NCBI RefSeq assembly: GCF_002903165.1
Contig: NZ_PPSK01000002.1
Location: forward strand, 248,001 to 312,000
From: Halopseudomonas oceani
Lineage (GTDB): Bacteria > Pseudomonadota > Gammaproteobacteria > Pseudomonadales > Pseudomonadaceae
Direction: 5' to 3'
DNA: 64,000 nt
The translations under genes were made by a program, and so were the position numbers. The notes under the pieces were generated by a model. That model was not told the DNA's origin. It did not search any database and saw only the letters and a list, made by a program, of their open reading frames with translations. Positions within the stretch are counted from its first letter, which is position 1. Each line of letters starts with the position of its first letter. This document shows, piece after piece, positions 1-64,000 of the stretch.

Positions 1-1083
1 GCTGAGTTCTCTGTTGCCTACATGTATGACATGGGCCAGGGCGTCGAGCTGGACGATCTCAAGGCCATCGAGTACTACACGCGCTCCGCTGAGCAGGGCA
101 ATGCGGCGGCGCAGTTCAACCTCGCGCTGATGTATGACGAAGGCGAAGGCGTACCAGTGGATGACCTCAAGGCCATCGACTGGTACTTGCGCGCCGCCGA
201 GCAGGGTCACGCCGACGCGCAATACAATCTGGCGTTGATGTACGACGTGGGTGAGGGTGTGCCGGCCAACGACCGCAAAGCCGCCGAGTACTACCTGATG
301 GCGGCGCAGCAGGGCCATGCCGACGCCCAGTACAACCTGGCGCTGCTGTATGACAGTGGCGAAGGCGTGCCGCTGGACGATCGTGAGGCCATCCGTTGGT
401 ACACCGCAGCTGCCGAGCAGGGTGACGCGGCAGCGCAATACAACCTGGCGATTATGTATGACGAGGGTGAAGGTGTGCCGGTCGATGACCGTCGTGCCAT
501 CGAGTGGTACCGCAAGGCCGCAGAGCAGGGCCACAAGGATGCCCAGTACAACCTCGCATTGATGTACGACGAAGGTGAAGGCACCAAGGTGGATGACGCC
601 GAGGCGATCAACTGGTACTCCTTCGCAGCCGAACAGGGCCATGCCAAGGCCCAGTACAACCTCGCGCTGATGTACGACGAGGGTGAAGGCACCGCCGAAG
701 ACAATCAGGCTGCGATCAAGTGGTACACCGCTGCCGCCGAGCAGGGTGAGCGCAATGCCCAATACAACCTGGCTATCATGTATGACGAGGGTGAGGGCAC
801 GCCAGAGGACAACCTCGAGGCGATCAAGTGGTATGGCGCTGCAGCCAGTCAGGGTGAGCCCAGTGCGATGTTCAACCTGGCGATCATGTATATGAACGGT
901 GAGGGTATACGCACCAACAACGCGATGGCCTACATGCTGTTCGCGCTCAGTGCCGGGCAGGGGCTGGAAGGCGCCCGCGAGGCGCGTGATGTGGTGGCCG
1001 ATGAGCTTAGCGCCAGTCAGCTCAAGAAGGCTCAGCGCGCGGCCGCTGAATGGTCGGTAGGTGACCCACTGCCTGTTCTCTGA
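1..1083 (+). CDS. Sel1-repeat (SLR) protein, 5'-truncated by window edge
   Basis: The reading frame is open from base 1 (Ala-Glu-Phe-Ser-Val-Ala-Tyr before the first Met at 22), so the true start lies upstream. The visible part is almost entirely tandem 36-residue Sel1-like repeats. Nine units begin with a variant of MYDEGEGVPVDD and continue with AI.WY..AAEQG...AQYNLAL. Sel1 repeats form TPR-like alpha-alpha superhelices that act as protein-interaction scaffolds, often in envelope, stress or c-di-GMP-linked settings. The last unit degenerates (MYMNGEGIRTNN) and is followed by a capping helix rich in Ala and Glu. No catalytic domain is visible, and the signal peptide, if any, is outside the window. 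Specific role unknown. Confidence 0.9.
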   Translation, partial: AEFSVAYMYDMGQGVELDDLKAIEYYTRSAEQGNAAAQFNLALMYDEGEGVPVDDLKAIDWYLRAAEQGHADAQYNLALMYDVGEGVPANDRKAAEYYLMAAQQGHADAQYNLALLYDSGEGVPLDDREAIRWYTAAAEQGDAAAQYNLAIMYDEGEGVPVDDRRAIEWYRKAAEQGHKDAQYNLALMYDEGEGTKVDDAEAINWYSFAAEQGHAKAQYNLALMYDEGEGTAEDNQAAIKWYTAAAEQGERNAQYNLAIMYDEGEGTPEDNLEAIKWYGAAASQGEPSAMFNLAIMYMNGEGIRTNNAMAYMLFALSAGQGLEGAREARDVVADELSASQLKKAQRAAAEWSVGDPLPVL

Positions 1084-1259
1084 GTGCGGTAGCTTCTGTC
1101 TTATTCATGCTGTGAATAAGCTTTATCAGTGTGGCGGGGGTCCATTCCGGGCGCAATTTGCGTACTGTATCGGTCCCCGCAGAACGGCCAGTCGGCCGCC
1201 TTTGCATACCGAACAGTCTTTGTACTTCATCTTGCTCACATTATCCGGAGGTAGCTGAC

Positions 1260-2483
1260 ATGGCTGCGTTTGAAGATATCAAGAAGGTTGGCGTTATCGG
1301 CGCTGGCACCATGGGTCGCGGCATCGTGATGAACTTCGTCAATGCTGGCTACCCGGTCACCTGGTTGGACGTCAACGGCGAGATGCTGGAGAAGGGGCTG
1401 GTTGAAATCGCTGCGGTCTACAAGCGCTCGGTTGCCCAAGAGCGTTTTGACGACGCCGAAGCACAGGCTCGTGTCGCCCGCATCAGCACCACTCAGGACT
1501 ACGCAGACCTGGCTGACATGGACCTGGTGGTTGAGGCTGTCTATGAAAACATGGATCTGAAGAAGAAGATCTTTGCCGAACTGGACAAGGCGGTTAAGCC
1601 GTCCGCGATTCTGGCCACCAACACCTCTTACCTGGATATCGACGAAATCGCTTCTGCGACCCAGCGTCCGACTCAGGTTCTGGGCCTGCACTTCTTCAGC
1701 CCTGCACACATCATGAAGCTGCTGGAAGTCGTTCGCGGCAAGGCAACTGCTCAGGACGTTATGGACGCCTGTCTGGCCGTTGGCAAGAAGATTGGCAAGG
1801 AAGCGGTTCTGGCTGGCAACTGCCACGGCTTCATCGGTAACCGCATGCTGGAGAAGTACTCTCGCCAGTCTCGCGAAGTTGTGCTGGAAGGCTCCACTCC
1901 GTGGGAAGTTGACCAAGCGCTGCAGGGCTTCGGTATGGCTATGGGCCCGTACCGCATGTACGACGTGGTTGGTGTCGACCTGGGCTGGCGTTCCCGTCAG
2001 CTGGCCGGCGTCGGTCGTGGCGAGCCGATCGTATGGCTGGACAACAAGCTGTGTGAAATGGAGCGTTTCGGTCAGAAGAGCGGCCATGGCTTCTACAAGT
2101 ACGAAGCGGGCAGCCGTCAGGCGATCCACGACCCGGAAACCGACATGATGGCCCGTGAAGTAGCGGAAGAAGCCGGCTACACCGCCCGTGACGTATCCGC
2201 TGACGAAATCGTGACCCGCTGCATCCTGGCGCTGGTCAACGAAGGTGCGCGCATTCTGGACGAAGGCTTTGCCGAGTCTGCCGAAGATATCGACCGCGTT
2301 TACCGCTTCGGTTACGGCTTCCCAGCCGACCGCACTGGTCCGATGGCCTACGCCGACAGCCTGGGTCTGGACAAGGTGCTGGCCGAGATCCGTGCGCTGG
2401 AAGCCGAGCGTGGCGAGTTCTGGAAGCCGGCCGCCGGTCTGGTCAAGCTGGCTGAAGCGGGTGGTCGCTTCACCAAGGCCTGA
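1260..2483 (+). CDS. 3-hydroxyacyl-CoA dehydrogenase
   Basis: 407 aa. The N-terminal Rossmann fold has the dinucleotide motif GVIGAGTMGRG at about residues 11-21, and the catalytic-domain signature HFFSPAHIMKLLEVVRG follows. A C-terminal 3HCDH dimerisation domain repeats after about residue 190. These are the domains of NAD-dependent L-3-hydroxyacyl-CoA dehydrogenases, which oxidise 3-hydroxyacyl-CoA to 3-ketoacyl-CoA in beta-oxidation. There is no enoyl-CoA hydratase domain, so this is a stand-alone enzyme and not FadB. The ATG at 1260 is chosen because GGAGG lies about 9 nt upstream and the family motif starts a few residues in. An in-frame upstream Met at 1131 would add a non-homologous leader. 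It is monocistronic, with a terminator directly downstream. Substrate chain length cannot be read from sequence. Confidence 0.9.
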   Translation: MAAFEDIKKVGVIGAGTMGRGIVMNFVNAGYPVTWLDVNGEMLEKGLVEIAAVYKRSVAQERFDDAEAQARVARISTTQDYADLADMDLVVEAVYENMDLKKKIFAELDKAVKPSAILATNTSYLDIDEIASATQRPTQVLGLHFFSPAHIMKLLEVVRGKATAQDVMDACLAVGKKIGKEAVLAGNCHGFIGNRMLEKYSRQSREVVLEGSTPWEVDQALQGFGMAMGPYRMYDVVGVDLGWRSRQLAGVGRGEPIVWLDNKLCEMERFGQKSGHGFYKYEAGSRQAIHDPETDMMAREVAEEAGYTARDVSADEIVTRCILALVNEGARILDEGFAESAEDIDRVYRFGYGFPADRTGPMAYADSLGLDKVLAEIRALEAERGEFWKPAAGLVKLAEAGGRFTKA

Positions 2484-2495
2484 TCTGGTCAATAA

Positions 2496-2530
2496 AAAAC
2501 CGCGACAGCCTGGGCTGTCGCGGTTTTTTT
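2496..2530. terminator. Bidirectional rho-independent terminator
   Basis: An 11-bp stem CCGCGACAGCC/GGCTGTCGCGG (2500-2510 and 2513-2523) is followed by T7 on the plus strand and preceded by an A-run that gives a T-run on the minus strand. It sits between the convergent 3-hydroxyacyl-CoA dehydrogenase and DUF3108 genes and probably serves both. Confidence 0.9.
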
Positions 2531-2578
2531 GTGCCTGTTATCCGGGCAAAGCCAGCTCCGTGGGGCGGCGCTGTGGTC

Positions 2579-3361
2579 TTAGTCGTTGCTGACCGGGATG
2601 CCGGTAACCGGCTGGCCGTTGACGGTCGCTTCCTTGAGCATGATCTGATAGTGCTGGCCATCGGTTTCAATTTGGCTCAGGCGAACCAGCAGGTAGTTCC
2701 AGTCCTTGGCAAACCAGAGGGTGGTTTCACGACGTGCGTCGGGCTCGCGCACACGCTCTACTTCAACGGCGTCAAATTGGCCGGCACGGGTTGTCACCCG
2801 TTCTTCGCCGACGACGCGGAATTCATATTCTTCTACTTCGTCGCCGTCGACCACGCGGTAGGTCATGTCCTTCTTGCCGGCAGCCAGATCGGCCTGCAGG
2901 GCCAGCTGGTAGGTGGTCTTGTCGAGCAAGCCGGGTTCGGTTGGCAGGCTGAACGCTTCGCCCTTGTAGGTGCCGGTGACCTGCGCCTGGGGCCAGTCGA
3001 AGTGTTGCAGGATTTCCTTGCCCCGACCGAGGCCGCGGCGCTCGTAGTGGTAGTCAATCGGCTGAATCTGATTGTCGGCCACCCGCAGGGTGCTTTGCTC
3101 GGTTAGCCTGGCAACGAACATGCTGGCGCTGAAGGAGAGCTTCCAGCTGCCGTCGGCGTTGGGCTGCAGGCTGTGAATGGCTTCGCCGTTGACCGGGATG
3201 TTTTTCATGTCTGCGGCGTAACTGGCGCTGAATGGCTCCAGCTCGAGGGCGCCGGCGGTGCTGGCAGTTAAGCTGAGCAGCAGGCCTGCGAGGGGGTTGG
3301 TAAAACGATGGTGCGCTATTCTTTTAATGGTCGTGTTGGCATGCATCTGGTCTTGTCTCAT
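2579..3361 (-). CDS. DUF3108 domain-containing periplasmic protein
   Basis: 260 aa. The N-terminus carries basic residues and then a hydrophobic segment GLLLSLTASTAGA (about 26-38), consistent with export to the periplasm. The rest matches the DUF3108 family as I know it: a beta-rich protein with a FSASYAADMKNIPVNGEA start and a conserved LWFAKDWNYLLVRL segment near the C-terminus. Function is unknown. The start ATG overlaps the purN stop as ATGA, which fixes this start and implies translational coupling. The pairing with purN is conserved in Pseudomonas (from memory PA0943/PA0944) but does not itself suggest a role in purine synthesis. Confidence 0.8.
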   Translation of the reverse strand: MRQDQMHANTTIKRIAHHRFTNPLAGLLLSLTASTAGALELEPFSASYAADMKNIPVNGEAIHSLQPNADGSWKLSFSASMFVARLTEQSTLRVADNQIQPIDYHYERRGLGRGKEILQHFDWPQAQVTGTYKGEAFSLPTEPGLLDKTTYQLALQADLAAGKKDMTYRVVDGDEVEEYEFRVVGEERVTTRAGQFDAVEVERVREPDARRETTLWFAKDWNYLLVRLSQIETDGQHYQIMLKEATVNGQPVTGIPVSND

Positions 3362-4017
3362 CTGCCGGATTCGATGTCTTCCAGTCTTAACCCGCTGGGC
3401 GGAACGGGCACGTCGTCCAGACGGGCCTGATCACCCTCCAGGCGCAGGCGACCGGTTGCAAACCAGCGCGCTGCGAGCGGATACAGACGGTGCTCCTTCA
3501 CCTGTACGCGAGCGGCCAGACTGGCAGCGTCATCGTCCGGGTGAACGGTCACTCGTCCCTGTATGACTACTGGACCGCCATCAAGTTCTTCAGTGACGAA
3601 ATGAATACTGGCTCCGTGCTCTTCATCGCCCTCGTCCAGTGCGCGCTGGTGGGTCTGCAGACCCTTGTGTCGCGGTAGCAGTGAGGGGTGAATGTTGAGT
3701 AGCCTGCCACGGTAATGTGTCACAAAATCGGCAGTGAGAATGCGCATGAAGCCGGCGAGCAGCACCAGATCAGGCTGGAATGCATCAATTTCGGCGATCA
3801 GTGCCTGGTCAAATGCAGCGCGGTCGGTGAAGTTGCGGTGGTCCAGGGCGCGGGTCTCAATGCCTGCGTCGCTGGCGCGGACCAGACCATAGGCCTCGGC
3901 CTTGTTGGAGATGACCGCGACGATCTCGGCCGGCGCATCCGCGCCGGCGAGGTCGTCGATCAGTGCCTGCAGGTTGGTGCCTGATCCGGAGATCAGGACA
4001 ACAATACGGCTGCGCAC
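3358..4017 (-). CDS. purN: Phosphoribosylglycinamide formyltransferase
   Basis: 219 aa, the usual PurN length. The N-terminus RIVVLISGSGTNLQALID is the phosphate-binding P-loop of GAR transformylase. The catalytic region LLNIHPSLLPRHKG and the HFVTEELDGGPVV segment with the catalytic Asp are present. It transfers a formyl group from 10-formyl-THF to GAR in step 3 of de novo purine synthesis in the cytosol. It lies 3 nt downstream of purM in the same operon and is coupled by ATGA overlap to the DUF3108 gene. Confidence 0.97.
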   Translation of the reverse strand: MRSRIVVLISGSGTNLQALIDDLAGADAPAEIVAVISNKAEAYGLVRASDAGIETRALDHRNFTDRAAFDQALIAEIDAFQPDLVLLAGFMRILTADFVTHYRGRLLNIHPSLLPRHKGLQTHQRALDEGDEEHGASIHFVTEELDGGPVVIQGRVTVHPDDDAASLAARVQVKEHRLYPLAARWFATGRLRLEGDQARLDDVPVPPSGLRLEDIESGR

Positions 4018-4020
4018 CTT

Positions 4021-5085
4021 TTAGTTGCCGTGCTGCAGAACAACAGCTTCAGCGCCTTCTGCGCCGCTGGCGATACGGCCAATGATCCAGGGTTGCTCGC
4101 CGGCGTCACGCAGGCTCTGGAGGGCAGCTTCGGCCTGCTCTTCTGCAACGCAGATGACCATGCCAACGCCGCAGTTCAGCACCCGGTGCATTTCGGTTTC
4201 GTCGACATTGCCCTGCTCCTGCAGCCAGTTGAATACGGCGGGGCGCTGCCAGCTGGCCAGATCAATGATTGCCTGTGAGCCTTCCGGCAGAACGCGCGGA
4301 ATGTTCTCCAGCAGGCCGCCACCGGTGATGTGGGCCATGGCTTTCACGGCACCGGTCTGCTTGATCAGTTGCAGCAGGGCCTTGACGTAGATGCGGGTCG
4401 GCGCCATTAGCAGTTCGCTCAGTGGCTTGCCGTCGAGCTGGGTGCTGTGGATGTCGATACCGGCGACTTCGATGATCTTGCGGATCAGCGAGTAGCCGTT
4501 GGAGTGCGGGCCGGAGGAGGGCAGGGCAATCAGGGCGTCGCCGTCGATGACCTTGCTGCCGTCAATGATATCGGCCTTTTCGACCACGCCAACACAGAAG
4601 CCGGCCAGGTCGTAGTCTTCGCCTTCGTACATACCGGGCATTTCGGCGGTTTCACCGCCAACCAGCGCGCAGCCGGCCAGTTCACAGCCGGCGCCGATGC
4701 CGGTCACAACCTGAGCGGCAACATCCACGTTCAGCTTGCCGGTGGCGTAGTAGTCGAGGAAAAACAGCGGTTCGGCACCGCAGACCACCAGATCGTTTAC
4801 ACACATGGCGACCAGGTCGATACCGATCTGGTCGTGCATGTTCAGATCCATCGCCAGACGCAGCTTGGTGCCGACGCCGTCGGTACCGGACACCAGTACC
4901 GGCTGGCGATAGCCTTCAGGGATTTCGCACAGGGCGCCAAAGCCGCCCAGGCCGCCCATTACCTCCGGACGCGCGGTGCGCTTGGCAACGTGCTTGATAC
5001 GGTCGACCAGGGCGTTACCGGCGGCGATGTCCACACCGGCGTCTTTGTAGCTGATCGAGGGTTTGGAAGGCGTCTGGCTGCTCAT
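4021..5085 (-). CDS. purM: Phosphoribosylformylglycinamidine cyclo-ligase
   Basis: 354 aa. Family hallmarks are [20 protein letters not shown] at the N-terminus, [13 protein letters not shown], the metal and nucleotide-binding segment [39 protein letters not shown], and [17 protein letters not shown]. It makes AIR from FGAM using ATP, step 5 of de novo purine synthesis. The ATG at 5085 is chosen because the SYKDAG motif follows 11 residues later. The frame stays open to 5220 but the extra residues look non-homologous. It is the first gene of a purM-purN-DUF3108 operon and is divergent from the DUF2066 gene. Confidence 0.97.
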
Positions 5086-5349
5086 GAGCGGTTCTCGAAC
5101 TGTTGAAAAAGGATAGGGCTCGACACGCCTTGGGTGCTGTGCGGGCAGGCGCTTTCGAATAGCGGCATAGTCTACCAATTCATGCTCGGCAGAGCCATGC
5201 CGAACGCGGTCTCCCGACATACTGAATGCGGCATGCTGCGCTGGTCTGCGGCAAGTTGGTTGCCGCGCCTGCGAGGCTTGGTTAATGTAACGGGCTATCG
5301 CAGCATTATCGTGGCTGTGAAAATTTCCAGCTATCCGACGGAACTGTCC

Positions 5350-6441
5350 ATGCTCCTGTTGCGTAACGCCTGTATCGGTCTTGTCTCATTCTGTCTGCCG
5401 CTGTTTTCCCAAGCGGCTGTCGTCGAATCCCTATATCAGGTCGATGTTCCGCCCCACGCTGAGGCTGATCAGTCTGCCCAGTTGGCCGTCGCAGCCAAGG
5501 TGATGCTGGAGCGGCTGGCAGGCGCCGGCGTAAAGACCGATAGCGGCCCGTTGGCCGATGTGCTGGCGGAGCCAACCCGAGTTACCCGCCAGGTTGGTTC
5601 GCTTGGCGACGATGGCGCGTTGCGTGTCGAGTTTGATCCCGTGTTGCTGCGCGAGGCGTTGGGGAAGGCCAGTGTGCCGGTTCTCGGGCGTAATCGTCCG
5701 GGGATTCTGGTCTGGGCAGTGCAGGGAGATGATTACAGCCGTGATTTTATCGGTACTTCCGGTGAGATGGGGCAGGCGTTAAAAACCGCAGGGCGTTACC
5801 GTGGTGTTGCTCTGATGCAGCCGCTGGCCGATCTGCAGGATCGCAGCAGCGTCAGCGAGCAGGATGTGGTGGACGCGAGTCAGGATGTGCTGGAAAGCGC
5901 CAGTGATCGCTACTCCAGCGAGGGTGTGCTGGCGCTGTCGGTCAGCCATGAAGCGGACACCTGGGGTGCCCAATGGACCCTGTGGCTGAATGATCGGAAG
6001 CTGACCGGCAAGGCCAGCAGTGAGGACCCTCTGGCGGTTGCTGACGAGTTGATGCAGGCGATTGCTGCCGAGGTTCATCGGCAGTACGCCGTGGGCGGGG
6101 CGTCTTCGGCTGCCCCGGTATCTGGCTGGCAGCTGGAAGTCAGCGGTATTAACAGTGTTGATGCGTTTGCCAACCTGCAGCGTACGCTGCAGCAGTTGGG
6201 TATGGAGCAGCAACCCAGCCTGCTCTCGGTTGAAGGTGATCGTGTGCACTTCAGCGTCGATTTTGCCGGTGACCGTGCTCAGCTTGAGCGCATGCTGATG
6301 CTGGATCAGCGCCTGGTTGAAGTCGCTCCGCCAGCTGCCGAGCCAGTCGAAACAGCTGAGCCAGAGGTGCTGGTGGACGACGCAGCAGAGCCAATCGAGC
6401 CAGCAGAACAGGTCAATACGCTGTATTATCGCTGGCGCTGA
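5350..6441 (+). CDS. DUF2066 domain-containing exported protein
   Basis: 363 aa from the ATG at 5350, which begins a clear signal peptide ([22 protein letters not shown]). Upstream in-frame Met codons give a leader without family resemblance. The mature part matches DUF2066: an N-terminal [13 protein letters not shown] region, a central [14 protein letters not shown] segment, and a repetitive Glu/Ala/Pro tail before a terminal LYYRWR. Function is unknown; export suggests a periplasmic or envelope role. The position between divergent purM and hda is conserved in Pseudomonas. The 264-bp purM gap (5086-5349) must hold promoters for both directions, but I do not see strong consensus boxes. Confidence 0.75.
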
Positions 6442-6500
6442 TTAGCGTCGGCGGGCCGCTCAGGCGCTTGTGGGCATTTTGCGCTGCGTGATCTCGTTAG

Positions 6501-6596
6501 CCGTATCGTGCTCTGGCCCTCTACAACGGGCGGTCGCCAGGCAATTATGAAGTCGACAATGTACGTGTCGAGTTGGATGAGGAAGAGCAACACTGA
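6501..6596 (+). pseudogene. Possible gene remnant abutting hda
   Basis: An open segment follows a TAG at 6498 and reads ALALYNGRSPGNYEV followed by an acidic tail, ending in a TGA that overlaps the hda ATG as TGATG. It has no ATG or GTG and only a late TTG. A TGATG junction normally marks a coupled upstream gene, so this could be the 3' end of a degraded gene. The YNG context weakly resembles the RALARYNGS segment of lytic transglycosylases. Very uncertain; it may be chance. Confidence 0.2.
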
Positions 6597-7309
6597 TGTC
6601 GGCGGGACAACCAGTTCAACTGCCCTTGGGTATCAAGCTGCGCGACGAAGCGACCTTTGCCAGCTATTACCCGGGCCCGAATGCGACGGTGCTGGCGGCG
6701 ACGCAGGCGTTTGCCTCCTTGCAGACGCCTGCGTCGGAGTGTTGCCTGTTTCTCTGGGGAACTGAAGGCACTGGTCGCACGCATTTGTTGCAGGCGGCCT
6801 GTCATGCTCTCGCCGATGAAGGTGGTCTGGCCATGTACCTGCCGCTGGATGAACTGGTCGACGAAGGTCCGTTGCTGCTCGAAGGCATGGAGTCGGTAGA
6901 CCTGCTCTGTCTGGACAAGCTGGAGGCGATTGTCGGCCGTGCGGACTGGGAGGAAGCCCTGTTCCATCTCTACAACCGGTTGCGTGAGCAGGGTGGGCGT
7001 TTATTGCTGGCCGCGACCGCGGCGCCAAAAGCCCTTGGCCTCAAGCTGGCTGACCTCGAATCACGGTTAGGCTGGGGGCTGGTATTTCAGCTGCAGCCGC
7101 TGGATGACGAGGGCAAGCAGGAAGTGTTGAAGTTGCGCGCTGCCCAGCGTGGTCTGCAACTGGGTGATGATGTTGCCCGGTACATTCTCAGTCGCGGAGC
7201 CCGCGGCATGGGGGAGTTGTTTGCCGCCCTGGAAACACTGGATCAGGCGTCACTGCGTGATCAGCATCGATTGACCATTCCCTTCGTCAAGCGGGAGATG
7301 GGCTGGTAG
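6596..7309 (+). CDS. hda: DnaA regulatory inactivator Hda
   Basis: 237 aa AAA+ protein related to DnaA domain III. The N-terminal clamp-binding motif QLPLGIKLRD (about residues 8-17) fits the beta-clamp-binding pentapeptide of Hda. A DnaA-like opening (FASYYPGPNATVL), a Walker-A-like GTEGTGRTHLLQAA and a conserved Asp stretch LLCLDKLEAI follow. With DNA-loaded clamp, Hda stimulates hydrolysis of DnaA-ATP and prevents re-initiation. The Walker A lacks the classical Lys (Arg instead), as is usual for Hda. SD-like GAGGAAGAG lies just upstream. Probably co-transcribed with the DUF2066 gene. Confidence 0.93.
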   Translation: MSAGQPVQLPLGIKLRDEATFASYYPGPNATVLAATQAFASLQTPASECCLFLWGTEGTGRTHLLQAACHALADEGGLAMYLPLDELVDEGPLLLEGMESVDLLCLDKLEAIVGRADWEEALFHLYNRLREQGGRLLLAATAAPKALGLKLADLESRLGWGLVFQLQPLDDEGKQEVLKLRAAQRGLQLGDDVARYILSRGARGMGELFAALETLDQASLRDQHRLTIPFVKREMGW

Positions 7310-7344
7310 CCGAATCTCCCGCTGGGTTCTCTGGGTGGCCCCGC

Positions 7345-8709
<1,365 letters not shown>

Positions 8710-8865
8710 CGGGCAGTGCTCCGTGTGACGGTGGCCTGAAGCAGGGTTGGGGGGTATTCTAAGCGCTAGCGGCCAGTTGAAAAACTACCTGCGTTGCCAT
8801 CTGCTGGCTGCCTAGCCTACGTTTTGCAACAGGCTACTAAAAGTTAAGGCTGTCAGGGAGATAAG

Positions 8866-10128
8866 ATGCCGCGCCAACTGAATCTGTTTTTGCATTTTGT
8901 TCGCTATCTGGGGCGACGCTTTCTCGAAGACAACTGTATAAAGAATGCGGCTGCATTGACCTACACCACGCTGTTCGCTGTGGTGCCGGTAATGACGGTC
9001 GCTTACGCCATGCTCGCGGCGATCCCGGCGTTTGATCAGGTGGGTGGTCAGGTCGAGGCGTTCATTTTCAAGAATTTTCTCCCCGCCAGTGGTGAGGCGC
9101 TGCAACGCCATCTGAGCGCGTTTTCAACCCAGGCTAGGCAGTTGACTGGCGTTGGTATCGCCCTGCTGATGGTCACTGCGTTGATGATGCTGGTGAATAT
9201 CGAGAAGGCATTCAATGCAATCTGGCGTATTCGCCAGCCCCGCCGGGGATTATCCAGCTTTTTGCTCTACTGGGCCGTCCTGAGTATCGGGCCGTTGCTG
9301 CTTGGCGCCGGCTTTGTCGTCAGTACCTATATCGCTTCCATTTCGCTGTTTCAGCAGGGCGCACTGCTCGGCTCAGTTTGGAACAAGCTGCTGCTGGCGC
9401 TGCCCATATTGCTGAGCATTGCCGCTTTTACCCTGATCTTTGTGGCGGTGCCAAATACTCGCGTACCGGTGCGCTATGGCCTGGCTGGTGGCATCTTCGT
9501 TGCTTTGCTATTTGAGGCCGCCAAGGCCTGTTTTGGGGTCTACGTTACTCTTTTTCCAGGTTATCAGTTGATCTACGGCGCCTTTGCCGCCGTGCCGCTG
9601 TTCCTTTTGTGGATCTATGTCAGTTGGCTGATCATCCTGCTTGGCGCTGAGCTGGTTAGCAATATGGGTAATGGGCACGCCTGGCGTCGTCCCGAGTATC
9701 CTTGGATGATCAATTTGCTGGCGTTGCTGAGGGTGTTCCTGTCTGCCCAGCAACGTGGTGAACAGGTTGATCTGGCACGGGTAAATGCCGCTGGCTGGTC
9801 GATGCATGAGGAGCTCTGGCTGCAGTTGACCGACTGGCTGGAAAGTGAGCAGGTGGTAACGCGCACCCAGAATGGCTGCTATGTGTTGTGCCGCGATCTG
9901 GATGAAATGGAGCTGAGCCGGTTGCTCGAGCGTATGCCGGTGCCGATGGTGGCCCATGAGGCCTTGCCCGCAGCACTTCCCGCAGGGGAGGACTGGTATC
10001 CGGCCTTCAGCGAGGCACTGGCCGAAGCGGACGAGGCGCGGCGCACTCACCTGCGGGGTACCGTGAAACAATGGCTGTTGGGCGGCTCGTTCTCCGCTGC
10101 CGAACAGACCAGTAAGGAGGGCGTATGA
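8866..10128 (+). CDS. YihY/BrkB-family inner membrane protein
   Basis: 420 aa. The first ~290 residues hold six membrane helices with family motifs ALTYTTLFAVVPVM, NIEKAFNAIW, GPLLLGAGFV and GSYAAVPLFL-like IYGAFAAVPLFLLWIYVSW. A soluble C-terminal tail of about 130 residues resembles a winged-helix-like extension and is seen in the longer pseudomonad members. The family was once called ribonuclease BN, wrongly; the function is unsettled, possibly transport. GGGAG lies about 10 nt before the ATG. It overlaps the thioredoxin gene by ATGA, indicating a YihY-tlpA-acyP operon. Confidence 0.88.
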   Translation: MPRQLNLFLHFVRYLGRRFLEDNCIKNAAALTYTTLFAVVPVMTVAYAMLAAIPAFDQVGGQVEAFIFKNFLPASGEALQRHLSAFSTQARQLTGVGIALLMVTALMMLVNIEKAFNAIWRIRQPRRGLSSFLLYWAVLSIGPLLLGAGFVVSTYIASISLFQQGALLGSVWNKLLLALPILLSIAAFTLIFVAVPNTRVPVRYGLAGGIFVALLFEAAKACFGVYVTLFPGYQLIYGAFAAVPLFLLWIYVSWLIILLGAELVSNMGNGHAWRRPEYPWMINLLALLRVFLSAQQRGEQVDLARVNAAGWSMHEELWLQLTDWLESEQVVTRTQNGCYVLCRDLDEMELSRLLERMPVPMVAHEALPAALPAGEDWYPAFSEALAEADEARRTHLRGTVKQWLLGGSFSAAEQTSKEGV

Positions 10129-10574
10129 GGTTGCTCGGGCGAATCACGCTGCTGCTCGGGGGGCTGTTGCTCGGTGCCTGCGATGGTACTGATGTGTGGC
10201 TGGATCATAACGGCAATGCGGTTGCGCGTGAGCAGCTGCAGGGGCAGCGGGTGTTGGTCAACTTCTGGGCTGAGTGGTGTGGCCCCTGCCGCGACGAGTT
10301 GCCGGAATTGAATCGGTTGGCGGCTGAGCTGGCGACCGGACGCGTGGTCGGTGTCGATTACGACGGCGCTGCTGGTGAGCAGCTCAAGGCAACTGCGGAG
10401 CGGATGGATATTCGGTTCCCGGTACTGGGGGCGGAGTTTGTCAGCGCCTTTGGGCTGCCGCGCCCGCAGGTATTGCCCACCACCTATTTGCTTGATGGTG
10501 ACGGGCGAATACTTGAGACCCTGCAGGGGCCGCAGCATTACGATGAGCTGAAACAGTTGATGACGACCGAATAG
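10125..10574 (+). CDS. TlpA-like thioredoxin lipoprotein
   Basis: 149 aa. An N-terminal signal ends in a lipobox LGAC (Cys19), so the protein is likely membrane-anchored in the periplasm. The thioredoxin active site is FWAEWCGPCRDE with Cys52 and Cys55, followed by a cis-Pro segment PTTYLLDGDGRI. TlpA/ResA-like proteins reduce periplasmic disulfides, often for cytochrome c or oxidase assembly. Its own target is not indicated by neighbours (YihY and acylphosphatase). ATGA overlap with YihY. Confidence 0.88.
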   Translation: MRLLGRITLLLGGLLLGACDGTDVWLDHNGNAVAREQLQGQRVLVNFWAEWCGPCRDELPELNRLAAELATGRVVGVDYDGAAGEQLKATAERMDIRFPVLGAEFVSAFGLPRPQVLPTTYLLDGDGRILETLQGPQHYDELKQLMTTE

Positions 10575-10587
10575 GCTGGAGGCGTTG

Positions 10588-10860
10588 ATGAGTGATATTT
10601 GCGTGCAGGGAAGGGTGGTCGGAAAGGTGCAAGGTGTTGGTTTTCGGCAGGCGACGGTTCGTGAGGCCTCGCGGCTGGGGATCAACGGCTGGGTACGAAA
10701 CCAGGCTGATGGCAGCGTGGCATTGCTGCTGTGTGGCTCGGAGGATGCACTCGAGGCGATGACTGGTTGGCTGCAGCGCGGCTCAGCACAGGCAAAGGTT
10801 GAGAGTGTCGAGCTGGAAGCCTGTGTCTGGCAGGATATCGCCGGCTTTGTTCAGCTGTGA
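10588..10860 (+). CDS. Acylphosphatase
   Basis: 90 aa, the typical length. Signature 1 GKVQGVGFRQATVREAS contains the catalytic Arg, and signature 2 GINGWVRNQADGSV contains the catalytic Asn. It hydrolyses acyl phosphates such as acetyl phosphate. ATG at 10588 is chosen over the adjacent TTG at 10585 because GGAGG sits 5 nt before it, whereas the TTG would be too close. Last gene of the YihY-tlpA-acyP operon, converging on the lytic transglycosylase. Confidence 0.93.
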   Translation: MSDICVQGRVVGKVQGVGFRQATVREASRLGINGWVRNQADGSVALLLCGSEDALEAMTGWLQRGSAQAKVESVELEACVWQDIAGFVQL

Positions 10861-10871
10861 CGGGCGCTTGA

Positions 10872-11447
10872 TCAGTCCTTGACGTACCAGTAGCTGTACC
10901 AGTAGTCCAGTACGCGGTCAGGGTAGCGGTTGCTGCCGAGGCTGCCGTTGTAGCGCGCTAGCGCCCGGCGCAGATTGCCGTTTTCCTTGTCCAGATAGAA
11001 CTTGAGAATGGTGCAGCCGTATTGCAGATTGGTCGCCAGGTCGATCAGGTTATCGTCTGGCCGACCAATCTCATTCTTCCAGAACGGCATGATCTGCATC
11101 ACGCCCTGAGCGCCAACCGATGACAGCGCGTAGGGGTCGAACAGGCTTTCTGCGTGCATCACCGCAATGACCAGATCGGGCTTGAGCTTTGCGCGGGTGG
11201 CTGCCTGATGCGCCAGGCGCAGCAATCTCAGTCGAGCCTGCTCATCGGGTATGAACGGCGCCATCCGGGTCGACATGTCGAGCAGCCAGACTTCGGCATC
11301 GAAGCGATCATGAAAGCTGTCTGCGCTGGCGATGGTACGCATCAACTCGGCGCGCAACTCCGGGTCAACCGGCGGGCTGGCCGTGGTTGCGTGGCTGGCA
11401 GCACTGATCACCAGTAACAGGAGAAACAGCACCGTCCCTGGGCGCAT
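10872..11447 (-). CDS. Lytic transglycosylase, SLT domain
   Basis: 191 aa. A short signal peptide (FLLLLVISAASHATTA) precedes an SLT fold with catalytic Glu in VIAVMHAESLFDPYALSSVGAQGVMQIMP, of which the core AESLFDPYALSS is the family signature. LARYNGSLGSNRYPDRVLDYW near the end is the conserved YNGG-like segment. It cleaves the MurNAc-GlcNAc bond to give anhydro-muropeptides in the periplasm. It starts 3 nt after the stop of the upstream lipoprotein gene, so it is the last gene of a proS-lipoprotein-LT unit. Confidence 0.9.
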   Translation of the reverse strand: MRPGTVLFLLLLVISAASHATTASPPVDPELRAELMRTIASADSFHDRFDAEVWLLDMSTRMAPFIPDEQARLRLLRLAHQAATRAKLKPDLVIAVMHAESLFDPYALSSVGAQGVMQIMPFWKNEIGRPDDNLIDLATNLQYGCTILKFYLDKENGNLRRALARYNGSLGSNRYPDRVLDYWYSYWYVKD

Positions 11448-11450
11448 GGT

Positions 11451-12158
11451 TCAGTCCTGTGCTTGGTTGCTTTGGTCGAGGGCGTGGATAAAGTCGCCCT
11501 GCAGGTGTGGGTCCCCTGTGGTCAACAGGATAAGCATATTCTCCAATTGACTGGCCTCTTCCTTGAGTCCGAGCTCGCCCAGGCGGTAGATCCGCTGGAC
11601 CCACTGGTCGACGTCATCTTCTTCAAGGTTGTCGTAAATCAGCTCGGAGGCCTCGTGCAGCACCGCGCGCAGCTCACGGTCGACCAGTAGTATTGCCTCA
11701 GCGTGTACTTCGGCGCTGTTGCGGGCTTCAAGTTCGATAGTGCGAAGCTGCTCGAAATCGACCGGCACGATATCTTCGTCGAGCAGGTTCAGGCGGAAAT
11801 GCCCTTCGCTGTCGGTTTCACGTTGCACGCTCAGTTCGCCAAGCTGGATATCGATCACGTGATTCGCCCAGGGCAGGGTCTGGTACTGCCGATGCTGGTC
11901 GAGCAGGTTGCCACTGGCGTCGTACTGGCTAACCCGGAACAGTCGATTTTCACTGACGCGAATACTGCGGTGCGGGGTATCGAGTACCCGCGGCTCGCCG
12001 GTTTCGATGTGCAAGGTGTGGCTGAGCAGTTCGCGTTCGATGTGGCCGGACGCGGCCTCCTGCTGTTGGGTTACGCTGCAGGCCTGGAGTGTGGCCAGCA
12101 CGGCGCTGGCCCACAACAGGTGGCTGCCCGTGCGGGCATCAAGTCGGCGCGGCATCAT
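11451..12158 (-). CDS. Uncharacterised lipoprotein
   Basis: 235 aa, function not recognised. A signal with lipobox LQACS (Cys about 27) predicts a lipoprotein. The mature protein is acidic and hydrophilic, with [17 protein letters not shown] and [17 protein letters not shown] segments suggesting a beta-rich half, and a helical C-terminal part ([25 protein letters not shown]). The start overlaps the proS stop by ATGA, and the lytic transglycosylase starts 3 nt after its stop. That context suggests an envelope role alongside the transglycosylase, but this is inference only. Confidence 0.7.
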
Positions 12159-13888
12159 TTCCCCTGAATGCGCTCCAGCAGGTAAGGCAGCATCTGGTCG
12201 CTAGCGACGCTGATTGCATCCTGATCGCGGCGGTACTTGTATTCCAGCTGGCCTTCGGCCAGACCGCGGTCGCTGATGACGACGCGGTGAGGAATGCCGA
12301 TCAAGTCCATGTCAGCGAACTTCACGCCAGGGCTGGTCTTCTTGTCGCGGTCATCGAGCAGTACCTCGACGCCAGCGGCTTGCAGGCCTTCATACAGCGC
12401 CATGGTCGCTTGTTGAACCGCTTCAGAGCTTTCCATCTTCATCGGGACCAGGGCAACCTGGAACGGCGCCAGAGCGTCCGGCCAGAGAATGCCACGGTCG
12501 TCGTAGTTCTGCTCGATGGCTGCGGCGACGACGCGGGAAACGCCAATGCCGTAGCAGCCCATGATCAGGGTTTGGGCCTTACCCTGCTCGTTGAGTACGC
12601 TGCAGTCCATCGCCTGGCTGTACTTCTGGCCGAGCTGGAAGATGTGGCCGACCTCGATCCCGCGCTTGATAACCAGCGTGCCGTTGCCGTCCGGGCTGAT
12701 ATCACCCTCGACGACGTTGCGCAGGTCGGCTACGCGGGTGTACTGCGCGTCGCGCTCCCAGTTCACGCCGGTGTAGTGCTTGCCGTCGACATTGGCGCCG
12801 CAGACGAAGTCCGCCAGATGAGCGGCGCTGTGGTCGGCAATGACGGTGATCGGCAGCTTGACCGGGCCAATGGAGCCGGGCTTGCAGCCGATGGTGGAGA
12901 CGATCTGGGCTTCGCTGGCAAATGTCAGCGCCGCGTGGACTTCGGGCAGGTGTTCTGCCTTGATTTCATTCAGCTCATGATCGCCACGCAGCACCAGGGC
13001 AACCAGCGGCTGCGGTTTACCTTCTTCTTCCGCACCAAGCACGATCAGGGTCTTGACCGACTGCTCGGCCGGCACCTTGAGGAATTCGCTGACGGCTGCA
13101 ATGGTGAGCTGGTCAGGCGTGTCGACCAGCGTCATTGGCTGACTGGCGGCTGGGCGGTCGCCCTGCGGCAGCTGAGCGGTGGCCTTTTCCATGTTGGCGG
13201 CGTAGCTGCCGGTGTCGGAGAAGATGATGGCGTCTTCGCCGGAATCGGCCAAGACGTGGAATTCGTGGGAGCCTTCACCGCCGATAGAGCCGTTGTCGGC
13301 GACTACCGGGCGGAATTCCAGACCCAGGCGGTTGAAGATGTTGCAGTAGGCCTGGTACATGCCATCGTAGGTCTGCTGTAGCGACTCCTGGGTCAGGTGG
13401 AAGGAGTAGGCATCCTTCATCAGGAACTCGCGGCCGCGCATCAGACCGAAACGCGGACGGATTTCGTCACGGAATTTGGTTTGGATCTGGTACATGTTGA
13501 TCGGCAGCTGCTTGTAGCTGGTGATCTCGTTACGGGCCAGATCGGTGATCACTTCTTCGTGGGTCGGGCCAACACAGAAGTCTCGGTCGTGGCGGTCTTT
13601 CAGGCGCAGCAGCTCGGGGCCGTATTGCTCCCAGCGACCGGATTCCTGCCACAGCTCGGCGGGTTGAATGGCTGGCATCAGTACTTCCAGTGCGCCGGCT
13701 TTATCCATTTCGTCCCGCACAACGGCTTCCACCTTGCGCAGAACGCGAAGGCCCATCGGCAGCCAGGTGTAGAGGCCGGAGGCGATTTTGCGAATCATGC
13801 CTGCACGCAGCATCAACTGGTGGCTGATGACGGTAGCGTCGGAGGGCGTCTCCTTGAGAGTGGCAATCAGATACTGGCTGGTACGCAT
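12155..13888 (-). CDS. proS: Prolyl-tRNA synthetase (bacterial type)
   Basis: 577 aa class II synthetase. Motif 1 region [21 protein letters not shown], motif 2 [22 protein letters not shown] and motif 3 [16 protein letters not shown]-like [16 protein letters not shown] are present. The ~180-residue insertion between motifs 2 and 3 (about 225-400) is the editing domain that hydrolyses Ala-tRNA(Pro). The C-terminal anticodon-binding domain has [26 protein letters not shown]. Start at 13888 fits the [14 protein letters not shown]-terminus typical of pseudomonads. Confidence 0.97.
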
Positions 13889-13995
13889 GGGGAAGCGGAT
13901 CCTGATGTAACGGGCAATTGGGGCGGTATTGTACGATTGTGCCGGTGAACCGTACAGTCCGTGCAGCGGGTGTCTGATCAGAGGGGTAGAAACAG

Positions 13996-14019
13996 AAAAC
14001 CCGGCCGAAGCCGGGTTTT
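13996..14019 (-). terminator. Terminator of the OprD-type porin gene
   Basis: A 10-bp perfect stem AAAACCCGGC/GCCGGGTTTT with CGAA loop lies 18 nt past the porin stop. On the minus strand it ends in TTTTC. It separates the porin from proS. Confidence 0.85.
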
Positions 14020-14036
14020 CCTCAATACCTGGAAGC

Positions 14037-15290
14037 TTACAGCAGAGTCCAGGTGTAACCGACGATCAGGCGGTTCTCGTCAACGTCGCCGTTGTCGATA
14101 GCCGCGTCCTGACGGACGGTAGCGTTACGCCAGCGCACGTTCAGGCCTTCCAGCATGCCGTTCTGAACGGTGTAGCGCAGTTCACTGTCACGCTCCCAGC
14201 GAGAATCGCGGGTGCCGCCAGCAACGGCGTTGTCGATGTCGGTGCCGTGGATGTAACGGGTCATGAAGCTCAGGCCCGGAATGCCCATGCCAGCGAAGTC
14301 GTAGTCATAGCGAGCTTGGTAGGACTTTTCATCCTTGGCGTTGAAATCCAGGTACTGAACCGAGTTGGCCAGGAAGATTTCGCCGTCACTGTAGTTGTAG
14401 CCAGTGTCGCCGCGCATTTGCTGATAAGCAACACCAAAGGCGTGGTTGCCGGTGTTCAGGGTAACGGCAATGGAGCCGGCCTGGTTGTCCCACTCGGCGC
14501 CATCGTTGGAGTCAGAGTCGCTGGTATCGTAGTAGGCAATATTGGTGTTCAGGCTGGTGCCTTCGCTCAGCGGAACGGTCCAGTCAAGGCCGGCGAAGCC
14601 GCGCTTGAATGAATCTTCGCTCTTGGCGCCGTACAGCGAAACGCTGACGTTGTCGTTGAACGAGTAGGAGCCGCCAGCGTAGGTCAGGTCTTCGTTGTCT
14701 GCCTGAACGCCGTCAGTTTCGTTTGACGTGGCCATTTCACCGCGGTCAGTCAGACGACCGGCTTCAACAAACAGGCCTTCAATGGAGTTGTTGGTGATGC
14801 TGTAACCTTCGTAGTGGTTCGGCAGCAGGCGGGAATCGTCATAGGCGACAACCGGGTTTTCCGGCATATGAACGCCGTAACGCAAAACGGTGTCATCCAG
14901 AATGGCCATTTTCACGGCGCCGCGGATTTCCGAGTATTCATCCTTGGCCTTACCGTTGTTGTCGGTAGGCAGGAGGCCGGTGTTGACACGGCCACGGCCG
15001 CTATCCAGCTTGATACCTTCCATTGCAATAACATCAGCACCGAAACCGATCGGGCCTTGGGTAAAGCCGGACTCGAAGTTCAGCAGGAAGCTGGTAGCTG
15101 TTTCTTCTCGTTTGCTTTGGCCGGGAGTGCTATCGCGGAAATCGCGGTTGAAGTAAACAGTGCGGTTGTACAGGGTGGCGGAAGCGCCTTCGACGAAGCC
15201 TTCGCCCTCTGCCATTGCGTGGCTAGCCAGCAGGCCATTACCGGCGGCGACTGCCAGTGCCAGCGAACTCCATTTAACTGCGTTCTTCAT
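14037..15290 (-). CDS. OprD-family outer membrane porin
   Basis: 417 aa. A signal peptide ends at about residue 27 (ASHAMA). The mature protein has the OprD-family opening: [43 protein letters not shown] and a later [14 protein letters not shown] segment. It ends in alternating beta-strand sequence. OprD porins are 18-stranded channels for small substrates such as basic amino acids or aromatic acids; specificity cannot be read here. AGGAG lies 6 nt upstream. The 269-bp region before it (15291-15559) is AT-rich and must hold its promoter and that of the divergent HIT gene. Confidence 0.88.
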
Positions 15291-15559
15291 TGGTGTGCTC
15301 CTTTGATATAAAGAAAACCTGTAGGCTCTTTGGCCTGGTCTCTTGTTTTCGCCCTATATTTAAGCACCGATGTGCCGAGCGCGAAAGCAAGTGCCTTAAA
15401 AAACAGCATTTTGTCGGGGACTGTTTATAGAATATTGCGCCGTAAATGGCGATACCCGGTGTGCATTTTTTTATACGCATTGTGCGGCTATACCGGAAAT
15501 AAGGCGCTGTTTGTCTGCTTGTGAGACTATTTTTATTTTTACTGCTGAGGTTTATCTGA

Positions 15560-15991
15560 ATGTTTGAACTGCACGCGCAGCTGCAAGCGGACTGTTTTGT
15601 CGTTGGCGACTTTACACTTAGCCAAGTTCTACTGTTGAACGACAGTCAATATCCTTGGTTCGTTCTGGTCCCGCGTCGAGCCGATATGCGTGAGGTTTTT
15701 CAGCTGTCCGATGATGATCGGGCCCAGTTTCATCGCGAATCGGATTGTCTCGCTGGTCTGCTGTCTACAGCGTTTTCGGCGGACAAGATGAATGTGGCAG
15801 CTTTGGGGAATATGGTGCCGCAGTTGCACGTTCATCATATTGCGCGTTATCGCACCGATGCCGCCTGGCCGGCGCCAGTGTGGGGCAAGGTTCCGGCTGT
15901 GCCTTATGAAGCGAAGGCATTGGAGCAGATGCTGGTCAAGGTGCGGACGTTGCTTAACGGTCAGCAGGGTTTTGTGGAGAGTACTAAATGA
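15560..15991 (+). CDS. HIT domain-containing protein
   Basis: 143 aa cytosolic protein of the histidine-triad superfamily: a PWFVLVPRRADMREVFQLSD N-terminal sheet/helix and an active-site loop QLHVHHIAR. The canonical loop is H-x-H-x-H-x-x, but here only His-Val-His-His is seen, so the third His is displaced. HIT proteins hydrolyse nucleotide phosphoramidates or AP(n)A. The next gene, slyX, overlaps by ATGA. Confidence 0.85.
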   Translation: MFELHAQLQADCFVVGDFTLSQVLLLNDSQYPWFVLVPRRADMREVFQLSDDDRAQFHRESDCLAGLLSTAFSADKMNVAALGNMVPQLHVHHIARYRTDAAWPAPVWGKVPAVPYEAKALEQMLVKVRTLLNGQQGFVESTK

Positions 15992-16206
15992 GCCATGACC
16001 AGTTGGTTCGGCGAATCGATGAGTTGGAGATGCGTCTGGCGTTCCAGGATGACACTATCCAGGCGTTGAACGATGCGCTGTCGGTCCAGCAGATTGAGCT
16101 TGATCGGCTGCGGCGTTCGCTTGAACTGGTGGCCAAGCGGCAGGCTGATTTGGCTACGCAGATCCCGGGAGAGGCAGGGGAGGAGCCGCCGCCTCCCCAT
16201 TACTGA
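15988..16206 (+). CDS. slyX: SlyX family protein
   Basis: 72 aa, acidic-basic coiled coil (IDELEMRLAFQDDTIQALND, LDRLRRSLELVAKRQADLA) with a Pro-rich C-terminal tail ending PPPPHY, as in SlyX. Function unknown despite the historical name linked to slyD. Coupled to the HIT gene by a 4-nt overlap. Confidence 0.88.
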   Translation: MSHDQLVRRIDELEMRLAFQDDTIQALNDALSVQQIELDRLRRSLELVAKRQADLATQIPGEAGEEPPPPHY

Positions 16207-16217
16207 GGTTCCAGTTT

Positions 16218-16862
16218 TTAGCGTTTGCGATTGTTGAGGATGGCTACATCCTCAGCCTGCAGGCCCTTGTCTCGATTGGCAACCTGATAAGACACACGCT
16301 GCCCCTCCTGCAAGGCGCGGTGACCTTCGCCCTGAATCGAGCGGAAGTGGACGAACACGTCGCCGCCGTTATCCCGCGTGATAAAGCCAAAGCCTTTGCT
16401 GGTGTTGAACCACTTTACCGTGCCGGTTTCACGCGCGTCGTCTTTGGCCGGTGCGGGCTTGCGAGCGGGTTTGGCCGGACGCGGTGCGCGTGCGATGCTG
16501 CTCAATTCCTGTTTCAGTACGATAAGGGTATGCAGGCAGACACCGGTGATGGCTGCGCTGAGTGCCCAAATGCTCCACGCGGCAAACAGGGGGCTAATCA
16601 GCAGCGCGCTGAAAGGTACGCAGGCAGCAATGATCAGCAGGGCTGAGCCGAGCAGTGCTATACCCCCTGAGAGGCCGGTTTCTGCTGTGCGCTGTTGAGC
16701 GAACTGTTGCAGGTTGATAAGGCCGCAGAAAATAGCCAGCAGGCCGGGGTAGTTGATCGGGGCTGATTGGGTCAGGAATGGAGCGCTGGCAAACAGGCCG
16801 GCCAGCAGGGCGGCAGCACCGATGGAAAGGTGCAGATAACGAAGGGTCTTCAAAAGGCTCAC
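16218..16862 (-). CDS. Membrane protein with C-terminal cold-shock domain
   Basis: 214 aa. The first ~115 residues contain about four hydrophobic segments ([56 protein letters not shown]). A basic Pro/Ala/Lys linker leads to a full cold-shock domain from about residue 145: [15 protein letters not shown] is RNP1 and DVFVHFRSI is RNP2. CSDs bind single-stranded RNA/DNA; tethering to the inner membrane suggests a localised RNA role, which is inference. The gene is followed by slyX convergently and preceded by dps in the same direction, but the strong dps terminator separates them. Confidence 0.85.
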
Positions 16863-16941
16863 CGTGATTAGAGTGCTGTGTTGGTCTTATGGTTGTGATG
16901 ATTGATGCAGCTCGCAATGAGAGCTGCCGAGGCACTCTAAC

Positions 16942-16977
16942 CTGAAAACGCTCGGCCTCCAAACGGAGGCCGAGCGT
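16942..16977 (-). terminator. dps terminator
   Basis: A 13-bp perfect stem, ACGCTCGGCCTCC (16948-16960) and GGAGGCCGAGCGT (16965-16977), ends on the minus strand in TTTTC. It lies 25 nt past the dps stop. Confidence 0.88.
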
Positions 16978-17001
16978 TGTGTGATCTGAAGCGGTGGTGG
17001 A

Positions 17002-17472
17002 TCAGCTTTCGAGCAGGCTGCGCAGCATCCAGGCTGTTTTTTCGTGGGTTTGCATGCGCTGTGTCAGCATGTCGGCGGTTGGCTCGTCGTGAGCTTCATC
17101 GCAGACCGGGAAAACGCTGCGGGCGGTGCGTACGCAGGCTTCATGACCCTCCACTAGCAGGCGGATCATGTCTTTTGCCTCAGGCACGCCTTCTTCTTCC
17201 TTAATACTGCTTAGTTCGACGAACTGTCGGTAGGTGCCGGGGGCCGGGAAGCCAAGCGTGCGGATGCGTTCGGCAATGTCGTCAACGGCTAGCGCAAGCT
17301 CGTTGTAGTGCGTTTCAAACATCAGGTGCAGGGTCTGGAACATCGGGCCTTTTACGTTCCAGTGAAAGTTGTGGGTCTTCAGGTACAGCGTGTAGGTATC
17401 CGCCAGCAGGCGGGACAGGCCCTCAGCAATTTGAGCGCGATCATTTTCAGTGATGCCGATATCGATTTTCAT
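17002..17472 (-). CDS. dps: Dps-family DNA-binding ferritin-like protein
   Basis: 156 aa from the second of two adjacent ATGs (17472; first at 17475). AGGAG sits 5 nt before the second. The protein is a four-helix Dps: [25 protein letters not shown] contains ferroxidase His in THNFHWNV, and [25 protein letters not shown] holds the acidic partners. It oxidises iron with H2O2, stores ferric iron in a dodecamer and may protect DNA. No clear OxyR site is claimed. Divergent from aspS with 252 bp between. Confidence 0.95.
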
Positions 17473-17724
17473 CATGGCTCCTTGCTTGAATCAGAGTGTT
17501 CGTGCCGTGTTTAAGACTATTCTTGCATAGCTATTATGGCTCGCCTTTTACTCCGATACCCGGATGGTGCGATAGGTTCCCGAGGATTGCATGAACAGAG
17601 GGGCAGGCTCCCTTGTAAGGCAAGTTTCCGGTATAGTATGGCGTTTTATCTGGGCGTCATCCGCGTCTATCCGCGCACTGCGTCCCATCGCACCGAATTT
17701 GCAGACCACAGGAAGCACCACACC

Positions 17725-19500
17725 ATGATGCGTAGCCACTATTGCGGCCAGCTGAACGAATCGCTGGCGGATCAGGAAGTAACTCTTTGCGGCTGGGTTC
17801 ACCGTCGCCGTGACCATGGTGGGGTCATCTTCCTTGATATCCGTGATCGCGACGGCCTTGCCCAGGTGGTGTTTGATCCGGACCGTGCCGACACTTTCGC
17901 CAAGGCTGACCGTGCGCGTAGCGAGTATGTAGTCAAGGTGACCGGCAAGGTCCGCCTGCGTCCTGAAGGCGCGCGCAACCCTAACATGGCGTCCGGTGCC
18001 ATCGAGGTGCTGGGTTACGAGCTGGAGGTTCTGAACGAGGCTGAGACGCCGCCGTTCCCGCTCAATGAGTACACTGATGTGGGTGAGGAAACCCGTCTGC
18101 GCTATCGCTTTATCGATCTGCGTCGTCCGGAAATGGCCGAGAAGCTGAAGCTGCGTTCGCGCATCACCTCCAGCATCCGCCGTTACCTGGATGACAACGG
18201 TTTCCTCGATGTCGAAACCCCAATCCTGACCCGTGCCACACCCGAAGGGGCGCGCGACTATCTGGTGCCGAGCCGCACCCATGCCGGCAGCTTCTTCGCG
18301 CTGCCGCAGTCGCCGCAGCTGTTCAAGCAGCTACTGATGGTTGCCGGGTTCGACCGTTACTACCAGATCGCCAAGTGCTTCCGCGACGAAGATCTGCGCG
18401 CAGACCGTCAACCGGAATTCACCCAGATCGACATCGAGACCAGTTTCCTCGATGAAAAAGACATCATGGATATCACCGAGACCATGGTGCGCAACCTGTT
18501 CAAGGAAGTGCTGGACGTCGAGTTCGGCGAGCTGCCGCACATGTCACTGGCCGAAGCCATGCGCCGTTTCGGCTCCGACAAGCCCGACCTGCGTATCCCG
18601 CTGGAGCTGGTGGATGTTGAAGATCAGCTCAAGGATGTCGAGTTCAAGGTGTTTGCAGGCCCGGCCAATGATCCCAAGTGCCGCGTCACCGCGCTGCGCG
18701 TTCCGGGCGGTGCGAGCATGCCGCGCAAGCAGATCGACGACTACACCAAGTTTGTCGGCATCTACGGTGCCAAGGGCCTGGCGTACATCAAGGTCAACGA
18801 GCGCGCAGCAGGTGTAGAAGGCTTACAGTCGCCGATCGTCAAGAACATCCCGCTGGACAACATCAATGTGATTCTGGATCGCGTTGGCGCGGTTGATGGC
18901 GACATCGTGTTCTTTGGCGCAGACAAGGCGCGCGTCGTCTCTGAAGCGCTGGGTGCACTGCGTATCAAGCTCGGTCACGATCTGAATCTGTTCACCTGCG
19001 AGTGGGCGCCACTGTGGGTTGTCGACTTCCCGATGTTCGAAGAGAACGACGACGGCAGCCTGACCGCGATGCACCACCCGTTCACAGCACCCAAGTGTAC
19101 CCCGGCCGAGTTGGAGGCCAATCCGGCCACCGCGCTGTCGCGTGCCTACGACATGGTGCTTAACGGCACCGAGCTGGGTGGCGGCTCCATCCGTATTCAC
19201 GACAAGACTATGCAGCAGACGGTGTTCCGCGTGCTGGGTATCAGTGAAGACGAGCAGCAGGAGAAGTTCGGCTTCCTGCTGGATGCGCTGAAGTACGGTG
19301 CGCCGCCGCACGGTGGTCTGGCGTTTGGTCTGGATCGTCTGGTCATGCTGATGACCGGTGCGCAGTCGATTCGTGAAGTCATTGCCTTCCCGAAAACCCA
19401 GAGTGCTGCCTGTGTTATGACCCAGGCTCCGGGTGAAGTGGATAACAAGTCGCTGCGCGAATTGCATATCCGTCTGCGGGAGCAGCCCAAGGCTGAGTAA
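17725..19500 (+). CDS. aspS: Aspartyl-tRNA synthetase
   Basis: 591 aa, the pseudomonad length. N-terminal OB fold with [14 protein letters not shown] and [19 protein letters not shown]; class II motif 2 [17 protein letters not shown]; a large GAD insertion; motif 3 [16 protein letters not shown] near the C-terminus. It charges tRNA(Asp), and in this genus it is usually non-discriminating for tRNA(Asn). The ATG at 17725 gives the known [10 protein letters not shown]-terminus; the frame is open further upstream, to 17536, but that part is non-homologous. Confidence 0.97.
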
Positions 19501-19560
19501 GTCCTTCGTCCCCGTCATGCCGCTGGTTTGGCGGGGATTCTACTATCTGGAGTTGGTTTT

Positions 19561-20307
19561 ATGGCCGGTCATTCCAAATGGGCCAATATCAAGCATCGCA
19601 AGGCGGCTCAGGACGCCAGGCGTGGCAAGATCTTTACCAAGCTGATTCGTGAGCTGACGGTATCCGCCAAGGTTGGTGGCGGTAACCCGGCTGACAACCC
19701 GCGTCTGCGCGCGGCGGTCGACAAGGCGCTTGGCGCCAACATGACGCGCGACACCATTGATCGCGCCATTGCCCGTGGTGCTGGCAGCAACGATGCCGAC
19801 AACATGGAAGAGCTGACCTATGAAGGTTATGGTGCTGGTGGTGTAGCGGTGCTGGTCGAAGCGATGACCGATAACCGCAACCGTACTGTCAGTGAAGTGC
19901 GTCATGCGTTTAGCAAGTGCGGCGGCAATCTGGGTACCGATGGCTCTGTTGCCTATCTGTTCACCCGGCGCGGGCAGTTGGCCTTTACCGCCGATGCGGA
20001 TGAAGAGTCGCTGATGGAAGCGGCGCTGGAGTCGGGCGCGGAAGATTTTGTCACAAACGATGACGGCTCCTTTGACGTGTTCACCAGCTTCGAGGAGTTC
20101 GGTGCGGTGCGCGATGCCCTCGAGGCGGCAGGGTTTTCCCCGGAATCTGCCGAGGTCACCATGGTGCCGTCGACGCAGGCCGAGCTGGATCTGGATACGG
20201 CGCAAAAGGTCGTCAGGCTGATCGACATGCTGGAGGACCTGGACGACGTACAGAATGTCTATTCCAATGCATCGATCTCCGATGACATCATGGAACAGCT
20301 AGGTTGA
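19561..20307 (+). CDS. pmpR: YebC/PmpR family protein
   Basis: 248 aa. Starts [18 protein letters not shown], the invariant N-terminus of YebC/PmpR proteins; [12 protein letters not shown] and [23 protein letters not shown] are further hallmarks. PmpR was described in P. aeruginosa as a transcriptional regulator of the pqs system, and YebC proteins have more recently been linked to translation of difficult motifs. The ATG at 19561 is chosen over 19528 by homology. It lies 60 nt after aspS and ends before a clear terminator. Confidence 0.94.
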
Positions 20308-20330
20308 GCCGGCGCACACTGATGCAGTTA

Positions 20331-20355
20331 AGGGAGGCGCGGGCCTCCCTTTTTT
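20331..20355 (+). terminator. Terminator after pmpR
   Basis: An 8-bp stem AGGGAGGC/GCCTCCCT with GCGG loop is followed by T5. It separates the aspS-pmpR unit from ruvC. Confidence 0.85.
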
Positions 20356-20383
20356 CTATGGCTCGTATGCTGGCGGATAATAC

Positions 20384-20911
20384 ATGGCGCTGATACTGGG
20401 GATTGACCCCGGCTCCCGAATAACCGGTTTCGGTATCGTCCGTCATGCGGCGGGCCGTCAGGAGTATGTGACGTCCGGGTGCATTCGGGTGGGTGACGGC
20501 GCATTTCCGGAGCGACTGCAGAAAATTTTTCATTATCTGTCCGAACTGATTGTGCAATATCAGCCGGATGTGGTCAGCATCGAGCAGGTGTTTATGGCGC
20601 GCAACCCCGATTCCGCGCTGAAACTGGGTCAGGCGCGTGGCGCGGCTATCGTGGCGGCGGTCAATGCCGGACTGGTCGTTCACGAGTACAGCGCCCGTCA
20701 GGTCAAGCAGGCGGTAGTCGGCACCGGGGCGGCTGACAAGAAACAGGTCCAGCACATGGTGACTCAGCTGCTGGGGCTGGGTGGCACGCCCCAGGCCGAT
20801 GCTGCCGATGCACTGGCGATTGCGTTGTGTCATGCCCACATGAGCGGTGTGCAGCAGCAGCTTGGTAATGCAGCGTTGGCGATGCGCGCAGGTCGCGTGC
20901 GCCGTCGTTGA
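20384..20911 (+). CDS. ruvC: Crossover junction endodeoxyribonuclease RuvC
   Basis: 175 aa. [16 protein letters not shown] carries catalytic Asp7; [23 protein letters not shown] carries Glu67-equivalent; the [15 protein letters not shown]-terminal part carries the last Asp pair. It resolves Holliday junctions as a dimer with RuvAB. The first gene of a ruvC-ruvA-ruvB cluster, with 24 and 47 nt gaps. Confidence 0.96.
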
Positions 20912-20935
20912 TCTGAATTTCAGGGAGTAGGTCCG

Positions 20936-21541
20936 GTGATAGGACGTTTGAGCGGTATTTTGCTGGAAAAACAGCCCCCACATATTTTGCTGGATGTGCA
21001 GGGCGTCGGGTACGAGCTGGACGCGCCGATGAGTACCTTCTATCAGTTGCCATCGCTGGGTGAGAAAGTGACCCTGCATACCCATATGGTCGTGCGTGAA
21101 GATGCGCAGCTGCTGTATGCCTTCGCTGACAAGCGCAGTCGAGAGCTGTTTCGCGAGCTGATCCGGCTGAACGGGGTCGGTCCGAAGCTGGCACTGGCGC
21201 TGATGTCGGGCATGGATGTCGATGAGCTGGTGATGGCTGTGCAGCATCAGGATGTCAGTGCCCTGGTGAAGATTCCGGGTGTTGGCAAGAAGACTGCGGA
21301 GCGACTGTTGATCGAGTTGCGCGACCGGTTCAAGGCGTGGGACGCGTTGCCGGGCGCCGTGTCGTTGGCAGCTCCGTCTGGGGTCACCAGTGCGCCGATC
21401 AAACCGAGCGTCGATGCGGTCAGCGCGCTGATCGCTCTGGGTTACAAGCCGCAAGAAGCGAGCAAGGCCGTTGCGGCAGTGGAAGAAGACGGCCTCAGTA
21501 GCGAAGAGTTGATTCGTCGTGCGCTCAAGGGCATGGTGTAG
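20936..21541 (+). CDS. ruvA: Holliday junction branch migration protein RuvA
   Basis: 201 aa with GTG start at 20936 and AGGGAG about 8 nt upstream. N-terminal OB fold ([20 protein letters not shown]), two helix-hairpin-helix motifs ([14 protein letters not shown] and [18 protein letters not shown]), and a C-terminal UBA-like domain ([18 protein letters not shown]) that contacts RuvB. It binds four-way junctions and loads RuvB. Confidence 0.96.
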
Positions 21542-21588
21542 CGCATACCTGTGCCGGGGCGCATTGCTCCCTTTTTGATGGATAACAC

Positions 21589-22650
21589 ATGCTGGAAGAA
21601 GATCGCCTGATCGCGGCAACGCCCAGGCAGCAGGAAGAAGTTATTGACCGGGCAATCCGTCCGCTGAAGCTGGCTGAGTATATTGGTCAGCCAACCGTGC
21701 GTGAGCAGATGGAGCTGTTCATCAAAGCGGCCAAAGGGCGAGGGGAAGCGCTAGATCATGTGCTGATTTTCGGGCCGCCCGGTCTCGGTAAGACCACGCT
21801 CGCCAACATCATTGCGCAGGAAATGGGTGCCAAGATCAAGAGCACTTCGGGGCCGGTGCTGGAGCGTGCCGGTGATCTTGCCGCGTTGCTGACCAATCTT
21901 GAGGCCGGCGATGTGCTGTTTGTTGACGAGATTCACCGCCTGTCGCCGGTTGTTGAAGAGATTCTCTACCCCGCGATGGAAGATTATCAGCTCGATATCA
22001 TGATCGGCGAGGGCCCGGCTGCCCGCTCGATCAAGCTGGACCTATCGCCCTTTACCCTGGTCGGCGCCACCACCCGCGCCGGTATGCTGACCAATCCATT
22101 GCGCGACCGCTTTGGTATTGTTCAGCGGCTTGAGTTCTACTCGGTTGCTGATTTGGCCACCATCGTGGCGCGCTCTGCAGCGATCCTTGGTCTACAGATG
22201 GACGATGGCGGCGCGCGTGAAATTGCCCGCCGCTCCCGTGGGACGCCGCGAATTGCCAACCGTCTGTTGCGCCGTGTACGTGATTTTGCCGAAGTACGCG
22301 AAGCCGGCATCATCAGTAAAGCGGTGGCGGATCAGGCGCTGAACTTGCTGGATGTGGATGAGCAGGGTTTTGATCACATGGACCGCCGCTTGCTGTTAAC
22401 CATGATCGACAAGTTCGATGGGGGGCCGGTCGGGCTGGACAACCTGTCGGCGTCCATCGGCGAGGAGCGGCATACCATCGAAGACGTGCTGGAACCCTAC
22501 CTGATTCAGCAGGGCTTCATTATGCGTACGCCACGCGGTCGAGTGGTGACGCGCCACGCGTACCAACACTTTGGACTCAGGTTGCCCTCGCGGATGGTTT
22601 CACCGGCGGCAGACCTGTTCGATGATCCGGCAGCGCCGGATTCACCCTGA
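21589..22650 (+). CDS. ruvB: Holliday junction ATP-dependent helicase RuvB
   Basis: 353 aa. Walker [16 protein letters not shown], Walker [11 protein letters not shown], sensor-1 LVGATTRAG, Arg finger region NPLRDRFG, and a C-terminal winged helix [15 protein letters not shown]. It is the AAA+ motor of branch migration. It follows ruvA in the same operon. Confidence 0.97.
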
Positions 22651-22711
22651 AAAAATATTTTGCATTTAGCGAGGACACCCACTATGCAAAATCATTGCTT
22701 GGCTCTACATT

Positions 22712-23149
22712 ATGCGCGTTGAACGTTCTGGGCCGCCGTTCGAGCTGAAAGCCCGCGTCTACTTTGAAGATACCGATGCCGGTGGCATCGTCTACTACGT
22801 CAATTACCTGAAGTTTATGGAGCGTGCGCGGACGGAGCTGGTCCGTACTCTGGGCTTTGATCAAAGCGCTCTGCAGAGAGAAAACGTCATTTTTGTTGTG
22901 CACTCTGTCACGGCACGTTATCACGCGCCCGCACGATTGGATGATGAACTTGTCGTAACTGCGACTGTCTTGGAAACCAAGCGAGCAAGTATTCGCTTCC
23001 GCCAGAGCGTGACTCGGGCGGGAGAGTTGTTGTGTGAAGGAGAGGTGCTGGTCGCCTGCGTCAGTGCCGACCGCTATCGCCCGAGAGCGATTCCCGAAGC
23101 TATGCGTACGGCGTTCGAGAATACTGCGCGGGCCGAGATCAACGGGTAA
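22712..23149 (+). CDS. ybgC: Tol-Pal system-associated acyl-CoA thioesterase YbgC
   Basis: 145 aa hot-dog-fold thioesterase. The active-site segment [22 protein letters not shown] has the catalytic Asp of the 4HBT family, with HDxxxxxVYY topology. It hydrolyses short acyl-CoAs or acts with phospholipid synthesis enzymes at the membrane. It is first in the ybgC-tolQRAB-pal-cpoB cluster, as in most gammaproteobacteria. The start at 22712 gives an N-terminus like that of other pseudomonads. Confidence 0.93.
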
Positions 23150-23189
23150 TGAGTCAAGAATTCGATGGACAAGCGAGGAGTAGCTGAGC

Positions 23190-23876
23190 GTGCAGGCTGA
23201 CCAAATGTCGATATGGCACCTGGTGTCCGGCGCCAGTGTACTGGTGCAACTGGTAATGCTGACGCTGCTGGCAGCGTCGGTAACGTCGTGGGTGATGATT
23301 TTCCAGCGTGGCAGCGTAATGCGCTCTGCCAAAAACGCGCTGGATGATTTTGAGGACCGTTTCTGGTCTGGTGTCGACCTGTCGCAATTGTATCGACAGG
23401 TTACCGGATCGCCGGATGAGAACTCCGGCCTTGAGCAGATATTCCGTGCCGGCTTCAAGGAATTTTCGCGCATGCGCCAGCAAGCTGGTGTCGACCCGGA
23501 CGCGATAATGGATGCCGTGCAGCGCTCGATGCGTGTCGCTATTTCACGTGAAGAGGAAAAGCTGGACCTGCATCTGCCGTTTTTGGCGACCGTTGGCTCG
23601 ACCAGTCCCTACATTGGTCTGTTCGGTACCGTCTGGGGGATCATGAACTCCTTCCGCGGTCTGGCAACCGTACAGCAGGCAACCTTGGCAACGGTCGCGC
23701 CGGGCATCGCAGAAGCGCTGGTGGCAACGGCCATTGGCTTGTTTGCTGCTATCCCGGCAGTGGTCGCATACAACCGTTTTTCTGCCCGATCAGAAATGCT
23801 GATCGGCCGCTACTACACCTTTGCAGAAGAGTTCTCCAGCATTCTGCACCGCCGCGTTCACGCACGCGAGGAGTAA
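23190..23876 (+). CDS. tolQ: Tol-Pal system protein TolQ
   Basis: 228 aa inner-membrane protein with three membrane helices: ASVLVQLVMLTLLAASVTSWVMIF, SPYIGLFGTVWGIMNSF and AEALVATAIGLFAAIPAVVAYN. It is the MotA/ExbB-type stator of the Tol motor, using the proton gradient together with TolR. GTG at 23190 is chosen over ATG at 23205 because pseudomonad TolQ has a longer N-terminus and GAGGAG lies 9-10 nt ahead. Followed by tolR 11 nt later. Confidence 0.96.
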   Translation: MQADQMSIWHLVSGASVLVQLVMLTLLAASVTSWVMIFQRGSVMRSAKNALDDFEDRFWSGVDLSQLYRQVTGSPDENSGLEQIFRAGFKEFSRMRQQAGVDPDAIMDAVQRSMRVAISREEEKLDLHLPFLATVGSTSPYIGLFGTVWGIMNSFRGLATVQQATLATVAPGIAEALVATAIGLFAAIPAVVAYNRFSARSEMLIGRYYTFAEEFSSILHRRVHAREE

Positions 23877-23887
23877 GCGGAGTCGTT

Positions 23888-24340
23888 ATGGGCATGCACA
23901 TGCAGGGGCGTCGTCAGAAGCGTAAGCCGGTCGCGGAAATGAACGTGGTGCCATACATCGACGTGATGCTGGTGCTGTTGGTGATTTTTATGGTGACCGC
24001 ACCAATGCTGAATCAGGGGGTCAAGGTCGATCTGCCACAGGTATCCAGCGAGGTCTTGCCCTCTGATAGCAATCAGCAGGTACTGACGCTGTCGGTGCTG
24101 GCTGACGGAACGTACTACTGGAACCTGGGTGATGGGGTCGACACTGAAAACCACACCGACAGCGTTGTTTCGCTGGCTGAGATGACGGAAGGGGTGTCCA
24201 AGATCATGGCCGCCAAGCCCGACACGCTGGTCTACATCCGTGGTGACAAACAAGCCAATTACGGTGTGGTTGTTACCGCAATGGGTGCGCTGCAGCAAGC
24301 GGGTGTGCCCAATGTAGGTCTGATTACCGAGGCGCCGTGA
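23888..24340 (+). CDS. tolR: Tol-Pal system protein TolR
   Basis: 150 aa ExbD/TolR family protein. A single TM helix holds the conserved Asp, in NVVPYIDVMLVLLVIFMVTAP, which takes part in proton translocation. The periplasmic part ends in the [11 protein letters not shown]-like [11 protein letters not shown] motif. It overlaps tolA by 4 nt (GTGA). Confidence 0.96.
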   Translation: MGMHMQGRRQKRKPVAEMNVVPYIDVMLVLLVIFMVTAPMLNQGVKVDLPQVSSEVLPSDSNQQVLTLSVLADGTYYWNLGDGVDTENHTDSVVSLAEMTEGVSKIMAAKPDTLVYIRGDKQANYGVVVTAMGALQQAGVPNVGLITEAP

Positions 24341-25350
24341 GCACGCGATATCAACACCGGCCAACGGAGTCCGAGCGTTACTCTGCTCCGTTGCTGAAGG
24401 CCGCAGCTCTGCACTTGGCGGTGGCGATTCTGCTGTTCGCCTCTTTCAGTCGTGCGCCGGATTTTGAGCCGGCTCGGCCGATTGTTCAGGCAACGCTGGT
24501 GCAGCTGGATTCGATGAGTCCTGCTGTGACGCAGACGGACCAGAAAATTGCCGGTGAGGCGCCAAAGACCGCCGCGCCTCGCCATGAAGAAGAGGCGATG
24601 GAGGCCCAGCGGCAGCAGCAACAAGCCGCAGAAGCAGCCAGGGCTGCCGCTGCTGAAAAGGCTCGGCAGCAGGCGGAAGCCGCTGCGGCTGAAGCGGCGA
24701 GGGATGAGGCTGATCGCAAAGCTGCTGAAGCTGCGGCGGCTGAGCGTCGTAAGGCTGAAGAGGCTAGAAAGACGGCTGAGGCTGAGGCGGCTCGCCGGGC
24801 TCAGGCTGAAGCCGAGCGTAAGCGTGCTGAGGAAGAGGCCCGCCGCAAGGCTCAGGAAGAAGCGCGTCGCAAGGCCGAGGCTGAACGCCGCGCTGCGGAG
24901 GCCGCCGAGCAGCGCCGCCGCGAGCAGGAGCGCCTGGCAAACGAGCGTAAGGCGCAGGAGGAGGCCAAGGCGCGTGCGTTGAGCGAGGCGTTGGCGGAGG
25001 AAACCCAGTATCAGCAGGCGCAGGCTGATCGCAGTGGTGACCAGGTTGCGGCCAGTTACGACGACGTTATTCGTCGCTATGTCAGCCAGCAATGGCGTCG
25101 CCCGCCAACAGCCCGTAACGGTATGACGGTGGAAGTGCGTTTGAGCATGTTGCCGACTGGGCAGATTACCGATGTTGTTATCGTGCGTTCCAGTGGGGAC
25201 GCCGGTTTTGATCAGTCCGCCGTGCAGGCGGTCAGAAACGTGGGGCGCATTCCGGAAATGCAAACACTGTCCCGTGAAAATCCCGCAGCGTTCGATCGCT
25301 TGTATCGACAGCGAACGCTGCGCTTCAAACCAGAGGATCTGGCATTCTGA
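24337..25350 (+). CDS. tolA: Tol-Pal system protein TolA
   Basis: 337 aa with a GTG start overlapping tolR. TM helix at about 23-38 ([15 protein letters not shown]), a long Ala/Glu/Lys/Arg-rich periplasmic helix from about 85 to 225 ([15 protein letters not shown] style repeats) and a C-terminal domain III ([20 protein letters not shown] and [20 protein letters not shown]). It spans the periplasm and links TolQR to Pal and TolB during outer membrane constriction. It also overlaps the tolB start (TGATG). Confidence 0.95.
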
Positions 25351-26651
25351 TGAAGAGACTGACGCACGTTTTTGCAGGCTTGGTTGTGTTGTGCCTTGCC
25401 CAATTGTCGCTGGCGCAGGACGCCATTGAAATTACGCGTGGCACCGACAAGGCTACCCCGATTGCGGTGGTACCCTTTGGTTGGCAGGGCAGCACGCCGC
25501 TGCCGGAAGACATGGCGGAGATTACCGCTAACGATCTGCGCAACTCCGGCATGTTTGCGCCGATTCCGCGTGGCAACATGTTGAGCTATCCGACCCGTGA
25601 CGGTGAGATTAATGCGCGGGACTGGCGCATGATTGGGGCTGACTATGTGGTGGTCGGGCAGGTCGCGGCCACTGGCGCCGATGCCTTTGAACTGACTTAC
25701 AGTCTTTACAGTGTGGTTCGCGAGCAGGTATTGCTGTCGCGTTCGATCAGCGGTACCCGTGCGCAGCTGCGTGATATTGCCCATCACCTGAGTGATGAGG
25801 TGTTCAAGGAGCTGACCGGTATTCAGGGCGCCTTTAACACCAAGCTGCTGTACGTCGCTGCCGAGCGTTTTTCGGTCGACAATACACGGTACACGCTGCA
25901 GCGTAGTGATTACGACGGCGCCCGTGCTGTAACCTTGCTGCAGTCCCGTGAGCCGATTCTCAGTCCGAGCTACTCGCCGGATGGCGAGCGCATCGCCTAT
26001 GTATCGTTTGAATCGCGTCGTCCGGAGATCTACATTCACTATATCCGGACTGGCCGCCGCGAGCGTATCAGCAGCTTTGAGGGCTTGAATGGCGCGCCGG
26101 CCTGGTCGCCAGACGGAAGTCGACTGGCTTTTGTACTGTCGCGCGATGGCAATCCGGAAATCTATGTGATGGATCTGGCCAGCAAGCAGCTGCGTCGGGT
26201 GACCAACCATTTTGCGATTGATACCGAGCCGAGCTGGATGGGTAACGATACGCTGGTGTTTACCTCGGATCGTGGCGGGCGCCCGCAGATCTATAAGCAG
26301 AATTTGAGTTCGGGTACTACCGAGCGTTTGACCTTCGTTGGCAACTACAATGCCAACGCCAAGCTGTCCGTTGATGGCCGCACCATGGTGATGGTGCACC
26401 GTCAGGAGGGCTACCGTAATTTTCAGATTGCCACGCAGGATCTTGAGCGCGGCAACCTGAGAGTTTTAACAGAAACGTCACTGGATGAGTCCCCGACGGT
26501 CTCACCCAACGGCGTTATGTTAATTTATGCTACCCGTCAACAGGGGCGGGGTGTACTCATGCTGGTATCAACAAACGGGCGTGCACGGTCGGTGATACCG
26601 ACTCAGTTCAACGACCTGCGCGTACCATCATGGTCCCCATACCTGCCATAG
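25350..26651 (+). CDS. tolB: Tol-Pal system protein TolB
   Basis: 433 aa. Signal peptide ([20 protein letters not shown]), an N-terminal alpha/beta domain ([10 protein letters not shown]) and a six-bladed propeller whose blades show repeats such as [52 protein letters not shown]. Each blade carries a WSPDG-type motif. TolB binds Pal through the propeller and TolA through its N-terminus. The start overlaps tolA's stop. Confidence 0.96.
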
Positions 26652-26691
26652 GGCGCACCAACACTAAACCATATGGGGTTAATAGGAGTTC

Positions 26692-27195
26692 ATGATGCAA
26701 GTTATCAAGTTTGGCAAAGCCGCTGCTCTGGTCGTTGCTTTCGGCGTTGTTGTTGGCTGTTCCTCCAAAGGTGGCGACACCTCTGGTGCAGTTGATCCGA
26801 ACGCTGGCTACGGTGCTGGCAGCAACGGCGCTGGTATGGACAACGGCATGAACAGCGAAGAAGCTGCTCTGCGCGCCATCACCACGTTCTACTTCGAGTA
26901 CGACAGCTCCGAGCTGAAGCCGGAAGCCATGCGCGCTCTGGACGTTCACGCTAAAGACCTGAAGTCCGCTGGCAACCGCGTTGTTCTGGAAGGTCACACT
27001 GACGAGCGCGGCACCCGCGAGTACAACATGGCTCTGGGCGAGCGTCGTGCGGCTTCCGTACAGCGTTACCTGGTTCTGCAGGGCGTGTCTCCGGCTCAGC
27101 TGGAACTGGTATCCTACGGTGAAGAGAAGCCGGCAGCGATGGGTTCTACTGAAGAAGCCATGGCTCAGAACCGTCGCGTAGAGCTGCGCAAGTAA
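26692..27195 (+). CDS. pal: Peptidoglycan-associated lipoprotein Pal (OprL)
   Basis: 167 aa. Lipobox [10 protein letters not shown] near residue 23 anchors the protein to the outer membrane. A Gly/Asn-rich linker leads to an OmpA_C peptidoglycan-binding domain: [42 protein letters not shown] with the Asp and Arg that hold meso-DAP. AGGAG lies just upstream. Two ATG codons are adjacent; either is possible. Confidence 0.96.
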
Positions 27196-27208
27196 TAGAA
27201 GAGGTCTT

Positions 27209-27994
27209 ATGAAGGGTTACAGAGGCATCGTAATGGCCTTGGCGCTGTCGCCGTTGGTGGCAGTTGCTCAGGTTCCGGTAATGGAAGGTAGTTCGAGCAA
27301 TACGTCGTCTGCCAGTTACGCGGGTTCCTCGGTAACCCAGCAGGCCCCGGCTGGCCTTTCTGGTGAAGGCCAGCTGTTTCAGCAGATGTACCAACTGCAG
27401 CAGGAAGTCACCATGCTGCGGGGTATGCTCGAAGAGCAGAGTTACAAGATCAAGCAGATGGAGCAGGACCAGCTTGATCGCTATCAGGATATTGATCGTC
27501 GACTGTCTGGCCTGACCGCCGCGCCGGCTCCCGCCGCCAACGGTAGTGCGCCTGCTGACAGTGACACTGCGACAACGCCCGCTCAGGCGCCTGCGGCCAG
27601 CACTGCGCCGGCTGATCCCGAGCAGGAAAAACTGCTTTATGACGCGTCCTTTGACCTAGTCAAAGCGCGGGATTTTGACAAGGCTGCACTGGCCTTCAAC
27701 GCTTTCCTCAGACGTTATCCGGACAGTCAGTATGCGGGCAATGCGCAGTACTGGTTGGGTGAGGTCTATCTGGTTCAGTCTGATCTGGAGTCCGCCGGCA
27801 AGGCGTTTGCTCAAGTGATCAGCCGTTATCCGAATCACCGCAAGGAGTCGGATGCGATGTACAAGCTGGGCGACGTCGAGCGTCGTCTTGGTAATAACGA
27901 CAAGGCGCGTGATCTATTCCAGCAGGTCATCAGCAAGTACCCCGACTCGTCGGCGGCGCAGCTGGCCGGCCGTGAGCTGAACACGCTCAACTGA
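27209..27994 (+). CDS. cpoB: Cell division coordinator CpoB (YbgF)
   Basis: 261 aa. Signal peptide ([16 protein letters not shown]), a trimerising coiled coil at about 55-100 ([19 protein letters not shown]), an Ala/Pro/Thr linker, then TPRs from about 130 ([30 protein letters not shown]). CpoB links PBP1b-LpoB with the Tol machinery during septation. It is the last gene of the tol cluster and is followed by a terminator. Confidence 0.93.
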
Positions 27995-28027
27995 TGGGGG
28001 GGGCAGCCAGCCCGCCGATCTGTCTTT

Positions 28028-28053
28028 GCAAAAGCGCCCATCGGGCGCTTTTG
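28028..28053 (+). terminator. Terminator after cpoB
   Basis: A 12-bp stem GCAAAAGCGCCC/GGGCGCTTTTGC (about 28028-28053) with a T-rich 3' arm and TTTCT downstream. In other pseudomonads queE lies between this point and queC; here there is only this element. Confidence 0.8.
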
Positions 28054-28074
28054 CATTTCTGCCCGGGAGGTTTT

Positions 28075-28770
28075 ATGAGTAACGCCAACACTGTTTCGGA
28101 TTTGCCGGCTGCCGTCGTGCTCTTGTCCGGCGGTCTGGATTCGGCCACTGTGCTGGCGATGGCTCAGGCGCAGGGGCTGCGCTGCTATACCATGAGCTTC
28201 GATTACGGCCAGCGCCACCGCGCCGAACTGCAGGCCGCCGAGCGGGTTGCCCGCGCCGCTGAAGTTATCGAGCACAAGGTCGTTGGTATGAATCTCAACG
28301 GGATAGGCGGTTCAGCGCTCACCGATGACAGTATCGCGGTGCCCGAAGGGCCGCAGGATGGCATTCCGGTAACCTACGTGCCGGCGCGCAACACGCTTTT
28401 TCTTTCGCTTGCGCTGGGCTGGGCGGAGGTATTGGGCGCCCGGGAGATTTTTATCGGCGTCAACGCAGTGGACTACTCCGGCTATCCCGATTGTCGGCCG
28501 GAGTTTGTTGAGGCGTTCGAGCGTCTGGCCAATCTGGCTACCCGCGCAGGCGTTGAGGGTGATGGGTTTCGTATTCGGGCGCCCTTGCAGTACATGAGCA
28601 AGGCGGAGATCGTGCAGGCGGGCGTGGCCCTCGGGGTTGATTACAGTCAGACGGTGTCCTGCTATCAGGCAGATGCTGACGGCAGGGCGTGTGGCCGCTG
28701 CGACAGTTGTCGTTTGCGTGCCGAGGGTTTCAGCGCGGCAGGGCTGGCTGATCCGACCCGGTACAGGTAA
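28075..28770 (+). CDS. queC: 7-cyano-7-deazaguanine synthase QueC
   Basis: 231 aa. ATP-binding PP-loop [16 protein letters not shown] and a zinc site in the C-terminal [24 protein letters not shown] (four Cys: C..., CGRC, C). QueC makes preQ0 from CDG in queuosine synthesis. ATG at 28075 is chosen for GGGAGG 5 nt ahead and the family N-terminus; the frame is open from 27994. queE, its usual partner, is not visible next to it. Confidence 0.95.
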
Positions 28771-28843
28771 TCAATTTTCACCGTGAGTGAAAAAAAGCTT
28801 GAGTTCCTCTGATAAATCAGTAATATAGCGCGCGTCCAGCAGG

Positions 28844-28919
28844 GGGTCGTTAGCTCAGTTGGTAGAGCAGTTGGCTTTTAACCAATTGGTCGTAGGTTCG
28901 AATCCTACACGACCCACCA
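28844..28919 (+). tRNA. tRNA-Lys(UUU)
   Basis: 76 nt cloverleaf including encoded CCA. Acceptor GGGTCGT pairs with ACGACCC, D arm AGCTCAGTTGGTAGAGC, anticodon TTT at 28877-28879 in loop CTTTTAA, T arm GTAGGTTCGAATCCTAC. Confidence 0.97.
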
Positions 28920-29074
28920 CTCTGGATCCCTCCTCTGAAGTGATCCCCTTTTTTTGAAAGTAACTGCCTTGAATCGGTTTGAGGTGTTCGCGCGCCTGCG
29001 ATTCGGCCGCGCTGGGCAGCTCTGGCAGGCGTGCTACAATGCCGGCCTCCGTTGTTCTCCTGATGGATGCAAAC

Positions 29075-30133
29075 ATGTCCCAGATTCCCGAGCGTCTGCT
29101 CGTTCAGGCGCACCTGGATGCCAAGGCGCCTGCTCCGCTCAGTGATGCAGAAAAGGCTGACTTCAAGGCCCGCATCGCCGCTGCGCTGAAAGCCCAGAAC
29201 GCTGTTCTGGTTGCCCACTATTACACCGATCCGTTGCTGCAGGAACTCGCTGAAGAAACCGGTGGTTGTGTTTCTGACTCGCTGGAAATGGCGCGCTTTG
29301 GTCGTGATCACCCGGCCACCACGCTGATTGTTGCCGGTGTGCGTTTCATGGGTGAAACAGCCAAGATTCTGAGCCCGGAAAAGCGTGTGCTAATGCCGAC
29401 TCTGGAGGCGACATGCTCGCTGGACTTGGGATGTCAGATCGATGAGTTTTCCGCTTTCTGTGATCAGCATCCGGACCGCACCGTGGTGGTCTATGCCAAT
29501 ACTTCGGCAGCGGTGAAGGCGCGGGCTGACTGGGTTGTAACGTCCAGTTGTGCGCTGCCGATCGTCGAGCACCTGATGGATAAGGGCGAGAAGATCCTGT
29601 GGGCGCCTGATCAGCATCTGGGTAACTACATTCAGCGCGAAACCGGTGCAGATATGCTGCTGTGGCAGGGCTCCTGTATTGTGCACGAGGAGTTCAAGGC
29701 CAAGGCGCTGGAAGATCTGCGCAAGGTCTATCCTGACGCCGCCGTGCTGGTGCACCCGGAATCACCGCAGTCGGTTGTCGAGATGGCGGATGTGGTCGGC
29801 TCGACCAGCCAGTTGATTCAGGCGACCCGTGATCTGCCCAATCCGACCTTTATCGTTGCCACTGATCGCGGCATCTTCTACAAAATGCAGCAGGCGGCAC
29901 CGGATCGGCTGTTGATCGAAGCGCCGACCGCAGGAAACGGCGCAACCTGCCGCAGTTGTGCGCACTGCCCCTGGATGGCGATGAACACGTTGCCGCGCGT
30001 GCTCGCGAGTCTGGAGCAGGGCACCGATGAGATTCTGGTTGATCCTGAGCTGATTCCAAAGGCCGTGCGGCCGCTGGATCGGATGCTCGACTTTACCCGT
30101 CAGGCCAGTCTGGCTGCCAAGGGTAATGCCTGA
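29075..30133 (+). CDS. nadA: Quinolinate synthase A
   Basis: 352 aa. The protein condenses iminoaspartate with DHAP to quinolinate for NAD synthesis and holds a [4Fe-4S] cluster. Cys ligands are in [20 protein letters not shown] and the C-terminal [10 protein letters not shown]. Conserved motifs: [44 protein letters not shown] at 29075 is taken because pseudomonad NadA starts M[12 protein letters not shown]; an alternative ATG lies 12 nt upstream (29063). Confidence 0.96.
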
Positions 30134-30168
30134 CGCCAAGCCCGCCGCGTTTCGCGGCGGGCTTGGCG
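30134..30168. terminator. Strong hairpin between nadA and bepA
   Basis: A 16-bp perfect stem, CGCCAAGCCCGCCGCG (30134-30149), loop TTT, and the complementary arm 30153-30168. No long T-run follows on either strand, so it may terminate convergent transcription inefficiently or stabilise 3' ends. Confidence 0.6.
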
Positions 30169-30172
30169 TGCT

Positions 30173-31636
30173 TCAGAGTGATTCGATCAGTTCGCGCTGA
30201 CGCTGCAGCTCGTTCTGCTGCTCCTTGATGCGCGAGCTGATGACAAAGTTGCCCCCCGCCCGCTGCAGTGCCAGGTCAAGCTGTTGGCCGGCCTGCTGCA
30301 TGTCCCCGGTCTGTTCGAAGAACTCCGCTCGTGCCAGGTGCACGCCCAGAATGTTGCCGGCAAGACCGCGAATCTCGGCCGCCAGATACCAGACATCAGG
30401 ATCGTCCTTGCGTTGGCTGGCGAGTCGGTCGATGGCTTTCTCTGCATCGGCATATTGCTGTTGTTTCATCAACAGGTCGGCTTCAGAGAACTCCAGCGGG
30501 AAGTTGCCAGGGAAGCGCTGCTGCAGGCGCCGGTTGCGCTCCAGGGCCTGCTCCAGGCGGCCAGCGTTGGTGTCCAGTTCGATCTGGGCAAGGTTGACGG
30601 TCAGGTCATCCGGTGTTGCCTCGAGCAGCGGCGCCAGAGTTGTGCGGGCTTCGGCGTGCTCGCCGCCGCGGCTCAGGGCCAGCGCCAGACCATAGCGGGC
30701 GGCCGGGTGTTCGTCGCCGCTATCATCCAGCAAGGCACGGAACCGCTTGGCTGAGAGGCCGGGGCTTTGTTCGTACTTCAGTTGTACGCGGGCGCGCATC
30801 ATCTGGTAGTTCAGTGAGTCTTCCTTGCCGCCGCCCATCTGCTCTGCCCGGTTGCGGGTGTCGGCCATACGCGCCTGGCTGACCGGGTGGGTGAGCAGAA
30901 ATTCCGGTGGTGTGGTGTCGTAGCGACTGAGTTGGGCCAAGCGCTCGAACATGTCCGGCATGGCTTTCGGGTCGTAGCCGGCCTTCTCCAGATTGAGGAT
31001 GCCGATGCGGTCGGCCTCCTGTTCGTTCTGGCGGGAAAAACGACGTTGCTCCTGTACCGCTGCTGCCTGGGTCGTCGCAAGGGCGGCGAAGCCGGCGTCT
31101 CCACCGCCCGCCGCAGCCAGCACGATGCTGGCCAGCATGGCCGTCATGAACGGCACCTGCATGCGCTGTTGCTGTTCAAGGCCGCGGGCAAAGTGGCGCT
31201 GGGACAGGTGAGCCAGTTCGTGGGCCAGTACTGAGGCAAACTCGGCCTCGCTGCGAGCGTGCAGGAACAGGCCGCCGTTAACGCCTACCACGCCGCCGGG
31301 TGCGGCGAAGGCGTTCAGCTGTGGGCTGTCGATCAGCACAAAGGCCAGACGGCGGTCAGTCAGTTGGCTGGTTTCCGCCAGGCGACGGGTAAGGTCTTCG
31401 ACGAAGTCCTTGAGCTGTGGGTCCTCAAGGGTTTGAACCGCGCCGCGCAGCATGTTCAGCCAGGTGCGACCGAGCTGGTACTCTTGTTCGCGGGACATGA
31501 TCGAGGAGCTGGTATCACCCAGCGACGGCAGGTTGAATTCGTCTCCGGCCGGCACTGCTGTAGCCGGCAGTATCAGGGACCCGGCGAGCGTCACGGCCTG
31601 GACAAGCGATCTAACGGACATCCTTTTTTGCATCAT
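30173..31636 (-). CDS. bepA: Periplasmic M48 metalloprotease BepA
   Basis: 487 aa. Signal peptide (SVRSLVQAVTLAGSLILPATAVPA), M48 catalytic domain with VLAHELAHLSQRHFARGLEQ (HEXXH) and EQEADRIGILNLEKAGYDP (third zinc ligand), then C-terminal TPR repeats (about 300-480). BepA repairs or degrades misassembled outer-membrane proteins such as LptD. Of three candidate Met codons (31636, 31633, 31621), I use the first; each keeps a signal peptide. Confidence 0.92.
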   Translation of the reverse strand: MMQKRMSVRSLVQAVTLAGSLILPATAVPAGDEFNLPSLGDTSSSIMSREQEYQLGRTWLNMLRGAVQTLEDPQLKDFVEDLTRRLAETSQLTDRRLAFVLIDSPQLNAFAAPGGVVGVNGGLFLHARSEAEFASVLAHELAHLSQRHFARGLEQQQRMQVPFMTAMLASIVLAAAGGGDAGFAALATTQAAAVQEQRRFSRQNEQEADRIGILNLEKAGYDPKAMPDMFERLAQLSRYDTTPPEFLLTHPVSQARMADTRNRAEQMGGGKEDSLNYQMMRARVQLKYEQSPGLSAKRFRALLDDSGDEHPAARYGLALALSRGGEHAEARTTLAPLLEATPDDLTVNLAQIELDTNAGRLEQALERNRRLQQRFPGNFPLEFSEADLLMKQQQYADAEKAIDRLASQRKDDPDVWYLAAEIRGLAGNILGVHLARAEFFEQTGDMQQAGQQLDLALQRAGGNFVISSRIKEQQNELQRQRELIESL

Positions 31637-31720
31637 TTTTGTTGCGCACCCGTGTCTAGCTGTTGTCGGAGTGAGAGTCGTCAAGGCTATACTGTGGCCC
31701 ACTCGCTGTGGAGTCCCTGC

Positions 31721-31972
31721 ATGTCTGTTGAAATCACCCATCTACCTGTTGACGTTGAGTTGGACGCCCGTGGACTGTCCTGTCCACTGCCGCTGCTCAA
31801 GGCAAAGCAATCATTGAACGGCATGGTAGCAGGCCAGACGTTGCATGTGGTTGCTACCGATGCGGGGTCACAACGGGATTTTCAACGCTTCGCGGAGCTG
31901 TCCGGGCATCTGTTGCTGGAGTCCCGGGTATTGGACGGCGATTTTCACTATTGGTTGCGTAAAGCAGATTAG
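31721..31972 (+). CDS. tusA: TusA-family sulfurtransferase
   Basis: 83 aa. ELDARGLSCPLPLLKAKQSL is the SirA/TusA signature with the catalytic Cys21 in CPLP. TusA proteins relay sulfur from cysteine desulfurases to tRNA thiolation or molybdopterin synthesis. In P. aeruginosa the equivalent gene (PA1006, from memory) affects molybdenum metabolism and nitrate respiration. GGAG lies about 7 nt upstream of the ATG. Followed by the PerM-like gene after 6 nt, so it is operonic. Confidence 0.92.
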   Translation: MSVEITHLPVDVELDARGLSCPLPLLKAKQSLNGMVAGQTLHVVATDAGSQRDFQRFAELSGHLLLESRVLDGDFHYWLRKAD

Positions 31973-31978
31973 GTTCCG

Positions 31979-33073
31979 ATGCTAAAAGTTTTTCGAAGCT
32001 GGATTCAGCGTTACTTTTCCGATGAAGAGGCGGTCGTACTGGCCGTTGTGCTGGCACTGGGGTTTGCGATTGTCATCAGTTTTGGTGACAAGTTGGCGCC
32101 ACTGCTGACCGGGGTGGTACTTGCCTATCTGCTGCAGGGTCTGGTGTCGCGCCTGCAGCGCTGGTTGCCTCACAGCCTGGCAGTGTGGATCGTGTTTCTG
32201 CTGTTTCTCGGTGCGCTGGCGGCGCTGTTTGGTGTGCTGGTGCCACTGGTATGGAAGCAGATGCTGAATCTGTTTAACGAACTGCCGGGCATGATTGCCT
32301 CCTGGCGCGATCAACTGCTGCACCTGCCTGAGGAATATCCCTCGTTTGTGTCGGCGGCGCAGATTGATCGCCTGATGGCGTCTATCAACGGTGAGGTCGG
32401 GTCCTTCGGGCAGTGGGCGTTGTCGCAGTCGCTCGCGAGCCTGCCGGTGGTGGTGACGGTGCTGGTGTATCTGGTGCTGGTGCCGATTCTGGTCTTTTTC
32501 TTCCTGAAGGACAGTCAGACCATTACCGATTGGGCGGTCAGCCATTTGCCGCGCGAGCGTCGCCTGATGCGCGTTGTCTGGACCGAGATGAATCAGCAGA
32601 TTGCCAATTACATCCGCGGCAAGGCGGTCGAGATCCTGATCGTAGGAGCAGTGACCTACATTTCTTTTTCCGTTCTTGGCGTCAACTACGCTGCCTTGCT
32701 GGCGGTGCTGGTGGGGTTGTCGGTGCTGGTGCCCTACATCGGCGCCACGGTCGTGACCATTCCGGTAGCCGTGATCGGTTTGTTCCAGTGGGGGCTTGGC
32801 AACGAGTTCATGATGCTGATGATCGTCTATGGCGTTATTCAGGCGCTGGACGGCAACGTGCTGGTGCCGATTCTGTTTTCCGAGGCGGTGAACCTGCATC
32901 CGGTGGCGATCATCGCCGCCGTGCTGATCTTCGGCGGCCTGTGGGGGTTCTGGGGGGTGTTCTTTGCGATCCCGCTAGCGACCCTGTTCAAGGCGGTACT
33001 CTACGCCTGGCCGCGGGGTATTGAGGCGGCACACGACAGTCAGTCGGCGGGACCTCAAGCCGGGGAGGCCTGA
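31979..33073 (+). CDS. AI-2E family transporter (PerM-like)
   Basis: 364 aa membrane protein with about eight helices. Family motifs include VVLAYLLQGLVSRLQRWLP, LVLVPILVFFFLKDSQTI and the C-terminal ALDGNVLVPILFSEAVNLHPVAIIAAVLIFGGLWGFWG. The AI-2E/PerM family mixes autoinducer and small-solute exporters and Na+/H+ antiporters; the role here is unknown. ATG at 31979 immediately follows tusA. Confidence 0.85.
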   Translation: MLKVFRSWIQRYFSDEEAVVLAVVLALGFAIVISFGDKLAPLLTGVVLAYLLQGLVSRLQRWLPHSLAVWIVFLLFLGALAALFGVLVPLVWKQMLNLFNELPGMIASWRDQLLHLPEEYPSFVSAAQIDRLMASINGEVGSFGQWALSQSLASLPVVVTVLVYLVLVPILVFFFLKDSQTITDWAVSHLPRERRLMRVVWTEMNQQIANYIRGKAVEILIVGAVTYISFSVLGVNYAALLAVLVGLSVLVPYIGATVVTIPVAVIGLFQWGLGNEFMMLMIVYGVIQALDGNVLVPILFSEAVNLHPVAIIAAVLIFGGLWGFWGVFFAIPLATLFKAVLYAWPRGIEAAHDSQSAGPQAGEA

Positions 33074-33094
33074 GGTTTCATCCGGCGGTGTTGC

Positions 33095-33562
33095 TCAGCC
33101 GAGGGTGCGGGCTGCAGCCAGTACCTCGGCAACATGGCCTGATACCTTCACCTTGCGCCATTCCTGGCGCAGTACGCCCTGCGCGTCGATCAGGAAGGTG
33201 CTGCGCTCGATGCCCTCGTATTCCTTGCCGTACAGCTTTTTCAGCTTGATCACGTCGAACAGGCGGCAGAAGGTCTCGTCCGGATCACTGATCAGCTCGA
33301 ACGGAAATTCATGCTTGGCCTTGAAGTTGGCGTGGGTGCGCAGGCTGTCTTTGGATACCCCATAGATGACCGTGTTGACTGCAGCGAAGTCGGCATGTGC
33401 ATCGCGAAAGTCCTGGCCCTCTGTGGTGCAACCGGGGGTGTTGTCCTTCGGGTAGAAGTAGATGACAACATTCTTGCCGGCCAGGCTGGCGGGGGTAATG
33501 GTCTGGTCGCCGGTGGCCTGGGCGCTGAAATCGGGTACTGGCTTGTTCAGTTCAACGTGCAT
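33095..33562 (-). CDS. bcp: Thioredoxin-dependent peroxiredoxin Bcp
   Basis: 155 aa. Peroxidatic Cys45 lies in YFYPKDNTPGCTTEGQDFRD. E. coli Bcp has a resolving Cys five residues later; here that position is Gln50, so this is a 1-Cys-type enzyme or uses a distant Cys (C~98 in DETFCRLFD). It reduces peroxides with thioredoxin. Next upstream in the same direction is gcvR, 18 nt away. Confidence 0.94.
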   Translation of the reverse strand: MHVELNKPVPDFSAQATGDQTITPASLAGKNVVIYFYPKDNTPGCTTEGQDFRDAHADFAAVNTVIYGVSKDSLRTHANFKAKHEFPFELISDPDETFCRLFDVIKLKKLYGKEYEGIERSTFLIDAQGVLRQEWRKVKVSGHVAEVLAAARTLG

Positions 33563-33580
33563 GGATACCTCTCCAGATGA

Positions 33581-34138
33581 TCAGTGAAGCGGACGCCATG
33601 GTTCTATCACGGCATCGAGGTTGAGTTCGTCGCAGAAATCCAGAAACTGCTCTCGCAACCAGCTCAGTTGCGTTTTTACCGGGATGGCGATGGTCAGCGT
33701 CAGGTTGAGCATGGGGGTGCCGGTGTGTTGCGCCAGGTAGGTGAAGCTCTGCAGCTCTTCGATGTCGATGCTCAGTTGCTGAAAGAAGTTGCATAGCTCG
33801 CCGACCAGTTCCGGGCGCTGGGCTGCGGTGACGAAAACGTTGTAGGGCAATGCCTGCGGGCGCTCATCAATGCTGTGGCTGCGGCTCATCGACAGCTGGA
33901 AGTGCTCGCGTTTGGCCAACGCTGGCAGCAGTGCTTCGAGGCGAGCCAGAGCATCCCAGTTGCCGCTGACCTGAAGCAGCAGAACGGCACAGGAGCCGTG
34001 GCGGCTCATGCGGCTGCTAATGATCTGGCAGCGGTGCTCGGTGCACAGGCGAGTCAGCAGGCTGGCAAGCGATGTGGTTTCCTGGCCCATGACATGAACG
34101 ACCAGATATTGCTCGCGGTGACTCGGGGTGCTGGACAT
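33581..34138 (-). CDS. gcvR: Glycine cleavage system regulator GcvR-like
   Basis: 185 aa with two ACT-like domains (about 10-75 and 100-175): LVVHVMGQETTSLASLLTRLC and VTAAQRPELVGELCNFF. GcvR binds GcvA to repress gcv in enterobacteria; in pseudomonads the mode is less studied. Operonic with bcp and divergent from dapA (227 bp between, 34139-34365). Confidence 0.85.
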   Translation of the reverse strand: MSSTPSHREQYLVVHVMGQETTSLASLLTRLCTEHRCQIISSRMSRHGSCAVLLLQVSGNWDALARLEALLPALAKREHFQLSMSRSHSIDERPQALPYNVFVTAAQRPELVGELCNFFQQLSIDIEELQSFTYLAQHTGTPMLNLTLTIAIPVKTQLSWLREQFLDFCDELNLDAVIEPWRPLH

Positions 34139-34365
34139 TGGGTTCCTCTGACTGACGGCGGAACGCCCGCTTGGCGGGCGAGAAGCAAGCGCCTATTGTC
34201 ACAGCCTGTCGAGAGCGGTTCAACTGTCGCTTCCGGCCGCTGCTCATGCCCTGCCTGCAGCGGGTTGCCGGAGAGCCTCAGGCAGTGGATTTAATCCGTG
34301 CTTCCCTTGTACTGGCCGCGGCGCGAAAGTACCATTGCCGTTTATTGTTCCAAGTGGAGAGTTGC

Positions 34366-35241
34366 ATGATCTCGGGTAGTCTGGTGGCGCTGGTAACACC
34401 CATGGATTCTAGCGGGGGCCTGGATTGGCAGGCACTGGAGCGTCTCATCGACTTCCATTTGGAAAAGGGCACCGATGGCATTGTTGCGGTGGGTACCTCG
34501 GGTGAGTCTGCGACGCTCGACATGGCGGAACACAAGGAAGCCATTCGTCGGGTCGTTCAGCAGGTCGCCGGTCGCATTCCGGTTATCGCTGGCACCGGCG
34601 CAAACTCGACGCGTGAAGCGGTCGAGCTGACCGAAGCCGCGCGCAGCGTTGGCGCTGATGCTACGTTGCTGGTCACCCCGTATTACAACAAGCCAACCCA
34701 GGAAGGCTTGTATCTGCACCACAAGCACATTGCTGAAGCGGTTGCCATTCCCCAGATTCTTTACAACGTGCCGGGCCGCACTGCCTGCGACATGCTGCCG
34801 GAGACGGTTGAACGCCTCGCTGCGATCAGCAACATCGTTGGCATCAAGGAGGCCACTGGTGACCTGCAGCGTGCCCGTGAGGTGATCGAGCGGATTGACG
34901 GCCGCATGGCAGTTTACTCCGGTGATGATGCGACCGCAGTTGAACTGATTTTGCTGGGTGGCAAAGGCAATATTTCTGTCACCGCCAACGTCGCACCGCA
35001 GCAAATGCACGAATTGTGTGCTGCGGCACTGCGCGGCGACGAGCAAACTGCCCGTCGTCTCAATGAAGCCTTGATGCCGTTGCACAAGGCGCTGTTTATC
35101 GAGTCCAATCCGATTCCGGTCAAATGGGCGTTGATGGAAATGGGGCTGATCGCCGATGGCATTCGCTTGCCGCTGACACCGCTTAGCCCCCGCTGCCATG
35201 ACGCTGTGCACGGCGCATTGCGTCAATGCGGGATGCTGTAA
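34366..35241 (+). CDS. dapA: 4-hydroxy-tetrahydrodipicolinate synthase
   Basis: 291 aa TIM barrel. [36 protein letters not shown] with Tyr, [16 protein letters not shown], and [13 protein letters not shown], which contains the Schiff-base Lys. It condenses pyruvate with aspartate semialdehyde for lysine and DAP synthesis. ATG at 34366 is preceded by GGAG and gives the [13 protein letters not shown] start; the frame is open to 34171. Confidence 0.97.
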
Positions 35242-35277
35242 TCGAACCGGGAAGACCAGTTGACCAAGGAAACGTTT

Positions 35278-36432
35278 ATGAAGCCTGTGCTGAGTGCACT
35301 GACTCTGGGGGTATTGGCCAGCCTGAGTGGCTGTGGGTATCTGATGGGCGATAACGGATACTTCCGTGATCGTGGCAGTGACTATCAGCAGGCTCAGGTT
35401 GAGCCACGGATGACGGTTCCTGCTGACCTGCAGACCCGTTCGATCGGCGATTTGTTGCCGGTGCCTGGTCAGGCAGTGGCTGCGGCGACTGGCGAGGATG
35501 GTTTTGAAACACCGCGCCCACGCCCCATGCTGGCCAGTGCCGACAGTTCGGTATTCTCGCTGCAGCAGCAGGGTAGTCAGCGCTGGTTGCTGGCCCAGTT
35601 GCCCGCCAATGAGGTCTGGCCGCTGCTGTCTCGGTTCTGGTCTGACTACCGGGTGCCAATGGCCGAGCAGGACCAGGCCCTCAGTGAATTCGCTACCGAC
35701 TGGGTTGATTTCAGCAAAGCAGCGGGTAACCCGCTGGTTCGCCGCATGATGCCGCTGCTGGAACAGGGTCGCCGGATCGATGATGAAGAGCAGCGCTTCC
35801 GCGTGCGGCTTGAGCCGGGTGTTAACGCCGGCACCAGTGAAATCAAGGTTGTCCATCAGAACCGTGATATTGGTGATGACGACAGTCAGTGGCCGTCGCG
35901 CTCTGATAGCGCCAACTTCGAGCGCGGCCTGCTGGCCGAGCTGGAAACCTATCTGAACCAGAGTGTCAGCGCGGGCGGCAGTGCTCTGGTTTCCAGCATC
36001 ATCAACAGCGGCCCGGTTGAGACCAGCCTGGAGCTGGATGGCGCTGGCAACAGCGTGCTGTTCATGAACGCCGACTTCAACCGCGCATGGTCCGATGTGG
36101 GTGATGCGCTGGCGCGGGCCGATGTGCTGGTCACCGACTACAACCGCAGCTCCGGTGTCTATTACGTCGATCTGGACCAGACCCGTTCCGAGAAGAAAGA
36201 GCCGGGCTTTTTCGCACGCTGGTTTGGTGGTGATGACGATGACAAGACTCAGACGCCCGACGAGAACCAGCTGCAGGTACGCCTCACCTCTGGCGCCAAC
36301 CGCGTTGAAGTCAGTGTCGATGCCGGCTTTGAAAAGGCTGCAGATCCGGCACGTGCACGCGAATTGCTTGAGCGTATTCAGCGCGGCTTGAACGAGGGGC
36401 CCAACGGCGGTGCGGTATTGCTCCCTCGGTAG
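35278..36432 (+). CDS. bamC: Outer membrane assembly lipoprotein BamC
   Basis: 384 aa. Lipobox LSGC (about residue 16) follows a short signal. Family features are GYLMGDNGYFRDRGSDYQ and a two-domain helix-grip fold with VWPLLSRFWSDYRVPM and WSDVGDALARADVLVTDYNRSSGVYYV. BamC belongs to the BAM complex that folds outer-membrane proteins. ATG at 35278 has AAGGAA upstream; TTG at 35260 is less likely. It overlaps the next gene by 23 nt. Confidence 0.93.
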   Translation: MKPVLSALTLGVLASLSGCGYLMGDNGYFRDRGSDYQQAQVEPRMTVPADLQTRSIGDLLPVPGQAVAAATGEDGFETPRPRPMLASADSSVFSLQQQGSQRWLLAQLPANEVWPLLSRFWSDYRVPMAEQDQALSEFATDWVDFSKAAGNPLVRRMMPLLEQGRRIDDEEQRFRVRLEPGVNAGTSEIKVVHQNRDIGDDDSQWPSRSDSANFERGLLAELETYLNQSVSAGGSALVSSIINSGPVETSLELDGAGNSVLFMNADFNRAWSDVGDALARADVLVTDYNRSSGVYYVDLDQTRSEKKEPGFFARWFGGDDDDKTQTPDENQLQVRLTSGANRVEVSVDAGFEKAADPARARELLERIQRGLNEGPNGGAVLLPR

Positions 36433-37171
36433 TGGTAGCCGCGGCAACGGCACCCTGATCGAGCAGGGTGCCACGCGGGTTCTGGTCGACTGCGGCTTCA
36501 GTTTGCGTTCCACCGAACAGCGTCTGGCTGAAGCCGGTCTGCGTGGCGACCAACTGAGCGCCATTCTGGTTACCCATGAGCACAGTGATCATATCCAGGG
36601 TGTTGGCAAGCTGGCGCGGCGCTATGGCCTGCCGGTGTATCTGACCCCGGGTACCGGGTTTGAGCTGCGTGAAGATGGCCTGGATCTGCGCTGGATTGAT
36701 CTGCATGGACGCTTCGAGGTTGGTGATCTGGAGATTACTCCGGTAGCTGTACCCCACGATGCAAGAGAGCCCTGTCAGTATATTTTCGACAACGGCCAGC
36801 GACGGTTCGGCGTGCTGACCGACACCGGCACTATTACCCCCTGGATTGTTGAGCACTATGCAGATCTGGATGCGCTTTTCCTCGAAGCCAACTATGATCC
36901 GCACATGCTGTCGATCGGGCCCTATCCGGCCTTCCTGAAAGCGCGGGTCGGCGGTGATCTGGGCCACTTGAGCAACCAGCAGGCAGCCGGTTTTCTGCAG
37001 ATTGCCGGAGGCCGGGAGCGACTGCAGCATATTGCCGTGGCGCATATCAGCGAAAAGAACAACCGGCCGGAGCTCGCTCTGGCCGCCATGCAGGATGCCC
37101 TGACTGGCTGGTCCGGCAACCTGCTCATGGCACATCAGAATCAAGGTCTGCCCTGGCAGTCCATCGAGTAA
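36410..37171 (+). CDS. MBL-fold metallohydrolase
   Basis: 253 aa with GTG start at 36410, 23 nt inside bamC. N-terminal CSLGSGSRGNGTLIEQG, zinc motif THEHSDHIQG (HxHxDH), and later VTPVAVPHDAREPCQYIF and LTDTGTITPWIVE. These are features of the YycJ/VicX-like branch. The substrate is unknown. Followed by purC with 36 nt. Confidence 0.88.
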   Translation: MRYCSLGSGSRGNGTLIEQGATRVLVDCGFSLRSTEQRLAEAGLRGDQLSAILVTHEHSDHIQGVGKLARRYGLPVYLTPGTGFELREDGLDLRWIDLHGRFEVGDLEITPVAVPHDAREPCQYIFDNGQRRFGVLTDTGTITPWIVEHYADLDALFLEANYDPHMLSIGPYPAFLKARVGGDLGHLSNQQAAGFLQIAGGRERLQHIAVAHISEKNNRPELALAAMQDALTGWSGNLLMAHQNQGLPWQSIE

Positions 37172-37207
37172 TACCCATCACCATTTTGCGGACAGCGGGA
37201 GCCGATA

Positions 37208-37921
37208 ATGGAAAAACGTAACGAACTCTATCGCGGTAAAGCCAAGTCGGTGTACACCACTGATGACCCGGATCGCCTGGTCCTGCTGTTCCGCAACGAC
37301 ACCTCCGCCTTTGATGGGAAGAAGATCGAACAGCTCGATCGCAAGGGCATGGTCAACAACCGCTTCAACGCCTTCATCATGCAGAAGCTGGAAGAAGCGG
37401 GCATCCCGACCCAGTTTGACGCACTGCTGTCTGACAACGAGTGCCTGGTCAAGAAGCTCGATATGATTCCGGTCGAGTGCGTCGTGCGCAACTTCGCCGC
37501 AGGCAGCCTGGTCAAGCGTTTGGGTGTGGAAGAGGGCATGGCGCTGACCCCGCCGACCTTCGAGCTGTTCCTGAAAGACGACGCCAAGGGCGACCCCTTC
37601 ATCAATCAGTCGCACGTTGTCACCTTCGGTTGGGCGACCGCCGAACAGCTGGCGCGCATGCAGGAACTGACCTTGAAGATCAACGACATCCTCAAGGGCC
37701 TGTTCGACGCTGCCGGCCTGCTGCTGGTCGACTTCAAACTGGAGTTTGGTCTGTTCAACGGCGAAATCGTACTGGGTGATGAATTCAGTCCGGACGGCTG
37801 CCGCCTGTGGGACAAGGAAACCCGTAAAAAGATGGACAAGGACCGTTTCCGTCAGGGCCTGGGCGGTGTGATCGAAGCCTACGAGGAAGTAGCCCAACGC
37901 CTCGGCGTGCCGCTATCCTGA
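37208..37921 (+). CDS. purC: SAICAR synthetase
   Basis: 237 aa. [19 protein letters not shown]-terminus, [33 protein letters not shown], and [25 protein letters not shown] are the SAICAR synthetase signatures. It joins CAIR and aspartate using ATP in step 7 of purine synthesis. Confidence 0.97.
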
Positions 37922-37974
37922 GCATCTTCGGCTACCGCATTCCGAGCAAAACCTGCTAAGATGCGCGCCGACTT

Positions 37975-38064
37975 GGAGAGTTGCCAGAGTGGTCGAATGG
38001 GACGGATTCGAAATCCGTTGTACGGGCAACCGTACCCAGGGTTCGAATCCCTGACTCTCCGCCA
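37975..38064 (+). tRNA. tRNA-Ser(CGA)
   Basis: 90 nt with a long variable arm (class II). Acceptor GGAGAGT pairs with ACTCTCC, anticodon CGA in loop TTCGAAA with stem ACGGA/TCCGT, T arm with GGTTCGAATCC, and encoded CCA at 38062-38064. Confidence 0.96.
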
Positions 38065-38070
38065 ATAAAC

Positions 38071-38098
38071 AAAACGCCCAGCCTAGCTGGGCGTTTTT
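38071..38098 (+). terminator. Terminator of tRNA-Ser
   Basis: A 9-bp stem ACGCCCAGC/GCTGGGCGT with CTA loop is followed by T5 (38094-38098). Its 3' arm is repeated 137 bp downstream. Confidence 0.85.
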
Positions 38099-38148
38099 GT
38101 TTATCCGGCGAGCTCTCGGTGAGAACCCTCGTTCGACCGAGCCTGCAA
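38083..38148 (+). repeat. 66-bp direct repeat, copy 1
   Basis: Identical over 66 bp to 38220-38285. It begins in the tRNA-Ser terminator (CTAGCTGGGCGTTTTTG) and ends CCGAGCCTGCAA. See the companion copy. Confidence 0.9.
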
Positions 38149-38219
38149 CGCAGGCGAGGAACGCCGGAGCGCAGCGCCGAATAATCCCTGACGAAGTCTC
38201 AGAAGGCACAGTCCCCCGA

Positions 38220-38285
38220 CTAGCTGGGCGTTTTTGTTTATCCGGCGAGCTCTCGGTGAGAACCCTCGTTCGACCGAGCCTGCAA
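38220..38285 (+). repeat. 66-bp direct repeat, copy 2
   Basis: Exact second copy of 38083-38148, offset by 137 bp. A 10-bp stretch AATCCCTGAC, present in the tRNA T arm region at 38046-38055, recurs at 38183-38192 with the same 137-bp offset, so the duplicated register may reach into the tRNA end. Confidence 0.9.
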
Positions 38286-38316
38286 GCTATACCTGCCATC
38301 TCAAGGCGGGGCGGCG

Positions 38317-40650
38317 TCAGCTTTGCAGCTCGCTTGTCATGACGGTGACAACGCTGGGGCGCTCGGGCAGGCTGCGCGGGAATGCCGAGAGTGGCACCGG
38401 CGCGGATATCAGATAGCCTTGTACCTCGTTGCAGCCGGTGGCGCAGATAGCATTGAGCTGCTCGGCGGTTTCAACGCCTTCGCAGACCGTGCGCTTGCCG
38501 AGGGTAATGGCCAGCTCAGTAATCATCCGCACGATGGCCTGGGCATCCTGTCGGGTCAGCAATTCGGTAATGAATGAGCGGTCGATCTTCAGGGTGTCGA
38601 ACGGAAAGCTGCGCAAGTACGACAAAGACGAGTAGCCAGTACCGAAATCGTCCAGTGCCAGTCTTACGCCGGTCTCACGGATGGCGTGGAGCGTGGCCAG
38701 CGCCTGATCCGGGTCATCGAGAATCACCGACTCGGTGAGCTCCAGTTCAAGCCGCTGCGGGGCGAGCTGGTAGCGTTGCAGCAGGGTCTTGAGGCCCTCA
38801 AGAAAATGCCCGAACTGTACCTGCATCGCCGAGACATTGACTGAAATGGTCAGCCCTTGCAGCTCATTGACTGCAGCCCGGCAAGCCTCCTCAAGTACCC
38901 ACTGGCCCAGACCGTCAATCAGACCGCACTGTTCGGCAATGGGAATGAACTCGTCCGGTCCGACTCTGCCCAGCTCGGGATGGCTCCAGCGAATCAGTGC
39001 CTCGGCGCCGACAATTTCCCAATTCGCGAGATCAACCTTTGGTTGCCAGTGAACCTGAATCTGTCCCCGCTCAATGGCGTGTCGCAAACCCTCTTCAATG
39101 GCCAGTCTGCGCCGGCTGCGCTCGCCCATTTCTTCGGAGTAGAGCGACCAGCAGCCCCTGCCCGCAGACTTTGCTGTGTAGAGAGCCATATCCGATTGCA
39201 CCATCAGATCATCCAGATGAGGACCGCCCGGCGGACGCACGCTGATACCGATACTGGCGCCAACGCGAAACTCTCGCTCACCGACGGTGATAGGGTTACT
39301 GAGGTTGCTGATCAGCTTCTGGGCCAGGGCGGTGATCTCTGTGCTGCTCTCAAACTGCCAGACCACCAGGGCGAATTCATCGCCGCCGAGGCGGGCGACC
39401 AGCATGTTTTCGCCGGCGCAACCGAGTAGGCGGCGGGCGATGACCTGGAGCAGGGCGTCGCCGGTACTGTGGCCGTGGTTGTCGTTGATGCTCTTGAAAC
39501 GGTCCAGGTCGACCGACAGCAGGGCCAGTGACTGATCGCGCTTGACCAGTGCACTGATGGTGTCGCGCAGCTTGAAGCGGTTGGCCAGGCCGGTCAGCGA
39601 GTCGGTGTGGGCCAGGGTTTGCAGCATGCGTTCGTTGTTGACCTTGTCGGTCACGTCGCTGACGATGCCACGCCGTCCGACAAAGCGACCTTGATCATCC
39701 AGAAGAATTTTGCCCGTCAAGGCCAGGTGGCGCACTCCGCGGCGACCTTGCAAGCTGAGCGGCAGTGCACGGAAGTTCTGGCGACATTCAATCAGTTCGG
39801 TGCCTTGCTTCTTCAACTCAGCGCAGCGATCACTCAGCAGCTCCACGAAGCGTTTTTCCCGGTGCTCATTGGGCGCCAGTTCAAGCAGTTCGGTCAGCCG
39901 CGGCGAAACGTGGTTGAGCATGCCATCGGCGTCTGTTTCCCACAGCGCATCACCGGCGTCGAGTTCAAAGTCCTGCAGCAGCACAGACAGCATTTCTCCC
40001 TGTCTTGCTGCCTGTCGCTGGGCGTTGATCAGGTCTGTCGACTTGCGCCACGACAGCAGGGAACCGATGACCACCATCGGCGAGTAGAGAAACAGCAGCA
40101 GTGCAAGCGCGATGTAGTGAGGCTTGCCGGTCAGCAGCAAGGCGATCAGCGAGCCAACGGTGTACAGGCCAACATAGATGACACTCGCCCTTGGCAATGG
40201 GCTAAGCACGAAACCACCAGCGCCAATCATGCCGGTGACCAGCGTGGATATGCTCATTTGCTGCAGACTGCCGCCGCTCGGAAACCAGAGGATAATCATC
40301 ACCGCCCAGATTCCCGACAGGCCGGCAGCGTGCAGGGTAGAGCGTTTGATTCGGCGTACGCTTGAGGTCAGCAGCCCGCTTTGAGGCATGCGCTTCCAGC
40401 TCAGGGTAGCGAGTATGCAGAGCATGGTCAGCAGGCTGAACCAGACCCACAAGCCGCTCGGTATCTCGGGTGAAAAACTCAGCAGGATGCAGGCACCCGC
40501 GCCAAAATTGGCAAACATCATGGCCGGCGTGACACGAATGACCGACGTCAGGTGGGCGCCGCGCAGCAACGCCACTTCCCGTTCGTCGCTGCTGTACATC
40601 AGCGCAATGTCGTTGCGTAGTGAATCGAAGGTCTGGATATAGGGCTTCAA
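38317..40650 (-). CDS. Membrane PAS-GGDEF-EAL c-di-GMP protein
   Basis: 777 aa. About six N-terminal TM helices (about 45-205), then PAS (about 225-340), GGDEF and EAL. The GGDEF site ARLGGDEFALV is intact, so cyclase activity is possible, and EAL features (GAEALIRWSHPELGR, DDFGTGYSSLSYLRSFPFDTLKID) keep the catalytic Asp and Glu, so phosphodiesterase activity is also likely. Which dominates cannot be told. It turns over c-di-GMP in response to an unknown membrane or PAS signal. Confidence 0.93.
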   Translation of the reverse strand: MKPYIQTFDSLRNDIALMYSSDEREVALLRGAHLTSVIRVTPAMMFANFGAGACILLSFSPEIPSGLWVWFSLLTMLCILATLSWKRMPQSGLLTSSVRRIKRSTLHAAGLSGIWAVMIILWFPSGGSLQQMSISTLVTGMIGAGGFVLSPLPRASVIYVGLYTVGSLIALLLTGKPHYIALALLLFLYSPMVVIGSLLSWRKSTDLINAQRQAARQGEMLSVLLQDFELDAGDALWETDADGMLNHVSPRLTELLELAPNEHREKRFVELLSDRCAELKKQGTELIECRQNFRALPLSLQGRRGVRHLALTGKILLDDQGRFVGRRGIVSDVTDKVNNERMLQTLAHTDSLTGLANRFKLRDTISALVKRDQSLALLSVDLDRFKSINDNHGHSTGDALLQVIARRLLGCAGENMLVARLGGDEFALVVWQFESSTEITALAQKLISNLSNPITVGEREFRVGASIGISVRPPGGPHLDDLMVQSDMALYTAKSAGRGCWSLYSEEMGERSRRRLAIEEGLRHAIERGQIQVHWQPKVDLANWEIVGAEALIRWSHPELGRVGPDEFIPIAEQCGLIDGLGQWVLEEACRAAVNELQGLTISVNVSAMQVQFGHFLEGLKTLLQRYQLAPQRLELELTESVILDDPDQALATLHAIRETGVRLALDDFGTGYSSLSYLRSFPFDTLKIDRSFITELLTRQDAQAIVRMITELAITLGKRTVCEGVETAEQLNAICATGCNEVQGYLISAPVPLSAFPRSLPERPSVVTVMTSELQS

Positions 40651-40747
40651 ACTGTACCTGCCGATTGACTGAACGGTATCTGCTTAAACACTAGCAGAAT
40701 GCGTTCAGTCGCGGCTCGGCGCAAGAGGCGAGCGACCGTGACGGCGG

Positions 40748-41413
40748 TTACTCCCAGCCGAACGGGCAGGCGGTGCAATCGGTCATGTTGACGTTCAGGA
40801 AGGTTCCGTAGTGCAGCCGAGCGCCCTCCAGGTTGGCATCGGCAAGGTTGGCGTGATTGAGCTTTGACTCCTGCAGGTTGGCATCGCGCAAGTCGGCCCC
40901 GGCCATGTCAGCCTTGGGTAGCCAGGCCATTTCCAGGTTGGCCGCACGCAGAAGGGTGTTGTGCATGGTCGCGCCGCTGAAGCGGGCGAAGTCCAGGCTG
41001 GCGCCGGTAAAGTCGGCGTCGTTGAAGCTGGCGCCCTGGGCCGTCAGATTCCAGCCGTTGATGGCAATAAATCGTGCCCCGTCGGCCTGGGCGCCGCGCA
41101 TGGCGGTCTGTTGCAGGCTGGCGCGGGTAAAGTTGGCATTTTCCAGGCGGGCGTTGTCCAGTTTTGCCTGATCCAGGATGCTATGACGCAGATCCGCGCC
41201 ACGCAGGTCGGCGCCGGTCAGATCGGCCCTGCGCAGATCCATATGACGCAGGTCGGCGCCGCGCAAATCGACCCCCGGACAGCGGGTGCCGGGAACCAAG
41301 GCGCAGCCGTTGAGGGTCTGAATATCTTCTTCGGCGATGTCTGCACTTTGCGCCAGCAGCGCGGGGCTGCTCAGTGCCAGCAGGCTGGCAGACAGGTAGA
41401 TCAGCTGTTTCAT
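40748..41413 (-). CDS. Secreted pentapeptide-repeat protein
   Basis: 221 aa. Signal peptide (KQLIYLSASLLALSSPALLAQ), then a beta-helix of pentapeptides of type A(D/N)LxG: GVDLRGADLRHMDLRRADL and many more. It ends in a Cys pair (CTACPFGWE) and contains a CALVPGTRC pair that could form disulfides in the periplasm. No catalytic domain is visible. It starts 47 nt after the PQQ dehydrogenase and is operonic with it. From memory, similar genes sit next to pedE/exaA in other pseudomonads. Role unknown. Confidence 0.88.
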   Translation of the reverse strand: MKQLIYLSASLLALSSPALLAQSADIAEEDIQTLNGCALVPGTRCPGVDLRGADLRHMDLRRADLTGADLRGADLRHSILDQAKLDNARLENANFTRASLQQTAMRGAQADGARFIAINGWNLTAQGASFNDADFTGASLDFARFSGATMHNTLLRAANLEMAWLPKADMAGADLRDANLQESKLNHANLADANLEGARLHYGTFLNVNMTDCTACPFGWE

Positions 41414-41460
41414 GTTCAGCTCCAGAGCCCTGCCCGCTGAGCGGGCAGGGCATGACAGGG

Positions 41461-43317
41461 TTACTCGTTGGCCCAGCTGGGCAACTTGAAGACCCAGAAT
41501 GAACCACCCTGAGCGACCGGTTTGGTCAGCTCGGCCATATCGCCGCCCCAGAGCGGGACCGCGCCGCCGTAGCCGGTGGTGACGCCGATGTACTGCTCGC
41601 CGTCCTGTTCCCAGGTGATCGGCGGGGAGATGATCCCGGTGCCGGTCTGGAACTGCCACAGCTGTTCCCCGGTCTCGGCATTGAAGGCCTTGAAGAAGCC
41701 GTCGCCGGTGCCGGTGAATATCAGGTTACCGCCGGTGGCCAGCACGCCTGCCCACAGCGGCAGTGACTCCTGGTGTTCCCAGACGACGTTGCCGGTTTGC
41801 GGATCCATGGCGCGCAGTGTGCCGACGTGGTCGTCGAACATGCGCTTGATGCGGAAGCCCATCCCCAGATATGCCGAGCCCTTGTTGTAGCTGACCTCCT
41901 CGGTCCAGTACTCCTCCTTCCAATGGTTGGCCGGTATATAGAACAGGCCGGTATCGCGGCTGTAGGCCATCGGGTTCCAGTTCTTGCCACCAAGGAACGG
42001 CGGCGACACTTCAATCGCCTCACTGCGCTCCTGACCTTCCTCCAGACGCGGAGGACGCTGGCCCTCGTTCTCGATCGGACGGCCGGTTTCCAGGTCGATG
42101 CCGCTGGCCCAGGTGATGTTGTCGACGAACGGGAAGGCGTTCATCAGCTTGCCGTCGTTCCGGTTGACCACATAGAAGAAGCCGTTGCGGTCGGCGTGGG
42201 CGGTAGCGGGTACCTTTTCTCCATCGTTTTCGTAATCGAACAGCACCAGTTCGTTGTTGCCGGAGAAGTCCCAGGTGTCATTCGGGGTGTGTTGATAGAA
42301 CCACTTGACCTCGCCAGTGGTGGCGTCGACACCGACCTGACCGGAGGTATAGAGGCTGTCATAGTCGCCGGGCTCGCCGTCTTCCGCTGTCCGCGCCCAG
42401 CCATTCCAGGGAGCCGGGTTGCCGGCACCGATGATGATGGTGTTGGTTGCCGCATCGAAGCTCGCGCTTTGCCAAGGCGCACCGCCACCATGGCTCCAGG
42501 CCTCGACCTTGCCGGTCGGCGAGTTCGGGTCATCCGGCCAGGAGGGCGCCTCGATGTCGCCGGTCGGGGTGCTGTCCTGGCCGTTCAGACGACCCATGTG
42601 GCCTTCCACAAAGGGGCGCATCCAGACTTCTTCACCGGTTTCCGGGTCGCGGGCGAACAGCTGGCCGACTACACCGAATTCGTCGCCGGAGGAACCGTGG
42701 ATGAGCAACGTACGCCCGGTGGTCTGGTCCTGCACGATGGTCGGCGCGCCGGTCATGGTGTAGCCCGCTTTGTGGTCGGCGAACTTCTTGCGCCAGACAA
42801 CCTTGCCGGTGTCCTTGTTGAGCGCAACGATGCCGGCATCCAGGGTGCCGAAGAACACCTTGTCGCCGTAGATCGCTGCGCCGCGGTTGACGACGTCGCA
42901 GCAGGGGCGGATGTCGTCGGGCAGGCGATGCGAGTAGCTCCACAGTCGCCGCCCGGTTTTGGCGTCGAGGGCAAACATCCGCGAGTAGGAGCCGGTTACG
43001 TAGATCACGCCGTCATGGACGATGGCCTGGGATTCCTGGCCGCGCTGCTTTTCATCGCCGAAGGAGAAGGACCAAGCCGGCGTCAGCTTGAACACGTTTT
43101 CGTCATTCACCAGGTTCAGCGGGCTGTAGCGCTGGGCGTTGGTGCCCAGGCCGTACATCAGCACGTTGTTGGTGGTCATGTGGTCGTTGGCGATGTCCTC
43201 CCAGGTGACTGGGGTAGCGGCTACGGGACCGGCTGCGAGGCCGAGGCCGGCCGCGATCACGAGGCTCTTGATCGCCTGGCTGACGGGCTTCAGCGCGGGA
43301 AGTCTTGTTGTTTTCAT
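41461..43317 (-). CDS. pedE: PQQ-dependent alcohol dehydrogenase, calcium type (PedE/ExaA-like)
   Basis: 618 aa, periplasmic, after a signal peptide ending AAGPVAA. The eight-bladed quinoprotein propeller shows tryptophan-docking repeats (VWRKKFADHKAGY, GEEVWMRPF) and the vicinal disulfide RPCCDVVNRG typical of type I enzymes. The active-site segment HTPNDTWDFSGNNE has catalytic Asp350 and Ser352 at the +2 position. Lanthanide enzymes carry Asp there, so a calcium cofactor is predicted. It oxidises primary alcohols such as ethanol and passes electrons to a cytochrome c. ATG at 43317 with AGGAAA upstream; upstream Met codons at 43365 and 43344 are less likely. Confidence 0.93.
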   Translation of the reverse strand: MKTTRLPALKPVSQAIKSLVIAAGLGLAAGPVAATPVTWEDIANDHMTTNNVLMYGLGTNAQRYSPLNLVNDENVFKLTPAWSFSFGDEKQRGQESQAIVHDGVIYVTGSYSRMFALDAKTGRRLWSYSHRLPDDIRPCCDVVNRGAAIYGDKVFFGTLDAGIVALNKDTGKVVWRKKFADHKAGYTMTGAPTIVQDQTTGRTLLIHGSSGDEFGVVGQLFARDPETGEEVWMRPFVEGHMGRLNGQDSTPTGDIEAPSWPDDPNSPTGKVEAWSHGGGAPWQSASFDAATNTIIIGAGNPAPWNGWARTAEDGEPGDYDSLYTSGQVGVDATTGEVKWFYQHTPNDTWDFSGNNELVLFDYENDGEKVPATAHADRNGFFYVVNRNDGKLMNAFPFVDNITWASGIDLETGRPIENEGQRPPRLEEGQERSEAIEVSPPFLGGKNWNPMAYSRDTGLFYIPANHWKEEYWTEEVSYNKGSAYLGMGFRIKRMFDDHVGTLRAMDPQTGNVVWEHQESLPLWAGVLATGGNLIFTGTGDGFFKAFNAETGEQLWQFQTGTGIISPPITWEQDGEQYIGVTTGYGGAVPLWGGDMAELTKPVAQGGSFWVFKLPSWANE

Positions 43318-43694
43318 GGCAGTTTTCCTGTTGATCGTTGGCATGTTCAGCGGAGGCTGATCCACGACTCATGGTGGGCGTGGTGCCAATAGACGGGATA
43401 CGGAAAACAGCCCGGATACGGCGGGAAAAATGCCCGTACCGGTGGCGCTTGGTACAGGGTGGAAGGGAGGAATACTTAGGGTGCAGATAACCTGATCCAA
43501 GGATCGGGCGGATTTCTCCGGGAAAGCAGAAAAGGCTCTGGAATAGGGGCACGGCCCGGCAGGGGAGGGTTTTCTACTACCAACGAACTAGCTCGCGGCC
43601 ACCAAAGCAGCATTGGGCCCGTTGTGGCGGCTTCCTACCATGGCCATCGACAGCAATGCACTTGCGTAATCGATTCGGCCACGAGGTGAGCAGT
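43318..43694. promoter_or_regulatory. Divergent promoter region pedE / cytochrome c with two operator candidates
   Basis: This 377-bp gap has no gene. It holds TACCAACGAACTA at 43578-43590 and CACCAAAGCAGCA at 43600-43612, the latter followed by TTGGGCC. Both resemble the 13-bp element seen in the other PQQ-cluster promoters (for example TACCAAGGTACTA at 63442). The sites are 105-117 and 83-95 nt from the cytochrome ATG and about 260-295 nt from the pedE ATG. No sigma-54 -24/-12 pattern was noticed. Confidence 0.45.
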
Positions 43695-44132
43695 ATGAAC
43701 CATTACAAGAACACACTGAAAATGACTGCACTTGGCCTGGCGCTGGTCGCCGGTCAGGCGCTGGCCCACGGCAACGTCACGCCCCAGGCAGTAGATACCA
43801 AGGGATTGGAAGAACTCGGTGAGGAATGGCGTGAAACCAACCCCTACCGTGAAGGGCATCCGCAGCACGAGCTGGCGATCAAGGTCGGTGCATCGGCCTA
43901 CAACCAGAACTGCGCCGCCTGTCACGGTCTGGAAGGCATCTCTGGCGGCATTACACCGGATCTGCGTTACCTGGAAGTCGGTGACTACGGCGATGAGTGG
44001 TTCAAGGAGCGGGTCATCAATGGCTCGGTCCGCGATGGTCGCGTCTATATGCCGAAGATGGCCGACTTCCTGAGTCAGGAAGCACTCTGGTCCATTCGTA
44101 CCTGGCTGGAAAGTGTGGCAGTGGAGCAATAA
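43695..44132 (+). CDS. pedF: Periplasmic cytochrome c (PedF/c550-like)
   Basis: 145 aa. Signal peptide MNHYKNTLKMTALGLALVAGQALA; heme motif CAACH (Cys73, Cys76, His77) and likely Met ligand in VYMPKMADFLSQEA. It is the expected electron acceptor for quinoprotein dehydrogenases, as cytochrome c550 is for ExaA. GAGGTGAG lies just upstream. It is followed after 4 nt by the PedG-like gene. Confidence 0.9.
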   Translation: MNHYKNTLKMTALGLALVAGQALAHGNVTPQAVDTKGLEELGEEWRETNPYREGHPQHELAIKVGASAYNQNCAACHGLEGISGGITPDLRYLEVGDYGDEWFKERVINGSVRDGRVYMPKMADFLSQEALWSIRTWLESVAVEQ

Positions 44133-44136
44133 CGTC

Positions 44137-45024
44137 ATGATCCGCGCCTGGCTGTTTTGTCTCTGCCTGCTGCTGGGACTGCCAGCGCAGGCCTACAACA
44201 TCACCCACATCCGTGATTATGACGAAATCGTCGCCTCCGGTGAGCTGCGGGTAGCCCTGTACCAGGACTTTCCGCCCTACAGCTTCATGCAGGGCGATGA
44301 GCCCGCGGGGGTTGATGTGGCGCTGGCCAAAGCGCTAGCTGAAGGACTCGGCGTGCGTCTCAGCATCCAGTGGATGCTGGCGGATGAAACCATTGACGGT
44401 GACCTGCGCAACCACCTTTGGAAAGGGCATTACCTGCGCCCGGGCGAAGTCGCCGACGTCATGTTGCGGGTGCCCTACGATCAGGACTTCAGCAACCGCC
44501 GCGATGAGCTGGGGCTGCCGAAGAACGAGCTGGTGCACATGTTCGGGCCCTACCAGCGCGAACGCTGGCAGGCGGCCTATGATCCGAACAAGATCGACGC
44601 CGTGCCCAGCATCGCGATCTTTCAGTACTACCCGGTCGGGGTAGAGGAAGACTCGGTGCCGTCGTTCTATCTGGGCTCGGTGCTGAATGGTCGGCTCGCT
44701 GGCATGACGCACCACTACCGCACACTCAGCGTAGCCTTCGACGCCTTGCTCAAGGGCGAGGTCAACGCGGTGATGGGCACCCAGGCGGAAATCGACTGGC
44801 TGCTGGCTCAACACCCGGCAGCGGGCATGCAACTGACCGAAAACGCCTACCCGAACATCGGCAAGCAGGTGTGGGAGTTGGGGATGGCGGTGCACGACTC
44901 CAACCGTCAGTTGGCCTATGCGCTGGGCGATGAAGTGGAAAGCATGATTCTCGATGGCCGGATGGCGGCTATCTATGCGGCGCAGGGGCTGCGGTATTTG
45001 CCGCCTGATCGCTACGCGCAGTAA
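44137..45024 (+). CDS. pedG: Periplasmic binding-fold protein (PedG/XoxJ-like)
   Basis: 295 aa with signal peptide (WLFCLCLLLGLPAQA). The fold is a bacterial extracellular solute-binding family 3 domain: GELRVALYQDFPPYSFMQGDEPAG. In methylotrophs and pseudomonads, MxaJ/XoxJ-type proteins next to the dehydrogenase and cytochrome take part in enzyme maturation or delivery of the metal, but the ligand is not settled. The gene begins 4 nt after pedF. Confidence 0.8.
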   Translation: MIRAWLFCLCLLLGLPAQAYNITHIRDYDEIVASGELRVALYQDFPPYSFMQGDEPAGVDVALAKALAEGLGVRLSIQWMLADETIDGDLRNHLWKGHYLRPGEVADVMLRVPYDQDFSNRRDELGLPKNELVHMFGPYQRERWQAAYDPNKIDAVPSIAIFQYYPVGVEEDSVPSFYLGSVLNGRLAGMTHHYRTLSVAFDALLKGEVNAVMGTQAEIDWLLAQHPAAGMQLTENAYPNIGKQVWELGMAVHDSNRQLAYALGDEVESMILDGRMAAIYAAQGLRYLPPDRYAQ

Positions 45025-45040
45025 TCGACTGATCTCCTTT

Positions 45041-45068
45041 GCCGGCTTCTGCGCCGGCTTTTTTTTTG
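45041..45068 (+). terminator. Terminator of the pedFG unit
   Basis: GCCGGC at 45041-45046 pairs with GCCGGC at 45053-45058, followed by T10. Confidence 0.85.
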
Positions 45069-45130
45069 CGCGAAGGTTGCACTTTTGTTTGGCCATTGCT
45101 CGTTATCGTGCAGATAGAGACTTCGCTTTT

Positions 45131-45344
45131 CGCCTTCGTCGGCGAGCCAAGGGGGGCCGCTTGCCCGGCCCCCCTTGGCGATCCCCCTGGGCACCCGGCT
45201 ACGCGGCCCTTCGGGTTCGCTGCGTTGCTCGGGCTGACGGGGAGTCATAAAACTCGGCTCTTCGAGCCTCAAACATCCTATGACTCTTTTTCCCGTCAGC
45301 CCTGCGCTACTCGCCCGCGTAAACGGGGATTGGGGTCGTGCGCG
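45131..45344 (+). repeat. Long dispersed repeat, copy A
   Basis: Reads CGCCTTCGTCGGCGAGCCAA and onward, and matches, as an inverted copy, 58286-58512 over its whole length with scattered differences and about 20 nt of indel. Shared tracts include GGCGAGCCAAGGGGGG, ACGCGGCCCTTCGGGTTCGC and CCTGCGCTACTCGCCCGCGT. No coding signature. Confidence 0.75.
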
Positions 45345-45371
45345 CTTCACGTTTGGTTCCACTGTTTCGAT

Positions 45372-45455
45372 GGTTCCCACGCTCTGCGTGGGAACCGGAC
45401 TACTCGGACGCTCTGCGGCCGGCGGTTCTCTCTTTGCTGGACGCGGAGCGTCCGT
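45372..45455 (+). repeat. GC-rich inverted-repeat element
   Basis: Contains the palindrome GGTTCCCAC / GTGGGAACC (45372-45396) and GGACGCGGAGCGTCC (45439-45453). From memory, similar sequences are dispersed in pseudomonad intergenic DNA. Only this copy was noticed here. Confidence 0.5.
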
Positions 45456-45521
45456 CCCTGTCGCCCGCGCAAAGCACGCGGCCTCACCACGGACTTGCAA
45501 GCTGATAATGGTTTTTCACTT

Positions 45522-45544
45522 TAAATGTTACGTTATAACAATTA
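45522..45544 (+). promoter_or_regulatory. Zur-box-like operator upstream of the TonB receptor
   Basis: TAAATGTTACGTTATAACA at 45522-45540, then ATTA to 45544, matches the gammaproteobacterial Zur consensus (GAAATGTTATANTATAACATTTC) at AAATGTTA and TATAACA, in the same spacing. It lies 63 nt upstream of the receptor ATG. It predicts zinc-starvation induction by Zur derepression. Confidence 0.7.
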
Positions 45545-45606
45545 TAGTCTGCCCCCGCGGTGTGCCAGCCACGCCGTTGCCAATACCAAATCGAAAGGGA
45601 GCAGCC

Positions 45607-47625
45607 ATGTTTTCAAGCAAGACGCCATTGACTCTGGCGCTGGCGGCGGTGGCCGCTGGTGTCTCTTCCGTGCAGGCGGCGGATACGCCGCTGGAGTTGC
45701 CGACGCTGACGGTCAGCGCCAGTGCGTTGAACCAGACGCCGGAGCAGATGACTCAGCCGGCGGCGGTGCTGCAGGGCGAGGACTGGTTTGCATTGCGTGA
45801 AACCGGGTTGGCCGACAGCCTGGAGTCGTTGCCGGGTGTTCGCGCGGCCGGGTTTGGGCCGGGCAGCAGTCGCCCGGTCATTCGCGGTTTGGATGGGGCG
45901 CGGGTGCGGGTGCTGAGCGACGGTGCTGATGTGCTGGATGCTTCGACCATCAGCCCGGACCACGCGATCAGCGCTGATACTGCGCTGATTGAACGGGTGG
46001 AAGTGCTCAAAGGTCCGGCCACGCTGCTGTACGGTGGCGGGGCTATTGGCGGGGTGGTCAACCTGATTGATCGCCGGGTACCGACCTATGTGCCCGAAAG
46101 CGGTTATGAAGGCGAGATTGACCTGCGGGCTAACACGGTCGCCGATGAGCGCGCTGGCTCTGCCGGACTAACCCTCGGCACCGGTGCCTTTGCGATGCGT
46201 ATTGAAGGCGGCAAGAGTGAGGCTGATCCCTACCGCATCCCGGGCCATCCGTCCCGTCAGGAAGGCGCCTACAACGATACCGATACCGGCTCGCTGGGGC
46301 TGAGCTGGATTGGTGAGCAGGGCTATCTGGGGCTGGCCTACAGCCGCCAGGATCGCGAATACGGTCTGCTGGCACATGAGCACGCCGACTGCCACACCCA
46401 CGGCCCGGACTGGCATTGCGGTGGTCATGGGCATGGTCACGGCCACGACGACGATGAACACGCCGATGCCTGGATCGATATGGAGCAGCGCCGCTGGGAT
46501 CTGCGTGGCGAATATCAGAATCCGTTTGCGGGCGTAGAGCGTGTACGCCTGCGCGTTGCCGACACCGACTATCGCCACGTCGAGATGGAAGGTGACGAAG
46601 TCGGGACCCGCTTTACCAACCGCGGTACAGACGGGCGCCTTGAGGTTACCCACGCCCCGGTTGCTGGCTGGCGCGGAGTGATCGGCACCCAGCTGACCCG
46701 CCGCGACTTTGCTGCGGAAGGGGAGGAGGCGTATGTCCCGGCGACACTGACCCACAACCGCGCGCTGTTCCTGCTGGAAAGCTATGAGACCGGCGACTGG
46801 CTGTATGAAGTGGGCCTGCGTCAGGAATGGCAGTCGGTGGAGGTCAAGCAGGGTAGTGACGACGCCGACCATCGCGGCACCTCGGTTTCACTGGGTGCTA
46901 CCTGGCAGTTCCAGCCGGATCTGGCGTTGTACGGCTCACTGTCGCGTTCGCAGCGCCTGCCTGCCGCCGAAGAGCTGTACGCCAACGGCCCGCATGCGGC
47001 GACCCGTACGGTAGAACTGGGTGATCCGGATCTGGATCGGGAAACTGCGATCAACGCTGAACTCGGTCTGCGTCGCACCCGTGGTGCGGTGACCTTTGAT
47101 GTGAGTGTCTATCGCAACGAGGTGGATGACTTCATCTTCGCGGCTGATACCGGCGCGGATCCGGGAGCCGGTTACCGGGTGGTGGAGTACCGCCAGGCCG
47201 ATGCGGTGTTGCAGGGTGTTGAAGGCAGTGTCAGCTGGCAGGCGACTGCAGCGACCGGTCTTACCCTGTTTGGCGACAGCGTGCGTGGTCGCCTGAAGGA
47301 CGGTGGTGATCTGCCGCGCATCCCGGCTGATCGGGTGGGCGTGCGGCTGAATCAGCGCCTGACCGGTGCCCTGTCGGCGCAGCTGGAAGCGAGTCAGGTA
47401 ATGCGTCAGGACCATACCGCCGACTACGAGACCGAGACCGGCGATTACATCCTGCTGGGCGCTGGCGTGAACTGGCGTGGCGTGCTGGGCGAAAGCGACG
47501 TGTTGCTCTATCTGCGCGGCAACAATCTGCTTGATGAAAAGGCGCGTCAGCACAGCTCGTTCATCAAGGATGAGGTGCTGTTGCCTGGCCGCAACCTCAC
47601 GGTTGGCGCGCGGCTGGTGTTCTGA
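45607..47625 (+). CDS. ZnuD-like TonB-dependent receptor
   Basis: 672 aa. Signal peptide (LTLALAAVAAGVSSVQA), plug domain with RPVIRGLDGARVRVLSDGAD and RVEVLKGPATLLYGGGAIGGVVNLIDRR, and a beta-barrel ending ARLVF with a C-terminal Phe. A long loop at about 257-288 is extremely His/Asp-rich (HADCHTHGPDWHCGGHGHGH then DDDEHADAW), resembling the Zn-binding loop of Neisseria ZnuD and P. aeruginosa PA0781. With the Zur-like box it is most likely a zinc receptor. Its place between two quinoprotein genes leaves a lanthanide or metallophore role open but less likely. Confidence 0.85.
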   Translation: MFSSKTPLTLALAAVAAGVSSVQAADTPLELPTLTVSASALNQTPEQMTQPAAVLQGEDWFALRETGLADSLESLPGVRAAGFGPGSSRPVIRGLDGARVRVLSDGADVLDASTISPDHAISADTALIERVEVLKGPATLLYGGGAIGGVVNLIDRRVPTYVPESGYEGEIDLRANTVADERAGSAGLTLGTGAFAMRIEGGKSEADPYRIPGHPSRQEGAYNDTDTGSLGLSWIGEQGYLGLAYSRQDREYGLLAHEHADCHTHGPDWHCGGHGHGHGHDDDEHADAWIDMEQRRWDLRGEYQNPFAGVERVRLRVADTDYRHVEMEGDEVGTRFTNRGTDGRLEVTHAPVAGWRGVIGTQLTRRDFAAEGEEAYVPATLTHNRALFLLESYETGDWLYEVGLRQEWQSVEVKQGSDDADHRGTSVSLGATWQFQPDLALYGSLSRSQRLPAAEELYANGPHAATRTVELGDPDLDRETAINAELGLRRTRGAVTFDVSVYRNEVDDFIFAADTGADPGAGYRVVEYRQADAVLQGVEGSVSWQATAATGLTLFGDSVRGRLKDGGDLPRIPADRVGVRLNQRLTGALSAQLEASQVMRQDHTADYETETGDYILLGAGVNWRGVLGESDVLLYLRGNNLLDEKARQHSSFIKDEVLLPGRNLTVGARLVF

Positions 47626-47642
47626 GCAGGGCGGGTAGTGCT

Positions 47643-47655
47643 ACCAAGGGAGTAA
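47643..47655 (+). promoter_or_regulatory. PQQ-cluster operator candidate upstream of pedH
   Basis: TACCAAGGGAGTA, 11 of 13 matches to TACCAAAGTAGTA (complement of the pqqF site). It lies 169 nt upstream of the pedH ATG in the 198-bp gap after the TonB receptor. Confidence 0.45.
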
Positions 47656-47823
47656 GGAAATCACCCCTGTGAGCAATTGTTGGTATTGGGCTCTGAGCCA
47701 AGAATCGTGGCCAGAAGCAGGAAATTTTCCCGTTTCATCGTGTGGGACGTGCTGAGCGCTACCTGAGTGTCGTTCAGCGCAACCCGACTGCGCCAATACA
47801 ACAACATCTCAGAGGTAGCAGCA

Positions 47824-49602
47824 ATGACCAAACATGCCCGCTCTTCCTTTCTGTTGACCACGCTGGTTGCCGCCATGAGCGTCGCCGGCGTGGCAGCAGC
47901 CAATGTCACCAACGACGATATCCGTGCCGACGCCACCAACAACAGCCAGGTGGTCACCAACGGCATGGGTCTGCAGGGTCAGCGTTACAGCACCCTGGAC
48001 ATGCTCAATACCGACAACGTCAGCAGCCTGCAGCCGGTCTGGGCTTTCTCGCTGGGTGGCGAGAAGCAGCGCGGTCAGCAGTCCCAGCCGATGATCAAGG
48101 ACGGTGTGATGTATATCACCGGTTCCTACTCGCGCGTTTTTGCGGTGGACGCCCACACCGGCACCAAATTGTGGCAGTACGATGCCCGTCTGCCTGACGG
48201 CATCATGCCCTGCTGCGACGTGATCAACCGTGGCGTTGCGCTCTACGACAACCTGGTGATCTTTGGCACCCTGGACGCCAAGCTGGTCGCGCTGGACAAG
48301 GATACCGGCAAGGTCGTCTGGCGCAAGACCGTGGCCGACTACCGGGCCGGTTACTCGATCACCGCCGCGCCGCTGGTGGTGGACGGCAAGCTGATCACCG
48401 GCGTCTCCGGTGGTGAATTCGGTGTGGTCGGCAAGATCGAAGCCTACAACCCCACCAACGGCGAGTTGCTGTGGACTCGTCCGACCATTGAAGGTCACAT
48501 GGGTTACGTCTATGAAGACGGCCAGCCGGTGGAGGCCGGTATCTCCGGTGGCGAGGCTAACCAGAGCTGGCCGGGCGACCTGTGGAAGACCGGTGGCGGC
48601 GCGCCCTGGCTGGGTGGCTACTACGATCCGGAAACCAACCTGCTGTTCTTCGGCACCGGTAACCCGGCACCCTGGAATTCGCACCTGCGGCCTGGTGACA
48701 ACCTCTACTCCTCGTCGCGTCTGGCTCTGAACCCTGACAACGGTCAGATCGTCTGGCACTTCCAGACCACCCCGCATGACGGCTGGGACTTTGACGGCGT
48801 GAACGAGCTGATCTCCTTCAACTACGAAGAAGACGGCAAGGAAGTGAAAGCGGCCGGTACTGCCGACCGTAACGGCTTCTTCTATGTACTGGACCGCACC
48901 AACGGTGATTTCATCCGCGGCTTCCCATTTGTCGACAAGATCACCTGGGCCACCGGTCTGGATGAGAACGGTCGTCCGATTTACGCCGATGACTACCGTC
49001 CGGGTGCACCGACCGAATCCGGCGATGCGGGCCGTCAGGTCTTCACTGCCCCGGCCTTCCTCGGTGGCAAGAACTGGATGCCGATGTCCTACGGCCAGAA
49101 CACCGGCCTGTTCTACGTCCCGTCCAATGAGTGGGGTATGGACATCTGGAACGAAGCAACCACCTACAAAAAAGGCGCCGCCTATCTGGGGGCTGGCTTT
49201 ACCATCAAGCCGCTGAACGACGACTACATCGGCGTGTTGCGGGCGATGGACCCGAAAACTGGTGAGGAAATCTGGCGCTACCAGAACCCGGCCCCGCTGT
49301 GGGGTGGTGTGCTGAGCACCCAGGGTAATCTGGTATTCACCGGTAACCCCGAGGGTTATCTGATGGCGTTTGACTCCCGCAACGGTGAGAAGCTCTGGCA
49401 GTTCAACACCGGTTCCGGTGTGATCGGTTCGCCGATTACCTGGGAGATGGATGGTGAGCAGTACGTCTCCGTCATGTCCGGCTGGGGTGGCGCGGTGCCG
49501 CTGTGGGGTGGCCACGTTGCCGAGCGGGTGAAGAACTTCACCCAGGGCGGCACGCTGTGGACCTTCAAGCTGCCGAGCAGCGCGGCAGTCAGCCAGCGCT
49601 AA
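47824..49602 (+). CDS. pedH: PQQ-dependent alcohol dehydrogenase, lanthanide type (PedH-like)
   Basis: 592 aa, periplasmic. Signal peptide ends near GVAAA. The propeller has PQQ features and the vicinal disulfide [10 protein letters not shown]. The active site [11 protein letters not shown] has catalytic Asp322 and Asp324 at +2. This extra Asp is the hallmark of XoxF/PedH enzymes, whose cofactor is a light lanthanide. P. putida PedH oxidises various alcohols and aldehydes with La/Ce/Pr/Nd. ATG at 47824 has GAGG upstream. A terminator follows. Confidence 0.93.
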
Positions 49603-49608
49603 GCAGTC

Positions 49609-49637
49609 GGGAGTGCGCGCCCGCGCACTCCCTTTTT
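49609..49637 (+). terminator. Terminator of pedH
   Basis: An 11-bp stem GGGAGTGCGCG/CGCGCACTCCC (49609-49619, 49622-49632) with a CC loop, then T5. Confidence 0.9.
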
Positions 49638-49698
49638 CTATCCGCCAGGGCCATCTGGAAGCCCTGGTTATGGCTTTTCGCCATCCGTCACCTTGCTC

Positions 49699-49717
49699 TA
49701 CTACTTTGGTACCGGTT
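49699..49717 (-). promoter_or_regulatory. PQQ-cluster operator candidate upstream of pqqF
   Basis: TACTACTTTGGTACCGGTT on the plus strand, 64-82 nt before the pqqF GTG. The complement of 59545-59563 upstream of agmR matches 18 of 19 bases, in the same orientation relative to each gene. The site is an imperfect palindrome with TAC/GTA ends. Confidence 0.6.
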
Positions 49718-49780
49718 TCCCGGAGGCGGCCTTTGCCTGCGTTAACCTGAGCGCTGGCTTTTTCCCCTGCGTGACCTGCC

Positions 49781-52357
49781 GTGTACTCGATACCTCTTGC
49801 CTCCCTGCCTGCCGACCAGCGTGACTACCAACTGTACCGCGCTGCCAACGGTTTGCTCTGTTTACTGATTCACGACGCTCAAGCCAGCCAGGCCTGCGCT
49901 GTCCTGCAAGTATCCGCTGGCAGTCATGCCGAACCGGATGACCTGCCGGGGCTGGCGCATCTGCTGGAACACATGCTGTTTATGGGCTCGCAACGCTGGC
50001 CGGAGCCGGGCTCGTTTCCCGCCCGGGTGGCGGAGTGGGGCGGGCGCTTCAACGCCAGCACCGCTCCGCATTCGACCAGCTTTTTCTGCTCGGTGAGCCC
50101 GCAGGGGCTGCAGCCCTGTCTGGCGCAGCTGACCGACATGCTGGCGGCTCCGCTGTTTGCGCCCGACCAGGTTGAGCAGGAGCGGCGGGTAATCGACGCC
50201 GAATTTCATACCCGGCTGGCCGACGACGCTATTCATGCCCAGGCGGTCCTGGCCGAAGTGGTGCACCCGGACCATCCGCTCAGTCGCTTCAGCGCTGGCA
50301 ATGCCGTCAGCCTTGCCGGTGACCCGGGCTGGCTGGCTGAACGCCTGCGTCAGTGGCACGGCATTCATTATCGCGCTGGCAGCATGGCATTGGTGCTGTA
50401 TGGGCCGCAGCGGCCTGAGCAACTGCTGGCGCTGGCACAGGATAGCGCAGAGCAACTACTGGCGGGCCGCGCGCCGGAACCCTTCGCCCAGCCGCTGTTT
50501 GCCAGCGGACAGCTGCCGCTGCAGCTGGATTGGCAGGGTCGCAGCGGTCAGCCGCAATCCGTCCTGCTGTATCCACTGATGGGCTGTGATGTGCATGGTG
50601 CGGCGGCTAAATGGCTGTGTGACTGGCTGAACAGCCCGGCACCGGGCGGTGCGCTGGGGTATCTGCGAGACCGAGGGCTGCTCGATGAACTGCACGCCTC
50701 GCTGGACGCGGATGTCGGTGGTCAGGCTCTGCTGCGTATTGAGCTGCAGAGCGCTGACGCTGAGCCCGAGCAGGTGCTGGCCGGGCTGGATGGCTGGCTG
50801 CAGGCTATGCGCAGCAAGGACCCAGCCGAATGGCCGCAGGCGGCGCGTCGGGCACTGGCGCAGACTGCCTTTGACCTTGGGCCGCAGGGCGACCTGCTCG
50901 ACAGCTGTCGTCGCTATGCCTTGAGGCTGCTGGAATTGCCCGCCGAACAGGTGCTGGACGTGGCTGGCGTTGCGCTGGATACCGTCAGTATGTCTGACTG
51001 GCAAGCGCTGCTTGATCAACTCCTGCCAGCCAGGCGTTTGCTGCTACAGCGTCAGCCCCGCTTGCATGGAGGTGAACGATGTGCTCACACCGGCACCCCT
51101 TGGCAGGCGCGACCGCTGCAGCTACCCCCGGCGCCCTCGGCCGATCTGGCAGGGCGTCTTGGCCCCTGCCTCGGGCCGCTGGCCGAGGCCCCGAAAGGGC
51201 TACGCTGGTCCACGGTACTGCCCGGTTTGCGGCTGCTCCGCTATGCAGGTCGTCCGGGCGCGCTACGCACTCGGCTCGCTTGGTGCTGGGCCGATACCGC
51301 AGCGAGTATCGCCGAGCGCCGCTGGCTGCAGGCTTGCTGGACATTGCAGAGTGAGGCGCTGCAGCAATGGGGAGCCCGTGTTGGCATTAGCCTGCAATGG
51401 TCATTGGCAGCGGGGCAACTGGTGCTGGATGTTGCTGGCCCGCCGACCCTGCTGCCGGGGTTCATGCGCGAGCTGCTGAGCCAGTTGCATACCCCACCAG
51501 CCACAAGCCAGCTGGGGCTTATCGAGCGGCGCAGCCGACGCTGGGCGCAGGAGGAGGCTGACGCGCTGCCAGCCTGGCGGTTGTTACAAGCGCTGGAGCG
51601 CGAGCGCTCAACCCGGGCCATGCGGTTGCGCGACCCCCTCGCACTCTGGCAGTGGTTGTGCTCCGAGGCACAGATCATCTGGCTCAAACCTGACGGCTGC
51701 CCAGAGGCCGAGTCTGCGCAAATGGCCAAGTTGCTGCTCAACCTCTGTCCGCGCTTGATGCAACCCTTTGACTGGTGCTGCCCGTTACCGCAGCTGCAGA
51801 CGGGGCAGCTGCAGGTCAGCGAGGTCAGCAGCAAACATACCGATCGCGCGCAGCTACTGTACCTGCCAGCCGAAGACGACAGCGTACTTGAAGCGGCTTG
51901 CTGGCGGTTACTGCATCACCGGCTGGCTGATCCGTTTTTTGCCGAACTGCGCACCCGCCAGCAGCTTGGATACTGGGTGGTGGCGCGCCTGCACCAGCGT
52001 GCCGGTCGGCCCGGCCTGTTGTTGCTGGTGCAGTCACCTGAGCGTTCGCACCGTTGCATCGAATCGGCGGTCGACGGATTTCTCGAGCAGAGTATGCCGG
52101 CGTTGGTCGCGCTGTCTGCCGAGCAGTTGCAGGCACAGGCTGCCCATCTGTCGCGGTTGCTGGAGCAGCAGCGGCAGCATCCGCAGCAGGGCTTCGAGGC
52201 GCACTGGGATGATTGCCTTTGGCAGCGTGAAGATCAGTTGGCGGCAGAGCAGCAGGCGTTGTTGGCCTTGACCGGTGCGCATTGGAGCGCCTTTGTCAGT
52301 CGCCTGCCGCACAGTGCGCGCTGGCGCCTGGTGAGCCGACAGGCGGGGGCCGATTGA
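49781..52357 (+). CDS. pqqF: PqqF-like M16 metallopeptidase
   Basis: 858 aa from a GTG at 49781. Inverzincin motif GLAHLLEHMLFMGS (HxxEH) with downstream Glu in RRVIDAEFHTRLADDAIHAQ. The remaining ~600 residues are the inactive M16 halves, more divergent. PqqF with PqqG processes the modified PqqA peptide in PQQ synthesis. Other pqq genes are absent from the window, so they must be elsewhere. Placement directly after pedH, with a cluster-type operator, suggests co-regulation with alcohol oxidation. Confidence 0.85.
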   Translation: MYSIPLASLPADQRDYQLYRAANGLLCLLIHDAQASQACAVLQVSAGSHAEPDDLPGLAHLLEHMLFMGSQRWPEPGSFPARVAEWGGRFNASTAPHSTSFFCSVSPQGLQPCLAQLTDMLAAPLFAPDQVEQERRVIDAEFHTRLADDAIHAQAVLAEVVHPDHPLSRFSAGNAVSLAGDPGWLAERLRQWHGIHYRAGSMALVLYGPQRPEQLLALAQDSAEQLLAGRAPEPFAQPLFASGQLPLQLDWQGRSGQPQSVLLYPLMGCDVHGAAAKWLCDWLNSPAPGGALGYLRDRGLLDELHASLDADVGGQALLRIELQSADAEPEQVLAGLDGWLQAMRSKDPAEWPQAARRALAQTAFDLGPQGDLLDSCRRYALRLLELPAEQVLDVAGVALDTVSMSDWQALLDQLLPARRLLLQRQPRLHGGERCAHTGTPWQARPLQLPPAPSADLAGRLGPCLGPLAEAPKGLRWSTVLPGLRLLRYAGRPGALRTRLAWCWADTAASIAERRWLQACWTLQSEALQQWGARVGISLQWSLAAGQLVLDVAGPPTLLPGFMRELLSQLHTPPATSQLGLIERRSRRWAQEEADALPAWRLLQALERERSTRAMRLRDPLALWQWLCSEAQIIWLKPDGCPEAESAQMAKLLLNLCPRLMQPFDWCCPLPQLQTGQLQVSEVSSKHTDRAQLLYLPAEDDSVLEAACWRLLHHRLADPFFAELRTRQQLGYWVVARLHQRAGRPGLLLLVQSPERSHRCIESAVDGFLEQSMPALVALSAEQLQAQAAHLSRLLEQQRQHPQQGFEAHWDDCLWQREDQLAAEQQALLALTGAHWSAFVSRLPHSARWRLVSRQAGAD

Positions 52358-52372
52358 GGCGGCTGCCGCTTC

Positions 52373-52402
52373 TACTACCTAGGTAGGTTGTAAATACAAC
52401 CT
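52373..52402 (+). promoter_or_regulatory. Operator candidate and adjacent palindrome upstream of the porin
   Basis: TACTACCTAGGTA (52373-52385) matches the pqqF site at 11 of 13. Directly adjoining is an 8-bp-arm palindrome AGGTTGTAAATACAACCT (52385-52402). Both are about 140-170 nt before the porin ATG. The palindrome could be a second regulator's site. Confidence 0.45.
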
Positions 52403-52541
52403 GCCACCGACGCGCCTGTTCGTCGCTTGGTCGCAGACACCAAAGGGCAAGGCAACCGCCGCTCATGGCCAATGGGGGCGGGCAGGGGGCTTTCTGATAA
52501 TCGGCGTGACGCTTCAGTCACTGATTACATCGGAGAGCACC

Positions 52542-53708
52542 ATGTACAAGAACAAGATTGCCTGCACCCTGCTTACCCCCATCGCCCTCGCACTGCTGAG
52601 CGCCCCGGCGTCCGCCGCCATCACCCTGTACGACGAAGACGGTACCACCTTCTCCGCTGACGGCTACGTCAACGCCTTCTACGTCCAGACCGACACCGAC
52701 AACATCAACGACGATCTGGACCGCGACCAAGCCCGCGTCAAGATGGGCTTTTTGCCGAACTACATCGGTTTCAACATGGGCAAGGACATGGGTGACCTGA
52801 AGCTGGGTGCGCGTTCGTCCTTCTGGGTCACCATCAACGACAGCGAAACCAACAGCACCGCGACCGCCATCGACGTTCGTCAGTTCTACGGCACCATTGG
52901 CGGCGACTGGGGTGAAGTGCTGGTCGGTAAGGACTTCGGCCTGTTTGCCCGCTCCAATATCCTGCTCGACGAAATGCTGGCCGGTTACGGTCAGGTCAGC
53001 GATACCCTGGGCCTGGTTGACGGCGGCGGCGTGTCCTTCGGCAACATCGGCAGCGGTTACCCGTACCCGTTCCCGACCGCTCAGATCACCTACCGCTCGC
53101 CGGTCATGGGCGGCCTGCGTGTTGCCGCCGGTATCATGGACCCGGTCGACACCAGTGACGACAGCGCTGTTGGCAAGAACTATCAGGACGCACCGCGTTT
53201 CGAAACCGAAGTCACCTACCAGTTCGACCTGGCTGGCGCCGACATCTACAGCTGGGTGAACGCCGGTTACCAGACCTCCAAGAACACCGACAGCACCGTT
53301 GATGACGTGACTTCCCAGGGTTTTGGCTACGGCGTCCAGGCGAAGATGGGCGCCCTGTCCGTGACCGCGTCAGGTTTTGACGCCGAAGGCATCAACCCGT
53401 TCTTCACCAACAACGCCGGCGAAGCGGTTCTGCGTGAAGTCGACAGCACTGGACACCTGTTGCAAGGTTCCTACACCTTCGGCGGCAAGACCCGGCTGGC
53501 GCTGTCCTATGGCAAGACGGAAGACGATGGCAATGGCCTGGGCGTTGCCGCTGACTACGAGACCCGCGCTATCGGCCTGTTCCACAGCATCAACGAGCAC
53601 CTGACGCTGGTGGCCGAGTACAACCAGTTCGAGATCGAAGACCGCACCAACAACTTGACCATCGAAGAGACTGACTCGGTGGCGCTGGGTGTCGCGCTGA
53701 GCTGGTAA
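52542..53708 (+). CDS. Gram-negative general porin-like outer membrane protein
   Basis: 388 aa. Signal peptide ends SAPASA. The barrel starts ITLYDEDGTTFSADGYVNAFYVQ and continues with KLGARSSFWVTINDSE, RQFYGTIGGDWGEVLVGKDFGLFARSNILLDEML and ends ALSW with aromatic C-terminus. These are general porin (Porin_4/OmpC-type) features. Location suggests a route for alcohols or metal ions into the periplasm, but specificity is unknown. GGAG lies about 9 nt upstream. Confidence 0.85.
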   Translation: MYKNKIACTLLTPIALALLSAPASAAITLYDEDGTTFSADGYVNAFYVQTDTDNINDDLDRDQARVKMGFLPNYIGFNMGKDMGDLKLGARSSFWVTINDSETNSTATAIDVRQFYGTIGGDWGEVLVGKDFGLFARSNILLDEMLAGYGQVSDTLGLVDGGGVSFGNIGSGYPYPFPTAQITYRSPVMGGLRVAAGIMDPVDTSDDSAVGKNYQDAPRFETEVTYQFDLAGADIYSWVNAGYQTSKNTDSTVDDVTSQGFGYGVQAKMGALSVTASGFDAEGINPFFTNNAGEAVLREVDSTGHLLQGSYTFGGKTRLALSYGKTEDDGNGLGVAADYETRAIGLFHSINEHLTLVAEYNQFEIEDRTNNLTIEETDSVALGVALSW

Positions 53709-53727
53709 TTGCGTCTGCTGGTATCGG

Positions 53728-53757
53728 CCCCCGTTTGCGCATGCAGGCGGGGGTTTT
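53728..53757 (+). terminator. Terminator of the porin
   Basis: CCCCCG (53728-53733) pairs with CGGGGG (about 53748-53753), with an inner TTGC/GCA stem, followed by T4. Confidence 0.7.
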
Positions 53758-53814
53758 GCATTTTGTTGCACCGGACCCGTGGTGTGTCGTGCTAACCCAC
53801 CATTTCAATTGCAC

Positions 53815-53887
53815 GTCATCCCCACGAAGGCGGGGATCCATCGTGGGGCCTGAGTGGCCACTGGATTCCCGCCTTCGCGGGAATGAC
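53815..53887 (+). repeat. Short inverted-repeat element 1
   Basis: Starts GTCATCCCCACGAAGGCGGGG and ends CTTCGCGGGAATGAC. Each half is itself a small hairpin. Terminal 6 bp GTCATC and ATGAC are inverted. See three other copies. Confidence 0.85.
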
Positions 53888-54003
53888 GGTGTGTATTGGA
53901 GCACTGGCGCATGCGAAGGGACCCTAGGGATGGAGCTGCGGCCTTCGGCTTGTCACGATCAGGCGATACCCGAGCCCAAATCTGGCACGTCGTGTCCTTC
54001 CAC

Positions 54004-54077
54004 GTCATCCCCGCGCAGGCGGGGATCCACTTCGGTGCTTGAGCGACCCACTGGATTCCCGCCTGCGCGGGAATGAC
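54004..54077 (+). repeat. Short inverted-repeat element 2
   Basis: Starts GTCATCCCCGCGCAGGCGGGG and ends GCCTGCGCGGGAATGAC. Same orientation as element 1. Confidence 0.85.
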
Positions 54078-54169
54078 GGTGTAGTGAGGGGAATGACGGT
54101 GTGCAGTGGGGTGATGGCGAGTCCGGGTTACGCCAGCTCTGGCGTCGTTCCCAAGACCTACCAATTCAG

Positions 54170-54182
54170 TACTGAAGTAGCA
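54170..54182 (+). promoter_or_regulatory. Operator candidate upstream of nosP
   Basis: TACTGAAGTAGCA followed by TAGGGCC, 38-50 nt before the nosP ATG. It matches the agmR element TACTAAAGTAGTA at 11 of 13, and the nearby GGGCC occurs at a similar spacing in the pedE/pedF element CACCAAAGCAGCA-TTGGGCC. Confidence 0.5.
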
Positions 54183-54219
54183 TAGGGCCGGGGCTTGCCT
54201 GCTCTCTAGAATCGTTGGC

Positions 54220-55398
54220 ATGAACCCGATTTCCGGTATGCCCGACTTCAGCACCCAGCCGCTCGACGACTGCTTTCGCACCGCCATGACCGAGGCCACC
54301 GACCCGGACGCCGCGGCGCAGGATCTGGCGCGCCAGTTATTGCACCCGCATCTGGGCTGCGTATTGTTCTTCTGTTCGGCCGAATACCCCCTCGACAAAC
54401 TGGCGACCGCGCTGGATCAGCACTTTGGCGGCGTCATGCTGCTGGGCTGTACTACCGCCGGAGAAATCAGCGCAGCAGGCTATGGCCGCGGCTGCATCAG
54501 CGCGGTCGGGCTCGACCTGCGCACCTTCGCGGTCGACTGCACGCTGATCCGTGCGCTCGACAGCTTCAGCCTGGTTGAGGCACAGCAGGCGGTAGAGCGC
54601 ATGCTTGGTCACTGCCGGCAGGTCAATCTGGCGCCGGTCAAGGATCACACCTTCGCGCTGACCATGCTTGATGGCCTGTCCAGCCGCGAAGAACTGGTGC
54701 TCAACACCCTGAGCGCCGCGCTCGGCAGCATTCCCCATTTCGGCGGTTCAGCCGGCGACGACAACCACCTGAGCCATACCCACGTCTACTATCAGGGCCG
54801 CTTCCTTACCGGCGCGGCAGTGGTGGTGATGGTCAACACCTGGCTGGACTTTGAGGTGTTCACCACCCATCACCTCAAACCCACCGAGAGCAAACTGGTG
54901 GTGACCGATGCCGACAGCAGCACCCGCACCGTGCTGGAACTGAACGCCGAACCCGCCGCCGAGGAATACGCCCGGCTAGTCGGCGTGCCGGTGGATGAGC
55001 TTAGCGGCAAACACTTCGCCCTCGACGCGCTGGCCGTGCGCATTCGCGACCAGTTCTACGTGCGTTCGATTCAGCGGGTCAATCCGGACCGCAGCCTGAC
55101 CTTCTACTGCGCGGTGGATACCGGCATCGTGCTTACGGCGATGACACCCGGCGAGCTGCTGCCGAATCTGCGGCTGCGCTTTGAGCAGCTGCGTCAGCGT
55201 CTCGGTGAACCGGTGCTGATCCTCGGCTGCGACTGCTTCTTGCGCCGCATGGAGTCCGAGCTGCGCGGTGAAGACCAGCGCATGTCGGAGTTTCTCGCCG
55301 CCAACCGGGTGATCGGTTTCAACACCTACGGCGAGCAGTTCAACGGCATGCACATCAACCAGACCTTCACCGGGGTGGCCTTTGCATTCCCGCGTTGA
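54220..55398 (+). CDS. nosP: FIST-domain protein NosP-like
   Basis: 392 aa. FIST N (about 20-220) and FIST C (about 235-380) domains are visible: LMLLGCTTAGEISAAGYGRG, GGSAGDDNHLSHTHVYYQG and VIGFNTYGEQFNGMHINQTFTG. NosP (PA1975) in P. aeruginosa is a heme-bound NO sensor that regulates the kinase NahK, encoded next to it. The order FIST-kinase is conserved here. Operonic, as the stop overlaps nahK's start region. Confidence 0.85.
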   Translation: MNPISGMPDFSTQPLDDCFRTAMTEATDPDAAAQDLARQLLHPHLGCVLFFCSAEYPLDKLATALDQHFGGVMLLGCTTAGEISAAGYGRGCISAVGLDLRTFAVDCTLIRALDSFSLVEAQQAVERMLGHCRQVNLAPVKDHTFALTMLDGLSSREELVLNTLSAALGSIPHFGGSAGDDNHLSHTHVYYQGRFLTGAAVVVMVNTWLDFEVFTTHHLKPTESKLVVTDADSSTRTVLELNAEPAAEEYARLVGVPVDELSGKHFALDALAVRIRDQFYVRSIQRVNPDRSLTFYCAVDTGIVLTAMTPGELLPNLRLRFEQLRQRLGEPVLILGCDCFLRRMESELRGEDQRMSEFLAANRVIGFNTYGEQFNGMHINQTFTGVAFAFPR

Positions 55399-57982
55399 GT
55401 TGCCGCTGCATGACCCGGAGCTGCTGGCCGAGCTGGAAGCCCTGCGGGCGGAAAACCGCAAACTCAAACGCATCAACGCCGCGCTGATCGAGCGGGTCGA
55501 ATCCAGCTCCAGTCAGCGCACCGAAAGCTACGCAGCGTTTCAGCACTCGGTGGAATTGGCCGAACAGGTGCGTGAACGCACCCAGGCACTGAACGACACC
55601 ATGGCCGAGCTGCAGGCCAGCAACCGCCTGCTGAGCGATGCCCGCGCCCGCGCCGAGAAAGCCCACCACTACCTGATCGACGCCATCGAAAGCGTGCCCG
55701 ATGCCTTCGTGCTGTTCGACGAGAACAAGCGCATCGTGCTCTACAACCGCCGCTTTGCCGCGTTCTGGCAGGGCACCGGCGTGCGCATCACCGAAGGCAC
55801 CTCGCTGGGTGAGGTCAAGCGCATGGCGTTGAGCGCCGGGCTGATCGTCGATACCGACGCCGCTGCCGACGGCCATCTGCTGCACCAACTGCGTGACCAG
55901 CGCTGGATGCAGGTCAGCGAACGGCCGACCCGCGAAGGCGGGCTGGTGATCATGTACACCGATATCACCGACCTCAAGCAGTCCGAGAAGGCGCGGCGCG
56001 AGAAGGCGCTGGAGCAGAAGACCCGGCTGCTGCAGCGTACTGTCGACAGCCTGTCCCAGGGCGTCGCCGTGGTGAATGACGAAGGTGCGTTGGAAGTCTG
56101 GAACGGCCGCTTCCTGGAATTGGCAGGGCTGGCACCGATTGAGGCCCACCGCCCGTTCGACGAGGTGATGGAAGACAGCGAACTGGAGCTGTTCACGCCC
56201 TACAGCCGCACGGCGCAGGGCGCGCCGGTGCTGACCTGCGAGCAGCATCTGGGCAATGGCCGGGTGCTGGAGGTGCGCACGCACCCCATGCCCACCGGTG
56301 GCTTCGTCAACACCTTTACCGACATCACCGAGCGCGACCTCTACGCCCGCGCGCTGGAGGACAGCGAGCGCTGGGTCAGGCTGATTACCGACCACGTGCC
56401 CGCGCTGATCGCCTACGTCGGTGCCGACTTGACCTACCAGTTCACCAACAAGGTGTATGAAGACTGGTACGGCTGGGCCCGTGGCGAGATTCTCGGTCAC
56501 AGCCTGCACCGGGTCCACAGCGCCGAGCAGTACGCTCGCCTGGAGCCTTACATCGCTCGGGCCTTCAACGGCGAAAGCGTCAGCTTTGAGTTTGCCGAAC
56601 CCAATCTGGACGGTCACCAGCGCTACCTGCTGCGCTCATACGTGCCAAATCGCGACAGCGAGGGCGAGGTGGTCGGTATCTTCGTGATGATCCGCGACAT
56701 CACCGAGCGGCGGCGCACCTCCGAGGCGTTGCATCAGGCCTATCAGCATCTGGAGCAGCGCGTGCGCGAGCGCACTCAGGAGCTGACCGAAGTAAACAGT
56801 CAGATGCGTCAGGAGATCCGCGAGCGCGCCGAGGCCGAAGCGCGCCTGCGCGAAGCCAAGCGCGAAGCCGAGCAGGCCAACCTGTCGAAAACCAAGTTTC
56901 TCGCCGCGGTCAGCCACGACCTGCTGCAGCCACTCAACGCCGCGCGGCTGTTCACCGGCGCGCTGCTGGAGCAGCAGGTGCCGGAGGGCAGTGCATCGCT
57001 GGTGCGGCAGGTCAGCCACTCGCTGGAGGATGTCGAAAACCTGCTCGGCACGCTGGTCGACATTTCCAAGCTGGACGCCGGGGTCATCAAGCCGGATATC
57101 AACGCCTTCTGCTTCGACAGCTTGCTCGACAACCTCGCCAACGAATATCGCCAGCTCGCCGCCAGCGAAGGTCTGCAGCTGAGCTTTGTGCCGTGTGGTG
57201 CGGTGGTGCGCAGCGACGCCCAACTACTGCTGCGCATCCTGCGCAACTTCCTCACCAACGCCATCCGCTACACGCCGTCCGGGCGCATCCTGCTCGGCTG
57301 TCGTCGCCACGCCCACGGCCTGCGCATCGAGGTCTGGGATACCGGCATGGGCATCCCGGAAGACAAGCTGCAGGAAATCTTTCAGGAGTTCAAACGGGTC
57401 AACCCCAGCGCCAATACCCGCGACCGTGGGCTGGGGCTTGGCCTTGCCATCGTCGACAAGATCGCCCGCATGCTCGGCCACCGCATCCGCGTGCGCTCGG
57501 TCGAAGGCCGCGGCTCGGTGTTCAGCGTGGATGTGCCGTTTGGCCGCCTGCAACCGACCGTGGTGCAGGAAGAACCGGTCACCGCCCGCATCGGCGAACG
57601 CCTGCCGGGCTCCACCATCTGGGTGCTGGATAACGACGCCGCCATCTGCGCCGGCATGCGTACACTGCTGGAAGGCTGGGGCTGCACCGTCATCACCGCG
57701 CTGTCCGAAGACGATCTCGCCGCCCAGGTCGACAACTTCCACGCCCAGGCCGACCTGCTGATCGCCGACTACCACCTCGACAACGACGTCAACGGCGTCG
57801 ACGTCGTTCAATGCATCAACGCCCGCCGCAGCTCACCGCTGCCGGTACTGCTGATTACCGCCAACTACAGCAACGCGCTGAAACTGCAGGTGCGGGAGTT
57901 GGGGCATGTGATTCTGCATAAGCCGGTGAGACCGATGAAGTTGAAGACGGCGATGAGTCATTTGTTGGCGGTGAGTGGGTGA
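55382..57982 (+). CDS. nahK: Hybrid sensor histidine kinase NahK/ErcS'-like
   Basis: 866 aa from a TTG at 55382 overlapping nosP by 17 nt (an alternative TTG at 55400 is possible). An N-terminal coiled coil, PAS regions (about 100-200, 230-340, 350-465), HisKA with FLAAVSHDLLQPLNAARLF (His512), HATPase_c (NAIRYTPSG, DTGMGIPEDKLQEIF, GLGLGLAIV) and a receiver (LLIADYHLDNDVNG, Asp796). In P. aeruginosa the homologue feeds HptB and affects biofilm. Here it precedes an AgmR-type regulator, which suggests it could also phosphorylate that protein. Confidence 0.88.
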   Translation: MHSRVELPLHDPELLAELEALRAENRKLKRINAALIERVESSSSQRTESYAAFQHSVELAEQVRERTQALNDTMAELQASNRLLSDARARAEKAHHYLIDAIESVPDAFVLFDENKRIVLYNRRFAAFWQGTGVRITEGTSLGEVKRMALSAGLIVDTDAAADGHLLHQLRDQRWMQVSERPTREGGLVIMYTDITDLKQSEKARREKALEQKTRLLQRTVDSLSQGVAVVNDEGALEVWNGRFLELAGLAPIEAHRPFDEVMEDSELELFTPYSRTAQGAPVLTCEQHLGNGRVLEVRTHPMPTGGFVNTFTDITERDLYARALEDSERWVRLITDHVPALIAYVGADLTYQFTNKVYEDWYGWARGEILGHSLHRVHSAEQYARLEPYIARAFNGESVSFEFAEPNLDGHQRYLLRSYVPNRDSEGEVVGIFVMIRDITERRRTSEALHQAYQHLEQRVRERTQELTEVNSQMRQEIRERAEAEARLREAKREAEQANLSKTKFLAAVSHDLLQPLNAARLFTGALLEQQVPEGSASLVRQVSHSLEDVENLLGTLVDISKLDAGVIKPDINAFCFDSLLDNLANEYRQLAASEGLQLSFVPCGAVVRSDAQLLLRILRNFLTNAIRYTPSGRILLGCRRHAHGLRIEVWDTGMGIPEDKLQEIFQEFKRVNPSANTRDRGLGLGLAIVDKIARMLGHRIRVRSVEGRGSVFSVDVPFGRLQPTVVQEEPVTARIGERLPGSTIWVLDNDAAICAGMRTLLEGWGCTVITALSEDDLAAQVDNFHAQADLLIADYHLDNDVNGVDVVQCINARRSSPLPVLLITANYSNALKLQVRELGHVILHKPVRPMKLKTAMSHLLAVSG

Positions 57983-58091
57983 TCTTTGGGGTGCCCTGAT
58001 ATAGCGCGCGTGCTGCTTTCCGTTTCTTGGGCGGCATGCCGGGCGCGCTGCCCAGACTTCACGAATATCTTCGTCCTTTGACCTCCACTCC

Positions 58092-58165
58092 GTCATTCCC
58101 GCGAAGGCGGGAATCCAGAGGGAGTATCAGACAGCGCAATGGATCCCCGCCTGCGCGGGGATGAC
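58092..58165 (+). repeat. Short inverted-repeat element 3
   Basis: Starts GTCATTCCCGCGAAGGCGGGA and ends CTGCGCGGGGATGAC; it resembles the reverse complement of element 2. Confidence 0.85.
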
Positions 58166-58285
58166 GTGAAGGGGTCGGGAAGGCCGAGTTCCAACTCGGC
58201 CATGACGTTGCACGGCGGTTCGCTGGTCGAGCGGGAGCTCGACCTTCCCGTGTGTGTGGTTTTGATTGCGGAGAAGAGGGGCGAG

Positions 58286-58512
58286 TGCGCACGGCCCCAG
58301 ATCCCGTTTACGCGGGCGAGTAGCGCAGGGCTGGCGGGATAAAGAGTCGTAGGCTGTCTGAGGCTCGCAGAGCCGAGTTCTGCCGGCACCTCGCCGGCCA
58401 CCCCCGCAAGGCCGAGCAACGCAGCGAACCCGAAGGGCCGCGTAGTCGGGTGCCCCGGGGGATCGCTAAGGGGGGCAGGGCAAGCAGCCCCCCTTGGCTC
58501 GCCGGGAAGGCG
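58286..58512 (-). repeat. Long dispersed repeat, copy B (inverted)
   Basis: Reverse complement aligns with 45131-45344. Examples on the minus strand: GGCGAGCCAAGGGGGG, ACGCGGCCCTTCGGGTTCGC, CCTGCGCTACTCGCCCGCGT. About 20 nt longer than copy A. Confidence 0.75.
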
Positions 58513-58570
58513 AAAGGCGTGGGAGCAGAGTGCAGGTAGCTTGGCCGAGACAACCCTACGTCACTACCCC

Positions 58571-58644
58571 GTCATTCCCGCGCAGGCGGGAATCCAAAGA
58601 AGGTATCAGACGGCTAACTGGATCCCCGCCTTCGCGGGGATGAC
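58571..58644 (+). repeat. Short inverted-repeat element 4
   Basis: Starts GTCATTCCCGCGCAGGCGGGA and ends CTTCGCGGGGATGAC; same orientation as element 3. Confidence 0.85.
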
Positions 58645-58765
58645 GTGGAAGGGGGGGATGTATCTGAGTGGCCGCAACTCCGGGTTGAGATGGAGCCGGG
58701 CACGGCATGCCGTGCGCCTACGAAAGCGGCGTTAAAACGTAGGCCGAAGGGTAAAAGGCGCCCGC

Positions 58766-59428
58766 TCAGCGCCGCAAATACGCACTGAAATCCACATCAC
58801 TCGCCGACAAAATAGCCTGCACCCGGTTATGCACATTCAACTTGCGCAGAATTGCTGACACGTGGGCTTTCACCGTGGTTTCGGCGATGTCGAGGTGGTA
58901 GGCGATCTGTTTGTTGGATTCGCCCTTGGCCATGCGCTCGAGCACCAGCAACTGCTTGCGGGTGAGGGCGTAGAGCAGTTCCGGGGAGATGGGGTATTCC
59001 TCGGGGTTGCGGCGGGTGATGGTGTGGTTGGCGCGGATGATGTCGGAGGGCAGGTAGACGTTGCCGTCGAGGATTTGCTCAATTGCTTCGGTCATCTGCG
59101 CGCGCGGCGAGGATTTGGTGATAAAGCCGACGGCGCCGTAGGTGATGGCCTGCAGCACTACCTGCTTGTCTTCCTCGGCCGAGACAATCACCACCGGAAT
59201 CGACGGCGACTCGTTGCGCAGCGTGATCAGGCCGTTGAGGCCGTGCATGCCGGGCATGTTGAGGTCCAGCAGAATCAGATCCAGGTCGTCCTGTTCCCGG
59301 GCTATGGCCAGAGCACTATCCAGGTCGCAGGTTTCCAGCAACTCGCTGCCGGGAAATCCGCTACTGATGACATTGCAGATGGCCTCGCGAAACAACGGAT
59401 GATCATCAGCTATCAGTATCTTGTACAT
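58766..59428 (-). CDS. agmR: LuxR-family response regulator AgmR/ErbR/PedR1-type
   Basis: 220 aa. Receiver domain with [17 protein letters not shown] and phospho-acceptor Asp55 in LLDLNMPG, then LuxR HTH ([35 protein letters not shown], quoted here only in parts: [18 protein letters not shown]). It reads as a near match, from memory, to AgmR/ErbR, an activator of PQQ alcohol dehydrogenase genes. It likely binds the 13-bp element in this region. The heptamer array lies 153 nt upstream. Confidence 0.92.
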
Positions 59429-59544
59429 GGCTTGGGCAACCTGTTTTTGTTGTATTTGGTCATGCCGGGCAACGCTGGCCCGGTGGTATCAGTTGGTATT
59501 ACACCCCCGGTGGGGCGTCTTGCAAATGATACATTCGCACAACG

Positions 59545-59563
59545 AACCGGTACTAAAGTAGTA
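59545..59563 (+). promoter_or_regulatory. Operator candidate upstream of agmR
   Basis: AACCGGTACTAAAGTAGTA, complement of the pqqF site at 18 of 19 bases. It is 117-135 nt upstream of the agmR ATG, consistent with autoregulation or control by another regulator. Confidence 0.55.
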
Positions 59564-59580
59564 ATCCCGGCCCGGAGGGT

Positions 59581-59629
59581 CGCAAGCCGCAAGCCGCAAG
59601 CCTCAAGCGAAAAGCGAAAAGCGAAAAGC
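59581..59629 (+). repeat. Seven-copy heptamer array
   Basis: Perfectly phased heptamers: CGCAAGC three times, CTCAAGC once, GAAAAGC three times (59581-59601, 59602-59608, 59609-59629). It sits between the pedC-like 3' end and agmR's promoter. Heptamer repeats of this kind are dispersed in some Pseudomonas genomes. Confidence 0.9.
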
Positions 59630-59652
59630 GGCGCGGGTGCTTGGTGTGCAAC

Positions 59653-60444
59653 TTAGCCCCGAACCGCCGCCCGCTGCGGGTTGAAGGTCAGCACCGCCGC
59701 CAGGCTAAACAGCAGCCACAGCCCAAGGCAGACCAGCAGCGCGGTCAGGTTGAACTGCTGATACAGCGCAAAGCGCACCAGCTCGACCGCGTGGGTGAAC
59801 GGGTTGAGCGCACACAGCCAGTACAGCCACTCACTCGACTCGCGCATCTTCCACAGTGGATACAGCGCCGACGACAGGAAAAACAGCGGGAAGATGACGA
59901 AGTTCATCACCCCGGCAAAGTTCTCCAGTTGACGAATGCCGTTGGACAGCAGCAGCCCCAGCGAACTCAGCAGCAGCGCCGCCAACAGCAGGGCAGGCGC
60001 CGCCGCCAGCAGGCCCCAGAGCGGCGGGCGAATGTCGAAGCACCAGGCAATCGCCAAAAAGGCGTAGACCTGAATCAACGACACCAGCGCGGTGGCCAGC
60101 AGCTTGCACAGCAGCAGAAACGGCCGCGGCAGCGGGCTCATCAGTAGCACGCGCATGCTGCCCATTTCCCGGTCGTAGACCATCGACAGCGAGCCCTGCA
60201 TGCCGTTGAACAGCAAAATCATGCAGCACAGCCCGGGCAGGATGTAGGTCTCGTAGGTGATGTAGGTGCTGTACGGCGGGATGATCGACACCCCCAGCGC
60301 GGCGCGAAACCCGGCGGCGAACACCAGTAGCCACAGCAGCGGCCGCACCAGCGCGCTGAGAAAGCGAGAACGCTGTTGGAAGAAGCGCAGCCATTCGCGC
60401 TGCATCACGCCCTGCAGACAGTTGAGGTACTGGGCGGCGGTCAT
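59653..60444 (-). CDS. pedC: ABC transporter permease (PedC-like)
   Basis: 263 aa ABC-2-type membrane protein with about six helices (LVRPLLWLLVFAAGFRAAL, LPGLCCMILLFNGMQGSLSM). Last in a four-gene operon after ATPase, beta-propeller and binding protein; 4-nt overlap with the ATPase. From memory this order corresponds to PedA1A2BC, which is needed for lanthanide-dependent growth in P. putida. Assignment of C is by order. Confidence 0.78.
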   Translation of the reverse strand: MTAAQYLNCLQGVMQREWLRFFQQRSRFLSALVRPLLWLLVFAAGFRAALGVSIIPPYSTYITYETYILPGLCCMILLFNGMQGSLSMVYDREMGSMRVLLMSPLPRPFLLLCKLLATALVSLIQVYAFLAIAWCFDIRPPLWGLLAAAPALLLAALLLSSLGLLLSNGIRQLENFAGVMNFVIFPLFFLSSALYPLWKMRESSEWLYWLCALNPFTHAVELVRFALYQQFNLTALLVCLGLWLLFSLAAVLTFNPQRAAVRG

Positions 60445-61178
60445 AGGGCGGGTTCCTCGCTGGCGCGGCTGAGCCGCTCGAAGGCATCACTCAGGCTCTC
60501 CTGAGTCGCGCCGTTGCTCAGCGCGTCGGCTTGCCCCTGGGCGACCACGCGGCCGCGGTTGAGCATCACCACCGGGTCGCTGGGCAGAATCTCGTCGAGC
60601 AGGTGAGTGGTCCAGATCACCGTCAGTTGCCGCTCATCGCACAGCGCACGCACGTGCTGATTGAGCGCCCGGCGGCTGGCCTGATCCAGCCCCACGCTGG
60701 CCTCATCGAGCAGCAGAATGCGTGGTTGATGGAGCAGGGCGCGGGCAATCTCGACCCGGCGGCGGTGACCGCCGTTCAGTGCGCGCACCCGTTCGTGCTG
60801 GCGTTCGCCGAGCTGCTGGCGGGCCAGTTCGGCGTCGATGCGCTGCGCCGCCTCGCGGCGTGACAGCCCATGTAGGGCGGCGTGGTAGGCCAGGTTCTGG
60901 CGTACGCTGAGGTCCAGATCCAGCGTGCTCTGCTGGAACACTACGCCGAGCTGGCGCAGCGCCGCACGCGGGTGCTGGCGGATCGACAGACCGTCCAGCA
61001 GGATGTCGCCCTGCTGCAGGGCGTAGAGGCGGCTGAGCAGCGCCACCAGCGTCGACTTGCCCGCACTGTTGGGGCCGAGCAAGGCGTTCAGGCAGCCCGG
61101 CTGACAGCTGAAATCCACCTGCCTGAGCGCCTGACGTTCGCCATAGGCAAAACTGACTCCCTGCACACAGATGCTCAT
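60441..61178 (-). CDS. pedB: ABC transporter ATP-binding protein (PedB-like)
   Basis: 245 aa. Walker A GPNSAGKSTLVALLSRL, signature LNGGHRRRVEIARALLHQPRIL-type region (NGGHRRRVEIARAL), Walker B ILLLDEASVGLD and H-loop TTHLLDE. It energises the pedABC-like transporter. Its ATG overlaps the pedA2 stop (TGATG). Confidence 0.85.
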   Translation of the reverse strand: MSICVQGVSFAYGERQALRQVDFSCQPGCLNALLGPNSAGKSTLVALLSRLYALQQGDILLDGLSIRQHPRAALRQLGVVFQQSTLDLDLSVRQNLAYHAALHGLSRREAAQRIDAELARQQLGERQHERVRALNGGHRRRVEIARALLHQPRILLLDEASVGLDQASRRALNQHVRALCDERQLTVIWTTHLLDEILPSDPVVMLNRGRVVAQGQADALSNGATQESLSDAFERLSRASEEPAL

Positions 61179-62152
61179 CAGGGCGTAATCACCACGCCCC
61201 AGGGGAAGCGGCCGACCCTGATCGACTTCACTACCTCCAGGTCGTGGACGTTGACCACGGACACATCGCCGCTGATGCCGTTGGTGGTCAGCAGCAGGCT
61301 TTCATCGGCGTTGAACGCCATGTGCCAGACGCGGCGGCCCACCAGCAGGTAATCCAGTACCTCGAAGGTGTTGGCGTCGACCACCGCCACGTGGTTGGCC
61401 GGGCCAAGGGCGATGAAGGCGTATTTGCCGTCGCGGGTCAGGCGCACGCCAACCGGCTGAATGCGGTCCGGGTGAATGCCCTTGATCTCGAAGGTCAGCA
61501 CCTTCTTCACTTCCCGCGAATCCACGTCCAGCACGGTGACGGTGCCGCCGATCTCGGCCGAGGCCCACAGCGTCTTGCTGTCGTGGCTGAACTCGACGTG
61601 GCGAGGGCGCTGGTCAACCAGGGTGTTGTCGACCAGCTCATTGGTGGTGGTGTCGATCCAGTGCAGCATGTTGGTGGTTTCGCTGGTGTTCACCGCCCAT
61701 TTGCCGTCCGGGCTGACCGCCATGCCCTCGGGCTCTACGCCCACGTCGATCTGCGCCAGCACCTCGGCGGTCGGCACGTCGACCACGGTTACCAGCGCGT
61801 CGTCTTCGTTGGAGATGTACAGGGTGCGGTCGTTCGGATGCAGGGCGAACTGCTCTGGGTCGGCACCGGATGGCAGCTCCTGAATGATGCGGCGGGTCGC
61901 CAGATCCATGATCTGCACGGTGTCGGAGTCGCTGGCGCAGATGAACAGCTTGCTGTTGTCGCTCGACAGCAGAATGCCGCGCGGGCGCATGCCGACCTCC
62001 AGCGTGTCGGTCACCTCCAGGGTGTTCATGTCGATCACCGAAATGGTGTTGTCCTTCTCGTTGGAGACATAGGCAGTCTCGGCCAGAGCAGCGGTGCTTG
62101 CGGTGGTGATCAGCGCGGCCAGCAGGGCGTAGCGAAAGGGCAGGGTAGTCAT
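61178..62152 (-). CDS. pedA2: YVTN beta-propeller periplasmic protein (PedA2-like)
   Basis: 324 aa with signal peptide (RYALLAALITTASTAALA). Repeats of YVTN type: AYVSNEKDNTISVIDMNTLEV, LFICASDSDTVQIMDL, LYISNEDDALVTVVDVPTAEV, each about 42 residues. It is a secreted seven-bladed propeller that may bind ligand or protein. ATG at 62152 is preferred over 62164 (SD GGAG 6 nt before). Operonic between pedA1-like and pedB-like genes. Confidence 0.8.
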   Translation of the reverse strand: MTTLPFRYALLAALITTASTAALAETAYVSNEKDNTISVIDMNTLEVTDTLEVGMRPRGILLSSDNSKLFICASDSDTVQIMDLATRRIIQELPSGADPEQFALHPNDRTLYISNEDDALVTVVDVPTAEVLAQIDVGVEPEGMAVSPDGKWAVNTSETTNMLHWIDTTTNELVDNTLVDQRPRHVEFSHDSKTLWASAEIGGTVTVLDVDSREVKKVLTFEIKGIHPDRIQPVGVRLTRDGKYAFIALGPANHVAVVDANTFEVLDYLLVGRRVWHMAFNADESLLLTTNGISGDVSVVNVHDLEVVKSIRVGRFPWGVVITP

Positions 62153-62163
62153 GGGCAGCTCCA

Positions 62164-63360
62164 TCAGCTCTTGTTCAGGTGTTCGGCGATGCGGCACTGG
62201 CTCTCGGGCTCGTCGTAGCCGAGGGTGTCCAGGTCGGTGCCGGGGTGCAGGAAGCCGTCCTGCGGTGACGTGGTAACCAGTGCGCGCGGCTGCACCAGCG
62301 CAATCGGCTGGCGTAGCTGACCGCTCCAGGTGCGGTAGCTCAGTTTGCGGCCCTTGAAGCCGTCCATCGGCAGGCGGTCACTGACGCTGAGTGCGGCAAT
62401 GGCCTCGGCGTCGGTGCTGTTGAGGGTGGTGACCGCCGCGCCAATCGAGCGCACGGCCAGCCAGGAAGCGAAGTCCAGACTGTTCATCCAGCGCCCGGCG
62501 TGTTCCTCAAAGCGCTTCTGCAACTGCGCCGCGCCGTAGGTTTCGATGGTCTTGTGCCAGCCGACCGGAGTCAGGCCCTGGGTACCGGCCACCGGACGCG
62601 GATACCAGGTGTTGTAGGGGATGTATTCGCCAAAGTCGCCGCGCTCGTCGGCCACCAGCACCACGTCGTACTCATCGGTTTGGGTGAACAACGGCACCTC
62701 GGCCTGGGCGGCGCGGCGCAGGTCGGTATCAAAGCTCCACTCTTTTTCCGCGACGATGCGCATGCCGTAGCGCTGGGCGGCACGCTTGAGGGCATTGGCG
62801 TAGGCCTGATCCGCTTCGGTTGGGCCGCTGATCAGCAGCCAGCGCTTGAGTTTGCGGCTGAGCAGAAACTGGCCCAGCGCATCGGCCAGCATGGCGCGGC
62901 TGGGCAAGGTGTGCAGCACGTTGGGCAGGCACTGGGTGGTGCGCAGGACGTCGTCGTAACTGCCGGCGTTGAATAGCAGGCTGTCGCCAAACTCGGCAGA
63001 CAGGGCGCTCAGCGCGCTGGCCGGCAGGTTGCTGATGAACAGTCGCACGCCGTCGGCATGCAGGGCGCGGGCGGCGTCGAGGGTGGCGTCCAGCTCGGGC
63101 TCGCTGGCGGTAACCAGTTGATAGTCGTGCTTGAGAAAGCGGCCGGTGGTGTTGTTGTCGACGATGGCGAGTTCCGCGCCGCGCAGCCCGGCATCGGTTG
63201 GCTCGGGGATCACGTTCGACAGCACCGGGCCGGGGTCGGGTGTCCAGGCTACGTAGCCGATGCGCACGTCCAGCGGCTCGGCGTATGCTTGTTCGGCCAC
63301 CAGCGTGGCCACGCACAGGGCGAGCATGAAGAATGCAGTTTGGGTGAGCAGCGGGCGCAT
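62164..63360 (-). CDS. pedA1: Periplasmic substrate-binding protein (PedA1-like)
   Basis: 398 aa with signal peptide (FFMLALCVATLVAEQAYA). LDVRIGYVAWTPDPGPVLSNV and two alpha/beta lobes resemble the periplasmic-binding fold type I (branched-chain amino acid binding-like). It is likely to bind the substrate of the PedABC-like system, possibly lanthanide complexes. GGAGG lies 6 nt before ATG at 63360. TGATG overlap with pedA2's alternate start. Confidence 0.78.
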   Translation of the reverse strand: MRPLLTQTAFFMLALCVATLVAEQAYAEPLDVRIGYVAWTPDPGPVLSNVIPEPTDAGLRGAELAIVDNNTTGRFLKHDYQLVTASEPELDATLDAARALHADGVRLFISNLPASALSALSAEFGDSLLFNAGSYDDVLRTTQCLPNVLHTLPSRAMLADALGQFLLSRKLKRWLLISGPTEADQAYANALKRAAQRYGMRIVAEKEWSFDTDLRRAAQAEVPLFTQTDEYDVVLVADERGDFGEYIPYNTWYPRPVAGTQGLTPVGWHKTIETYGAAQLQKRFEEHAGRWMNSLDFASWLAVRSIGAAVTTLNSTDAEAIAALSVSDRLPMDGFKGRKLSYRTWSGQLRQPIALVQPRALVTTSPQDGFLHPGTDLDTLGYDEPESQCRIAEHLNKS

Positions 63361-63441
63361 CGGGGCCTCCTTTTTGTTGTGGCCCCAGCATAGGAACCGC
63401 CCGCCGGCGGGGAAATATGAAGAAAGTACCAATCGCCCGGT

Positions 63442-63454
63442 ACCAAGGTACTAT
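63442..63454 (+). promoter_or_regulatory. Operator candidate between pedA1 and the cupredoxin-like gene
   Basis: TACCAAGGTACTA, followed by TTTCGGCC; it lies 82-94 nt upstream of the pedA1 ATG and 60-72 nt before the plus-strand gene at 63514. An additional AGTACCAAT at 63426-63434 could be a half site. Confidence 0.5.
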
Positions 63455-63513
63455 TTCGGCCCGCGACAGGGTCTTTAGCATGGCAGCAGCACAATAAAAA
63501 AAGGACTGCCTCC

Positions 63514-63951
63514 ATGTCGCGTACCCGCACCCTGCTGCACGTCAGCCTCATGCTCGTCTGCCTGATTGGCACCGACCGCCTGTTTGCCGCTGGTGATCTG
63601 ACCCGTCGCACCACGCCCTTGCCTGATCTGGTGCTGGGCAACGACGAGAGCGACTTCGCCCTGAGCCAGACCGAATACGAGCTGGAAACCGGCAAGGCCT
63701 ACCAACTGATGGTCATCTCCTCCGGGATGAAGGAATACGCCTTCCAGGCGCCTGACTTCTTCAAGACCGTGCACCTGCGCAAAGTCGAGGCCGGTGAAGT
63801 GGAAATCAAACCTGCCGTGCTGCACGAGCTGGAATTCGAGGAAGCCGGTGAGGCCGAAATCTTCTTTACCCCGCTGATCCCTGGCCGTTACGCCTTCTAC
63901 CTCAAGGGCTACGAGAGCAAGGGGATGCAGGGCACCTTCGTCGTCCGCTGA
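63514..63951 (+). CDS. Small exported cupredoxin-like protein
   Basis: 145 aa with signal peptide (HVSLMLVCLIGTDRLFAAG). Mature part: FALSQTEYELETGKAYQLMVISSGMKEYAFQAPDFFKTVHL and IPGRYAFYLKGYESKGMQG, a Greek-key cupredoxin-like strand pattern. The type-1 copper ligands (Cys/His/Met) are not clearly present, so it may not bind copper. Context with the PedABC operon suggests metal or electron transfer roles. AAGGA lies 8-9 nt upstream. Confidence 0.65.
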   Translation: MSRTRTLLHVSLMLVCLIGTDRLFAAGDLTRRTTPLPDLVLGNDESDFALSQTEYELETGKAYQLMVISSGMKEYAFQAPDFFKTVHLRKVEAGEVEIKPAVLHELEFEEAGEAEIFFTPLIPGRYAFYLKGYESKGMQGTFVVR

Positions 63952-63958
63952 GGCCCCG

Positions 63959-64000
63959 ATGAAAACCCTGCCGCTGGCGGCGCGCCTGTACGCGGGAGTG
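63959..64000 (+). CDS. Start of a gene cut by the window edge
   Basis: Opens ATG at 63959 reading MKTLPLAARLYAGV, 7 nt after the previous gene. Basic then hydrophobic residues suit a membrane or sensor kinase N-terminus; a PedS2-like kinase would fit the cluster, but this is only an inference. Confidence 0.4.
   Translation, partial: MKTLPLAARLYAGV

Follow-up and report, generated by a model that had tools for sequence, protein, structure and literature searches.

The genes for PQQ-dependent alcohol oxidation in a 64-kb stretch of Halopseudomonas oceani DNA (the window) raise the question of which regulator joins their promoters, and through which operator. Descriptions of AgmR (PedR1/ErbR) as a regulator of alcohol-type metabolism in pseudomonads go back to 1991; its action on pedE, pedF and the PQQ genes may be direct or may run only via PedS2/PedR2, a point under debate. 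A preliminary description of the window had placed a shared element at nearly every promoter of this block and ascribed it to a dimeric LuxR-type regulator, AgmR or another. We propose that this box is very probably the operator of AgmR, a NarL/LuxR-type response regulator encoded in the same cluster. The features concerned are given below, with ranks and p values from the weight matrix described further on.

43578..43590, + strand: box 1 of the pedE/pedF gap, TACCAACGAACTA, degenerate, being TACCAAGGGAGTA in most relatives; rank 10, 13.1 bits
43600..43612, + strand: box 2 of the pedE/pedF gap, pointing to pedF, CACCAAAGCAGCA; rank 4, p 4.5e-8
43636..43641, + strand: -10-like hexamer TACCAT of pedF, 31 nt from the box 2 core centre
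43656..44132, + strand: pedF cytochrome c, target (Cytochrome_CBB3 / Cytochrom_C); possibly starting later, at 43695
47642..47654, + strand: pedH box, TACCAAGGGAGTA; rank 5, p 1.1e-7, matrix untrained on pedH
47767..49602, + strand: pedH-type PQQ alcohol dehydrogenase, target (TIGR03075, 787.4 bits); the pedH (lanthanide) label is from the preliminary description
49699..49711, - strand: pqqF box, reversed relative to the gene, TACCAAAGTAGTA; rank 1, p 2.2e-9, matrix untrained on pqqF
49781..52357, + strand: pqqF, target (TIGR02110, 290.9 bits, under the cut-off of 320)
52373..52385, - strand: porin-gene box, reversed relative to the gene, TACCTAGGTAGTA; rank 8, p 3.5e-6
54170..54182, + strand: nosP-nahK box, pointing to nosP, TACTGAAGTAGCA; rank 6, p 3.6e-7
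54207..54212, + strand: -10-like hexamer TAGAAT of nosP, 32 nt from the core centre
54220..55398, + strand: nosP, target (NCBIfam NosP, 584.6 bits, cut-off 450)
55382..57982, + strand: nahK/pedS1 (ErcS'-type hybrid kinase), following nosP (NahK/ErcS' model, 1489.1 bits, just under the cut-off of 1500)
58766..59428, - strand: agmR (PedR1/ErbR) response regulator, proposed binder (Response_reg and GerE domains)
59526..59531, - strand: -10-like hexamer TATCAT of agmR, 24 nt from the core centre
59551..59563, + strand: agmR box, reversed relative to agmR, TACTAAAGTAGTA; rank 3, p 2.9e-8, matrix untrained on agmR
63441..63453, + strand: box of the pedA1/cupredoxin gap, pointing to cupredoxin-pedS2-pedR2, TACCAAGGTACTA; rank 2, p 1.9e-8
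63476..63481, + strand: -10-like hexamer TAGCAT of the cupredoxin gene, 30 nt from the core centre
63514..63951, + strand: opening gene toward pedS2/pedR2, cupredoxin-like per the preliminary description, with no family match

All eight sites of the preliminary description were present, at coordinates right to within 1 nt, as was the near-identical copy before agmR: the sequence TACTACTTTGGTACCGGTT at 49699-49717 (+ strand) recurs at 59545-59563 on the - strand with one mismatch (18/19), where shuffles predict 0.01 chance matches of this type. The consensus proposed earlier, TACYAARGTAGTA, fits the sites at 49699 and 59551 exactly, those at 47642, 52373 and 63441 with one mismatch, 54170 with two and 43578 and 43600 with three. 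Its 19 window matches at up to three mismatches (shuffles: mean 8.4, largest 17) are a circular enrichment because the consensus was built from those very sites. The box has the form TACYNNRGTAGYA(T), a 10-bp inverted core TACY-NN-RGTA with a 3' GYA that gives the core its direction; in the matrix, A at position 10 has a weight of 0.79 and C or T at position 12 one of 0.86. NarL sites are heptamers of the type TACYYMT with 7-2-7 spacing. The box is like them in its TACY half-sites and unlike them in that these overlap into a 10-bp core plus GYA, without the 7-2-7 spacing. The GGGCC or CGGCC reported 2–5 nt beyond the box accompanies five of the eight window boxes but only 42 of 232 boxes from seven gene sets, counted up to 12 nt after the box and with some sites counted twice (the pedA1 and cupredoxin sets share one gap, and seven agmR boxes are also pedR2 boxes); [GC]GGCC therefore lies outside the box proper. 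It was absent from the 12 nt before the box in six of the seven sets.

A non-circular measure was obtained from a weight matrix whose counts were confined to non-Halopseudomonas loci, at pedF, nosP and the cupredoxin gap; its anchors were taken from a de novo search in which the window and loci L031-L033 were excluded but seven other Halopseudomonas-like loci (L034-L040) included. Over all window positions and both strands, ranks 1–6 fell at 49699 (p 2e-9), 63441, 59551, 43600, 47642 and 54170, with 52373 at rank 8 and 43578 at rank 10. The two intruders, 36419 (rank 7) and 16617 (rank 9), lie inside a 253-aa ORF and inside ORFs of at most 214 aa, respectively. The matrix thus recovers promoters outside its training (pqqF, agmR, pedH, the porin gene and pqqA), and its top match in unseen flanking DNA is the pqqA promoter. 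Across the organism's own genome, 12 sites matched the pattern with at most one mismatch and five of these fell within the 20-kb interval, an excess with a binomial P of 2e-9 that is again circular, whereas at up to two mismatches it was not enriched (84 matches against 225 for the reversed-pattern control), so only good matches are meaningful. An exact 14-mer of the box had 28 matches in 58 genomes; 25 were beside ped genes, and of those 25 the agmR upstream gap accounted for 15.

The box was also found in the orthologous gaps of Pseudomonas, Stutzerimonas and Marinobacter, in counts whose independence is overstated by the common descent of the loci and genomes compared. In leave-family-out searches at 14 bits it occurred upstream of pedE (24/27), pedF (38/42), pedA1 (45/54), the cupredoxin gene (17/23), pqqF (11/26), agmR (34/80) and nosP (16/52, rising to 37/52 at 12 bits), against 0–1.3% in shuffles of these sets. 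Operon-internal gene upstreams, used as controls, had it in 0/208 cases at 14 bits and 1/208 at 12 bits. The de novo run without the window and L031-L033 placed boxes in 29/29 dereplicated pedF, 17/17 pedE and 39/40 nosP upstreams. The agmR-upstream boxes include those of Halopseudomonas, Stutzerimonas, Marinobacter and a few Pseudomonas, with 10/10 Halopseudomonas-like loci; 46 of the 80 agmR upstreams fell below 14 bits. At that threshold the box was present in 4/13 pedH and 8/50 porin upstreams, and it was absent upstream of nahK, pedC, pedB, pedA2 and, in the window, the TonB-receptor gene. The statement that nearly every promoter carries it accordingly applies to eight gaps and not to these five genes.

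Direction and spacing add to this picture. The GYA end points to the gene at pedF (42/42), nosP (50/50), the cupredoxin-pedS2R2 gap and, where it adjoins a box, pedR2 (23/23 and 17/17 in the last two sets). Of the 132 boxes of these four sets, 118 have a TAnnnT, the predicted -10 hexamer, at 30–32 nt from the core centre (pedF 39/41 loci, nosP 40/50 boxes, cupredoxin 22/23 loci), against 6 of 660 controls. The box would thus sit near -43, which fits a class-II activator site for sigma70 promoters, expected at -41 to -44. Two boxes spaced 22 bp apart occupy the pedE/pedF gap in 38 of 42 loci. No TAnnnT was found at the usual 30–32 nt at pedH, nor at pqqA except in G055. All 27 agmR-only boxes are reversed, the other seven of the 34 being the same site as the box facing pedR2, and 11 of the 27 have TAnnnT 24 nt from the core centre. 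By eye, the remaining agmR-only boxes have another hexamer, similarly placed. The pqqF boxes of relatives are mixed in orientation (seven reversed, six forward) and reversed in Halopseudomonas; porin boxes are mixed too. One geometry therefore does not cover all targets.

The attribution to a dimeric LuxR/NarL-type regulator, with AgmR the likeliest, is well supported, if indirectly, by conservation, promoter geometry, co-occurrence with AgmR, an ErdR-like helix and published PedR1-dependence. The agmR product is 100% identical to its orthologues in L031 and L032, scores 185.7 bits against the ErdR model (under the cut-off of 390), and has NarL (1a04/1rnl) as its best solved relative by sequence. 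In same-genus comparisons the cluster 14-mer occurred in 15/17 genomes with AgmR and 1/20 without (P 2e-7), a contrast confounded because genomes without AgmR mostly lack the cluster. Unlike it, the pqqA promoter is free of such confounding: its box was present in 14/18 genomes with AgmR and 1/7 without, with a within-genus P of only 0.09, the exceptions being G035 (91% complete; box, no AgmR) and G003, G007, G036 and G046 (AgmR, no box). The box stands at promoters whose PedR1-dependence is known for P. putida, namely the pedE/pedF gap, the cupredoxin-pedS2R2 gap and pqqA/pqqF. In the accessible text of PMC13390443, P. putida PpedS2R2 depends only on PedR1 and pedE does so partly directly, and PedR1 and PpedS2R2 respond in E. 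coli; as a point against the assignment, PedS1 is reported there to be dispensable. That report and PMC12997753, in the portions available, assign the same target operons to the same regulator in Pseudomonas from mutant expression data (pedE, pedF, pedI, pedS2R2 and the PQQ operon), and these portions contain no binding motif; neither a motif nor, in the partial texts, a test of AgmR binding was found in the open literature searched. The arrangement here differs from that of KT2440 in that pqqF lies inside the ped cluster with pqqA about 22 kb off, instead of one distant pqqFABCDE locus. The single regulon suggested earlier stands for pedF, cupredoxin-pedS2R2, nosP-nahK, pqqF, pqqA and agmR, and for pedH in fewer orthologues; it is weaker for pedE (both gap boxes face pedF), pedA1 metal uptake (the box faces the cupredoxin side) and the porin, and the TonB receptor falls outside it.

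The closest competitor for the box is ErdR/CrbR, the acetate-utilisation response regulator, which would couple ethanol to acetate oxidation directly. Its ACTU motif (acs, actP, PFLU0110, PFLU5625; Sepulveda and Lupas 2017, PMC5715377, accessible in part) is the nearest published match, where the preliminary description knew of none: related yet distinguishable, it is likewise an imperfect inverted repeat, TACY...GT...A(T), and the operator of a close AgmR paralogue. ACTU sites such as TACTACCATCGTCGAAT have TACY...GT in common with the box, and the acs site (-52 to -36), which runs the same way, has its equivalent core centre near -44, as against about -43 here. The recognition helices of AgmR and ErdR differ only by S/T and L/F exchanges (TVKAHVTAIFRKLN is one of the pair), and ercS and agmR are stated to be under ErdR control (PMC9927353, citing earlier work, in its accessible part). 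All four verified ACTU sites nevertheless read GTC, usually followed by GAAT (C at position 10 in 4/4, A at position 12 in 3/4), where the box mostly has GTA then GYA and the window boxes read GTA, GCA, GGA or GAA. With the 16-column ped matrix the verified ACTU sites scored -5.2 to 9.5 and the window boxes and pqqA 14.8–22.5; with a crude four-site ACTU matrix those window and pqqA boxes scored 2.0–11.9 and the ACTU sites, scored on themselves, 18.4–22.8. ErdR is present in 37/37 same-genus genomes, but the 14-mer is found in only one of the 20 without AgmR, and the 15 promoters given for P. aeruginosa ErdR in the accessible AIDmut-seq results do not include ercS or agmR. The targets differ as well, acetate genes for ACTU and alcohol/PQQ genes for the box; a loose pattern covering both types matched 6 of 30 acs upstreams (rough start calls). 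ErdR is an unlikely binder, and the box is best read as a sister of the ACTU motif, differing mainly at two positions. EmaR of Acinetobacter baumannii, an ethanol-linked response regulator likened to pedS1R1 (PMC13390443, in part), has a motif, xCTTATxxxxATxAT in the accessible text of PMC9603970, that bears no resemblance to the box.

We consider it very unlikely that the boxes belong to PedR2 (ExaE/EraR), the lanthanide-switch response regulator whose gene (L120:1434-2075) lies immediately beyond the window's right end. PedR2 is of the LuxR type and shares the cluster (in L120, genes for a HisKA_3 kinase and for a response regulator with GerE come after the cupredoxin-like gene), and P. putida pedE needs it, yet TVSNNLTVLKQKLN, the PedR2 recognition helix, does not resemble the one in AgmR/ErdR (an argument from similarity), its best family model is GacA/UvrY, and the pedE side of the gap has another conserved element, different from the box. 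Moreover only PedR1 is required by PpedS2R2, where the conserved cupredoxin-gap box is expected, although the cloned fragment is not specified (both P. putida results from the available part of PMC13390443). Orthologous gaps are akin by descent and phylogenetic footprints alone name no function, but conservation of promoter-proximal DNA without a common regulator is hardly credible when the same box, direction and -10 spacing recur in four promoters, a matrix from some promoters finds others, the unseen pqqA included, and exact 14-mer matches are nearly restricted to the cluster. A mixed wiring, compatible with AgmR as binder, is a possibility of lower probability than the operator assignment itself: forward boxes would be activator sites and reversed ones something else, such as agmR autorepression with a core centre near -36. 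The uniform reversal of the 27 agmR-only boxes and the 24-nt hexamer spacing in 11 of them speak for it, as the reversed box would cover the -35 region; against it, P. putida PpedR1 is induced about 5-fold by 1,3-butanediol (PMC13390443, accessible part), but four agmR upstreams of P. putida-, chlororaphis- and related Pseudomonas loci (L068, L069, L075, L082) have no box at 11 bits, and the agmR box position would shift under another -10 reading.

With AgmR as the binder, the phosphorylated protein would be centred near -43 and contact sigma70 RNA polymerase as a class-II activator, switching on alcohol oxidation once alcohols are sensed. At pedF the two boxes, 22 bp apart, are on one face of the DNA. 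Since pqqA and pqqF carry boxes, cofactor supply would be joined to the dehydrogenases, and through the cupredoxin-pedS2R2 box AgmR would be physically connected to PedS2/PedR2, the lanthanide-switch system. More tentatively, AgmR and ErdR may be a duplicated pair with a near-identical recognition helix, whose alcohol and acetate regulons are split by two base positions (GTAGYA versus GTCGAA) of a shared directional box, with the reversed agmR box as a brake; if so, a single operator would exist in two insulated dialects, one wiring ethanol oxidation and the other acetate oxidation. This would illustrate how a pair of paralogous response regulators may separate their targets. A directional box with fixed spacing makes direct action of AgmR on pedE, pedF and the PQQ genes testable and may be of use for alcohol biosensors in P. 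putida. It lets the regulon be predicted from sequence and places the NosP-NahK operon, like PQQ supply, under the same switch.

The H. oceani genome that holds the window comprises 4.16 Mb, and the AgmR encoded in the window is identical to that of Halopseudomonas aestusnigri and H. pachastrellae (loci L031 and L032). The alcohol-oxidation genes run from a PAS-GGDEF-EAL protein gene through the pentapeptide protein gene pedD, the PQQ alcohol dehydrogenase gene pedE and the cytochrome c gene pedF to genes for a solute-binding protein and a ZnuD-like TonB receptor, followed by pedH (second PQQ dehydrogenase), pqqF, a porin gene, nosP, nahK, agmR, pedC, pedB, pedA2, pedA1 and a cupredoxin-like gene at which the window ends. 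For pedE, pedH, porin and cupredoxin, names were taken from the preliminary description and from gene order, the porin and cupredoxin being without a family match. Beyond the right end of the window, the first 10 kb (L120) encode a PedS2/PedR2-like pair (HisKA_3 kinase and GerE response regulator) together with an aldehyde dehydrogenase, pqqA and pqqC; pqqA was identified from its peptide, and neighbouring genes were assigned as pqqB and pqqE by position. Three genes of the region have these coordinates:

38317-40650: PAS-GGDEF-EAL protein, at the opposite end of the alcohol block from the cyclase below.
45280-47625: ZnuD-like TonB receptor gene, between pedF and pedH; its family match begins only at residue 114.
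L120:15720-17102: protoglobin-GGDEF (DosC-like) gas-sensor cyclase, a few kb past the pqq genes.

With the cyclase at one end and the PAS-GGDEF-EAL protein at the other, c-di-GMP genes bracket the alcohol block. The TonB receptor, which lacks a box of its own, is a candidate receptor for a metal needed by the dehydrogenase.

The preliminary description had proposed that a shared 13-bp element precedes nearly all promoters of this block, and all eight sites that it named are present in the window. As its consensus had been drawn from those same sites, we tested the box without them. Upstream stretches were collected from 80 AgmR loci (the best 80 of 548), each with flanks of up to 10 kb per side in which the cluster genes were mapped, and were searched with a home-made ZOOPS EM from which the window and the three loci nearest to it (L031-L033) had been excluded. 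This search of orthologous gaps rediscovered the box de novo before pedF (two copies, 29/29 each), before pedE (the same two, 17/17), before nosP (one copy, 39/40 above 8 bits) and in the pedA1/cupredoxin gap (one copy, in 34/35 pedA1 and 16/17 cupredoxin upstreams). Porin motifs showed no clear match to the box, and the dereplicated orthologues were too few in the pedH and pqqF runs (7 and 5). The motif found before agmR, TACTGGTACCGtGACGG (31/56), was rejected as the box; in Pseudomonas loci the 70 nt on each side of it show a codon-like pattern of conservation, and we take it as probable coding sequence of the upstream gene. The actual agmR box is TACTAAAGTAGTA and its relatives.

A test matrix was then built from the sites at pedF, at nosP and in the cupredoxin gap alone, with Halopseudomonas loci excluded. 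Across the approximately 128,000 positions of the window, the eight named sites were among the best ten matches (ranks 1-6, 8 and 10). Four of the promoters so ranked (pqqF, agmR, pedH and porin) were absent from the training set. In a previously unexamined 19-kb flank, the best match (p 7e-7) lay 94 nt before pqqA.

Conservation was scored with the tested family removed from training, at a threshold of at least 14 bits unless stated; the loci are related, so the counts are not independent trials. Boxes were found upstream of pedE in 24/27, pedF in 38/42, pedA1 in 45/54, cupredoxin in 17/23, pqqF in 11/26, agmR in 34/80, the PedR2-like gene in 17/51, porin in 8/50, pedH in 4/13 and the kinase in 1/6. 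Those of nosP were weaker, with 16/52 at 14 bits and 37/52 at 12 bits (0/11 and 8/11, respectively, for Halopseudomonas-like upstreams). No box reached 14 bits upstream of the operon-internal genes nahK (0/44), pedC (0/55), pedB (0/55; a single match at 12 bits, 1/55) and pedA2 (0/54) or of the TonB receptor gene (0/1), and none was found at either 12 or 14 bits before the aldehyde dehydrogenase gene to the right of the window (0/8). Dinucleotide shuffles carried a box in at most 1.3% of cases in the all-loci rows. A weak look-alike of the box lies at L120:2147-2160, by the aldehyde dehydrogenase gene. The motif [GC]GGCC, which accompanies 42/232 boxes, was rejected as a component of the box.

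The 13-mer TACYNNRGTAGYA consists of a 10-bp inverted core with GYA on one side, which gives the box a direction. It faced the gene in every case at pedF (42/42), nosP (50/50), cupredoxin (23/23) and the PedR2-like gene (17/17). Measured from the core centre, a -10-like hexamer, TAnnnT, began at 30-32 nt in 39/41, 40/50, 22/23 and 17/18 boxes at these promoters, respectively (118/132 pooled, versus 6/660 at other spacings). Taking TAnnnT as the -10 would place the core centre near -43. In 38/42 loci the paired pedF boxes are spaced by 22 bp, or two helical turns. A similar geometry is found at the P. fluorescens acs promoter, where ACTU, the published motif of the AgmR paralogue CrbR/ErdR, occupies -52 to -36 from the mapped start (PMC5715377); aligned on TACY, its core centre falls near -44 and its direction is that of the box.

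Other promoters depart from this arrangement. Of the 34 agmR boxes, seven coincide with boxes that face pedR2; every one of the other 27 is reversed, and in 11 of them TAnnnT lies 24 nt away from the core centre. In the window this feature is:

59526-59563: reversed agmR box with a -10-like hexamer; the box would cover the -35 region.

Such a box may serve autorepression rather than activation. The pqqF boxes are reversed in seven loci (the window, L031, L032, L034, L035, L037 and L042) and forward in six, the orientation of porin boxes is mixed, no TAnnnT was found at the usual spacing from the pedH box, and for pqqA it was seen at 31 nt in one genome only (G055). Several other elements lie near the boxes:

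43398-43414, + strand: second conserved element, ATACGGAAAAACTCCCG, between the boxes and pedE, with three mismatches in the window.
47673-47682: GCAATTGTTG, before pedH and downstream of the box, conserved in distant relatives.
52385-52402: inverted repeat AGGTTGTA-AA-TACAACCT, sharing one base with the end of the porin box, also in L031 and L032.
53814-53888 and 54003-54078: two similar palindromes with 27-nt arms (CGTCATCCCC...), between the porin ORF end and nosP.

The first is found in 17/17 dereplicated orthologues, about 38 nt ahead of pedE, with a like motif in 21/29 pedF upstreams, and may be a PedR2 site or the core of the pedE promoter. The usual -10 spacing does not account for the conservation of GCAATTGTTG. 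The inverted repeat is perhaps the site of another regulator, and the palindromes resemble a dispersed repeat of the REP or MITE type.

The exact 14-mer GTACYAARGTAGYA occurred 28 times in 58 whole genomes, and 25 of these matches adjoin ped genes: 15 upstream of agmR (nine in the pedC-agmR gap, six in the agmR-pedR2 gap), seven in the gap from pedA1 to the cupredoxin or kinase gene and three at pqqF. The other three lie elsewhere (L152, L153 and L178). In the H. oceani genome, allowing up to two mismatches proved useless for defining a genome-wide regulon (84 matches versus 225 for the control). Of the seven one-mismatch matches outside the cluster, six are inside ORFs, and the seventh (L009) falls where a sigX-like gene, named by eye, begins. 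Exact TACYNNRGTAGYA gave 11 matches there, versus 26 for its reversed control. Only the nosP match among the four in the cluster has TAnnnT at 28-37 nt; none of the seven outside does, and six of these fall within long ORFs, the seventh (L186) being covered by short ones only. TACYAARGGAGYA gave 10 matches in 38 genomes versus 38 control matches, the H. oceani match being that of pedH. No convincing regulon member beyond the cluster and pqqA was found in this genome.

AgmR shares 92/208 residues with ErdR. The recognition helices compared were a 14-residue segment of AgmR, TVKAHVTAIFRKLN of ErdR and TVSNNLTVLKQKLN of the PedR2-like regulator; given this paralogy and the nearly shared helix, ACTU is a natural relative of the box. 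Box and ACTU are nevertheless clearly told apart when each is scored with the matrix of the other, positions 10 and 12 making most of the difference; the ACTU matrix comprises only the four verified published sites. A home-grown ACTU matrix from acs promoters was dropped, as clear sites were too few. Among 37 genomes of the genus, ErdR occurs in 37 and AgmR in 17, and the 14-mer is present in 15/17 with AgmR versus 1/20 without (Fisher P 2e-7), the one carrier without AgmR (G042) being 75% complete. Where AgmR is absent the cluster is usually missing too, but some of these genomes keep pqqA, and the pqqA promoter therefore served as a second test: a box of at least 15 bits occurs in 14/18 genomes with AgmR versus 1/7 without (P 0.007; G004 was set aside for insufficient upstream DNA), or 13/17 versus 1/4 within the genus (P 0.09). 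In G035 (91% complete; L208) AgmR was not found, yet pqqA has a strong box (18.8 bits), pointing either to recent loss, to an assembly gap or to another user of the box. Four genomes with AgmR (G003, G007, G036 and G046) have a pqqA promoter of another kind.

Mutant and reporter data in the passages of PMC13390443 describe P. putida PpedS2R2 as solely dependent on PedR1 (AgmR), responding with PedR1 in E. coli, and pedE as more dependent on PedR1 than on PedR2. These data agree with the expectation from a PedR1 box in the gap between the cupredoxin gene and pedS2R2, the cloned fragment being unstated in these passages. Among the open-licence PMC papers listed, no AgmR motif was found in passages of PMC12997753, PMC13390443, PMC5715377, PMC8402216, PMC9927353, PMC9927547, PMC9765439, PMC8041468 and PMC9603970, and a text search of PMC6115532 gave no match to any of its terms; other AgmR papers may hold one.

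Overall, the element that the preliminary description spotted by eye is a real and widespread predicted operator. It is most likely the AgmR box, a putative operator of the NarL/ErdR kind. That two box positions keep AgmR and ErdR apart, with the reversed agmR box as a brake, is a more tentative proposal, which we hold to be somewhat doubtful. As the good matches elsewhere in the H. oceani genome sit in ORFs and lack a correctly spaced -10, the regulon looks local, consisting of the cluster plus pqqA.
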